DNA of 39,874 bases from assembly GCA_017429695.1 (NCBI GenBank), contig JAFROK010000002.1, forward strand, positions 1-39,874, read 5' to 3'. A model generated the notes under the pieces. It ran no database searches, was not told the origin of the DNA, and saw nothing but the letters and a program-made list of their open reading frames with translations. Below, one piece after another: positions 1-39,874 of this stretch. Numbering within the stretch: the stretch's first letter is position 1; the number at the start of each line of letters is the position of its first letter. The DNA is from Clostridia bacterium. Lineage in GTDB: Bacteria > Bacillota > Clostridia > Christensenellales > Aristaeellaceae. Position numbers and translations under genes: made by a program.

Positions 1-64
1 CGAGACCACTGAAGAAGTGGCACTAAAATCTTCCCCATTCGTTCCGTAGTTCAACAATAATTCA

Positions 65-1621
65 TCAAGCGGCTTTCAGGTTACCGAGCAGCCGCAAATC
101 CGAAAAAAGTGAGGAAAGGAGGGCATTATTCCCTGCGTTTTCCCTCTCATTTTCCCTTATCAGGTTGGCTATCCGTTTCAAATTCACCGCTATTGCAGTG
201 AATTTGGCTTGGAATGCCATACTTCGTAAGCCCCAGCCTCTGGCTCGGGCTAATCCATGGAAGCGTTTCATTTCAGCATTCTTCCATTCCTCGGCAGCAC
301 GTTTCTTGTATTTCTTCAGGAATTCAGGTGACTTCTGGCGCTGACTTTCCAGATAATAAGCGGGAGTGTTCTCTGAAATAATCAGTCGCCTGCCACCGCT
401 TTCCCTGCCCATGCATTCATCTCTGTGCGGGCAACTCTTGCAAACGTCTTTGTCGAAAGTGTAAGTAAAGAACAGAAAGCGTTGTCCTGGACTTAACTCC
501 CGTAACCGCTGCTTCTTTCTGACTGTCCGGTTTCCCATCCTGCAGAACCATTCGTCACTGTCTTTGTTGTATGAAAACAGCTCTTCATCGATATGGTAGG
601 TAACGGCACTAACCGGAATCACACTTTCAATCTTCTTTTTCTCCAGTTCGTCCAGAACATCTTTCCGGAAATATGCTTTATCTCCTGTTACGGCTTCTAC
701 TTTCACTCCCGCCTCTTCTGTCCGCTCAAGGAGATTGGAGAACTCTGTCCCGTCCACATACGCTCCGTCATGGACATCTACCGCTGTAATGATCCGCTCA
801 TCCGTAGTCATGGTGTACTCAGTCTTGTATCCGAAGAACGAATCTGTCTTGGACTTATATCCGACTCTGGCATCCGGATCTACCAGTGAACGCAGTCCCT
901 TCTGGAGAATGAACTTCTCATCTGAAAGGATGTCCCTTACTTCTTCAATGATTCCTTTGGTGACAGGTCCGGCATGAGGTTCTGCCGCCTCAACGGTTTG
1001 CTCCAGATACTCCTTCATGACCCGCTTGGCTTCCTTGTGGTCCTCGATGTCCTTGTATTCCGGAATATTTGCATTGATGCCATTCGGAAGTCTTCCGTCA
1101 TGATCCGCTTCCAGTGCCGCGAAAATCTTGGCAGCCAGATGTTTCATGATCCGTTCAGGAACTAGTTTCTTACAGTTGGCTTCGGTATGGGTAGCATCCA
1201 CTGCAAGAGTCGTACCCTTAATGATTCCTTTTTCAACACACTGGCGGACGATCTCTGTAAGGATTTCATCCAGAGATATGTCTTTTAGCCGCTGTGTCCT
1301 GAACTTAGCCAACAAGCTCGGATCCGGAAGCGGGTCATCCGGATTCAATCCTAAGAACCAGAGGTAAGCCAGATTGCAGTTGGCTTCCTCAATGACCTTG
1401 ACATCTGAAAGGTTATACAGCCTTTCGAGAATGCACAGTTTGGCCATGAGTTCCGGCTCTTTAGCTGGCCTGCCAAACGTTGCGCAGTAGCTGTCAGCTA
1501 ACAGTTCGTTGATGAAGCTGAAGTCGACAGCACCAGCAATCCGTTTCAGCAGATGATCTTCCGGGATCCTGTCATACAAGACTGTGAAGAAGTTTGTCTG
1601 GCTCTGATTCGGTCGAAGCAT
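65..1621 (-). CDS. IS1182-family transposase
   Basis: This 518-residue protein is a DDE transposase that would cut and join the ends of the surrounding element. The N-terminal part resembles the DUF772-type domain found in IS1182/IS5-like transposases (about residues 15-120). The first catalytic Asp is probably D142, in a TLAVDATHTEAN segment. A second lies in VTGDKAYF, in the middle of the protein. The C-terminal region has a CxxC-type cysteine patch (CKSCPHRDEC) and the conserved ARGWGLRSM segment, as in the DDE_Tnp_1_6 family. The length is normal for the family and I see no frameshift, so it may be active. It is the only gene in the element. Family assignment is from sequence memory; the exact IS name is unknown. 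Confidence 0.9.
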   Translation of the reverse strand: MLRPNQSQTNFFTVLYDRIPEDHLLKRIAGAVDFSFINELLADSYCATFGRPAKEPELMAKLCILERLYNLSDVKVIEEANCNLAYLWFLGLNPDDPLPDPSLLAKFRTQRLKDISLDEILTEIVRQCVEKGIIKGTTLAVDATHTEANCKKLVPERIMKHLAAKIFAALEADHDGRLPNGINANIPEYKDIEDHKEAKRVMKEYLEQTVEAAEPHAGPVTKGIIEEVRDILSDEKFILQKGLRSLVDPDARVGYKSKTDSFFGYKTEYTMTTDERIITAVDVHDGAYVDGTEFSNLLERTEEAGVKVEAVTGDKAYFRKDVLDELEKKKIESVIPVSAVTYHIDEELFSYNKDSDEWFCRMGNRTVRKKQRLRELSPGQRFLFFTYTFDKDVCKSCPHRDECMGRESGGRRLIISENTPAYYLESQRQKSPEFLKKYKKRAAEEWKNAEMKRFHGLARARGWGLRSMAFQAKFTAIAVNLKRIANLIRENERENAGNNALLSSLFSDLRLLGNLKAA

Positions 1622-1651
1622 CTTGGTATTTTCCTCTCATTTGATGCTTCT

Positions 1652-1680
1652 ATTATACCATTAAACCCGTTGATTTTAAA
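1652..1680 (-). promoter_or_regulatory. Promoter of the IS transposase
   Basis: On the minus strand, TATAAT (1652-1657) is preceded by TGG, giving an extended -10. TTTAAA (1675-1680) lies 17 nt further upstream. It sits about 30 bp before the transposase start. Confidence 0.5.
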
Positions 1681-1756
1681 GGAACAGAGGGCTTCCGAGG
1701 TGTACTGAAATTGTTTTTGGCTACCACTTCCTTTGCTAGACTTTTTCAGTGGTCTC

Positions 1757-1820
1757 GGACAGTTCTTCCCGTTCCGGCCGAACACGTAACGGGAAAAACC
1801 GTCCCCTTCGTTCCGGGAGT
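1757..1820 (+). repeat. Family A palindromic repeat, copy A1 (interrupted by the IS)
   Basis: 1757-1804 runs from GGACAGTT to ACCGTCC, with an inner stem TTCCCGTT/AACGGGAA around a GGCCGAAC loop. The same pattern occurs at 6156-6205 and 17532-17583. In those copies an outer stem flanks the element (CGGAACGG/CCGTTCCG and GTGGAAC/GTTCCAC). Here the right outer arm (CGTTCCGGGA, about 1808-1817) is present, but the left one has been displaced by the insertion sequence. Confidence 0.75.
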
Positions 1821-1852
1821 TGAATCCGGTGGGTTTTTTACAAGGAGAAACG

Positions 1853-2317
1853 ATGAGCGGTAAGAGCAAACGCTTTGGAGAAGTTATTCGGTTCTGTATT
1901 ACCGGTGGGGTATGCTTTTTAATTGAATTGGTGGCTTTGAAGTTATTACGGGATGTTATTGGACTGGGAAATCTGACAGCCGGGACTTTCAATTATGGCA
2001 CGTTGATTGCGACGGCGATTGCTTTTATTATTTCCGTGATCGTCAATTACCTGCTTTGTGTTAGATGGGTTTTTGAAGGAGCAAAGAACCAGGGAGACAG
2101 GCAGAAGGCAGGATTCCTGATTACAAGCGTATTGGGATTATTGCTGAATGTGGCACTGATGTGGGTATTCGGGAAACTGTTTGGAGAGGATCAGATTGTT
2201 TTTACGGTATTATCATTTGAAGTGAAGATGTATCTGATCAGCAAGACCATTGCAACCATTATTGTGATGATATGGAACTATTTCACTAAGAGGTGGATTT
2301 TAAAAGGAGGAAGGTAA
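1853..2317 (+). CDS. GtrA-like small membrane protein
   Basis: This 154-residue protein has four predicted membrane spans: roughly residues 13-33, 41-67, 84-105 and 124-147. It ends in a basic WNYFTKRWILKGGR tail. Spacing and composition fit the GtrA/DPMS family, small proteins often thought to flip or handle polyprenyl-linked sugars for surface polysaccharides. The start ATG at 1853 follows CAAGGAG with 5 nt spacing. The gene is noticeably AT-richer than rfbA, which suggests acquisition. It lies just downstream of the IS, and its stop is followed within 2 bp by a family E repeat. The neighbour rfbA supports a polysaccharide role; the substrate is unknown. Confidence 0.8.
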   Translation: MSGKSKRFGEVIRFCITGGVCFLIELVALKLLRDVIGLGNLTAGTFNYGTLIATAIAFIISVIVNYLLCVRWVFEGAKNQGDRQKAGFLITSVLGLLLNVALMWVFGKLFGEDQIVFTVLSFEVKMYLISKTIATIIVMIWNYFTKRWILKGGR

Positions 2318-2319
2318 GA

Positions 2320-2525
2320 TTTCGCGGCTGCGGCCCAAGGAATCGCGCGCGCACCGCGGCCGGTGAATCCAACACACAATCGGCCTTCATCCGCCACTGG
2401 CGGCGGCCGTTATGTGCAGCTCGCGCACCGCGCACGGCAGGACCAAGGCTTAGCTCTGCATGTGATCCGTTACCCGGAACGAGTTCCGGACGGATCATCA
2501 TCCGATCGCCCTGGACCTTCGGTGG
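2320..2525 (+). repeat. Family E repeat, long composite copy E1
   Basis: It begins TTTCGCGGCTGCGG and ends GATCGCCCTGGACCTTCGG. Two extra hairpins are built in. One is CGGCC...GGCCG enclosing CCGCCA/TGGCGG at about 2380-2413. The other is GATCCG/CGGATC enclosing CCGGAAC/GTTCCGG at about 2463-2496. It fills the gap between the GtrA-like gene and rfbA. Confidence 0.8.
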
Positions 2526-2574
2526 AAATACCCTTTACTAAACGATAGATTCAACAAAGAGGAGGAATGAGAAC

Positions 2575-3462
2575 ATGAAAGGCATTATTCTGGCGGGAGG
2601 CGCGGGAACACGGTTATATCCTTTGACGAAGGTGACAAGCAAACAGCTTTTACCTATCTATGACAAGCCGATGGTTTATTATCCCCTGAGCACTTTGATG
2701 CTGGCGGGGATTAAGGATATTCTGATTATCTCCACGCCGCTGGATACGCCGCGGTTTGAGGCTTTACTCGGGGACGGGAGCCAGTTCGGGATTAACCTGA
2801 GCTACAAGGTGCAGCCTTCTCCGGACGGACTGGCGCAGGCTTTTATCCTGGGCGAGGAGTTTCTGGCGGGCGAAGCCGGGGCGATGGTGCTCGGGGATAA
2901 CATCTTCTACGGGAATGGATTCCGGAAGATGCTGCGGGCGGCCGTCGAGAACGCGGAGCAGAACGGACGGGCGACGGTTTTCGGATACTATGTGCCGGAT
3001 CCGGAGCGGTTCGGGGTTGTGGATTTTGACGAGAACGGGAAGGCTTTGAGCATTGAGGAGAAGCCGAAGGAGCCGAAGAGCAACTATGCTGTGACCGGGC
3101 TGTATTTCTATCCGAACGACGTGGCAAAGCGGGCGAATGCGGTGAAGCCTTCCGCACGGGGAGAGCTGGAGATTACGACGCTGAACGAGATGTACCTGGA
3201 TGACGGGCTGCTGGATGTGCAGCTGCTGGGGCGAGGGTTCGCATGGCTGGATACGGGAACGATGCAGAGCCTGCTGGAGGCCGCGGAATTTGTGGAGATG
3301 ATTCAGAGCCGGCAGGGGATTACGATTTCTGCGCCGGAGGAGATTGCGTTTATTAATGGCTGGGTTGATAAGGAAGGGCTGTTGAAGAGCGCCGAGATGT
3401 ATGGTAAGAGTCCGTATGGCGAGCATTTAAGAGCAGTGGCTGAAGGCAAAGTTAAGTATTAA
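2575..3462 (+). CDS. rfbA: Glucose-1-phosphate thymidylyltransferase (RmlA/RfbA)
   Basis: The 295-residue enzyme couples dTTP and glucose-1-phosphate to give dTDP-glucose, the first step of dTDP-rhamnose and related sugar nucleotides. The nucleotide-binding signature [11 protein letters not shown] is at residues 8-18, followed by the [18 protein letters not shown] segment. The metal-binding VLGDNIFYG and the sugar-binding EEKP and LDTGT segments are all present. Length matches the family (about 290). The start ATG has a good AGGAGG about 8 nt upstream. No rfbB, rfbC or rfbD lies next to it, so the rest of the pathway must be elsewhere. It sits between two repeat-filled gaps (families E and B). 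Confidence 0.95.
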
Positions 3463-3471
3463 GACGTTGTG

Positions 3472-3728
3472 GGCTTGGCCCGGAACCGGGAATTCCGCCG
3501 AAGGCACGTCTCGCGCCTACGGTTTTGGCGTAGCGGTTCTAAGCTCTGACTTCGCTGGCGCTCGTCAATCACTAAGAACCGACGCCAAAACAGTATCCGC
3601 AACCTCAATGGTCGCAACTCCCCACTGGGGAGCTTGCTCCCTTTCGGTTGACCTCACCTCTGACGAAATTTCCGCCACTGGCGGTCGTCAGAGGTTCGCC
3701 CTTCGGTCGGAACACCCGGTCCCAGGCC
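3472..3728 (+). repeat. Family B long hairpin, copy B1, carrying a nested family C insertion
   Basis: The outer arms are a GGCCCGGaaCCGGG-like left arm and CCCGGTCCCAGGCC on the right, with GCCGAAGG/CCTTCGGT inside. The core is GTTTTGGCGT...ACGCCAAAAC around AGCGGTTCTAAG/CTAAGAACCG. Compared with copies at 15767 and 39713, this one has 104 extra bases (3596-3699) between CAGTA and CCTTCGGT. That extra block is family C. Confidence 0.85.
3596..3699 (+). repeat. Family C module, copy C1, nested in B1
   Basis: The module runs from CCGCAACCTCAAT to GTCGTCAGAGGTTCGC. It contains the hairpin CCTCTGACGA/TCGTCAGAGG enclosing CCGCCA/TGGCGG, plus a smaller ACTCCCCA/TGGGGAGC hairpin. A second copy stands alone at about 8796-8897. 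The uninterrupted B copies serve as empty sites. Confidence 0.8.
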
Positions 3729-3797
3729 GAAAAAACAGCCGAGGGTTTACCAGCAGAACCAAAGTTATCGGACGATCTTAGGAGAAGGGGAAAAGTA

Positions 3798-4298
3798 ATG
3801 TTTGCGTATTGCCTGTTCTGCCAGACGCAGCGGTGCTCGCGGATTGCGCAGCTATTGGAGATCAAGGGGCTGAACAGGGCTTTTTCTCCCAAGATTATGC
3901 AGAAGCAGCGGGTTAAAGGGGAAAACAAGACGAAGTATGTGGACCTGCTGCCGGGATATGTTTTCGCTTTTACGGAAGAGAAGCTGGTGGATTATTCCGT
4001 ATTCTGGGGAATTGACGGGGTGATCCGGAAGGTCGGGTGCGCGGACGAGTGGTATGAGCTGCAGGGAGCGGACCGGGAGTTTGCTTTTTCGCTGATGGAA
4101 AAAGGCGGGGTTGTCGGCGGGATGAAGATTGTGAAGGTCGGCGACCAGGTGACGCTGGAGGATCCGCTGTTTGCGAACAGCCAGGGGAAGGTTACGCAGG
4201 TGGATTATCGGAAGGAGCGGGCACGCGTTGATTTTGTGTTCAGAGGGAATGCATGTCATACATGGGTGGCGTTAGAGGACGTTAAGAAGAAGGACTAA
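3798..4298 (+). CDS. NusG paralogue (LoaP-like antiterminator)
   Basis: The 166-residue protein has an N-terminal NGN domain (about residues 1-105, beginning MFAYCLFCQTQ and including the LPGYVF segment) and a C-terminal KOW domain (about 112-166, with the GDQVTLEDPLFANSQGKV turn). This is the NusG/Spt5 architecture. Housekeeping NusG normally sits beside secE and rplK; this copy sits beside polysaccharide genes, as specialised paralogues such as LoaP do. Those bind the elongating polymerase and let it read through terminators in long surface-polysaccharide operons. ATG at 3798 follows GGAGAAGGGG with 7 nt spacing. A LoaP role is inferred from context; the domain assignment is firm. Confidence 0.8.
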   Translation: MFAYCLFCQTQRCSRIAQLLEIKGLNRAFSPKIMQKQRVKGENKTKYVDLLPGYVFAFTEEKLVDYSVFWGIDGVIRKVGCADEWYELQGADREFAFSLMEKGGVVGGMKIVKVGDQVTLEDPLFANSQGKVTQVDYRKERARVDFVFRGNACHTWVALEDVKKKD

Positions 4299-4310
4299 AT
4301 TAAGCGCGTG

Positions 4311-4360
4311 CGCCCCGGGCTGCCTCAGCGTTGTGGATTTAATTACAGAACCAAAGGGTA
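4311..4360 (+). repeat. Family D repeat (solo right end of family B), copy D1
   Basis: CCCCGGGCTGCCT followed by a short spacer, TTGTGGATTTA and CAGAACCAAAGG. The same string follows the right arm of B2 (15911-15955) and occurs alone at 17463-17500 and 34871-34915. It probably is a remnant of a family B element. It occupies the short gap before the response regulator gene. Confidence 0.6.
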
Positions 4361-4389
4361 CCGTTCCTACGGGAGAGACAGAGGAGAGT

Positions 4390-5979
4390 ATGTATCAGAT
4401 ATTTGTGGTGGAGGATGAGCTGCTGATCCGGGAGAGTATCCGGCATACCATTGAGGGGATGAAGGGGCCTTACGCTTTCTGCGGGGAGGCTTCCGACGGG
4501 GAAATGGCCCTGAGCATGATGCAGGACCTGATGCCGGATATTCTGCTGACGGACATCCGGATGCCGTTCCTGGATGGGTTCGGTTTGATTTCCCATGCCC
4601 GGGCGATGATGCCCTGGCTGAAGATTGCGATTATCAGCGGATACGGGGAATTTGAGTATGCCCAGAAGGCGATTACGCTGGGGGTGGACCAGTACCTGCT
4701 GAAACCGGTGCGGCCGGCGGACCTGACGAAGGCCATTGAGGAAATGGCGGAGCGGATTGAGAAGGAACGGAACGCGACGGGAACCGCGCGGCAGGACGGG
4801 TTTGACCAGGGGGAAGTGAACCGGGTCATGACCCTGCAGTTTACGCGGGAACTGCTCTTTGGCGGGACGGATACCGGGGAACTGCTGGAGCAGGCCCGGT
4901 CGCTGAACCTGGACATTGTGCGGCCGCACTACCTGACAGCGGTGTGCTCCTTTGACCAGCAGAACCCGGACACGGGACGGATACGGAACATTGTGCAGCA
5001 GGTGATGAAGAACGAGACGGACATGCTGTATGTATTCACAGCGGCGGACCAGATGGCGCTGCTGGTTTGCGGAAACGACGAGGAGGCACTGAACGAGCGG
5101 GTATACTGGCTGATGAACATCCTGCGGCACGAGCTGCGGGAGGTTTGCCCGGTGATTACGGCGGTGGTCGGGAACTGCGCCCACCGGCTGGGGGAAATCA
5201 GCGAGACATACAAAGCGGCCGCCAGCCTGCTGCGGCAGGTGGATGGCGTGAGCCCGGGGCAGATTATCAACATCGGGGATACGGCGCAGATTACGGAGAA
5301 CATCGTCACATCCAGCGGGCCGTTCGGCGAGGAATTCGGGCAGAAGATTATGCAGGCGAAGGCGGCGGAGATTCCGGCACTATTGGATGAGGTGATGGAA
5401 TCGCCGGAGTGCGGGCAGTTTGAAAGCATGCTGATGCGGTATTACGGGCTGATTTACCTGATGAAGATTGCGGTGCAGATCATCGTCAGGAATGGCCGGG
5501 GCGGGACGGACGCGAAGGACGCAGCGGCACAGCTGAGCAGCCAGTATGATATCTTTGTGGCGTCCGGGAAGAAGGATACGTTCCGGAAGACGGCGGAGGA
5601 GCTGCTGACGGCGGCAATCAACGCACGGCAGGAAGCGCCGGCGGAGATGAAATACAGCCATGTGATCAGCCGGGCGGAGAAATATGTGAAGGAGAATTTC
5701 AGGGATCCGAATATATCGCTGATCAGCGTGGCGCAGCATGTTGGGATGAGCGCGGCGCATTTCAGCACGGTGTTTTCGCAGACGACGGGGAGGCCGTTTA
5801 TTCATTACCTGACCGGGATGAGGATTGAGCAGGCGAAGGAACTGCTGAAGACGACGAATATGAAGCTGGCGGATATCGCGATGGAGATTGGGTATAATGA
5901 GCCGAATTATTTTAGTCATGTTTTTCGGAAGACTACGGGGATGACGCCGAAGGAGTATCGGACCAAGGAAGGGGTTTAG
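4390..5979 (+). CDS. Response regulator, YesN type (receiver plus AraC-family HTH)
   Basis: The 529-residue protein has an N-terminal receiver domain (residues 1-120). It carries the acidic pair E8/D9, the phosphorylation site D55 in LLTDIRMP, and K105 in YLLKPV. The long middle region (about 130-420) is poorly conserved, as usual in YesN proteins. The C-terminal AraC/XylS DNA-binding domain (about 430-529) has two HTH units, the second in ADIAMEIGYNEPNYFSHVF. The ATG at 4390 is chosen for its AGGAGAGT site. A matching YesM kinase and a sugar-binding lipoprotein lie convergently at 6306-8770. The natural target is the sugar importer starting at 9306. Confidence 0.92.
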   Translation: MYQIFVVEDELLIRESIRHTIEGMKGPYAFCGEASDGEMALSMMQDLMPDILLTDIRMPFLDGFGLISHARAMMPWLKIAIISGYGEFEYAQKAITLGVDQYLLKPVRPADLTKAIEEMAERIEKERNATGTARQDGFDQGEVNRVMTLQFTRELLFGGTDTGELLEQARSLNLDIVRPHYLTAVCSFDQQNPDTGRIRNIVQQVMKNETDMLYVFTAADQMALLVCGNDEEALNERVYWLMNILRHELREVCPVITAVVGNCAHRLGEISETYKAAASLLRQVDGVSPGQIINIGDTAQITENIVTSSGPFGEEFGQKIMQAKAAEIPALLDEVMESPECGQFESMLMRYYGLIYLMKIAVQIIVRNGRGGTDAKDAAAQLSSQYDIFVASGKKDTFRKTAEELLTAAINARQEAPAEMKYSHVISRAEKYVKENFRDPNISLISVAQHVGMSAAHFSTVFSQTTGRPFIHYLTGMRIEQAKELLKTTNMKLADIAMEIGYNEPNYFSHVFRKTTGMTPKEYRTKEGV

Positions 5980-5990
5980 GCTTCAGGCGG

Positions 5991-6071
5991 AGGAGATCCT
6001 TGCTCTGCATGTGATTTGTTACCCAAATCACAGATTTGGACAAATCATCATTGCTTCGCTCAGGATGACAG
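5991..6071 (+). repeat. Family F repeat, copy F1, with an embedded covarying hairpin
   Basis: It begins AGATCCTTGCTCTG and ends GCTTCGCTCAGGATGACA, close to a string seen again at 37725-37750. Inside is GATTTG/CAAATC enclosing CCAAATC/GATTTGG, the same fold as the loop hairpins of E1 and E9 with different bases. Confidence 0.6.
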
Positions 6072-6142
6072 GCAGGCGAGTGCTTTTGAAATGAAGTTTG
6101 TAGGTGTTGTGCAGAACCAAGAAGGGTAGTCGAATTGCGGGG

Positions 6143-6217
6143 GCGGAACGGGAAAGGGACAGTTCTTTTCGTTCCGGCCGAACACGTAACGAAAAAAACC
6201 GTCCCTCCGTTCCGCGG
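6143..6217 (+). repeat. Family A palindromic repeat, copy A2 (intact)
   Basis: The outer stem CGGAACGG (6144-6151)/CCGTTCCG (6207-6214) encloses GGGACAGTT...ACCGTCCC (6156-6205). The inner stem is TTCGTT/AACGAA. It lies between the convergent regulator and lipoprotein genes. Confidence 0.8.
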
Positions 6218-6251
6218 GCATGCTCCTATGGGTATTCTGCAGAATTGGGGG

Positions 6252-6305
6252 ATTTCGCGGCTGCGGCCGCGACCAGGGCTTTCCGATCGCCCTGGACCTT
6301 CGGGG
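6252..6305 (+). repeat. Family E repeat, minimal copy E2
   Basis: The minimal form has two hairpins: CGCGGC-TGCG-GCCGCG, then CCAGGGC-TTTCCGATC-GCCCTGG, ending ACCTTCGGGG. It abuts the 3' end of the lipoprotein gene (stop at 6306). Confidence 0.85.
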
Positions 6306-7310
6306 TCAGTAACCTCTAGTGGAAATAAGTTCTTCTGTTAAGTTATCCTGGGAGAAGGCGGTTTCTTCTACGTAGGTGTATTTGGGTGGGGTTTTGCCTT
6401 CTTTCAGCTGTTCTATGAGGTTTTTCACTCGGGGACCGTGGAGGGGGTTGCATTCCACGTCGTAGGCTATTTCTCCCTTGAGGACCAGGCGGAGGGCTGT
6501 GCTGGCAGCATCGAAGGAGATTATATAGACATCTTTGCCGGGAGTCAGGCCGGCTTTTTTTAATGCGTCGATGGCGCCGTAGGACATATTGTCGTTTTCG
6601 GAATAGATTACATTGATGGTATTGCCGGAGCGGTCCAGGAGGCCTTTTTCAATGACCTCCTCGACTAACTCCTGGCCTTTGGCCTGGGTGAAATCGCCGG
6701 ACTGGCGGAAGGCGAGGGTCCAGTTATCATGGGCTTTGAGGCCTTCATCCAGGCCTTCGGTGCGGCCGATCTGGGCGGAGGAACCTATATTGCCCTGGAG
6801 GTGGATGATATTCAGGGGTTGATCGGCGAAGGTTTTTTCCATCCATTCGACGGCGGTTTTGCCTTCCTGGCGGAAGTCGCTGCCGACCCAGCAGGTGAAG
6901 AGGCTTTCATCCTCAATTTCGATCATGCGGTCCACGATGATGACCGGGATGCCGGAATCCCGGACGCGGGAAAGTATCGTTTCCCAGCCGCGCTCGGTGG
7001 TCGGGGCGAGGACGATATAATCCACGCCCTGGTTGATGAATTTATAGAGATCCACGATTTGCTGCTCCTGCTTCTGCTGGGCATAGCGGAGGTCCAGGCG
7101 GTAGCCGTTTTCAGCGGAAAGGGCGCTTTCCATGCTGGCGGTATTGGCCACGCGCCAGTCGCTCTCGGTGCCGACCTGGGAGAAGCCGACGGAGATCAGC
7201 TTTTCCTCCGGGGCAGGGGGTTCCTGCGGGGCGGTGGAGCAGGCGGAGAGGCAGAGCAGGAGGCTGAGGAGCAGGGCAAAGCGCCCTGCTTTTTTTGCTT
7301 TACGGGTCAT
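6306..7310 (-). CDS. YtfQ-like sugar-binding lipoprotein (sensor component)
   Basis: The 334-residue protein has a lipoprotein signal peptide with the lipobox LSAC (Cys24), then a type 1 periplasmic-binding fold. Its VGFSQVGTESDWR, QQKQEQQI and GSSAQIGRTEG segments are very close to what I recall of E. coli YtfQ, the galactofuranose-binding protein. The gene overlaps the upstream histidine kinase by 4 nt (ATGA), so the two are translationally coupled. No permease or ATPase is adjacent. That pairing suggests it presents ligand to the kinase, as in XylFII-LytS systems, rather than feeding a transporter. Ligand identity is inferred. GGAGG lies about 10 nt before the ATG. Confidence 0.88.
   Translation of the reverse strand: MTRKAKKAGRFALLLSLLLCLSACSTAPQEPPAPEEKLISVGFSQVGTESDWRVANTASMESALSAENGYRLDLRYAQQKQEQQIVDLYKFINQGVDYIVLAPTTERGWETILSRVRDSGIPVIIVDRMIEIEDESLFTCWVGSDFRQEGKTAVEWMEKTFADQPLNIIHLQGNIGSSAQIGRTEGLDEGLKAHDNWTLAFRQSGDFTQAKGQELVEEVIEKGLLDRSGNTINVIYSENDNMSYGAIDALKKAGLTPGKDVYIISFDAASTALRLVLKGEIAYDVECNPLHGPRVKNLIEQLKEGKTPPKYTYVEETAFSQDNLTEELISTRGY
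7270..7296 (+). terminator. Terminator-like hairpin antisense to the lipoprotein gene
   Basis: AGCAGGGC/GCCCTGCT (8 bp, loop AAAGC) is followed directly by seven T residues on the plus strand. It lies inside the signal-peptide coding region of the minus-strand lipoprotein gene. It could stop antisense transcripts that read through from the regulator gene. Confidence 0.45.
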
Positions 7311-8770
7311 GGATGGTTATCCTCCTTCCGGATGGCGGTGACGCCCTGGCGGGGGAGGCGGACGGTGACGGTGGTGCCCTCCCCGGGGACGCTGGAAAAA
7401 GAAAGGCCGTAGGGGCTGCCGCAATAGAGGCGGATGCGCTGGTGGACATTTTTCAGGCCCAGGCCGCTATGGTGTTCCTCGAAATTGCCGGACTGCAGGG
7501 TGGCCAGCTGGTCGGCGGTCATGCCGGCGCCGTTATCCCTGACATAGAGGAGGAGATCCTCGCCGGATTCCTCGCCGGTGATGGTGATGAGGCCCCGGCC
7601 GCGGCGGTTTTTGATGCCGTGGTAGAGCGCGTTTTCAATGAGGGGCTGGAGGATCAGCTTGGGGACGGTGCAGTCCTGGAGTTCCTCCGGGACGGAGATT
7701 TCCCAGGAGAGGATATCGCTGTAACGGATCTGCTGGATTTCCAGATAGGAACGGGCCTGGATGAGCTCGGAGCGGAGGGAGATGATATCCTCGCCCCGGT
7801 TGAGGGAATTGCGGAAGAAGGTGGAGAGGCTGTTGACCATATCGATGACATCCTCCTCGCGCTGGGATTCGGCGAGGATGGCGATGGAGTCGAGGGTATT
7901 ATATAGGAAGTGGGGGTTGATCTGGGCCTGGAGGAGCTCCAGCTCCGCCCGGTGGAGGGACTGCTGGTCCCGGCGCTGGCGGTCGATGAGGGAGGAGATG
8001 CGGGAGGCCATTTTATCGAAATTGCGATCGAGGATTTTGAGCTCGACGATATCGGTTTCGACGGGGTGGCTGGTGAAATTATCCGAGCCGAACTGCTCCG
8101 CCTTGCGGGAGAGGGCCTGCATGGGGGCGGTGATGCGGCGGCTGACGCGGAAGGAATACATGAGGAGCAGGACGAAGAGGGCGATGACGATGGCGGCGGT
8201 GAGGGCCAGGAGGATCGGGATCTGGCGGTTGATGACGCCGCGGAGGCGGGCGAGCTCGCGGACTTCGTCGGAGAGGAAATCGTGCATGTAGTCCTCGATG
8301 ATGCCGGTGAGGCCGGTCTGGCCGGAGATGTTGCGGTCCAGGAGCTCCATGCGGAGGTCGTAGGATTTGGTTTCGGCGATTTCGATCATATACATGCGGA
8401 GATTGCTGCACATATCCAGCATGCTGCGGACGCGCTCGCGGTTATCCGGGAGGGTGGTTTCGGTGGCGAGGCGTTTGAGGACTTTTTCGGCGTTGTCCAG
8501 TTCGGACATGGGGAGTTTCTGGACGGAGGATTCGCTGGGGGGAAGGTTGACGTGTTTATACATTTCCAGGTCGATGTTGGCTTTGAATTCCTGGTTGAAG
8601 TCGGCAGCGGTGGTGGCGCAGGCCAGGACGCTGGAGGCCTGGCGGCTGACGGAGATGAGGACGAAGGCGAGGACGGCGATGATGGTTGCCATTGCCACGG
8701 ACATGGTGATGATGAGCCTTCGGATGTGCTGCTGGATTGTGCGTGGGTTTACCGGGTTAACTTGCTGCAT
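7307..8770 (-). CDS. Sensor histidine kinase, YesM/LytS-like
   Basis: This 487-residue membrane kinase has a first membrane span at about residues 19-41. An extracellular helical sensor region follows (about 42-183), then a second span (184-206), a HAMP segment (208-262) and a His_kinase domain with phospho-acceptor H287 in QINPHFLYN. The HATPase domain has LIENALYHGIKNR (N box), DNGAGM and GLGLKNVHQRI. This is the YesM class that partners YesN regulators, and one is encoded convergently at 4390-5979. The gene is first in a two-gene operon with the sugar-binding lipoprotein. A purine-rich AAGGGG lies 11 nt before the ATG. Confidence 0.93.
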   Translation of the reverse strand: MQQVNPVNPRTIQQHIRRLIITMSVAMATIIAVLAFVLISVSRQASSVLACATTAADFNQEFKANIDLEMYKHVNLPPSESSVQKLPMSELDNAEKVLKRLATETTLPDNRERVRSMLDMCSNLRMYMIEIAETKSYDLRMELLDRNISGQTGLTGIIEDYMHDFLSDEVRELARLRGVINRQIPILLALTAAIVIALFVLLLMYSFRVSRRITAPMQALSRKAEQFGSDNFTSHPVETDIVELKILDRNFDKMASRISSLIDRQRRDQQSLHRAELELLQAQINPHFLYNTLDSIAILAESQREEDVIDMVNSLSTFFRNSLNRGEDIISLRSELIQARSYLEIQQIRYSDILSWEISVPEELQDCTVPKLILQPLIENALYHGIKNRRGRGLITITGEESGEDLLLYVRDNGAGMTADQLATLQSGNFEEHHSGLGLKNVHQRIRLYCGSPYGLSFSSVPGEGTTVTVRLPRQGVTAIRKEDNHP

Positions 8771-8795
8771 GTTACATTTTTCCCCTTCCCCTACT

Positions 8796-8897
8796 CCGCA
8801 ACCTCAATCGACGCGACTCCACACTGTGGAGTTCGCTTGTTTCGGTTGACCTCAGCTCTGACGAGATTTCTGCCACTGGCAGTCGTCAGAGCTTCGC
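8796..8897 (+). repeat. Family C module, free copy C2
   Basis: CCGCAACCTCAAT to GTCAGAGCTTCGC, with GCTCTGACGA/TCGTCAGAGC enclosing TGCCA/TGGCA. The bases at the stem ends differ from C1 but pairing is kept. The copy is flanked by a 10-bp direct repeat, CCCCTTCCCC, at 8782-8791 and 8898-8907. This may be an insertion footprint. Confidence 0.75.
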
Positions 8898-8969
8898 CCC
8901 CTTCCCCGTGCTCTTACTTTGTGGATGTTTTAGTTGATTTGCACGGGGACGGGGGATATTTAGTGCGCC

Positions 8970-9052
8970 CGGGGGCTCTGCCCCCGTACCCCCAGGGAGT
9001 TTCGCGGCTGCGGCCGCGACCAGGGCTTTCCGATCGCCCTGGACCTTCGGGA
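8970..9052 (+). repeat. Family E repeat, minimal copy E3, with a GC hairpin before it
   Basis: GGGGGC-TCT-GCCCCC (about 8971-8985) precedes a minimal E element (9000-9051) nearly identical to E2. It lies in the divergent gap between the kinase operon and the importer. Confidence 0.8.
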
Positions 9053-9091
9053 TGCATCTATCTTTATTGAGTGCATGTAAAATGCGATTTG

Positions 9092-9097
9092 ATTATA
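9092..9097 (-). promoter_or_regulatory. Candidate extended -10 promoter for the kinase operon
   Basis: On the minus strand TATAAT is preceded by TGT, an extended -10. No convincing -35 is seen. It would give a leader of about 310 nt running through the complements of E3 and C2. Confidence 0.4.
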
Positions 9098-9128
9098 ACA
9101 AATTTTAGCAGATGACGAATAGTATAAA

Positions 9129-9252
9129 CAAAAAAAGTATCGATTTTCCAAAAAAAGTACTGATTTTGGACAAAAAAGACAAAGGAACCAAAAAAGTTAC
9201 CTGATGTTTTCCAAAAAATGTGAATGTTATTGACAACGGGAGCGATTATACT
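9129..9252 (+). promoter_or_regulatory. Phased A-tract direct repeats and promoter region of the sugar importer
   Basis: Five A-tracts of 6-7 bases are centred near 9133, 9153, 9175, 9193 and 9215, about two helical turns apart. The first two sit in near-identical units (AAAAAAAGTA, two variable bases, GATTTT). They lead to TTGACA (9230-9235) and TATACT (9247-9252). The 11-nt spacing between these is too short for a standard promoter, so one of them is probably not used. The region should be intrinsically bent and could hold YesN/AraC-type regulator sites. Confidence 0.55.
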
Positions 9253-9305
9253 GACACCATCAAAGGCTCGGAAAGAGCCGAATAAAGATTTAGGAGGAAG
9301 AACCC

Positions 9306-10277
9306 ATGAAGAAACTGTTTGCGTTGCTGCTGGCCCTGGCCATGATCATCGGCTGCGCGTCCGCGCTGGCGGATGGCATCAAGGTTGGTGTTATCAACCT
9401 GGATCCCGCTGAGTCCGGATATCGTCAGGCGAACGTTAAGAACCTGACCGATACGTTCACCGCTGAGAACGGCTATGACGCCACCTTCGTTACCGCCCCC
9501 ACCGCTGACAAGCAGCTGGATGCTTTCCGCAGCTTCATCACCGCTGGTGTGGACTACATCCTGGTTTCCGCCGCTGACACCACCGGCTGGGACAAGGTGC
9601 TGGAAGATGCGAAGGCCGCCGGAATCGACGTGTTCCTGTTCGACCGGATGATCGAGACCGATCCTTCCAACTACACCGCGGCTGTCGTTTCCGACATGCG
9701 CGTTGAAGGCGAGACCGCCGTTGCCTGGCTGGAAAGCCTGAACCTGCCGGAATACAAGATCCTGCACATCCAGGGACAGCTGGGCAGCGCCGCTCAGATC
9801 GGCCGCAGCGATCCCCTGACCGAAAAGTGCGAAGCTGCTGACAACTGGACCATCGTTCGCGAAGGCACCGGCGGAGACAGCTGGGATCCTGAAGAAGCCC
9901 GCAAGATCGCTGAAGCTGCGATCGACGCTGGTATCGAATTCAACGTTGTGTACGCTGAGAACGACGGCATGGCCGACGGTGTTGTGGCTGCCCTGGACGC
10001 CAAGAAGATCACCCACGGTGTGAACGGCGACGTCATCATCATGGGCTTCGACTGCAACAAGTGGGCGCTCGAAAAGCTGCTGGCCGGCGAATGGAACTAT
10101 GACGGACAGTGCTCTCCCTTCCAGGCTGGCGTCATCGACCAGATGATCAAGGCCCTGGAAGCCGGTGAAGACCTGAGCGCGTTCGGCCTGAACGAGCTGA
10201 ACCAGGTGATCTCCGTTGAAGTTGGCTTCGATGCCAAGACCATTACCCAGGAAGATATTGACAACTACGGTCTGTAA
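9306..10277 (+). CDS. ytfQ: Sugar ABC transporter substrate-binding protein (YtfQ-like)
   Basis: The 323-residue exported protein has a type 1 periplasmic-binding fold. Its N-terminal signal ends ASALA|D (cleavage after about A22). IIGC at residues 14-17 could instead act as a lipobox. It is paralogous to the lipoprotein at 6306-7310 (shared DRMIE, GSAAQIGR and NVVYAENDGM segments), but the first ligand-contact region differs (NLDPAESGYR versus SQVGTESDWR). It is followed by a strong terminator hairpin and then by ATPase and two permease genes, so it should be made in excess over them. AGGAGG lies 8 nt before the ATG. A pentose or furanose sugar ligand is likely by family; which one is not visible. 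Confidence 0.92.
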   Translation: MKKLFALLLALAMIIGCASALADGIKVGVINLDPAESGYRQANVKNLTDTFTAENGYDATFVTAPTADKQLDAFRSFITAGVDYILVSAADTTGWDKVLEDAKAAGIDVFLFDRMIETDPSNYTAAVVSDMRVEGETAVAWLESLNLPEYKILHIQGQLGSAAQIGRSDPLTEKCEAADNWTIVREGTGGDSWDPEEARKIAEAAIDAGIEFNVVYAENDGMADGVVAALDAKKITHGVNGDVIIMGFDCNKWALEKLLAGEWNYDGQCSPFQAGVIDQMIKALEAGEDLSAFGLNELNQVISVEVGFDAKTITQEDIDNYGL

Positions 10278-10294
10278 TTCTTAAGGGATTTAAC

Positions 10295-10344
10295 GGCGCG
10301 GTATGAACGTACAGTAAGCGCGTTTCATACCGCGCCTTCTTTCT
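10295..10344 (+). terminator. Attenuating terminator after the binding-protein gene
   Basis: GGCGCGGTATGAA (10295-10307) pairs perfectly with TTCATACCGCGCC (10324-10336) and is followed by TTCTTTCT. It lies inside the importer operon, a common way to make more binding protein than permease. Confidence 0.85.
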
Positions 10345-10351
10345 AAGAAGA

Positions 10352-10391
10352 TTGGGGGGCTTTCCGATCGCCCCCCAGACCCCCTTCGGGC
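10352..10391 (+). repeat. Family E repeat, half copy E4 (second hairpin only)
   Basis: TGGGGGGC-TTTCCGATC-GCCCCCCA followed by CCCTTCGGGC. The loop is identical to that of E2, E3 and E8, while the stem bases are all G/C and still pair. Confidence 0.75.
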
Positions 10392-10409
10392 GACATGCTT
10401 TTTGAAAAG

Positions 10410-10550
10410 ATTGGGGGAGCTTTGTGATCGCCGTTACCCATTTTCACTGCATTGGCATTTGTGAAAATAGACGGCTGTAACATGGGAAGCGTTACCCAAA
10501 TCAAAGATTTGGACACTTCCGCATTCGATCGCCCTGGACCTTCGGCCCAT
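10410..10550 (+). repeat. Family E repeat, composite copy E5
   Basis: It starts GGGGGAGCTTTGTGATCGCC and ends TCGATCGCCCTGGACCTTCGG. Between are a hairpin around ATTTTCAC/GTGAAAAT and a CCAAATC/GATTTGG hairpin like the one in F1. It lacks the first E hairpin. Confidence 0.6.
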
Positions 10551-10580
10551 GTGTGTGTGGAGAAGAATGGGGTTTAAAGA

Positions 10581-10641
10581 GGTTTCGCATCTGCGGATGC
10601 GACCAGAGGCTTTCCGATCGCCTCTGGACTCTTCGGCCCGA
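10581..10641 (+). repeat. Family E repeat, copy E6 with compensatory changes in both stems
   Basis: The first stem is CGCATC-TGCG-GATGCG where other copies have CGCGGC-TGCG-GCCGCG. The second is CCAGAGGC-TTTCCGATC-GCCTCTGG. Both loops are unchanged. This copy is the clearest evidence that pairing, not sequence, is kept. Confidence 0.85.
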
Positions 10642-10710
10642 ATCACTAAATTGATTCTTCGGTTTTAAAGAAATTTAGTTTTAGTTTTCTGTTGGAAGGA
10701 GCTGGCCCGG

Positions 10711-12225
10711 ATGCCAAATATGGAGAACCAGGCGGTACTGACCATGCGCGGAATCTGCAAGCAGTTTCCGGGTACCAAGGCGTTGAACAATGTGGATTTT
10801 ACCCTGCGGAAGGGTGAGATTCATGCCCTGATGGGGGAGAACGGCGCCGGAAAATCCACTTTGATTAAGGTGCTGACCGGCGTTTATGGAAAAGACGCGG
10901 GGAGCATCTGGGTGGACGGTACGGAGGGAGAGGCTAGGATCCACTCCCCGCAGGACGCGCAGAACATCGGCATCAGTACGGTGTATCAGGAAATTACGCT
11001 GTGCCCGAACCTGAGCGTGGCGGAAAATATGTTCATCGGCCGGACCAAGGGTCCTTTCGTGAACTGGTGGAGCCGGAACAAGCGGACGACAGAGATCCTG
11101 GAGAGCCTGAACATTCCGGCACGGGCACGGCAGGAGCTGAGCCAGTGTTCGCTGGCGGTGCAGCAGATGGTGGCCATCGCCCGGGCGGTGGACATGAACT
11201 GCAAGGTGCTGATCCTGGACGAGCCCACATCCTCGCTGGACGAGCACGAGGTGGAGATGCTGTTCGGGCTGATGCGGGACCTGCGGGACCGGGGCGTCGG
11301 GATTATCTTTGTGACGCACTTCCTGGAGCAGGTTTACGCGGTGAGCGACCGGATTACCGTGCTGCGGAACGGCGAACTGGTCGGCGAATGGCCGGTGGCG
11401 GAGCTGCCGCAGGTGGAGTTGGTGGCCCGGATGATGGGCAAGGACCTGGACGACATGGTGGACCTGGACGCGGTTGGCGAGAAGAGCGTCGGCAGCGACG
11501 AGACCGTTTATGAAGCGGTGGGGCTCTCCAGCACGGAATGCAAGCCCTTCGATTTCCAGATTCACAAGGGCGAGGTGAACGGCTTTACCGGATTGCTGGG
11601 CAGCGGACGCAGCGAAAGCGTTCGGGCGATCTTCGGCGCGGACCGGGTGACCGGCGGCATGGTGATGGTGAAAGGCCAGCACGCGGTGATCAACAAACCC
11701 TACCGGGCGATGAAGAAAGGCATCGGCTACCTGCCGGAGGACCGGAAACGGGACGGCATTGTGGCGGACCTGAGCGTGCGGGAGAACATCATATTGGCGC
11801 TGCAGGTGATGAAAGGCTTCTTCCACCCGATGAGCCGGGACGAGATGGAAGCGTTTGCGGACGAATATATCAAGGCCCTGCAGATTAAGACGGCGAGCCA
11901 GGAAACGCCGATCGGCAGCCTGAGCGGCGGCAACCAGCAGAAGGTGATCCTGGCCCGGTGGCTGCTGACGCATCCGGATTACCTGATTCTGGACGAGCCG
12001 ACCCGCGGCATCGACGTGGGCACCAAGCTGGAGATCCAGCGGCTGGTGCTGAAGCTGGCGGAAGAGGGGATGAGCGTGACGTTCATTTCCTCCGAGATTG
12101 AAGAAATGCTGCGGACATGCAGCCGGCTGATCGTTATGCGGGACCGGAACATTGTCGGCGAACTGACCGGGGACCAGCTGACGCAGGGCCAGATTATGAG
12201 AACGATCGCGGGAGGTGAGCAGTAA
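10711..12225 (+). CDS. ytfR: Sugar ABC transporter ATP-binding protein (two ABC domains)
   Basis: The 504-residue protein carries two fused ABC ATPase domains, the form used by MglA, RbsA and YtfR. The first has Walker A GENGAGKST (residues 42-50), a degenerate signature region near LAVQQMVAIARA, and Walker B VLILDEPTSSLDE. The second has a reduced Walker A (GLLGSGRSES) typical of the inactive-type site of this family, a full LSGGNQQKVILAR signature and LILDEPTRGID. It energises the two permeases that follow. The stop is 1 nt before the next ATG. GGAAGGAG precedes the start by 9 nt. Confidence 0.95.
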   Translation: MPNMENQAVLTMRGICKQFPGTKALNNVDFTLRKGEIHALMGENGAGKSTLIKVLTGVYGKDAGSIWVDGTEGEARIHSPQDAQNIGISTVYQEITLCPNLSVAENMFIGRTKGPFVNWWSRNKRTTEILESLNIPARARQELSQCSLAVQQMVAIARAVDMNCKVLILDEPTSSLDEHEVEMLFGLMRDLRDRGVGIIFVTHFLEQVYAVSDRITVLRNGELVGEWPVAELPQVELVARMMGKDLDDMVDLDAVGEKSVGSDETVYEAVGLSSTECKPFDFQIHKGEVNGFTGLLGSGRSESVRAIFGADRVTGGMVMVKGQHAVINKPYRAMKKGIGYLPEDRKRDGIVADLSVRENIILALQVMKGFFHPMSRDEMEAFADEYIKALQIKTASQETPIGSLSGGNQQKVILARWLLTHPDYLILDEPTRGIDVGTKLEIQRLVLKLAEEGMSVTFISSEIEEMLRTCSRLIVMRDRNIVGELTGDQLTQGQIMRTIAGGEQ

Positions 12226-12226
12226 A

Positions 12227-13339
12227 ATGAAAAAGATCAAGAACAGCCTCGGCGCGCTGACGATGCCGCTGGTGGCGCTGGGCGTTTTGCTGCTGTTTAA
12301 CCTGATCCGCTGCATTGTGACCGGGAGCTGGAGCTTCTATGAAATTTCCATCGCGACGGATGAAAAGGGCTCTGTGCTGACGGGCAACCTGATCAGCATT
12401 ATCGACAGCGCCAGCGCGCTGGTGATCCTGGCGATGGGCATGACGCTGGTGACGGCGGCCTGCGGCGGACAGGATATCTCCGTTGGCGCGGTGGGCGCGA
12501 TTGCCGGTGCGTTCTTCGTGATTATGATGCACCCGCAGAAGGAAGTACAGATGTCCACACTGACATCCGTGGCGTGGCCGAATGTGATTCTCGGGGTGGT
12601 TGTGGCGATCATTGCGGCCGTGATATTCTGTTTGTTCAACGGCGTGCTGGTGGCATATTTCAAAATCCAGCCGATGATTGCCACGCTGATCCTTTTCTCC
12701 TGCGGCCGGTCCATTGCGTACTACTTCCTGTATCAGGCGCTGGGCGTCGGATCCATCAAGCTGGATGACCCGATTATATTTGCGATCGGCAAGACGATTC
12801 CCGGCGTGCCCATTCCGACATCGATATTCGTTGTGATATTGGTTGGGCTGCTGATGTGGCTGATTTTCAAGCGGACGAACCTGCGGCTGTATACCCAGGC
12901 GGTGGGTATCAACCAGAAGGCGGCCCAGCTGAACGGTATCAACCCGGTGATGGTGAAGCTGCTGAGCTTTGTGATGCTGGGCGTTTGCGTGGCGGTGGCC
13001 GCCATTGTGAAAAGCACCAGCCTGAGCACATTGACCACCAAATCCCTGATGGACAGCTTTGAAATGGACGCCATCCTGGCGGTGGCCATCGGCGCCAACA
13101 ACCTGGGCGGCGGCAAATTCCGCCTGGGCGGATCCATCCTGGGCGCCTATACCATTCAGACCCTGACAACGACGCTGAACGCGATGGAAGTTTCATCGGA
13201 CAGCATGAAATTCTATAAGGCGATCGTGATTATTGTGATCATGGTGGCCGGCAGCCCGGTGGTCAGGAACTGGATTGTATCGCTGGGGAACAAAATCAAG
13301 ATGACAACCAGGGCAGCCCGGGTGAAGGAGGTGGAATAA
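12227..13339 (+). CDS. ytfT: Sugar ABC transporter permease 1 (YtfT-like)
   Basis: This 370-residue inner-membrane permease of the BPD_transp_2 (ribose/galactose) family has around eight to ten hydrophobic spans. Family landmarks include ITLATAACGGQDISVGAVGAI-like and GANNLGGGKFRLGGSILGA segments. ATG at 12227 is preferred over an upstream GTG at 12215, because the GGGAGG at 12210-12215 is about 11 nt from the ATG but overlaps the GTG. It pairs with the next gene to form a heterodimeric channel. The order ATPase, permease, permease matches ytfR-ytfT-yjfF. Substrate is inferred from family only. Confidence 0.92.
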   Translation: MKKIKNSLGALTMPLVALGVLLLFNLIRCIVTGSWSFYEISIATDEKGSVLTGNLISIIDSASALVILAMGMTLVTAACGGQDISVGAVGAIAGAFFVIMMHPQKEVQMSTLTSVAWPNVILGVVVAIIAAVIFCLFNGVLVAYFKIQPMIATLILFSCGRSIAYYFLYQALGVGSIKLDDPIIFAIGKTIPGVPIPTSIFVVILVGLLMWLIFKRTNLRLYTQAVGINQKAAQLNGINPVMVKLLSFVMLGVCVAVAAIVKSTSLSTLTTKSLMDSFEMDAILAVAIGANNLGGGKFRLGGSILGAYTIQTLTTTLNAMEVSSDSMKFYKAIVIIVIMVAGSPVVRNWIVSLGNKIKMTTRAARVKEVE

Positions 13340-13340
13340 G

Positions 13341-14462
13341 ATGACCACGATTCAGCCGGACCTGAGGAAGAAAAAACGGTTTGAACGCCTGACGGACGCC
13401 CAGCTGCTGACCATTATCAGCGGGACGATCTTTGTGGTGATGTACCTGATTGCGGTACTCTCGATTGAAGAGTTCAAAAAGCCGCAGGTGCTCTTTGACA
13501 TTACGAACTATTATTCCTACCTGATTATTATTGCGTGCGCGCTGACCATCGTTATGGTCGGGGGCGGCATCAACATCAGCGTCGGCGGCGTGATATGCCT
13601 GACGTGTATGGTATGTACGATGTTCATGAAGGACAGCGGGATTGAGGACCCGACGCTGCTGCTGTGGGCCACATTCGGGGTGGCGATTGCCATCGGCGCT
13701 GCCTTCGGCGCATTCCAGGGGGCGCTGATCAGCTTCCTGGAGATCCAGCCGTTCATTATTACGCTGGGCGGAATGTTCCTGGCCCGGGGCCTGACGACCA
13801 TCCTGAGCGGCGGCAAGAATGTGACGCTGCCGGATGACAATCCTTTCGCGAAGTGGATGGCGGAGCTGGAAATCAAGATTCCGGAGCTGGGCACCCAGCG
13901 GATCAGGAAAGGGAAAGTATTCATTAACCCGGCTGTGCTGAACTGGGTGACCATTATCGCCATCGCAGTTGTGGTGATTATCTACCTGGTGATGCGGTTT
14001 ACCAAGTTCGGCCGGAACACCTACGCCATCGGCGGCAACCAGCAGAGCGCGCAGATGCTGGGCATCAACGTGAAGCAGACCCGGTTCAACACCTACCTGC
14101 TGAGCGGCGTGTTGAGCGGATTGGCCGGATTTGTGTTCATGATGTTCAACGGCGCCGGCGGAAAGACCGGTATCGGATTGCGGTTTGAAATGGACGCGAT
14201 TGCGGCATCCATTATCGGCGGTACGCTGCTGAGCGGCGGCGTGGGCAACGTGATCGGGTCGTTCTTCGGGGCGATGATCCTGGGCACGCTGCAGAAGATT
14301 ATCTGGTTCAGCGGACTGCAGGAAGCTTACTGGCAGGATATGGCCAACGGCGTGATGCTGGGAATCTTCATTGTGATGCAGAGCGTTGTGCTGGGCGTGC
14401 GGGGCAAGGGAAAGATTTCACTGCCGTTTGCGAAAGGTAAAGCTTCGCTTGAAAAGGGGTGA
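13341..14462 (+). CDS. yjfF: Sugar ABC transporter permease 2 (YjfF-like)
   Basis: The 373-residue second permease of the importer belongs to the same family as its upstream neighbour. It has the GGGINISVGGVICLTCM segment after the second span and the IGGNQQSAQMLGINVKQTRF cytoplasmic loop that contacts the ATPase. It starts 2 nt after the previous stop, with AAGGAGG about 8 nt upstream, so the two are co-translated. The gene ends inside a terminator hairpin (14447-14476). The last residues (KGKASLEKG) are hydrophilic. Together with the ATPase and the binding protein it completes a four-gene importer. Confidence 0.92.
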   Translation: MTTIQPDLRKKKRFERLTDAQLLTIISGTIFVVMYLIAVLSIEEFKKPQVLFDITNYYSYLIIIACALTIVMVGGGINISVGGVICLTCMVCTMFMKDSGIEDPTLLLWATFGVAIAIGAAFGAFQGALISFLEIQPFIITLGGMFLARGLTTILSGGKNVTLPDDNPFAKWMAELEIKIPELGTQRIRKGKVFINPAVLNWVTIIAIAVVVIIYLVMRFTKFGRNTYAIGGNQQSAQMLGINVKQTRFNTYLLSGVLSGLAGFVFMMFNGAGGKTGIGLRFEMDAIAASIIGGTLLSGGVGNVIGSFFGAMILGTLQKIIWFSGLQEAYWQDMANGVMLGIFIVMQSVVLGVRGKGKISLPFAKGKASLEKG

Positions 14463-14476
14463 ACCCTTTTTCAAGC
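14447..14476 (+). terminator. Terminator of the importer operon
   Basis: GCTTGAAAAGGG pairs with CCCTTTTTCAAGC (one bulge) around the yjfF stop codon. The T-run is inside the 3' arm. Confidence 0.55.
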
Positions 14477-14529
14477 AGGTGTCAGGTATCAGGTTTCAGT
14501 AGAACGGGGGATCAGGGTTCGGGGGATGA

Positions 14530-15696
14530 TTAAAGCACGATATCTCCCGGGCGGTAGCCTTTCGGCAGGGGTTCCTCTTCTATGAAGGTGAATTCGGGGT
14601 CTTCCAGCACTGGGAGGAAGACCTCATAGGGGATGTGTTCGAACTCAGCGCCGTAGCTGCTCTGGCCGAACCATCCCCCTTCCTTTGCCCGGAGATTGAT
14701 ATCCCGGGCAAATTTTGTGTGGTTGGAGCAGTCGTGGACTGCGATGGGCCAGGATTCTTCCGCGGCGGATTTCAGCATCTGGAGGGAGATATCCCGGGAG
14801 AAGACGGGGGACAGGTAGCCCATGCGGCAGAAATACATATTTTCGCCCCAGTAATTGGGGAGGTTATTCTCATTCAGGTGGAGCTCGGCGCAGTTCATGA
14901 AGTCGATGCCGGTGGAGAGGATTTTTTGCTTCTTCTTTGAGAACTGGTCGGCGAATTCCCGGGTCATGGGAGTTTCGATGCCGACCTGGGGGATATACTG
15001 TTTGGCGATGGCCATGGCTTCGATGACGCGGTCGGAACAGTTTGAGGCGCCGAGGTTGAAGCGGAGCTCGTCCAGGCCGGCTTCGCCGAGGGCTTTCAGG
15101 TTTTCTTCGGTGGCGGGGATGCCGTTGGTATACATATGCTGGTGGACGCCGGCTTCGTGGAAGCGGCGGATGACGCCGTAATATTTTTCGATTTCCATGA
15201 AGGGTTCGAGATAAACATAGGCAATGCCGGTGGGTTTTTTCTGGAGGGAGAAGAGCAGGGGCAGGTCTTCCTCGCGGTAGCGGGTGCCGCCGATTTCCCA
15301 GAGGCCTTCGCCGATGGGCGGAATGGCGGAGAGCTGGCCGTAATCGTAGCAGAAGGGGCAGGCGGCGTTGCAGCGGTTGGTTTTGCGCACGGCGGAGAGG
15401 CCGGTGCCCAGGAGGCAGCTGCGGCAGCCGGCCGGGAAGCGGGACGGGGAGCCGACGAAAAGGGTGCAGGCCGGGAGGGATTCGGTCCAGGGGATGCCTT
15501 CCGGGTGGCCGGGGAGAAGCGCTTTGAGGCCCGGGATGGTTTTGAGGGTTGCGGTTCGGCGGGCGTCGACGGCGGTTTCGATCTGGGCGAAGGTGGCGAG
15601 GGCGAGTTCCTGCTGGCGGGGGCCGAGGGGCTCGTCGTCAGGGAGGGTGGAGAAGAAGCGGAACCAGGAAAGGGCGTCCTTTTTGGAGATCTTCAT
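14530..15696 (-). CDS. Radical SAM protein of unknown function
   Basis: The 388-residue protein has the radical SAM cluster motif CNAACPFC (C109, C113, C116), followed by the aromatic YDYG typical of the fold. A second cysteine pair lies just upstream (C91, C94 in AGCRSCLLG) and could bind another metal or stabilise the site. Further cysteines occur in the C-terminal half (NCAEL, FCRMG, HDCSN). The first 80 residues are a helical domain with no recognised family. The ATG at 15696 is chosen because AAGGAG lies 9 nt upstream; a longer reading frame upstream lacks such a site. It stands alone on the minus strand between plus-strand operons, with no peptide substrate or partner gene beside it. 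The reaction is unknown. Confidence 0.75.
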   Translation of the reverse strand: MKISKKDALSWFRFFSTLPDDEPLGPRQQELALATFAQIETAVDARRTATLKTIPGLKALLPGHPEGIPWTESLPACTLFVGSPSRFPAGCRSCLLGTGLSAVRKTNRCNAACPFCYDYGQLSAIPPIGEGLWEIGGTRYREEDLPLLFSLQKKPTGIAYVYLEPFMEIEKYYGVIRRFHEAGVHQHMYTNGIPATEENLKALGEAGLDELRFNLGASNCSDRVIEAMAIAKQYIPQVGIETPMTREFADQFSKKKQKILSTGIDFMNCAELHLNENNLPNYWGENMYFCRMGYLSPVFSRDISLQMLKSAAEESWPIAVHDCSNHTKFARDINLRAKEGGWFGQSSYGAEFEHIPYEVFLPVLEDPEFTFIEEEPLPKGYRPGDIVL

Positions 15697-15766
15697 TTGC
15701 AATTGCTCCTTTTGAGATAGTGAGTGTTTATGCAGAACCAGGGGGATAAATGGCTTGGTTGCGTTG

Positions 15767-15955
15767 GGCAGCCCCTGGTCCGGGTATTTCACCGAAGGCA
15801 CGTCTCGCGCCTACGGTTTTGGCGTAGCGGTTCTAAGCTCTGACTTCGCTGGCGCTCGTCAATCACTAAGAACCGACGCCAAAACAGTACCTTCGGTTGG
15901 AACACCCGGCCCCGGGCTGCCTCTTGGTTGCGGGTGTTGCTGCAGAACCAAGAGG
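15767..15955 (+). repeat. Family B long hairpin, copy B2, with family D tail
   Basis: The outer arms GGCAGCCCC/GGGCTGCC, then CCGGGT/ACCCGG, ACCGAAGG/CCTTCGGT and GTTTTGGCGT/ACGCCAAAAC, form a hairpin of about 155 nt. The tail CTCTTGGTT...AACCAAGAG (15922-15953) is a further small hairpin. This copy is uninterrupted at the site where B1 carries family C. Confidence 0.85.
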
Positions 15956-15990
15956 AACGTCAAGAGTGATACCATGGTGGAACGTTGAAA

Positions 15991-16016
15991 GTGTAAATAT
16001 TACAGAATTTTTACAC
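15991..16016 (+). promoter_or_regulatory. Inverted repeat upstream of the SH3-protein promoter
   Basis: GTGTAAA (15991-15997) and TTTACAC (16010-16016) form a 7-bp dyad with 12 nt between. It ends 4 nt before the -35 box. The position fits an operator. Confidence 0.4.
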
Positions 16017-16020
16017 TTCT

Positions 16021-16049
16021 TTGACAAATGGAACGAAATCCTGTATAAT
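16021..16049 (+). promoter_or_regulatory. Consensus sigma-A promoter of the SH3-protein gene
   Basis: TTGACA (16021-16026), 17 nt, TATAAT (16044-16049). Both boxes match the consensus exactly. Confidence 0.85.
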
Positions 16050-16096
16050 AGGGATGATATTCGTGCCGCGTGCGGCATCAAGGAGGATTTCTGATT

Positions 16097-17140
16097 ATGC
16101 GTTCAGGCAAACCGCTTTTTATCCGGGGGATCGCTCTGACGTTGATGCTTCTGATGCTGTGCGCCTCTGCGCTGGCCAACGTGGAACGGGACGAAGACGG
16201 CGGTATCTGGGACTGGGATAATGGTACTTATACCGCGCCGGACGGCCGGGTGGTCAGCATCATTGATGATGACGCTCCTTCGGAAGAGGTGCCCCAGGTG
16301 AATACTCCTTCGGATCCTGTTTCTGCTGTGGACGGCGGGCTGGAAGTTGTCCAGAACGTTGACGGCAGCCTGACCATGATTGATGACGGGAAGACCTATA
16401 TTGAGAATGCCGATGGCAGCATCACGGTGGTATCCGGGCAGGGGCAGATCATCGTGTTTGAAGGGGAAAACGAAAAAAAGAACGAGCTGAGCGGAGACGA
16501 GGTCTGGGCGCTGAGCATGAAGAACGCGGCGATTAACAACGGCAGCTACACGCCTACGTGGTATTTTGACGGCTCGGGCAGCATGACCGAAGTGAGCGTC
16601 GAATACACGGGAATTTACCGCAGCATGATTAACCTGAACGGGGAAAAGGTGCTGGTGAGCACCGCCAACCTGATCTGGGAGACCGAAGCGCCGGCGGATA
16701 AGGTATTGGCGGTGGTTTCCGCGAAGAGCTATGCCCGGCTGTTTGAAAAATCCACCAAGAAGAGCACGATCCTGGATAAGATTTACTGCGGCACGGTGGT
16801 GCGGGTGCTGAAGACGGACAAGAACTGGAGCCTGGTCGACTTTAAGGGCATCCGGGGATATGTGCAGACGGACTCGCTGAAGTTCTACGCCAATGAGGCG
16901 CGGGAATACCGGGCCGGATATGTGGCCACCAAGAGCGGGCATACTTACGGGGATTCTTCGGTGCATGTGCGGAATGATCCGAAGGGGGCCCAGCAGGAGG
17001 AATACCGCGTCGGTACGCCGATTACCGTATTTGAGGATGATGGAAAGTGGTGCCGGATTGAGGTGGAAGGGCACATGTGCTACCTGATGCGGCAGTTCAT
17101 GGTTTATGAAGACACACAGGCGGCGGCTGCGGAAGGCTGA
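16097..17140 (+). CDS. Secreted protein with bacterial SH3 domains
   Basis: The 347-residue protein begins with a signal peptide ending ASALA|N (cleavage after about A27). An acidic, glycine- and aspartate-rich region follows, with short strand-like repeats (DGSLTMIDDG, DGSITVVSGQG). The C-terminal half holds two SH3b-like domains: about residues 205-270, with ARLFEKSTKKSTIL and RGYVQTDSLKF, and about 285-340, with VHVRNDPKGAQ and CYLMRQFM. Such domains often bind cell-wall peptides or glycans. There is no catalytic domain, so a wall-associated or scaffold role is likely. ATG at 16097 has AGGAGG 10 nt upstream. It is a single-gene transcript with a perfect promoter and its own terminator. Confidence 0.8.
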   Translation: MRSGKPLFIRGIALTLMLLMLCASALANVERDEDGGIWDWDNGTYTAPDGRVVSIIDDDAPSEEVPQVNTPSDPVSAVDGGLEVVQNVDGSLTMIDDGKTYIENADGSITVVSGQGQIIVFEGENEKKNELSGDEVWALSMKNAAINNGSYTPTWYFDGSGSMTEVSVEYTGIYRSMINLNGEKVLVSTANLIWETEAPADKVLAVVSAKSYARLFEKSTKKSTILDKIYCGTVVRVLKTDKNWSLVDFKGIRGYVQTDSLKFYANEAREYRAGYVATKSGHTYGDSSVHVRNDPKGAQQEEYRVGTPITVFEDDGKWCRIEVEGHMCYLMRQFMVYEDTQAAAAEG

Positions 17141-17162
17141 GGTTTGCTGCAAGAGGTTTTAC

Positions 17163-17197
17163 ACCGGGGGGATTACGGTTCCCCTGGTTTTTCTTTG
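17163..17197 (+). terminator. Terminator of the SH3-protein gene
   Basis: ACCGGGGGG/TCCCCTGGT with G-U pairs, loop ATTACGGT, followed by TTTTCTTT. It overlaps the 3' end of the opposing small gene. Confidence 0.65.
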
Positions 17198-17397
17198 TCT
17201 TCGGCTGGGGGCTGGGTTTCGGCATTGCGCTTGCGGAAATAGAGGACGCCTTCGAGGCCGAGGCCGATGAGGAAGGTGATTTCTCCGGCGAGGGTGAGCC
17301 ATTTGCCGGTGGAGCCGGAGATGTTGAGGCCGATGATGAAGGCGGCGAGGCCGGCGAGCCAGAGGATGCAGGCTATGAGGGTCAGCTTTTTGGACAA
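17173..17397 (-). CDS. Small two-span membrane protein, unknown
   Basis: The 74-residue protein has two hydrophobic segments (about residues 5-24 and 34-53), separated by a short GSTGKW loop and followed by a charged, proline-rich tail (QPPAEDKEKPGEP). I do not recognise a family. The start is a TTG at 17397, supported by AAGGAGG nine nt upstream and by a well-placed promoter at 17430-17458. These signals make it a real gene despite its size. It is monocistronic, converging on the SH3-protein gene. Confidence 0.65.
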   Translation of the reverse strand: MSKKLTLIACILWLAGLAAFIIGLNISGSTGKWLTLAGEITFLIGLGLEGVLYFRKRNAETQPPAEDKEKPGEP

Positions 17398-17429
17398 CGG
17401 GATGGACCTCCTTTTTTGGTTCTGGGTTT

Positions 17430-17458
17430 ATTTTACGCTAGGGAAATAATGGCGTCAA
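17430..17458 (-). promoter_or_regulatory. Promoter of the small membrane protein gene
   Basis: On the minus strand: TTGACG (17453-17458), 17 nt, TAAAAT (17430-17435). Confidence 0.65.
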
Positions 17459-17462
17459 TATG

Positions 17463-17500
17463 TGGGCTGCCTTGTAGTTGTGGGTATCATTACAGAACCG
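17463..17500 (+). repeat. Family D repeat, solo copy D2
   Basis: GGGCTGCCTTGTAGTTGTGG, then ATTACAGAACCGGGGG. It is a diverged copy of the tail seen at 4311 and 15911. Confidence 0.5.
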
Positions 17501-17520
17501 GGGGCTTTGAAATTTCGGGG

Positions 17521-17594
17521 GTGGAACAGAGGGGACAGTTCTCTCACGTTCCGGCCGAACACGGAACGGAGAAAACCGTCCCCGTCAGTTCCAC
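17521..17594 (+). repeat. Family A palindromic repeat, copy A3
   Basis: The outer stem GTGGAAC (17521-17527)/GTTCCAC (17588-17594) encloses GGGACAGTT...ACCGTCCCC. Its right half is the seed of the 72-bp tandem array that follows. Confidence 0.8.
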
Positions 17595-17862
17595 AGGCAT
17601 AGTCCGGTCTGGTACGTAAATATGCAGAACAAAGAGGACGGAGAAAACCGTCCCCGTCAGTTCCACAGGCATAGTCCGGTCTGGTACGTAAATATGCAGA
17701 ACAAAGAGTACGGAGAAAACCGTCCCCGTCAGTTCCACAGGCATAATCCGGTCTGGTACGTAAATATGCAGAACAAAGAGGACGGAGAAAACCGTCCCCG
17801 TCAGTTCCACAGGCATAATCCGATCTTGTATGTAAATATGCAGAACAAAGAGGATGGAGAAG
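17567..17862 (+). repeat. 72-bp tandem repeat array, four units and a degenerate fifth
   Basis: CGGAGAAAACCGTCCCC recurs at 17567, 17639, 17711 and 17783, with a decayed start (TGGAGAAG) at 17855, so the period is exactly 72 bp. Each unit contains the right arm of family A plus TATGCAGAACAAAGAG. Units differ at only a few bases, indicating recent duplication. Because 72 is a multiple of 3, reading frames stay open across it on both strands, but none has a ribosome-binding site. It sits upstream of the murA promoter. Confidence 0.85.
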
Positions 17863-17898
17863 CAAATTTAGAGAATAAGGAACCATTTTTGTGTAAAC

Positions 17899-17927
17899 TT
17901 GTCATGGGGGACGGAAATGTGTATAAT
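17899..17927 (+). promoter_or_regulatory. Promoter of murA
   Basis: TTGTCA (17899-17904), 17 nt, TATAAT (17922-17927). It begins about 40 bp after the tandem array ends. Confidence 0.8.
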
Positions 17928-17964
17928 GGAATGAACGGAGAGCGACGCATCGGAGGTGACGTGA

Positions 17965-19230
17965 TTGGGTAAAGAGCGGATGCTGGTGACCGGCGGAAAT
18001 GCTTTGGAAGGCCAGGTTCGGGTCAGCGGCGGAAAGAATACCGCTGTGGCTGTGATTCCGGCGACCCTTCTTTGCGACGAACCGTGCACGATTGAAAACC
18101 TGCCGGACATTGAGGATGTTCATGCTTTGGCGGATATCCTGAAGGAGCTCGGGGCCGAGGTGGATTACGAGCCCGGAAAGATGATGCGGGTGGATCCGCG
18201 GCCGGCGGAAGGGACCTCCATTTCCTATCACAACGCGCAGCGGCTGCGGGCCAGCTATTACCTTTTGGGTGCTTTGCTGGGCCGGTGCGGCAAGGCGAAG
18301 GTGCCGACGCCCGGCGGATGCGAGATCGGCACCCGGCCGGTGGACCAGCACCTGAAAGGCTTCCAGGCCATCGGGGCGGAAGCGGGGGAAATCGGCGGCA
18401 TGCTGACCGCTGAATGTGATAATCTGACGGGCGGAGACGTTTTCTTCGACATGGTGACGGTCGGCGCGACGGTGAACGTGATGCTGGCCGCATCCCGGGC
18501 GAAGGGCAACACGGTGATTTACAACGCGGCGAAGGAGCCGCACATCGTTGACCTGGCGAACTTTCTGAACAGCATGGGCGCCCGGATCAAAGGCGCCGGT
18601 ACCGATATTATCCGCATCCGCGGAGTGCAGCACATGCACGGCAGCACCTATGCCGTGATTCCGGACCAGATTGAGACCGGTACGCTGATGATTGCCGCCG
18701 CCGCGACCGGCGGGGACGTGATTATCAACGGGTGCATCCCGACGCATATGGACGCCCTGAGCGCGAAGCTGCTGGAAATGGGCGTTAAGGTGACGGACTA
18801 CGACGACGCGATCCGCGTGCATGTGGTGGGCCAGCGGCGGGCGATTAACGTCAAGACCCAGGTGTATCCCGGATTCCCGACGGACCTGCAGCAGCCCATG
18901 AGCGCTTTGCTGACCACGGCGAAGGGCACCAGCATTGTGACGGAGACCATTTTTGAGCAGCGGTTCCGGCACCTGGACGAGATTCGGCGGATGGGCGCGC
19001 ATGTGCGGGTCATGGGCCGGAGCGCGATTATCGAGGGCGTATCGGAGCTGTATGGCGCGCCGATGACGGCGACGGACCTGCGGGCCGGCGCGGCGCTGAT
19101 TATTGCCAGCCTGATGGCAAGGGGTACATCGGAAATATACGAGCCCGGATATATTGACCGGGGATATGAACATATTGAAGACAAGCTGCGCTCGCTGGGC
19201 GCGGTGATCAGCCGGGAGCCGGTACTGTAA
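17965..19230 (+). CDS. murA: UDP-N-acetylglucosamine 1-carboxyvinyltransferase
   Basis: The 421-residue enzyme adds enolpyruvate from PEP to UDP-GlcNAc, the first committed step of peptidoglycan synthesis. The KN pair of the substrate site is at residues 24-25 (SGGKNTAVAV). The catalytic cysteine, target of fosfomycin, is C119 in PTPGGCEIGTRPVDQH, so the enzyme should be fosfomycin-sensitive by that criterion. PGFPTDLQQPM and the C-terminal ATDLRAGAAL segment are also present. Length is normal. The start is TTG at 17965, chosen for GGAGGTGA 5 nt upstream; M6 is an alternative. The J-domain gene follows after 16 nt. Confidence 0.95.
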   Translation: MGKERMLVTGGNALEGQVRVSGGKNTAVAVIPATLLCDEPCTIENLPDIEDVHALADILKELGAEVDYEPGKMMRVDPRPAEGTSISYHNAQRLRASYYLLGALLGRCGKAKVPTPGGCEIGTRPVDQHLKGFQAIGAEAGEIGGMLTAECDNLTGGDVFFDMVTVGATVNVMLAASRAKGNTVIYNAAKEPHIVDLANFLNSMGARIKGAGTDIIRIRGVQHMHGSTYAVIPDQIETGTLMIAAAATGGDVIINGCIPTHMDALSAKLLEMGVKVTDYDDAIRVHVVGQRRAINVKTQVYPGFPTDLQQPMSALLTTAKGTSIVTETIFEQRFRHLDEIRRMGAHVRVMGRSAIIEGVSELYGAPMTATDLRAGAALIIASLMARGTSEIYEPGYIDRGYEHIEDKLRSLGAVISREPVL

Positions 19231-19246
19231 CCGGAGGGAATGAAGG

Positions 19247-19765
19247 ATGAACAACCCATTCGAGGTGCTGGGCCTGAGGGGATGGGCGGACCAGGAGGAA
19301 ATCCGGAACGCCTACCGGGCGCTGGTGAAACAGTGCCACCCGGACATGATTCAGGACCCGGTGCTCAAGCAGGAAGCGCAGACGCGCATGGTGGCGCTGA
19401 ACCTGGCGTATGAAGAGGCATTGCGGCTTGCTTCGCCGAAGGTGCAGGCGACGGAGGAGATGCCGACCGCCGCGGTGATACTCATGGCGGAGCGGTCGCT
19501 GAGCCGGAACAATCCGGAAGGCGCGCTGCGGCAGCTGCTGAAATGCGACAAGCGGGACGGGGACTGGTACTACATGCAGGGCCGGGTGCTGATGGCCATG
19601 GAGCAGTATGAGAGCGCGCACCAGTCGTTCCGGCAGGCGATTAAGCTGTGTCCGGACAATAATGTATTCAGGAGCGCGGCGCTGGCGGCTGTGATTGAGC
19701 AGCGGAAAGAGGAAACGATCCAGGGCAGGGTGAAGAAGATATTCAAGAGTTTCGGGAAGAAATAG
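19247..19765 (+). CDS. J-domain protein with TPR-like C-terminus
   Basis: In this 172-residue protein, residues 2-65 form a J domain with the HPD triad at 31-33 (KQCHPDM), the element that stimulates DnaK ATPase activity. The remainder has helical TPR-like repeats (about 78-140, with WYYMQGRVLMAMEQYESAHQSFRQAIKLCP). It ends in a basic KKIFKSFGKK tail. It lacks the Gly/Phe and zinc-finger regions of DnaJ, so it is a specialised co-chaperone of unknown client. It is co-transcribed with murA. GGAGGG lies about 9 nt before the ATG, and a terminator follows the stop. Confidence 0.85.
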   Translation: MNNPFEVLGLRGWADQEEIRNAYRALVKQCHPDMIQDPVLKQEAQTRMVALNLAYEEALRLASPKVQATEEMPTAAVILMAERSLSRNNPEGALRQLLKCDKRDGDWYYMQGRVLMAMEQYESAHQSFRQAIKLCPDNNVFRSAALAAVIEQRKEETIQGRVKKIFKSFGKK

Positions 19766-19803
19766 GGCGGCTTCCGGCGTTGACGGCGGAAGCGCTTTTT
19801 TTT
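19766..19803 (+). terminator. Terminator of the murA operon
   Basis: GCGGCTTCCG...CGGAAGCGC (19768-19795, one bulge) is followed by a run of eight T residues. The next operon's -35 box (TTGACG, 19780-19785) lies in the loop. Confidence 0.8.
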
Positions 19804-19808
19804 ATAAT
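19780..19808 (+). promoter_or_regulatory. Promoter of the btu operon, overlapping the murA terminator
   Basis: TTGACG (19780-19785), 17 nt, TATAAT (19803-19808). The -35 is in the loop of the preceding terminator and the T-run forms the spacer. Confidence 0.75.
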
Positions 19809-19954
19809 TGGGAGGACAAATGAATAGCCGGCGCATCTGCACGGAAACGTGCGACCTGGGGGGAGTTTTGGTGGCCCTCCGGGCCATGGGAACCGGGTGA
19901 GAGTCCCGGACTTTCCCAGAAACCGTGAAGTTGATGAAAGAGCATAGGCAGAAG

Positions 19955-20062
19955 GTTTCGCGGCTGCGGCCGCGACCAAAGGGCTTTCCCTATCCAACGC
20001 TTAAACCGCCTTCATCTGCCACTGGCAGCGGCGGTATAAGCGCCCTTTGGAATCCTTCGGCA
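19955..20062 (+). repeat. Family E repeat, copy E7 with hairpin-bearing loop, inside the riboswitch
   Basis: CGCGGC-TGCG-GCCGCG, then CCAAAGGGC/GCCCTTTGG. The second loop is replaced by a hairpin, GCTTA/TAAGC enclosing CCGCC/GGCGG and TGCCA/TGGCA. Confidence 0.8.
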
Positions 20063-20110
20063 GAAATACGTTGTGAAGCTGACGAACTTTAGCGTTCTTC
20101 GGCATGAGGA

Positions 20111-20170
20111 GGTTTCGCGGCTGCGGCCGCGCCAAAGGGCTTTCCGATCGCCCTTTGGAATCCTTCGGGG
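20111..20170 (+). repeat. Family E repeat, minimal copy E8, inside the riboswitch
   Basis: CGCGGC-TGCG-GCCGCG, then CCAAAGGGC-TTTCCGATC-GCCCTTTGG and CCTTCGGGG. It is the simple-loop counterpart of E7, 50 bp downstream of it. Confidence 0.85.
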
Positions 20171-20385
20171 AAATCTTCTTTAGTTTAGTTAAAGAGTTTT
20201 CTGTCTGAAGATATGGAATGTAAATTGCTACAGCCTGACCATTGCAATCTTCGGATTGTGAGAAGGGGCTCGAGTAGGATGAAACCAAGTCGGGAGACCT
20301 GTTTGCGCTGTGAAATCTGTCCCCTGGGGGTGGGATTCGCTTTTACGCCTGTTTTGGTTAACCCTTTTTTTACAGGTTTGTTTGA

Positions 20386-20412
20386 GTGTTCCTCAGGGAG
20401 GAGCACTTTTTA
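20386..20412 (+). terminator. Intrinsic terminator of the riboswitch expression platform
   Basis: GTGTTCCTC/GAGGAGCAC (9 bp with one G-U, loop AGG) is followed by TTTTT. It lies between the B12 box and the first btu gene, as expected for transcriptional control. Confidence 0.75.
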
Positions 20413-20467
20413 TGTGCTGCTTCCGCTGTTCATCTGATCAAATACTTTTTTATAGGGAGGGGTTTAT

Positions 20468-21382
20468 ATGACCCGAAAACTGGTAGCCCTGTTCCTGTGC
20501 GCGGCACTTCTGTGCTGCTGCATTCCTGCCTTGGCGGACAGCATTACGCTGACCGACATGACCGGGCGGGAGATCACTTTGGACGGCCCGGCCACGAAGA
20601 TTGTTGCCCTGACGGCCTCCGACGTGGAAATCATCTACGCGCTGGGCGCCGGCGACCTGCTGGTGGGCCGCGGCGAATACTGCGACTATCCGGCGGAAGT
20701 TGTGGAAAAGCCCGTGGTGAAGAGCGGCGCGGAAACCAACCTGGAAGAGATCCTGGACCTCGAGCCTGAAGTGGTCATTATGGCGACGATGGCCCAGACC
20801 AAGGAACAGGTTGAAGCGCTGGAGCAGGCCGGCGTGAAGGTGATCGTTTCCGACGCGCAGGACCTGGAAGGCGTCTACACCGCCATCGCCCTGATCGGCC
20901 AGGTGACCGGCAAGGACGAGGAAGCTGCGGCGCTGATTCAGCAGATGAAGGACACCTTCGCCGGGATCGCCGCGAAGGCGGAAAACACCGGAAAGACGAT
21001 CTACTTTGAGGTGTCCCCGCTGGAGTGGGGCCTGTGGGCAGGCTGCAAGGGCACTTTCATGGATGAGATCGCCGAGATCTGCGGCCTGACGAACGCTTTT
21101 GCGGACCTGGAAGGCTGGCAGAGCATCTCCGAAGAGCAGGTGCTGGACCGGGATCCGGACTACATTGTGACCACGTCCATGTACTGGGGCGAGGGCCCGA
21201 CTCCGGAAGAGGAAATTAAGGGACGCGCCGGCTGGGACGTGCTGAAGGCCGTGCAGAACAACCAGGTTTTCAACGCGGACAGCAACGCGATTACCCGTCC
21301 GGGCCCGCGGCTGATGGAAGCGGCGGAAGCGCTGTTTGAGTTCATTTCCGCGCCGGCGGCGGAGGAAGTTCCCGCGGCGTAA
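20468..21382 (+). CDS. btuF: Cobalamin/siderophore-type ABC substrate-binding protein
   Basis: The 304-residue exported protein has a signal peptide ending PALA|D (after about A23); three cysteines just before it could allow lipid attachment instead. The mature part is a type 3 (BtuF/FhuD-like) binding fold: DMTGREITLDGPATKIVAL at its start, and a two-lobed layout bridged by a long helix near IGQVTGKDEEAAALIQQM. It would capture vitamin B12 or a related corrinoid outside the membrane. The cobalamin riboswitch upstream favours B12 over iron-siderophores. A purine-rich AGGGAGGGG lies before the ATG. Permease and ATPase genes follow at once. Confidence 0.88.
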   Translation: MTRKLVALFLCAALLCCCIPALADSITLTDMTGREITLDGPATKIVALTASDVEIIYALGAGDLLVGRGEYCDYPAEVVEKPVVKSGAETNLEEILDLEPEVVIMATMAQTKEQVEALEQAGVKVIVSDAQDLEGVYTAIALIGQVTGKDEEAAALIQQMKDTFAGIAAKAENTGKTIYFEVSPLEWGLWAGCKGTFMDEIAEICGLTNAFADLEGWQSISEEQVLDRDPDYIVTTSMYWGEGPTPEEEIKGRAGWDVLKAVQNNQVFNADSNAITRPGPRLMEAAEALFEFISAPAAEEVPAA

Positions 21383-21400
21383 AAAACGGAGGAAACCATT

Positions 21401-22453
21401 TTGAGCCGAGGAAAAATCGGACAAAAGGGAAAGCGGGACGCCTTCCGGATTACGGAAGGCGTCCTGTGGACCCTTCTGACATTGCTGACTGCGACGGTCT
21501 GCATCAGCGTCGGGAGCGTGAGCATCCCGCTGGAGGAGGTTTGGCGTGCCGTATTCGGCATGCCTGTTTCCCGTGCATCCTGGGAAAGCATTATCCACTG
21601 GACGCGGCTGCCGCGGGTGCTGTGCGCCGGGGTGATGGGGGCTTCACTGAGCCTGTGCGGCGCGGCGATGCAGGGGCTGCTGCGTAACCCGCTGGCGGAC
21701 GGATCGACGCTGGGAATTTCCTCGGGGGCCGCTTTGGGCGCGGCGCTGAGCATTGTGCTGGGCATATCGGTGCCGGGCATGGCGGCGGCGGGACCGGCGG
21801 CGATGGCGATGGTATTCGCCTTCGGATCGCTGATGATCATCCTGATGCTGGCTTACAGCATGGACCGGTCGCTGGCGACCCACAGCATTATCATGATCGG
21901 CGTGATTTTTACGATGCTGGCTTCCGGCATCCTGAGCCTGCTGATTACCTTCAGCGGGGAGAAGCTGAAGACCATTACCTACTGGACGATGGGGTCCATG
22001 AACGGGAAAACCTATGAGCAGCTGAACATGATGACCGGGGCACTGGTGATCTGCGGGGCGCTGCTGCTGACCCGGGGGCGGGAGCTGAACGCTTTTGCCA
22101 TCGGGGAGGAGAACGCCATGCACATCGGGGTGCCGGTGAGGCGGGTGAAGCTGCAGGTGATGATTGCGGCATCGGTGCTGATCGGGGTATGCGTTTCCGT
22201 TGGCGGGAGCATTGCCTTTGTCGGGCTGATTGTGCCGCATATGATCCGGCTGTGCTCCGGGCCGAACCACCGGCGGCTCCTGCCGCGGTCCATGTTCGGC
22301 GGGGCGATTTTCCTGATGCTGGCGGACCTGGGGGCCCGGACCGTTTTGCGGCCGACGGAGCTGCCGGTGGGGGTGGTGACGTCGATGATCGGCGCGATTG
22401 TGTTTATCGGGATCTTTGTGCGGTCGCGGAAGGGAGGGAAAGGCCTGTGGTAA
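21401..22453 (+). CDS. btuC: Cobalamin-type ABC permease (FecCD family)
   Basis: The 350-residue membrane protein has about ten hydrophobic spans and FecCD family landmarks: LPRVLCAGVMGASLSLCGAAMQ, then NPLADGSTLGISSGAALGA, and GSIAFVGLIVPHMIRL in the C-terminal third. It forms the dimeric channel of the importer. The start is TTG at 21401, after a GGAGG about 13 nt upstream, so the exact start is less certain than the rest. The 3' end overlaps the ATPase gene by 7 nt. Codon and base use match the neighbours. Confidence 0.92.
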   Translation: MSRGKIGQKGKRDAFRITEGVLWTLLTLLTATVCISVGSVSIPLEEVWRAVFGMPVSRASWESIIHWTRLPRVLCAGVMGASLSLCGAAMQGLLRNPLADGSTLGISSGAALGAALSIVLGISVPGMAAAGPAAMAMVFAFGSLMIILMLAYSMDRSLATHSIIMIGVIFTMLASGILSLLITFSGEKLKTITYWTMGSMNGKTYEQLNMMTGALVICGALLLTRGRELNAFAIGEENAMHIGVPVRRVKLQVMIAASVLIGVCVSVGGSIAFVGLIVPHMIRLCSGPNHRRLLPRSMFGGAIFLMLADLGARTVLRPTELPVGVVTSMIGAIVFIGIFVRSRKGGKGLW

Positions 22454-23205
22454 CAACACGGGAACTTTCGGTCCGCTACGGGACAAAGACCGCGGTGGAC
22501 AACATCAGCTTCCGCGCCTCAGCAGGGGAATGGTGGATGATTGTCGGGCCGAACGGCGCCGGGAAATCTTCCCTGGCCGGCGCGCTGACCCGCACCGTTC
22601 CGTATAGTGGCGAGGCATATCTGAACGAAAGGGAACTGAAGAGCTATTCCCACCGGGAATTTGCACGGAAAGTGGGGATATTATCCCAGAACAACAGCAA
22701 TATATATGCTTTTACGGTTGATGAAGTGGTGTCGCTTGGACGGTATGCCTGGCGGAACGGGTACTTCAGTGGGACGGATGCGGAAGGAAAGGACCGGATC
22801 CGGGAGGCACTGGAGAAAACCGGGCTGACGGAGATGCGGCAGCGGAGCATGCTGAGCCTTTCCGGCGGGGAATGCCAGCGGGTTTTCCTGGCGCAGGTGA
22901 TGGCGCAGGATCCGCAGGTGATGATCCTGGATGAGCCGGCGAATCACCTGGACCTGCCGTTTCAGAAGCAGCTGTTTGAACTGATCCGGGAATGGCTGAA
23001 GACGCCGGGACGGCTGGCGATCACCGTGACCCATGACCTGAACATCGCAAAGCGGTACGGGAGCCACGCGCTGCTGATGAACGAAGGGAAGGCCGTGGGC
23101 TGCGGGCCGGTGGATGAGGTTATGACAAAAGAAAACCTGGAACAGGTTTACGATATGGACATATACGAATGGATGAGGGAAAGTTTGGAAATGTGGGATA
23201 AATGA
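22447..23205 (+). CDS. btuD: Cobalamin-type ABC ATPase
   Basis: The 252-residue ATPase has Walker A GPNGAGKSS (about residues 32-40), a Q-loop in ILSQNNSN, the LSGGECQRV signature, Walker B VMILDEPANHLDL and the switch His in VTHDL. This is the FecE/BtuD class. The start GTG at 22447 is preferred: it begins the conserved TTRELSVRYG strand, has AGGGAGGGAAAGG just upstream, and overlaps the permease stop by 7 nt. The longer open frame upstream is only the permease gene read in another frame. It powers uptake and ends the operon at the terminator at 23204. Confidence 0.93.
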   Translation: MVTTRELSVRYGTKTAVDNISFRASAGEWWMIVGPNGAGKSSLAGALTRTVPYSGEAYLNERELKSYSHREFARKVGILSQNNSNIYAFTVDEVVSLGRYAWRNGYFSGTDAEGKDRIREALEKTGLTEMRQRSMLSLSGGECQRVFLAQVMAQDPQVMILDEPANHLDLPFQKQLFELIREWLKTPGRLAITVTHDLNIAKRYGSHALLMNEGKAVGCGPVDEVMTKENLEQVYDMDIYEWMRESLEMWDK

Positions 23206-23234
23206 AAAAGTGGCCGAATTCGACCACTTTTTTT
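23204..23234. terminator. Bidirectional terminator between btuD and the Nudix gene
   Basis: AAAAAGTGGCCG/CGACCACTTTTT around AATT, with A-run and T-run on either side. It can serve both convergent operons. Confidence 0.85.
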
Positions 23235-23250
23235 ATTTGGGCTTTACGGA

Positions 23251-23817
23251 TCAGATGCCGAGGATCCGGGCGGCTTTGAGGACGGCCACCTGGGTTTTGG
23301 CATCGGAGATTTTGCCTTCCATGACATCCTGCACCAGGTCCTTCAGGGGGACGGCATAGATATCCAGGAATTCATCGGCATCCAGGTCCTGGGCGCCTTT
23401 ATGGAGGCCCCGGGCGAGGTACATGGTGATGTATTCGTCGGAATAGGCTGGGGCGGGATGGAAGTCGCCGATTTCGGTCCAGGAGTCGGCGGTGTAGCCG
23501 GTTTCCTCCCGGAGCTCCCGCTGAATGGCGGAGAGGCGGTTTTCATCCGGGGCGTCGAGCTTGCCGGCGGGGATTTCGAGGATGACCCGGTCCAGCGGGT
23601 AGCGATACTGGCGCTCCATGATGACATCGCCGTTATCCAGGACGGGGATGACGCAGACGGCGCCGATATGGCGGATGACTTCGCGGACGGTGAGGCTGCC
23701 GTTGGGCAGGGCGACCCGGTCGCGCCTGACGTGGAGGATGACGCCGTCGAAGATGTCTTCAGAAGAGAGCTTCGTTTCGCGAAGACGCTTGTTTTCCCGG
23801 TCAATGTCCCAGTGCAT
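23251..23817 (-). CDS. Nudix hydrolase, ADP-ribose pyrophosphatase type
   Basis: The 188-residue enzyme is of the NudF/YqkG kind, which splits ADP-ribose to AMP and ribose-5-phosphate. The Nudix box reads GKLDAPDE, NRLSAIQ, RELREETGY. Its catalytic REXXEE core is intact, but there is one extra residue between the first Gly and the first Glu compared with GX5E. The N-terminal strands, with REVIRHIGAV and ERQYRYPLDRVILEIPAG, match ADP-ribose-specific members. It lies 22 nt downstream of alaS on the same strand, so the two are probably co-transcribed. AAAGGA sits 7 nt before the ATG. Confidence 0.9.
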   Translation of the reverse strand: MHWDIDRENKRLRETKLSSEDIFDGVILHVRRDRVALPNGSLTVREVIRHIGAVCVIPVLDNGDVIMERQYRYPLDRVILEIPAGKLDAPDENRLSAIQRELREETGYTADSWTEIGDFHPAPAYSDEYITMYLARGLHKGAQDLDADEFLDIYAVPLKDLVQDVMEGKISDAKTQVAVLKAARILGI

Positions 23818-23839
23818 AGGGAAATCCTTTCTATGGGGG

Positions 23840-25675
23840 TTACTGCTTCGGTGCGATGGTAGCCTTGATGCGGCGGACGCCGGCTGAAGAGGATTCTTCC
23901 TTGCGGATTTTGAAGGAGCCCAGGTCGCCGGTGTTTTTGGCGTGGGGGCCGCCGCAGATTTCGAAGGAATAATCGCCCATCTTATAGGTGCGGACGGTTT
24001 CGCCGTACTTGCTTTCGAAGAGGCCGATGGCGCCCTTTGCCTTGGCTTCCGGAACGGTCATTTCCTCGCAGACCACGGGGACCTTCGCATCGATGGCGAC
24101 GTTGACCAGGCGTTCGACCTCCTGGATTTCCTCGGGGGTCATTTTACGGCCGAAGCTGAAGTCGAACCGGAGGCGCTCGGTGGTGATGTTGGAGCCCTTC
24201 TGGGCCACTTCGTCGCCCAGGACCTTGCGCAGGGCTGCGTGGAGCAGGTGGGTCGCGGTATGCAGCTTCGCGGTTTCCTCATTCTGCTCGGTGAGGCCGC
24301 CCTTGGCAGCGCCTTCCTGCTTGCTGATGGCCTGGTGCTCCTTGAAGGCTTCGGCAAAGCCCTTGGCATCCACGGTCAGGCCTTCTTCAGCGGCCAGCTC
24401 TTCGGTGAGCTCCAGCGGGAAGCCGTAGGTATCGTAAAGGCGGAAGGCCTGCTTGCCGCTGATTTCGGTTTCCGGCTGATAGGACGGATCCTTCTGGGCC
24501 ATGAACTCATTCTTGCGGCGGATGCCGGAGATGCACTTGGTGAACTCCTTCATGCCGGTGGCCAGGGTGGCTTCGAAGCGGGCGGCTTCCTTCATGATTT
24601 CATCCAGGATATAGGCTTCCTTTTCCACGAGAAGCGGATAGGCTTCGTCGTAAATCTGCTCGATGAAGATTTTGCTGACTTCGGCCAGGACGGCGGATTC
24701 CAGGCCCAGCTGCCGCGTATAACGGATGGCGCGGCGGAGCAGGCGGCGCAGGATGTAGCCGGCGCCGACGTTGGAGGGCAGGATGCCGTTGACATCGCCG
24801 ATGAGCATGGTGGAGGTGCGGATATGGTCCGCTACGATACGCATGGCCTTCTGCGCGTCGGGATCGTTATCGTAGCTGCGGCCGGATTTCTCCTCCAGGT
24901 GCTTGATGACGGGGAGGAAGAGGTCGGTCTTGTAACCGTCGGTGAGGCCGTTGAGGAAGGCCAGCATCCGGTCCAGGCCGAAGCCGGTATCCACGTTTTT
25001 ATTGGCCAGGGGGGCATAGCCGTCCGCATTCTTGACATACTGCATATAGACGTCGTTGCCGATTTCCACATACCGTCCGCAGCCGCAGGCCGGGCCGCAG
25101 TTGGGGCCGCAGGGCTTGTTATGGCGGGGATAGAACCATTCGTTATCCGGGCCGCAGGGGGTGCCGGTGGTGCCTTCCAGTTCCCACCAGTTATCGGACT
25201 TGGGCAGGTAGAAGATATGCTCCGGCTTGATGCCGACTTCCTTGAGGAGGTTGGCGGTTTCTTCATCCCGGGGAGCGGCGTCGTTGCCTTCGAAGACAGT
25301 GGAGCAGATTTCATTGCCGTCCAGGCCGAAGACTTTGGTCAGCAGGTCGTAAGACCAGCGGGTCTTTTCCTTTTTGAAATAATCGCCCAGGGACCAGTTG
25401 CCCATCATCTCAAAGAAGGTGAAATGGGTCGGGTCGCCGACGGATTCGATATCCACGGTGCGGACGCAGCCCTGCACGTTGCACAGGCGCTTCTTTCCGG
25501 AGGGATGATCCTTGCCCAGGAGATAGGGCATGAGCGGCTGCATGCCGGCCACGTTGAACATGACGCCGGTGGTTCCGTCCCCGATGAGGGAGACGGCGCC
25601 GATATTGATATGTTCCCGTTCCTCATAGAAACGGATCCAGGCATTTCTCAGTTCCTTGGAAGAGATTCCTTTCAT
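23840..25675 (-). CDS. alaS: Alanyl-tRNA synthetase, short form without C-Ala domain
   Basis: This 611-residue enzyme charges tRNA-Ala. The class II catalytic core, with MFNVAGMQPLMPYLLG and GYILRRLLRRAIRYTRQLG, is complete. The editing domain has its zinc/catalytic motifs HTATH (472-476) and CGGPH (574-578). The protein stops soon after, at VRRIKATIAPKQ. Usual bacterial AlaRS continues for some 250 residues with a coiled coil and the C-Ala domain; none is encoded here and no fragment follows in the 22 nt before the Nudix gene. ATG at 25675 is chosen because AAGGAG is 10 nt upstream; a TTG at 25684 would be only 1 nt from it. A strong promoter precedes it. Confidence 0.93.
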   Translation of the reverse strand: MKGISSKELRNAWIRFYEEREHINIGAVSLIGDGTTGVMFNVAGMQPLMPYLLGKDHPSGKKRLCNVQGCVRTVDIESVGDPTHFTFFEMMGNWSLGDYFKKEKTRWSYDLLTKVFGLDGNEICSTVFEGNDAAPRDEETANLLKEVGIKPEHIFYLPKSDNWWELEGTTGTPCGPDNEWFYPRHNKPCGPNCGPACGCGRYVEIGNDVYMQYVKNADGYAPLANKNVDTGFGLDRMLAFLNGLTDGYKTDLFLPVIKHLEEKSGRSYDNDPDAQKAMRIVADHIRTSTMLIGDVNGILPSNVGAGYILRRLLRRAIRYTRQLGLESAVLAEVSKIFIEQIYDEAYPLLVEKEAYILDEIMKEAARFEATLATGMKEFTKCISGIRRKNEFMAQKDPSYQPETEISGKQAFRLYDTYGFPLELTEELAAEEGLTVDAKGFAEAFKEHQAISKQEGAAKGGLTEQNEETAKLHTATHLLHAALRKVLGDEVAQKGSNITTERLRFDFSFGRKMTPEEIQEVERLVNVAIDAKVPVVCEEMTVPEAKAKGAIGLFESKYGETVRTYKMGDYSFEICGGPHAKNTGDLGSFKIRKEESSSAGVRRIKATIAPKQ

Positions 25676-25730
25676 AAGACGCAAACTCCTTTACAATCAA
25701 GACTTGAACGGCTTGCAGATGTACCCGGAC

Positions 25731-25759
25731 ATTATAACAAAACGTTTGGTTGATTGCAA
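25731..25759 (-). promoter_or_regulatory. Promoter of alaS, overlapping the ftsY promoter region
   Basis: On the minus strand: TTGCAA (25754-25759), 17 nt, TATAAT (25731-25736). On the plus strand a weaker TTGATT (25750-25755), 18 nt, TAAACT (25774-25779) may drive ftsY from the same DNA. No T-box leader is present in front of alaS. Confidence 0.7.
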
Positions 25760-25850
25760 CGGGGTACATGTGGTAAACTATAAGGCAGTTTATCCGGATT
25801 CTTCCCCGGGACGAAACGGAGCGGAGAATCCTTTTTTACGGAGGTTCGGC

Positions 25851-26765
25851 ATGAGCGAAGAGAAAAAGAAAGGCCTGTTTGCCCGGCTGCGGGAAGGACT
25901 GAGCAAGACCCGGGGCAACATGACCGAGAAGGTTGACGAGATGGTCCGGGAGAACCGGAAGATCGACGAGGATTTTTATGAGGAGCTGGAAGACATCCTG
26001 CTGATGGCAGACTGCGGGCTGAAGGCGACGACGGTGATCATCGACGAGCTGCGGGACCGGGTGAAGGCCGGGAAGGTGAAGGACGCGGCGCAGGCCCGGG
26101 AAATGCTGAAGGAGATCATGGTTGAGCAGATGAACATTCCGCGGCCGCCGCTGAAGTGGCCGATGGTGATGCTGCTGGTGGGCGTGAACGGCGTCGGGAA
26201 GACGACGACCATCGGGAAGCTGGCGCTGCGGTTCCAGTCCATCGGGCGGAAGGTGATGCTGTGCGCCGGGGATACGTTCCGGGCGGCAGCGGCGGAGCAG
26301 CTGACCGTATGGGCGGAGCGGGCCCGGGTGCCGATTGTGAAGCACGCGGAAGGCGCGGATCCGGCGGCGGTTGTGTTTGACGCGATCAAGTCGGCCAAGG
26401 CGCAGCAGGCGGATTTGTTGATTATTGATACGGCCGGGCGGCTGCATAACAAGAAGAACCTGATGGACGAGCTGAGCAAGATGCGCCGGGTGATTGACCG
26501 GGAGTATCCGGAGGCGGATACGCGGTGCATTCTGGTTCTGGACGCGACGACCGGGCAGAACGGGCTGAACCAGGCGCGGGCTTTTAAGGAAGTGGCGGAG
26601 ATTAACGGGATTATCCTGACCAAGCTGGACGGGACCGCGAAGGGCGGGATTGCTTTGGCAATCCGGCAGGAGCTGGAGGTGCCGGTGTGGTATGTTGGGG
26701 TTGGCGAGGGAATTGATGATTTGCAGCCTTTCAACGCCAAGGACTTTGTTGAGGCTTTGTTTTAA
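25851..26765 (+). CDS. ftsY: Signal recognition particle receptor FtsY
   Basis: The 304-residue GTPase docks the signal recognition particle at the membrane. After a short basic start (EEKKKGLFARLREGLSKT) comes the helical N domain. The G domain has P-loop GVNGVGKTTT (residues 111-120), DTAGRLHNKKNLMDEL, the LDATTGQNGLNQARAF motif that separates FtsY from Ffh, TKLDGTAKGG and the closing GEGIDDLQPFN. The long acidic A domain of E. coli is absent, as usual in Firmicutes. ATG at 25851 has GGAGG 6 nt upstream. In many relatives it follows smc; here it stands between alaS and glyS. Confidence 0.96.
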   Translation: MSEEKKKGLFARLREGLSKTRGNMTEKVDEMVRENRKIDEDFYEELEDILLMADCGLKATTVIIDELRDRVKAGKVKDAAQAREMLKEIMVEQMNIPRPPLKWPMVMLLVGVNGVGKTTTIGKLALRFQSIGRKVMLCAGDTFRAAAAEQLTVWAERARVPIVKHAEGADPAAVVFDAIKSAKAQQADLLIIDTAGRLHNKKNLMDELSKMRRVIDREYPEADTRCILVLDATTGQNGLNQARAFKEVAEINGIILTKLDGTAKGGIALAIRQELEVPVWYVGVGEGIDDLQPFNAKDFVEALF

Positions 26766-26767
26766 GG

Positions 26768-26796
26768 TTGACAAACTAGGAAACGAAATTTATGAT
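26768..26796 (+). promoter_or_regulatory. Promoter of glyS
   Basis: TTGACA (26768-26773), 17 nt, TATGAT (26791-26796). It starts 3 bp after the ftsY stop, and the resulting leader is only about 30 nt, too short for a T-box. Confidence 0.8.
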
Positions 26797-26832
26797 AGGC
26801 AGGATCTGTAAAGGAATCAGGAGGAAATGACA

Positions 26833-28212
26833 ATGGCTGAACTGACCATGGACAAGCTGGTGGCACTGTGCAAGAACCGGGGATTTATTTTCGCGGGATC
26901 CGAGATTTACGGCGGACTGGCGAATACCTGGGATTACGGCCCGCTGGGCGTGGAATTCAAGAACAACGTGAAAAAGGCCTGGTGGCAGAAGTTTGTGCAG
27001 GAGAGCAAGTATAATACCGGACTGGACTGCGCGATTCTGATGAACCGCGAAGTTTGGGTGGCCAGCGGCCATGTGGGCGGTTTCAACGATCCTTTGATGG
27101 ACTGCAAAGCCTGCAAGGCGCGGTTCCGGGCGGACAAGCTGATTGAAGACTTTACCAAGGGCGAGGAGACCGGCGACGGATGGACGAACGCTGAATTGGA
27201 GAAGTTCATTGCTGAGCATGATATTGTATGCCCGGTATGCGGCAAGAAGGACTTTACCGGCATCCGGCAGTTCAACCTGATGTTCAAGACCTTTGCGGGC
27301 GTGAACGAGGACAGCGCGAACGAGATTTACCTGCGGCCGGAAACTGCCCAGGGCATCTTCGTCAACTTCCAGAACGCCATGCGGACTACCCGGAAAAAGC
27401 TGCCGGCGGGTATTGCCCAGATCGGTAAATCCTTCCGGAACGAAATTACCCCCGGAAACTTCATTTTCCGGGTGCGTGAGTTTGAGCAGATGGAGCTGGA
27501 GTTCTTCTGCAAGCCGGGCGAGGACCTGGAGTGGTTCAACTACTGGCGCGGATTCTGCAGGGACTGGCTGCTGAGCCTGGGCATTAAGGAAGAGAGCCTG
27601 CGGCTGCGGGACCATGAGCCGGAGAAGCTGGCCTTCTACTCCAAGGCTACGACGGACTTTGAATTCCTGTTCCCCTTCGGATGGGGCGAGCTGTGGGGCG
27701 TTGCGGACCGGACGGACTACGACCTGACGCAGCACCAGAACCATTCCGGCAAGAGCATGGAATACCTGGATCCGGTGACCAACGAGAAGTATATTCCTTA
27801 CTGCATTGAGCCCTCCCTGGGCGTGGACCGGGCGGTGCTGGCCTTCCTGTGCAACGCTTATGAGGAAGAGGAGCTGGAGGGCGGCGACGTCCGCACCGTG
27901 CTGCACCTGCATCCGGCCCTGGCGCCTTACAAGGCTGCCGTGCTGCCGCTGCAGAAGAACAAGCTGGGCGAACTGGCGGGCAACATCCATGCCGAACTGG
28001 CGAAGTATTTCCCGGTGGAATACGACGAGACCGGATCCATCGGCAAGCGGTACCGCCGGCAGGATGAGATCGGCACGCCGTTCAGCATCTGTGTTGACTT
28101 TGAAACCGAAGAGACCCAGAGCGTGACCATCCGCGACCGCGATACCATGCAGCAGGAGCGGGTGCCGCTGAGCGAGGTTCGGAAGTATATTGAGGATCGG
28201 ATGAGGTTCTGA
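26833..28212 (+). CDS. glyS: Glycyl-tRNA synthetase, alpha2 type
   Basis: The 459-residue class II enzyme charges tRNA-Gly. It is the single-chain dimeric type, not the alpha/beta type. Motif 1 region [19 protein letters not shown], a four-cysteine site (CKAC and CPVC) in the insertion, motif 2 [19 protein letters not shown] and motif 3 [14 protein letters not shown] are all seen. The anticodon-binding domain fills the last 110 residues. ATG at 26833 is preferred: AGGAGG (26819-26824) is 8 nt away, whereas the ATG at 26827 is only 2 nt away. It has its own promoter. A family E repeat starts directly after the stop. Confidence 0.95.
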
Positions 28213-28321
28213 GATTTCGCGGCTGCGGCCGCGACCAAAGGGCTTAGCGGTGCATGTGAACCGTAACCCGGAACAAGTTCCGGACGGTTCATCATCCGAT
28301 CGCCCTTTGGAAACCTTCGGG
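28213..28321 (+). repeat. Family E repeat, copy E9 with a hairpin-bearing loop
   Basis: CGCGGC-TGCG-GCCGCG, then CCAAAGGGC/GCCCTTTGG. The loop contains GAACCG/CGGTTC enclosing CCGGAAC/GTTCCGG. The outer stem bases differ from E1 (GATCCG/CGGATC) by compensatory changes. It begins at the base after the glyS stop. Confidence 0.85.
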
Positions 28322-28355
28322 CAGCAACTTTTGGGATAATCTAAGCTTAATCATT

Positions 28356-28380
28356 AAAGGGACTGTGGATTCACAGTCCC
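28356..28380 (-). terminator. Terminator of the hemZ end of the minus-strand block
   Basis: GGGACTGTG/CACAGTCCC with loop GATT (28359-28380). Read on the minus strand it is followed by TTTAAT. The U-tract is short, so efficiency is uncertain. A hairpin with the same GGGACTGT core ends secF (34948-34974). Confidence 0.55.
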
Positions 28381-28383
28381 TGA

Positions 28384-29820
28384 TTATCTTTGAAGGAAAA
28401 GGTCACGTTTGCGGGAGATCATTTCATCCACACGGGAGATGTATTCGGCGATGTTGGCTACGTTCGGGGCCCTTTCAATGTGGCCTTCGTCCTCAAAGAC
28501 GCGCTTGGAGATGCCGTCGGCACCCATGGCGAGGACGTGGGTGGTTTCCTCCATCATATCGACATTATAAAGGCAGGCATGGCCCGGGAGGGCATAGCCG
28601 GTGTTTTCCAGGTTGCCGGCCATATATTTCTGGCGATACAGGTAATAGGGCACGAGGCCCAGTTTCCGGGCGGTTTGCATGCCTTTCGCGACCATGCGGG
28701 CGGTCATTTCCCCGTCCGGCAGGGGGGCGTTCTCCAAGCTCATGCGGGAGGAGCGCTTGATGGCCAGGGTATGGACAGTGAGGCTTTCCGGGTGCAGCGC
28801 GACGGCTTCCTCTATGGTACGGGCAAAGTCCGCTTCATTCTCTCCCGGCAGGCCGGCAATGACGTCCATATTGATATGCGGGATGGATTCCTCCCGGGCC
28901 ATGGCATAGGCATCCCGGACCTGCTGCGCAGTATGGGCCCGGCCGATGACCTGCAGGGTGCGGTCGTTCATGGTCTGGGGGTTGATGGAGATGCGGGAGA
29001 TGCCCGCAGTATGAATCATGCGCAGTTTTTCCCGGGTGATGGTATCCGGGCGGCCGGCCTCGACGGTGTATTCCAGGGCGCGGGGGAAACATTCCCCGAT
29101 GAGGGCCAGGAGGCGGGCGAAGGCATCCGGAGGCAGGGCGGTGGGGGTTCCGCCGCCGACATACAGCGCACGGAGCTTGCGGCCGCTATCCCGGAGGATG
29201 CCGGCGCAGGCGCGGATCTCCTTTTCCAGGGCGTCCATATAGGGCGGCACCAGGCGGCCGGACCCGATTTCGCCGGAGGAGAAGGAACAGTAGGCACAGC
29301 GGGTAGTGCAGAAGGGAATGCCGATATACACATCCATGAAGGCGTCCCCGGGCGGGGGAAGCTGCCGCTGGACGAGGGCGATTTCCGCCAGGAGTTCCGC
29401 CTTCGGGCGGAGGACGTCAAAACGGTTGACCAGGCGGTCGACGGCTTCCTCCGGGGACAGGCCTTCCGCCAGGGCTTCGAGCATCAGGTGAGTCGGGCGG
29501 ACGCCGGTCATGCTGCCCCAGGGCGGATGAATGCCGGTGGTTTTGCGGCAGAGGTCATACAGGGTTTGCTTGCAGAGCCGGCGGGCGGCCCGGCGGCGGT
29601 GCAGGGCCTGCACCCTGGGATCCGGGTCGGAAGGAATTTCCGTGCTGTTTTCCGCGGCGGCTGTTCCGTCCGTAAAGGCAATGACATAGCGGCCGCCTTC
29701 TTCGCAGGCGGTATATGTATAACGGGGCGGATCCGTCCAGACGCTTTCGTCCATGCCAAAAAGCCGGGTGACGGTCATCAGCTCCGGCCGGATGGTTTCG
29801 AGGGCGCTGGTCAGTTCCAT
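28384..29820 (-). CDS. hemZ: HemZ-like radical SAM protein (coproporphyrinogen dehydrogenase family)
   Basis: The 478-residue protein has a distinct N-terminal region of about 160 residues, with PWGSMTGVRPTHL, as in Firmicutes HemZ. A radical SAM domain follows, with cluster cysteines C171, C175 and C178 (CTTRCAYC), YVGGGTPTAL and the HINMDVIAGLPGE segment. HemN-family enzymes oxidise coproporphyrinogen in anaerobic haem synthesis. Many relatives do other things, including haem-handling or methyl transfer, so the reaction here is not certain. It is last in the rel-dtd-MBL-hemZ run, its usual place in Clostridia. GGGAG lies 10 nt before the ATG. Confidence 0.88.
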   Translation of the reverse strand: MELTSALETIRPELMTVTRLFGMDESVWTDPPRYTYTACEEGGRYVIAFTDGTAAAENSTEIPSDPDPRVQALHRRRAARRLCKQTLYDLCRKTTGIHPPWGSMTGVRPTHLMLEALAEGLSPEEAVDRLVNRFDVLRPKAELLAEIALVQRQLPPPGDAFMDVYIGIPFCTTRCAYCSFSSGEIGSGRLVPPYMDALEKEIRACAGILRDSGRKLRALYVGGGTPTALPPDAFARLLALIGECFPRALEYTVEAGRPDTITREKLRMIHTAGISRISINPQTMNDRTLQVIGRAHTAQQVRDAYAMAREESIPHINMDVIAGLPGENEADFARTIEEAVALHPESLTVHTLAIKRSSRMSLENAPLPDGEMTARMVAKGMQTARKLGLVPYYLYRQKYMAGNLENTGYALPGHACLYNVDMMEETTHVLAMGADGISKRVFEDEGHIERAPNVANIAEYISRVDEMISRKRDLFLQR

Positions 29821-29841
29821 GGTCGCGTTGCTCCCATTTTA

Positions 29842-29892
29842 GTGATTAGTGGTTAGTGATTAGTGGGTAGTGGGTAGTGGTTAGTGATTAGT
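29842..29892 (+). repeat. Short tandem repeat of TTAGTG units
   Basis: About seven imperfect copies of a 7-8 bp unit (GTGATTA, GTGGTTA, GTGGGTA) fill the gap between hemZ and the MBL hydrolase gene. They stop 2 bp short of the MBL stop codon. Confidence 0.75.
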
Positions 29893-29894
29893 TG

Positions 29895-30461
29895 TCAGGC
29901 TGCATGGCCCGGGTGGATCGGGTATTTTTGGGCCAGGGGCATCAGGCGGCGGAGGGAGGCGAACAGGTCGTGCTCGTTTCCGCCAGGGAGGTCGGTGCGG
30001 CCCCAGCCGTGCTCAAAGAGGGTATCGCCGGTGAACAGGTGGTCCTCAATGAGGAAGCAGGAGCTGCCCGGGGTGTGGCCGGGGGTATGCAGGACCTGAA
30101 CGGTGAGGCCGGCGAGGGTGAATTCGTCGCCTTCGCGGAATTTGCCTGTGGGTTCCGGCGCGGTGAAGGGCCGCTGCAGGAGCGCCATGGAGGCGTTCAG
30201 GTCCGGGTCGGTCAGCATCGGGGCATCCAGCTCGTGAACCAGGAGGCGGGTATCTTCCTCCATCAGGCCGGAAACGGCGCCGATGTGGTCGAAATGGCCG
30301 TGGGTCAGGAGGATGGCGGCGATGTGTTTATCGCCTGCGGCCTTGCGGATGCGGCCGGCTTCTCCGCCGGGATCAATGACGAGGCAGTCATCCCGGTCTT
30401 CCCTGGAGAGGATATAGCAGCTGGTGGCCACGAGGCCGACGGTGATTTCGTTGATCTGCAT
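29895..30461 (-). CDS. Metallo-beta-lactamase-fold hydrolase, slightly short C-terminus
   Basis: The 188-residue protein is of the glyoxalase II-like MBL group. It has the metal site THGHFDH (H54, H56, D58, H59), a further His in HTPGHTPGS, the bridging Asp in FTGDTLF and the last His in HPGH. Usual relatives run about 15-20 residues past this PGH; here the chain ends at PGHAA, beside a low-complexity repeat. All metal ligands remain, so it may still work. It sits 18 nt after dtd, its standard place in clostridial rel operons. AAGGAG precedes the ATG. The substrate is unknown. Confidence 0.85.
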   Translation of the reverse strand: MQINEITVGLVATSCYILSREDRDDCLVIDPGGEAGRIRKAAGDKHIAAILLTHGHFDHIGAVSGLMEEDTRLLVHELDAPMLTDPDLNASMALLQRPFTAPEPTGKFREGDEFTLAGLTVQVLHTPGHTPGSSCFLIEDHLFTGDTLFEHGWGRTDLPGGNEHDLFASLRRLMPLAQKYPIHPGHAA

Positions 30462-30479
30462 ATTGTCTCCTTCGGAGAG

Positions 30480-30929
30480 TTAAAACGTTTTTTCGCTGTC
30501 GAGGAGGATGGTGACGGGGCCGTCGTTGATGAGGGAGACCTGCATGTCCGCGCGGAAGATGCCGGTTTCCACATGGATGCCCTTCTCCCGCCAGGCGGCG
30601 ACGAGGCGCTGGTACATCTGATTGGCCTCCTCGGGGCGGGCAGCGCGGATATAGGACGGGCGGCGGCCGCCGCGGGCATCGCCGTAGAGGGTGAACTGGG
30701 AAACGGCGAGGATGCTGCCGCCGACATCCAGGACGGAGCGGTTCATGACGCCGTTTTCGTCGTCGAAGATGCGGAGGTTGGGGACCTTATCGGTCATGTA
30801 TTTGAGGTCGGCATCGGTATCGTCGGTGGAGACGCCGATGAGGACCATGAGGCCGGGGCCTATGGCGCCGACGGTTTCATTGTTGACGGTGACGGAGGAT
30901 TCTTTGACTCTTTGGACTACACAGCGCAT
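30480..30929 (-). CDS. dtd: D-aminoacyl-tRNA deacylase
   Basis: The 149-residue enzyme removes D-amino acids (and glycine from tRNA-Ala) from mischarged tRNA. It begins [15 protein letters not shown] and carries the [17 protein letters not shown] active-site segment. The cross-subunit GPVT appears near the C-terminus as [11 protein letters not shown]. It lies 14 nt downstream of rel, as in Bacillus. A longer open frame upstream is only rel in another frame; the conserved start is the ATG at 30929. Full length for the family. Its glycine-from-tRNA-Ala activity is of interest given the short AlaRS in the same window. Confidence 0.95.
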
Positions 30930-30943
30930 TGAAAATACCTCTT

Positions 30944-33148
30944 TTATTGATTCGAGCGGTAGACGTCGAGGATGTCTGCTTTGTTGCGGAGGGCGTTGAT
31001 GACGCGGTCCATTTCCTCGCGGGAGTGGACGTCCAGGGTCAGGCGCAGGGTGGAAATGCGGGTTTTGTCGCTGGCCTGGATGGAAGCCGCGCGGATGGAA
31101 ACGCCGTTTTCGCCGATGATGGTGGCGATTTCGCCGAGCATGTTGACCCGGTCGTAAGCCACGATGGTGATGGAGGCATAGAAGGTGCCTTCGCTCTCGA
31201 TGGCCCATTCGACGGGGATGCGGCGCTCCTGCTCGCCGACGGCGATATTGGCACATTCCGCTTTATGGATGGTGACGCCGCGGCCGCGGGTGATATAGCC
31301 GACGATTTCGTCGCCCGGGACCGGGCTGCAGCACTTGGCGAAGCGGACCGGGATATCCAGGTCCTCGTTGCCGGTCATGACGATGCCGTGATTGGCGCGG
31401 CGCTGGCTGAGGCGCTGGTCTTCCGAGACCATATCCTTGACGGACATGACGGGGGCGGCGGTGGCTTCATGGGCCTTCTGCTCCTCGATGAGGCGGGAGA
31501 CCACGTAGACCGCGGCCATGCCGCCGTAACCGACGGAACCGCAGATATCATCGAACTCCATGAAGCCATATTTCTTGAGGAGCGGCTCATAGTATTCCGG
31601 CTTGATGAGATCGGAAATGCGGACGCCGCGGCGGACACATTCCTTTTCAATCATGGACCGGCCGAGGGTGATATTCTCTTCCTTCAGGGTCTTCTTCAGG
31701 AACTGGCGGATTTTGGCCTTGGCCTGGGGCGTCTGGCAGATACGGAGCCAGTCCGTGCCGGGGCCCTTGGAGGAAGCGGAGGTCATGATCTCCACCCGGT
31801 CGCCGGTCTGCAGCGGGGTGTCCAGGGGCACCATGCGCCCGTTGACCCGGGCGCCGACGCACTGGTTGCCCACGGCGGAATGGATGCGGTAGGCGAAGTC
31901 CAGGGGGGTGGCGCCTTTGGGCATGGAGATGACATCGCCCTTGGGGGTGAAGAGGAAGACTTCCTCAGAGAAGAGGTCGGTTTTCAGCGTATCCAGGAAC
32001 TCCCGGGAATCCCGGGTTTCCGTTTGCCAGTCCAGCATCTGGCGGACCCAGAAGAGCTTATGGTCCAGGTTGTCCTCCCGGGCGGCACCTTCTTTATAGC
32101 GCCAGTGGGCGGCGATGCCGTATTCCGCAACCCGGTGCATTTCCCAGGTGCGGATCTGCACTTCGAAGGGGAAGGGGATTTTGCGGCCGCCGACGACCGT
32201 GGTATGCAGGGACTGATACATATTGGCCTTGGGAACGGAAATATAATCCTTAAACCGGCCGGGGACCTGGTTCCACAAGGTGTGGACGATGCCCAGGACG
32301 GTATAGCAATCCGGAATGGTATCCACGATGACGCGGATGGCGATGAGGTCGTAAATCTGGTCGAAGGTTTTCTGCTGGAGCACCATTTTGCGGTAGATGG
32401 AATAGAAATGCTTGGAGCGGCCGTCGATATCGTAACGGATATGCTGGGCGTCCAGGCGCTCGGACAGCTCGTCGATAACGAGGCGGATATTATCCTCCCG
32501 CTCCTGGCGCTTCATGCCCACCAGGTGGACGATGCGCTGATAGCCTTCGGGATCGATATATTTGAGGGACAGATCCTCCAACTCCTGCTTGAGGGCATAG
32601 ACGCCGAGGCGGTGGGCCAGGGGCGCATAGATATCCAGCGTTTCCCGGGCAATGGCCACGCGGCGGTCTTCCGGCTGGAAACGCAGGGTGCGCATGTTAT
32701 GGAGGCGGTCCGCCAGCTTGATGAGCACGACGCGGATGTCCTTCGACATGGCGAGGATCATTTTGCGCAGGGATTCGGCCTGGGCCTCTTCCCGGTTGGC
32801 AAAATCCAGGCGGTTCAGTTTGGTGACGCCGTCCACCAGGTCGGCCACTTCTTCGCCGAACTCACTGCGGATGGTATCGAGGGTGATGCCTTCACAATCC
32901 TCCACGGTATCATGGAGGAGGCCGGCGGCAATGGTCGGGGGATCGATCATGAGATCGGTCAGGATGGAGGCGACGAGGCAGGGATGAATGAAATAAGGCT
33001 CGCCGGATTTGCGGACCTGGCCTTCGTGGGCCTTTTCCGCAAACTTCCAGGCTTTCTCGACGAGCTTATAGCCGTCGCCGGGGTGGTATTTCTGCACCCG
33101 GTTGAGCATCTGGTCCAGGGGCATTGCTTCGTAGGATGTGAAAGCCAT
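30944..33148 (-). CDS. relA: Bifunctional (p)ppGpp synthetase/hydrolase
   Basis: The 734-residue stringent-response enzyme makes and degrades (p)ppGpp. The N-terminal HD hydrolase domain is intact (H79, D80 in LLHDTVED). The synthetase domain has RFKDYI, the RXKD form found in bifunctional Rel proteins, and HTTVVGG. Then come a TGS domain ([26 protein letters not shown]), a helical and conserved-cysteine region ([13 protein letters not shown]) and a C-terminal ACT domain (last 75 residues). All domains are complete. AAAGGAGG is 8 nt before the ATG. It follows recJ directly; the apt gene often found between them is absent. Confidence 0.96.
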
Positions 33149-33179
33149 GGGGCGGGCCTCCTTTCTTTAAGGGTGAAGA

Positions 33180-34835
33180 TTATTTATTCGACGGGCGGAG
33201 GGCAGTTACCTGCGCTTCGACGGAGATTTTTCCGCGGAATTCGTTCAGGGTCGGGCGATAGAGGATATCCACGGTTTGGTACGCTTTATCCGCCTCGGGG
33301 CCCATGGAGAAGGCGATGCCCTTCAGGAGGGTCTGATCCGAGAGAAGGGTCATCTGGAGATGGTTCATATCCCGGCCGACGCGGCGCATGGACTGGACGG
33401 AGGCGCCGGAGAGGAGGAACAGGGGCGGCGGGTTGCCGCAGCCGGTGGGCTCCAGGAGGGACAGCTTTTCGAGGGCTTCCGGGGTCCAGGCGGAGAAGGG
33501 GAAGGCCAGGTCGTATTCCTGGACCGGCTCGAAACAGGCCGGATCGCAGGTTTCCCGGATGACCCGGTTCAGGCGGAGATAGAAATCCTTCAGGCGGTCG
33601 TAGCGGACGGTGAGGCCCGCCGCCTGGGCATGGCCGCCGAAGCGCTCCAGGAGGTCGCCGCACTGCTGCAGGACATGAAAGATATGGACGCCGGGAATGG
33701 AGCGGCAGGAGCCGACGGCGGTATCCCCTTCCAGGGACAGGGTGATGGCCGGCTTATGGTATTTCTCGCACAGGCGGCCGGCGGTGAGGCCGATGAGGCC
33801 CGGGTTCCAGCCTTTGCCGAGGACCATGAGGCAGCGGGTTTCATCGAAGTCCGCGCGGGAACGGGCCTGGGCATCGGCGGCGAGGGTGATTTCCTTTTCC
33901 TGCTGCTGGCGGCGGGTGTTGAGGGCTTCCAGCTGTTCCGCGAGGGCGGAGGCTTTTTCCGGATCCCGGGTGAGGAGGAGTTCTTCGGCCAGATCCGCGG
34001 TTTCCAGGCGGCCGGCGGCATTGAGCCGGGGCCCGAGGCGGAAACCCAGGTGATCCGCCCGGAGGGGCGGGGTGGTGCCGGAGGACTTCAGGAGCGCCTG
34101 CAGGCCGGGGCGGGAAGAGAGGGGGATGCGGTCCAGGCCTTCCCGGACGATGACGCGGTTTTCATCCAGGAGGGGAACCACGTCCGCCACGGTGGCGATG
34201 GCCGCGAGATCCAGGCGCTTTTCGACGCCGGGCATGCCCTGGAGGGCCTGGCAGATTTTGAGGGCGACGCCGGCGCCGCAGAGATACGGGCAGGGGTAGT
34301 TGGAAAGGAGCGGGTTGGTGACGGCGTCGGCCGGGGGGAGCTCCGGCGGCAGGGCATGGTGATCCGTGACGATGACGGTCATGCCGAGCTGTTTGGCCAG
34401 GGCGACCTCGGCGTGGGCGGAGATGCCGCAGTCCACGGTGATGAGGAGGCCGAAGTTTTGGGCGGCTTCCCGGATGCCGGGGGCATTGAGGCCGTAGCCT
34501 TCCGTATGGCGGGAGGGGAGGCGCCAGGAGACTTCCGCGCCTTCCTCGCGGAGGGTTTCGGTGAGGATGGCGGAGGCGCAGACGCCGTCGGCGTCGTAGT
34601 CGCCCCAGACCAGGATCGGGGTGTGGGAGGCGATGGCATTGCGCAGGAGGGTGATGATCTTCTCCATGTCGTGGAGAAGGAAGGGGTCGTGGAGGTCGGG
34701 CAGCCGCGGGTTCAGGAAGCGGGCGGCTTTTTCCGGCGTATCGATACCGCGGATCAGCAGCAGGTCGTTGAGCCAGGGGTCGAGGTCTGGGAGAGAGCCT
34801 GCTGGGGGAATTTCACGAGGTTTGAAATGAAGCAT
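33180..34835 (-). CDS. recJ: Single-stranded-DNA-specific exonuclease RecJ
   Basis: This 551-residue 5'-3' exonuclease acts in recombination and mismatch or base-excision repair. Motif I DYDADG (D79-G84), motif III DHH (158-160) and the DHHA1-domain motif near RFGGHAQAAG are all present. The C-terminal OB-like domain is complete (ending SVEAQVTALRPSNK). Length fits the family. GGAGG lies 4 nt before the ATG. It is read in the same direction as secF and rel, with a family D repeat and a hairpin separating it from secF. Confidence 0.95.
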   Translation of the reverse strand: MLHFKPREIPPAGSLPDLDPWLNDLLLIRGIDTPEKAARFLNPRLPDLHDPFLLHDMEKIITLLRNAIASHTPILVWGDYDADGVCASAILTETLREEGAEVSWRLPSRHTEGYGLNAPGIREAAQNFGLLITVDCGISAHAEVALAKQLGMTVIVTDHHALPPELPPADAVTNPLLSNYPCPYLCGAGVALKICQALQGMPGVEKRLDLAAIATVADVVPLLDENRVIVREGLDRIPLSSRPGLQALLKSSGTTPPLRADHLGFRLGPRLNAAGRLETADLAEELLLTRDPEKASALAEQLEALNTRRQQQEKEITLAADAQARSRADFDETRCLMVLGKGWNPGLIGLTAGRLCEKYHKPAITLSLEGDTAVGSCRSIPGVHIFHVLQQCGDLLERFGGHAQAAGLTVRYDRLKDFYLRLNRVIRETCDPACFEPVQEYDLAFPFSAWTPEALEKLSLLEPTGCGNPPPLFLLSGASVQSMRRVGRDMNHLQMTLLSDQTLLKGIAFSMGPEADKAYQTVDILYRPTLNEFRGKISVEAQVTALRPSNK

Positions 34836-34870
34836 AAGACCTCCGGTATCGATACGTTCTGCGTTTGGCG

Positions 34871-34917
34871 GCCCCGGGCTGCCTTATGGCTATGGATTTT
34901 ACGGCAGAACCAGGGAA
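34871..34917 (+). repeat. Family D repeat, solo copy D3
   Basis: CCCCGGGCTGCCTTATGG, then TATGGATTTT and GGCAGAACCAGGG. It is oriented like all other copies (plus), although the flanking genes recJ and secF are on the minus strand. Confidence 0.55.
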
Positions 34918-34947
34918 AGTGACCTTCCAACAAGAAGGGAAAGACAA

Positions 34948-34974
34948 GGAGGGACTGTGCCTGACAGTCCCTCC
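34948..34974 (-). terminator. Hairpin at the 3' end of secF
   Basis: GGAGGGACTGT/ACAGTCCCTCC, 11 bp, loop of 5. On the minus strand it is followed by TTGTCTTTCCC, a weak U-tract. It shares the GGGACTGT core with 28359-28380. Confidence 0.5.
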
Positions 34975-34991
34975 GGAAAGATTACTGGGGA

Positions 34992-35897
34992 TTAAGCCTT
35001 TTTGGCAGCGGCCTTGCGGGCGCGGCGCTTTTCTTCCAGGGTTGCCCAGACGTAGGGGTTGATCATGTTGGCGCTGTAGACGCCGGACAGGATACCTACG
35101 ATGATCGGCAGGGCGAACTCCCGGATGGAGGCAACACCAAGGATGCACAGGGCCACGATGGTGATCAGGGTGGTGATGGTTGTGCAGATGGTGCGGCCCA
35201 GGCTCTCCTTGACGGAGATGTTGGCCACTTCTTCCCTGGCCACGGTGGGCATCTTCTTGGCATTCTCACGGATACGGTCGAAGATCACGATCGTATTGTT
35301 GATGGAGTAGCCGACGATGGTCAGGGCCGCAGCGATGAACGAGGAGTTCATCTGGATGATGGAGCGGAAGATGACCATGAAGGACAGCATGATCAGCACG
35401 TCGTGGACGAGGCCGAACACGGCGGCGAGGCCGGAGTTCAGGTCGAACCGGATGGCGATGTAGATCAGCATCAGGACAGAAGCGATCAGCACGGAGAAGA
35501 TCGCGTTCTTCAGCAGGGCGGCACCGGCGACCGGGCCGACGCTGCTGCGGCTGTCAAAAGCGGCGTCCGGGTACTTTTCCGCGATACGGGACTGGAAATC
35601 GTTCATGACGGTTTCGATGTCATCTTCGGAGACGTCCCGGAGGCGGAGGTTGACTTCATTGCTGTAGGAGCCCTGAACGGTGACGGTGTAAGAACCGATG
35701 TTCATTTCATCCAGGACTTTTTCCACGGAAGCCTTATCCGCGGCGGTATCCTTGGTGAGCTTATAGACAACGGACTGGCCGCCGGCAAAGTCGATACCCA
35801 TATTGATACCGGAGCCGATGATGGTCAGGAACAGTGCGACGACGATAATGGCCGCAGAAATGATGAGGCAGATCTTTGAACGATTCTTGATTACCAT
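34992..35897 (-). CDS. secF: Protein translocase subunit SecF
   Basis: The 301-residue membrane protein has six spans. The first (about residues 8-30) is followed by the periplasmic domain (31-130, beginning GINMGIDFAGGQSVVYKL). The remaining five spans occupy the C-terminal half, with YSINNTIVIFDRIRENAKK, the conserved motif between spans 4 and 5. With SecD it forms the proton-driven complex that helps complete export after SecA. It overlaps the secD stop by one base (TAATG), so translation is coupled. The C-terminus ends in a basic KKRRARKAAAKKA tail. Length is normal. Confidence 0.95.
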   Translation of the reverse strand: MVIKNRSKICLIISAAIIVVALFLTIIGSGINMGIDFAGGQSVVYKLTKDTAADKASVEKVLDEMNIGSYTVTVQGSYSNEVNLRLRDVSEDDIETVMNDFQSRIAEKYPDAAFDSRSSVGPVAGAALLKNAIFSVLIASVLMLIYIAIRFDLNSGLAAVFGLVHDVLIMLSFMVIFRSIIQMNSSFIAAALTIVGYSINNTIVIFDRIRENAKKMPTVAREEVANISVKESLGRTICTTITTLITIVALCILGVASIREFALPIIVGILSGVYSANMINPYVWATLEEKRRARKAAAKKA

Positions 35898-37609
35898 TAC
35901 TGCGCCACCTCCTCTTCAGCTTCAGCTTTGACTTTGGCGTACAGGCCGATACTGGTGCAGCCTGCATCGACAAAGCGGTTCATCAGGAACCGGGTGACCA
36001 GGATGGCGGTGATCATGGAGACCACGACGCCCAGCAGCAGGGTGCGGGCGAAGCCCTGGATGGATCCGGTACCGAAGATCAGCAGCACGATGGCGGCGAT
36101 CAGGGTGGTTACGTTGGCATCCAGAATCGCGGAGATCGCGTTCTTGAAGCCGGCGCGGACAGCGGCCTTCGCGGAGCGGCCCTTCCGGGCTTCCTCGTTG
36201 AAGCGCTCGAAGATAATGACGTTGGCGTCAACCGCCATACCGATGCCGAGCACGACACCGGCCAGGCCGGGCAGCGTCAGCTGGACCTTGAACAGCGCAA
36301 TCATCGCGAAGAGCAGGATGACGTAAATCGTCAGGGCCCAGGAGGCGATGACGCCGTTCAGGCGGTAACGGAAGATCATCAGCAGCATGATCAGCAGGAT
36401 GCCGATCAGGGCGGCGATGACGGAGGTGGACAGGGCGTCCTGACCCAGGGTGGCGGAAACGACGTCCACCTTATCCCGCGTCAGCTTCAGCGGCAGGGCG
36501 CCGGACTGAATCTTGGCGGCGACGGCCTTGGCTTCTTCCTGGGTGTAGCTGCCGGAGATGACGCCGCGGCCATCGGTGATGGCGCTCTGGACAGCGGCGT
36601 CGACCAGGACGACACCGTCCAGGACGATAATGATGTGATCCTTGGTCGGAGCGGCTTCCATCGTCTTCTGGGCAAAGATATCCTTGCCTTCAGCGGTCAG
36701 TTCGAAAGCGATTTCGTGTCCGTTCTCACCGTAGGAATAGGTGGCGGATTTCACCATGTCGCCACTCATGAAGACGTTGTAGTCCTTATCCAGGAAATAC
36801 ATTTCAGCGGGATCGCCGATGAGGTCGAGCACCTGCTGAATGACGCTGTTGGTGGTGATGGCGGTATTGGCGGCGGCTTCGGTTTCCGCTTTCGCTTCGG
36901 TATCAGCGGTTTCGGCGTCGGCCTTTACCTCGGATTCCGCGTCGGCGACGGCAGTTTCGGCTTCCGTGGTTGCTGTTTCGGTTTCGGCCTTCACTTCGGC
37001 TTCCGCGTCTGCCACGGCGGTTTCGGCTTCGGCCTTTACTTCGGCTTCCGTGGTGGCAGCTTCGGTTTCGGTCTTCACTTCCGCGTCTGTTTCGGGAGCG
37101 GTTTCCGTGGTGCTTTCCGTGGTGCTTTCCGTGGTGCTTTCCGTGGTGGTTTCTTCCGGCTCGGTGGTGTCAGCCTGGACAGCAGCTTCGGAAGTGCTGG
37201 CGGTGGAAGCGGCCGTGGTGGCCAGCTGGGTTGTCTTGATCGGGACTTCCACACGGATTCCGTTGGTGCCGATCTTCTGGACGGTGGCTTCCGTATAGCC
37301 TACGTTGGCCAGACGATCGCGGATAATCCGCATGGTACCTTCTGCCAGTTCATCAAAGCCGGCATCGGAACCTTCCGGCACCTCGCCGGTGAATTCAACA
37401 TATACGCCGCCCTGGAGATCCAGGCCCAGGGGCAGGGCTTCGGGCCATTCTTCCGGATCGGTGCTTGCGGTTGGCATCCAGCGGGAGACGTTCAGAAAGC
37501 TCAGGCCGGTAAAACCGACGACACCGAGCAGAATCGTGACCGCCAGAAGGACACACAGCGCAATAACGGACTTGGTTTTCCCGTTCGTGCGCTTCTTGTT
37601 GGGACTCAT
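35897..37609 (-). CDS. secD: Protein translocase subunit SecD with a large low-complexity insert
   Basis: The 570-residue protein has a first membrane span at about 14-34. The P1 region starts with LPLGLDLQGGVYVEF, and five further spans follow in the C-terminal part, with GMAVDANVIIFERFNEE. Between GIRVEVPIK (about residue 125) and VIQQVLDLIGDPAEMYF (256 on) lie some 125 residues made only of Thr, Ser, Glu, Ala, Lys, Val and Asp. They include STTE-type repeats and then AEVKAETE/TAVADAE-type repeats. Family members join these two parts by a short loop. The insert should lie outside the membrane and be extended or helical. The frame is open throughout, so it is translated. Confidence 0.93.
   Translation of the reverse strand: MSPNKKRTNGKTKSVIALCVLLAVTILLGVVGFTGLSFLNVSRWMPTASTDPEEWPEALPLGLDLQGGVYVEFTGEVPEGSDAGFDELAEGTMRIIRDRLANVGYTEATVQKIGTNGIRVEVPIKTTQLATTAASTASTSEAAVQADTTEPEETTTESTTESTTESTTETAPETDAEVKTETEAATTEAEVKAEAETAVADAEAEVKAETETATTEAETAVADAESEVKADAETADTEAKAETEAAANTAITTNSVIQQVLDLIGDPAEMYFLDKDYNVFMSGDMVKSATYSYGENGHEIAFELTAEGKDIFAQKTMEAAPTKDHIIIVLDGVVLVDAAVQSAITDGRGVISGSYTQEEAKAVAAKIQSGALPLKLTRDKVDVVSATLGQDALSTSVIAALIGILLIMLLMIFRYRLNGVIASWALTIYVILLFAMIALFKVQLTLPGLAGVVLGIGMAVDANVIIFERFNEEARKGRSAKAAVRAGFKNAISAILDANVTTLIAAIVLLIFGTGSIQGFARTLLLGVVVSMITAILVTRFLMNRFVDAGCTSIGLYAKVKAEAEEEVAQ
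36854..37231 (-). repeat. Degenerate coding repeat within secD
   Basis: The insert is built of short in-frame repeats. Near 37110-37146 GTGGTGCTTTCC recurs as 12-bp units (complement of the STTE codons). Further down, units of about 36-48 bp repeat GCTTCGGCCTTTACTTC-like sequence. They translate to STTE and AEVKAETE motifs. Repeat slippage is the likely origin. Confidence 0.75.
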
Positions 37610-37648
37610 AGTCGATCGTTTCCTCCTTTTTGAAACACAGATGCAACA

Positions 37649-37677
37649 ATTATAGTCATCCGGATATTTTAAGTCAA
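37649..37677 (-). promoter_or_regulatory. Promoter of secD-secF
   Basis: On the minus strand: TTGACT (37672-37677), 17 nt, TATAAT (37649-37654). Confidence 0.8.
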
Positions 37678-37720
37678 TATTTTATTCAGTTGTTAGTTGG
37701 CAGTTATCAGTTTTCAGAAG

Positions 37721-37750
37721 GAGATTCTTCGCTGTGCTCAGAATGACACC
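37721..37750 (+). repeat. Family F repeat, short copy F2
   Basis: GGAGATTCTTCGCTGTGCTC, then AGAATGACACC. It is the short-loop form of the repeat at 5991-6071. GATTCT pairs with AGAATG-side bases. Confidence 0.5.
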
Positions 37751-37802
37751 GAAGCAAGTTGCCGGCAGTTTGGCAAGTATGCGAATCGTTTCTGCGTTTG
37801 AT

Positions 37803-38606
37803 TTATGTGAGGTACATGCCGGGGAAGAGCATGTTGGTGCCGAGGACGACGGCGCCAAAATCGGCCATGAGGTGGGACTGGGGCAGGCTGCGTGTCATGA
37901 TCCGGGTGGTGATCCGGGTGACGCCTTCCGCGGCCATGACGGCCAGGGTCCTGTGGAGCAGGGCGCGGCCCATGCCCTGATGGCGGCTGCCGGGCTCCAT
38001 ATAGATGGCAATGAGTTCACAGTCCTGCCCCTGGCCGGCGACGATCGTTTCGCCGATGAGGACCGCGTTGCGGTAAAGCCCGAGGGCCAGGAAGCGGGGC
38101 ATGCGCATGAGCGAATTCAGGTAATCCAGGTCCACAAAGGAGATTTCGTTCATCTGGAGGCGGTAGATGAGGCTGTTCTGCTCCTCCCAGGTGTGCAGCG
38201 GGGTGGCGGCGACGGTGCAGCTCATGGGAATTCGCCCGTCTCCAAGGGGGATGGCGAGCTGGAGCACCTGGTCGGCCTCGTCGCAGTCGAACCCGTTATG
38301 CAGGTAGAAATCCTTCATCTGGGTATCCGTCGGGGCGATGCTGGTGTAGAGCCTGGCGCGGAGCTGGGGATTTGTGGCCTGCAGCACCCGGGCCCGGGCG
38401 ACCAGCGCGCCGAAAAGCAGATAGCGCGAGGCGGGATCTCCCGCCAGGGAAAAATACATATTCACCGGGCAGTCCGGATACAGCCCGGGCTGCTGCTGAT
38501 ACAGAATAAAACCATAACCGGTCTGGGTGCCGAGGTCATCGACCGCGTAGAAGACATCCTCCGGGTTCATGTTGTTGACCGGTTCCTGCGGGTGCACAAT
38601 CTTCAT
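37803..38606 (-). CDS. GNAT-family acetyltransferase, tandem-domain type
   Basis: In this 267-residue protein the C-terminal half is a clear GNAT domain with the acetyl-CoA motif [10 protein letters not shown] after the strand [12 protein letters not shown]. The N-terminal half (about residues 15-120) has a similar strand-helix layout ([24 protein letters not shown]) and may be a second, degenerate GNAT fold. The acceptor is unknown. The ATG at 38606 is chosen for an AAAGGA about 10 nt upstream. It has its own promoter, back to back with that of the cyclophilin gene. Confidence 0.8.
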
Positions 38607-38669
38607 GGCGCCAAGTCCTTTCCTGGTCCGTTCCCGGATATGGAAATCGCCGGGGAACAAGGGAAATAC

Positions 38670-38698
38670 ATTATACCGGCTTTGCGGACGGTTGTCAA
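38670..38698 (-). promoter_or_regulatory. Promoter of the GNAT gene
   Basis: On the minus strand: TTGACA (38693-38698), 17 nt, TATAAT (38670-38675). Confidence 0.85.
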
Positions 38699-38703
38699 AA
38701 CAC

Positions 38704-38732
38704 TTGAAATCAAAGGAAAATACTGCTAAAAT
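38704..38732 (+). promoter_or_regulatory. Promoter of the cyclophilin gene
   Basis: TTGAAA (38704-38709), 17 nt, TAAAAT (38727-38732). Its -35 is 5 bp from the -35 of the divergent GNAT promoter. Confidence 0.75.
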
Positions 38733-38739
38733 AGCGGAT

Positions 38740-38759
38740 GTTCCTCATATAATAGGAAC
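38740..38759 (+). promoter_or_regulatory. Dyad just downstream of the cyclophilin promoter
   Basis: GTTCCT (38740-38745) and AGGAAC (38754-38759) form an inverted repeat around CATATAAT. It covers the expected transcription start, so it could be an operator or a small 5' hairpin. Confidence 0.4.
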
Positions 38760-38814
38760 GAATGAACGGAACAGATCATTCCGGGAGGGTCCCGGAAAAG
38801 GAGGCACTATCAAC

Positions 38815-39333
38815 ATGGCGCAGAATCCGGTATTTACGATTACAATGCGCGACGGACGGGAAATGAAAGGCGAGCTGTATCCCGAAACAGCGCCCCAGTC
38901 TGTGGGGAATTTCGTTGCCCTGGCCAACAGCGGCTTTTATGACGGACTGATTTTCCACCGGGTGATTCCCGGATTCATGATCCAGGGCGGGGATCCCAAA
39001 GGTATGGGATTTGGCGGCCCGGGATACTGCATCAAGGGCGAGTTTGCCGCCAACGGCGTGAACAACCCTGTGAAGCACACCTACGGCGTGCTGAGCATGG
39101 CGCGGAGCATGATGCCGGATTCCGCGGGCAGCCAGTTCTTCATCATGACCAGCGACAGCCCGCACCTGGACGGGCAGTATGCCGCCTTTGGCAAGGTGCT
39201 GGAAGGCATGGACGTGGCGGAGGACATCGTGAAGGCCGAACGGGACGCATCGGACCGGCCGCTGGAGCCGCAGGAGATGGCTTCCATCCGGGTGGATACC
39301 TTCGGACAGGTGTATCCGTTCGAGCAGATCTGA
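38815..39333 (+). CDS. Cyclophilin-type peptidyl-prolyl isomerase
   Basis: This 172-residue single-domain enzyme, with no signal peptide, is a cytoplasmic folding catalyst. Catalytic and proline-pocket segments are [39 protein letters not shown] and the [16 protein letters not shown] segment. The usual tryptophan of the cyclosporin site is replaced by the bacterial pattern. AAAAGGAGG lies about 10 nt before the ATG. A strong terminator follows, and zapA comes next on the same strand. Confidence 0.94.
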
Positions 39334-39346
39334 GAGGCGTAAGCGC

Positions 39347-39380
39347 AGCGCGGAAGGGGGAGGCTCCTTCCGCGCTTTTT
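39347..39380 (+). terminator. Terminator of the cyclophilin gene
   Basis: AGCGCGGAAGG (39347-39357)/CCTTCCGCGCT (39366-39376), followed by TTTT. Confidence 0.85.
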
Positions 39381-39432
39381 AGGACAGTTTTATGTCGGCA
39401 GGATATGGTGGCAGGCGGGAGGATTGAAGGAT

Positions 39433-39690
39433 ATGGAAAAGCAAAAGATTACGGTTTCGGTGGCCGGGAAGCCTTATACGCTGGTTTCGGCGGATCCGCC
39501 GGAGTATGTGAAGCGGGTGGCGGCTTATGTGGACCGGAAGATGCGGGAGACGATGACGGTGACGAATCTGCCGGCGGCGCAGGCGGCGGTTTTGGCTTGT
39601 TTTAATTTGGCAGAAGAGGTTATGAAGGCGCAGGATGAGAACCGGGTGCTGCGGCGCCAGATTGAGGAGCAGTCAGTAACAAATGACTAA
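39433..39690 (+). CDS. zapA: Cell division protein ZapA
   Basis: This 85-residue protein helps bundle FtsZ at the division site. It has the small N-terminal globular part (KITVSVAGKPYTLVSADPPEYVKRVAAYVDRKM) and the long C-terminal helix (residues 45-80) that forms the tetrameric coiled coil. ATG at 39433 is preferred, with GGGAGG about 10 nt upstream; a TTG at 39424 is only 1 nt from that site. In related genomes zapA often precedes a peptidase or MutS2 gene; here a family B repeat follows and the window ends. Confidence 0.9.
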   Translation: MEKQKITVSVAGKPYTLVSADPPEYVKRVAAYVDRKMRETMTVTNLPAAQAAVLACFNLAEEVMKAQDENRVLRRQIEEQSVTND

Positions 39691-39712
39691 TGGGTAAGTT
39701 ACTTGGTTGCGT

Positions 39713-39868
39713 GGGCAGCCCCTGGGCCGGGTGTTCCACCGAAGGCACGCCTCGCGTCTACGGTTTTGGCGTAGCGGTTCTAAGCTCTGACTTCGCTGGC
39801 GCTCGTCAATCACTAAGAACCGACGCCAAAACAGTACCTTCGGTTGGAACACCCGGCCCCGGGCTGCC
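39713..39868 (+). repeat. Family B long hairpin, copy B3 (uninterrupted)
   Basis: It is nearly identical to B2 over its whole length: GGGCAGCC/GGGCTGCC outer arms, GGCCGGGTGTTCC/GGAACACCCGGCC, ACCGAAGG/CCTTCGGT and the GTTTTGGCGT core. It lies just before the right edge of the window and has no family C insertion. Confidence 0.85.
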
Positions 39869-39874
39869 TCCATA

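Follow-up and report, generated by a model that had tools for sequence, protein, structure and literature searches.

A short palindromic repeat occurs nine times in the DNA analysed here (the window: 39,874 nt of contig JAFROK010000002.1, assembly GCA_017429695.1, from a Clostridia bacterium of the Aristaeellaceae, genome G000), and a sequence-only reading had proposed that its stems differ between copies while remaining complementary. What, then, is conserved in this family, and by what means might it spread? Comparison of the copies revealed related sequence at all nine proposed starts, offset by a few bases (Table 1), with a layout comprising an optional hairpin (hp1), a purine-armed stem (S1, 7–10 bp), a 9-nt loop UUU-CCGA-UC, a segment termed L3, and a tail. 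The stems as first quoted were correct for E2–E4 and E6–E9, with stem 2 of E1 proving to be CCAAGGC/GCCCTGG, with one A.C mismatch. The description of the loops as shared held in part: the whole 9-nt loop TTTCCGATC was intact on the + strand in five copies (E2, E3, E4, E6, and E8), and CCGATC was kept in E1 and E9, whose loop inserts form a hairpin of ~50 nt, but CCGA was gone from E7 and E5 was degenerate. One extra match to TTTCCGATC, at 31617 on the - strand, had by eye neither stem nor tail. With ≤2 mismatches, GGCTTTCCGATCGCC gave 5 matches against 0.33 expected and a maximum of 2 in 100 shuffles.

Table 1 Coordinates of the nine repeat copies and their parts within the window.
Copy	Extent	Strand	hp1	S1 (5' arm / 3' arm)	Loop	L3	Tail	Remarks
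E1	2318–2522	+	5' half 2323–2335, then insert	2443–2449 / 2508–2514	hairpin insert within loop; CCGATC 2502–2507	2515–2517	TTCGG 2518–2522	TAA 2315–2317 immediately upstream, closing a 165-aa ORF uncalled by the gene finder
E2	6253–6303	+	6256–6271	6273–6279 / 6289–6295	6280–6288	6296–6298	6299–6303	
E3	9000–9050	+	9003–9018	9020–9026 / 9036–9042	9027–9035	9043–9045	9046–9050	
E4	10353–10389	+	none	10353–10360 / 10370–10377	10361–10369	10378–10384	10385–10389	
E5	10412–10545	+	none				10541–10545	degenerate composite with inserted hairpins
E6	10583–10636	+	10586–10601 (CGCATC/GATGCG)	10603–10610 / 10620–10627	10611–10619	ACTC 10628–10631	10632–10636	
E7	19956–20060	+	19959–19974	19976–19984 / 20042–20050	hairpin insert in place of loop	20051–20055	20056–20060	
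E8	20113–20168	+	20116–20131	20132–20140 / 20150–20158	20141–20149	20159–20163	20164–20168	
E9	28213–28320	+	28218–28233	28235–28243 / 28302–28310	hairpin insert upstream of CCGATC 28296–28301	28311–28315	28316–28320	abuts stop codon 28210–28212 of a class II tRNA synthetase gene

Searching the genome and its relatives, as had been suggested, yielded 24 core matches in G000 and 5 to 412 per genome in 17 other Clostridia genomes, picked as carriers; a reversed-pattern control gave 0 matches. The family multiplies in some lineages and is patchily distributed between relatives, with carriers making up 15/24 relatives in the window's genus and 0/16 other genomes of the same order, and with 0 to 412 matches among 12 genomes of one genus. 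Among the copies of one genome, 143/208 near-matches were identical to their template. The possibility raised earlier that the copies are drifted duplicates of one sequence did not apply between lineages, while within a genome they are often identical. Rfam returned no match for the window at the gathering threshold, and at E ≤1 the hits in six element-bearing loci were limited to a T-box and to a cobalamin leader, both at other positions. A literature search for the core 15-mer and 11-mer in DNA and RNA letters, with subscription journals mostly outside its reach, recovered the 11-mer only, in three papers unrelated by title.

Comparison of 48 distinct 37-nt sequences shows that pairing in S1 and in a second helix, S2, is kept by covariation while the letters change, which bears out the earlier proposal for the stems. 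Standard pairs accounted for 97.8% of S1 and S2. Cells changed on both sides numbered 77, against 22.5 (sd 4.6) in shuffled data (reached by 0/500 shuffles) and ≤30 in slid versions. On the same sequences, two cruder measures (the number of pairs with two-sided change and the number of pair types) were no higher than in shuffles. In S2, CCGA of the loop is complementary to the downstream TCGG of the tail (a pseudoknot), and the nine-base loop, previously taken as merely fixed, is one strand of this second helix. C-G was replaced by G-C on both sides in 8/48 sequences (pair 13–37: CG 36, GC 8, UG 2, other 2), and pair 16–34 was AU in 33 and GU in 15. Across 14 genomes, loop and tail were both altered at 7 places, all in one genome, with GCGG/TTCGC copies also found outside it (L078, L343, L374, and L376); the rule was broken by the tail alone at 4 places and by the loop alone, through a change to G, at 1, and in L168, with loop TTTGCAATC and tail TTCGC, pairing was incomplete. 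The first seven S1 pairs were faultless in 259/322 copies; hybrids joining two stem types occur (e.g. L280 and L187), and faulty and hybrid stems persist uncorrected. The hp1 loop was TGCG in 158/214 cases, which we take to be a UNCG-type loop. Preservation of the fold despite species-wise change of letters suggests that copying machinery or the cell reads shape, not sequence.

Between S1 and the tail, the short (2–5 triplets), C-rich L3 runs parallel to the S1 purine arm and matches it, mirror-wise, base by base. L3 carried C at 382/394 positions facing an arm G (the other 12/394 being A, T, or G), and at all 28 positions facing an internal arm A it carried T (19) or A (9). The mirror rule fitted 477/493 positions, against 388.3 (sd 6.5) on permutation (0/5000), a figure that ignores kinship and is no phylogenetic test, since the types are related sequences; the set comprised 105 arm/L3 types, drawn from 419 matches in which overlapping loci were left uncollapsed. 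At positions where the 3' arm has T opposite an arm G, L3 tracks the purine arm (5/5 positions, three types). Ordinary strand copying yields no mirror matches, and template switching gives inverted or direct repeats. Judged from the aligned letters, the L3 matching follows the code of a triple helix. We infer that L3 is the third strand of a triplex with S1 and that S1, L3, and S2 together form a compact knotted triplex hairpin, which would be of the pyrimidine-motif type on the written strand and of the purine-motif type on its complement. The 105 natural stem/third-strand types make the third strand testable by co-variation, something seldom possible with base pairs alone. L3 may instead pair with a purine tract 5' of hp1, which is complementary to L3-TTC in hp1-bearing copies (mean score 11.56, versus 8.96 with letters shuffled); with exchanged L3 the score was 11.31 (maximum 11.63), and the tract is not clearly specific for its own L3 type.

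The signals as to which strand folds are in conflict. Relative to the template, S2 faults were G.T in 16 cases, A.C in 3, other in 2, and two-sided in 7, favouring the written strand. Single changes in S1 showed no asymmetry in the same comparison (G.T 10, A.C 10, other 11; one G396 variant with an extra hairpin in the S1 5' arm was discounted, its misalignment to the template having created 17 false events at each of four S1 pairs), and in a second count single S1 faults were A.C in 15 cases, G.T in 3, and other in 2, leaving out 8 copies with the outermost pair as single fault. A opposite A in L3 agrees with a purine motif on the complementary strand.

Copies are intergenic, with 4/204 lying within predicted genes. 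In the lower-copy genomes G000 and G404, 25/56 elements have their start at a co-directional stop codon, and 4 have their end at an antisense one; such abutment is rare in high-copy genomes (3/135), and G396, G394, and G391 lack a sense-strand preference. Two copies gained in G000 start exactly at a stop codon: the element core was absent from the E9 site in 23/23 relatives inspected, and the second site was without the element in 10/10 comparable relatives. A third site, C19, was left out, its relatives matching on one flank only. A MITE would have terminal inverted repeats and a target-site duplication; by eye, no duplication was seen at the two sites where relatives without the element were compared. 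In 18/23 relatives, the E9 site carries a terminator-like hairpin and T-run after the stop; a simple test of the 100 nt downstream of E9 itself found a hairpin and no T-run, and the idea that gained copies lie upstream of terminators kept by relatives was dropped for E9. A terminator-like hairpin was visible by eye downstream of the elements at the C39 site. The element lacks the form of an intrinsic terminator (GC hairpin plus T run), its tail being TTCGG followed by variable sequence. The sequence-only reading did not include the pairing of loop and tail, the mirror segment preceding TTCGG, the stop-codon abutment, or the abundance beyond the window.

We consider it probable, as a full scheme, that these copies are small, non-autonomous interspersed repeats of gut Clostridia whose conserved part is the folded single strand. 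The fold, and not the letters of the stem, would be recognised by a putative factor acting in trans, probably some nuclease or transposase and in most of these genomes presumably not of the RAYT/Y1 type. Since copies are near identical within a genome and lineages use different, still matching stems, selection would act on a few amplifying source copies. New copies would settle between genes; in G000 and G404 many are sense-oriented directly at a stop codon, and these would become 3' UTR if transcription continues.

The same placement could instead reflect a host-beneficial 3' UTR RNA, its stable pseudoknot at the stop blocking exonucleases or slowing terminating ribosomes, which would have spread by selection and recombination and not by mobility. 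The excess of co-directional over mirror placements in G000 and G404, the tolerance of G.U in sense-strand S2, the hp1 loop class, and the hairpin at C39 are consistent with such a function, but swings from 0 to 412 matches within one genus, three genomes without strand preference, diverse flanking genes, the predominance of A.C over G.T among S1 faults, and a hairpin without T-run within 100 nt after E9 argue against it, and we regard it as unlikely. Quasipalindrome correction, in which template switching keeps hairpin stems perfect, might produce intact stems by mutational self-copying without selection, in keeping with the many faultless stems and the two-type hybrids; yet template switching does not generate an L3-S1 mirror match, and faulty and hybrid stems stay uncorrected, making this highly improbable. 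A linked RAYT/TnpA-like transposase had also been envisaged, REP/RAYT being the best known system of short intergenic multi-copy palindromes, and the family resembles REP/BIME in its hundreds of short intergenic copies, some in inverted pairs. However, among six element-bearing genomes searched (MAGs, maybe incomplete), no Y1_Tnp turned up in G391, G394, G396, or G406, and G404 had nothing beyond fragments, while in G000 both full-length Y1_Tnp genes are bordered by a different, GGGGACGGTTCC-type repeat, with no E element within 2–3.3 kb. RAYT/Y1 as the partner was rejected on these grounds (not found in 4/6 genomes searched, non-adjacent in G000), and REP/BIME status, with which the pseudoknot and third strand also contrast, is very doubtful. 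Among 24 genes flanked by elements on both sides, Pfam identified no transposase family; 19 had ordinary families, and 5 had no match at E 1e-5, leaving room for an undescribed transposase.

H-type RNA pseudoknots with base triples are found in telomerase RNA and some riboswitches; the Clostridia element shares their S1-loop-S2-tail topology with a strand along the stem, but is dispersed in up to 412 copies and matches no Rfam family. The stop-codon placement also brings to mind integron attC sites, which have RYYYAAC/GTTRRRY core sites and an integrase. The closest kin are the intrastrand-triplex repeats BoxC, PIT, and TM_ECO of E. coli and other proteobacteria. According to Holder et al. 2015 (PMC4666352, which cites Hoyne and Maher), TM_ECO consists of a C-rich stem, a loop of 3–6, a G-rich stem, a loop of 3, and a G-rich third strand, 9 nt each; it is intergenic, differs strongly in copy number between relatives, and forms inverted pairs joining two types. 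BoxC/PIT/TM repeats were not found associated with known mobile elements. Bacterial triplex-forming repeats have been reported without an accepted role, and the paper speculates on genomic instability. The likeness extends to three adjacent triplex-capable blocks on one strand (here purine, pyrimidine, and a matching third block, by the mirror-rule count), intergenic location, patchy counts, two-type inverted pairs, and no link found to known mobile elements. Membership of this known group, with genome instability as the role and the pseudoknot incidental, would agree with these features, with A-or-T at A-T pairs (as in a purine motif), and with close convergent pairs being of unlike stem type in 24/24 (G394), 9/9 (G391), and 5/6 (G396) cases. 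The block order nevertheless differs, R-loop9-Y-Y (purine-pyrimidine-pyrimidine on the written strand) as opposed to pyrimidine-purine-purine, as does triplex length, with a third strand of 2–5 nt; the hosts are Clostridia and not proteobacteria, stem letters vary by lineage, and the S2 co-variation of the 9-nt loop with the tail is left unexplained. Membership in that sense appears improbable.

The interspersed-repeat reading may extend further, to a new class of mobile repeat defined by its 3D fold, upheld through three-way co-variation as almost all stem letters change. Here the knotted triplex, as ssDNA or RNA, would be the target of a putative non-RAYT factor that places sense copies at stops, and neighbours would need unlike stem types; this we advance tentatively, as possible but not favoured. 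If true, obligatory unlike stem types in neighbours would themselves drive stem change, and unlike types in close inverted pairs offer a concrete reason for stems changing while the fold stays. Exact stop-codon placement together with empty sites in relatives renders 3' UTR RNA function and insertion mobility testable in one system. A generic scan for hairpins whose loop pairs with the tail was noisy and good only for spotting loop variants. When mirror hairpins were sought irrespective of loop in G000 and G404, the E loop was nearly the sole one to recur, other matches being chance-like; this search also brought to light a GCGA/TCGC variant.

The genome that carries the window comprises 3.03 Mb in 60 contigs, the window being contig 38. 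Nine copies of a palindromic repeat (E1–E9) had been proposed there from the sequence alone; related sequence was found at all nine places, and the complete core GGC-TTTCCGATC-GCC was present in five (0.33 expected even when 2 mismatches are allowed). E5 is degenerate, and in E1, E7 and E9 an extra hairpin interrupts the loop or the optional hairpin 1 (hp1). The S1-plus-insert stretch of E9 has matches at five further places in the genome.

The element centres on S1, a purine-armed hairpin with a 9-nt loop, and S2, in which loop CCGA pairs with tail TCGG. Pairing was assessed on 48 of the 49 distinct 37-nt sequences found that have 9-nt arms; 97.8% of their S1 and S2 pairs were standard. The sequence-only reading that the stems covary held on one statistical measure: 77 cells had both partners altered, where shuffled data gave 22.5 (sd 4.6; 0/500) and a register slid by one gave 27–30. 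Two coarser measures stayed within the shuffles, namely pairs with any two-sided change (6 versus 5.0; 154/500) and further pair types (17 versus 15.0; 71/500). Among the outer S2 pairs of these 48 sequences, 13–37 was CG in 36, GC in 8, UG in 2 and other in 2, and 16–34 was AU in 33 and GU in 15; the middle two pairs were near-invariant, unchanged in 48 and 47. A search of 14 genomes found loop and tail changed together at 7 places (all GCGA/TCGC in G394, a high-copy genome), the loop alone at 6 (five to T, keeping a U.G wobble, and one to G; one loop-T place, in the lower-copy G404, is possibly no element) and the tail alone at 4. Outside that search, loci L078, L343, L374 and L376 carry GCGG/TTCGC. 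Locus L168 combines TTTGCAATC with tail TTCGC in an incomplete pairing. When seven elements were folded as RNA without pseudoknots, every one formed S1, and the six with an hp1 formed that as well (z from −1.5 to −4.7).

The segment between the S1 3' arm and tail TTCGG, a putative third strand (L3), changes along with the S1 stem type: arm CCAGGGC goes with ACC, CCAGAGGGC with ACTCC, CTGAGGGGC with ACTCCC and TAAGGAGGC with AAACCTC. L3 complements the purine arm in parallel order and so equals the 3' arm read in mirror image; the asymmetric arms (GAGG, GAGGG, GGAG) rule out Watson–Crick pairing between L3 and the arm. Across 105 arm/L3 types, including hp1-less copies directly 3' of coding sequence, L3 opposite arm G was C 382, A 6, T 5 and G 1; opposite internal arm A it was T 19 and A 9, and opposite basal arm A it was A 62, T 5, C 2 and G 2. 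The rule G:C, A:[AT] fitted 477 of 493 positions, compared with 388.3 (sd 6.5, maximum 412) when L3 was swapped among types of equal aligned length. Read on the complement strand, the arrangement matches the purine-motif code (G.GC, A.AT or T.AT) described in PMC4666352, which also cites that RNA cannot form purine-motif triplexes; the written strand reads as C.GC and T.AT, with A as the exception. Hybrid elements (L280, L187, L007, L008) join the 5' arm of one stem type to the 3' arm and L3 of another, and a purine tract just 5' of hp1 (187 copies) is complementary to L3-TTC beyond composition. Downstream of TTCGG (158 copies) there is a weak consensus: first base G (73), fourth C (86), fifth A (71).

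As to which strand folds, S2 faults (16 G.T versus 3 A.C) favour the written one. The hp1 loop, TGCG in 158 of the 214 hairpins found before S1 (327 copies searched; the 214 include 14 insert hairpins from a G396 variant), is of the UNCG type and likewise favours the written strand. S1 faults, counted over the inner six of seven pairs in copies with exactly one fault, favour the complement (A.C 15, G.T 3, other 2), as does A opposite A in L3 and arm. Two-sided binomial tests treating events as independent gave 0.008 (15 versus 3) and 0.004 (16 versus 3); within near-identical subfamilies, S1 faults were without asymmetry (10 versus 10). The G396 variant (L150, L167 and others; 14 found) has an extra hairpin, GGTCCG CAGC CGGACT, in the S1 5' arm, giving a three-way junction.

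Copies were counted as core plus tail (GCTTTCCGRTCGCN5-25TTCGG), where a core followed by two tails within range may be scored twice. The window's genome (G000) has 24 matches (16+8), and 17 other Clostridia genomes, chosen as element carriers, have 5 to 412 each (among them G394 412, G396 326, G391 283, G404 153); the reversed pattern gave 0 in every counted genome. Matches occurred in 15 of 24 relatives from the window's genus, whereas 16 further genomes from its order gave 0, and copy count spanned 0 to 412 among 12 genomes of the G396 genus. In a class-wide draw the bare 15-mer was present in 2 of 391 genomes, own genome counted. It was found in at least 118 stretches of the reference-genome collection; among the matches listed, 32 held the full element, all titled Clostridia, Clostridiales or Ruminococcus. 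In IMG/VR, 48 of 65 pattern-bearing stretches had it.

Only 4 of 204 elements in fetched stretches lay inside genes predicted with a home-made gene finder. Of 174 elements with two flanking genes, 51 stood between convergent, 31 between divergent and 92 between tandem genes, where intergenic length alone would predict 35.6, 40.5 and 97.8. In G000 and G404, a co-directional stop codon marks the start of 25 of 56 elements (−6 to +12), and an antisense one the end of 4; in G396, G394 and G391, the start coincides with a stop codon in 3 of 135. E9 begins immediately after the stop codon of a class II tRNA synthetase gene. All 23 relatives inspected there (of 30 matching) end the gene with an identical TGA and are without the element core within 150 nt of it; in one, locus L308, a bare CCTTCGG is present. 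In 18 of the 23 the gene is followed by a terminator-like hairpin with T-run, whereas by that test the 100 nt after E9 contain none. At a second site (C39), the gap between two genes is 268 in G000 and contains two elements whose start coincides with the stop codon; in the 10 relatives that could be compared (9 further loci could not) the gap is 46 to 255 and the element absent. Gain in G000 gives the simplest account of the E9 and C39 copies alike; loss in all the others is a less likely alternative.

Close neighbours (<300 bp apart) are seldom on the same strand. Convergent pairs were of different type in 24/24 cases in G394, 9/9 in G391 and 5/6 in G396, with start-to-start spacings of 110–130, 148–162 and 219–231. 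Divergent neighbours in the three genomes also differed in type (9/9, 3/3 and 2/2); G404 and G000 had no convergent close pairs. According to PMC4666352, inverted pairs of TM_ECO, an intrastrand-triplex repeat of E. coli, likewise join type A with type B (5/5). Close inverted pairs may differ because equal elements would form a long unstable palindrome.

Of 208 near-matches, 143 equal the template exactly in stem, loop, L3 and tail. Copies in high-copy genomes lie near a few sources, which differ from genome to genome, so that selection on the fold seems to operate on whichever copies amplify. A non-autonomous repeat whose shape is recognised accounts for this most simply; the host may in addition use it as a 3' UTR structure.

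Other repeats and genes observed in the window and elsewhere in its genome
Feature	Location	Description
Second hairpin module	window 2447-2512, 28241-28306, 6008-6065, 10481-10538	conserved GTTACC / GGAC round internal loop; stems vary, still complementary (by eye); within E loop of E1 and E9
RAYT-like gene (L229)	G000:C3:7120-7449	flanked by GGGGACGGTTCC-type palindromes
RAYT-like gene (L230)	G000:C39:41915-42244	flanked by GGGGACGGTTCC-type palindromes
D9 repeat	window 1757, 6157, 17534	resembles GGGGACGGTTCC-type palindromes
Hairpin directly 5' of E3	window 8970-8993	CGGGGGC-TCT-GCCCCCG then TACCCCC; same mirror design, different loop
72-bp unit	window 17566-17853	about four copies in tandem
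159-nt repeat	window 3471-3629, 15765-15923, 39712-39870	three copies, 77-97% identity to reference copy
DUF772/DDE transposase gene	window 65-1621 (-)
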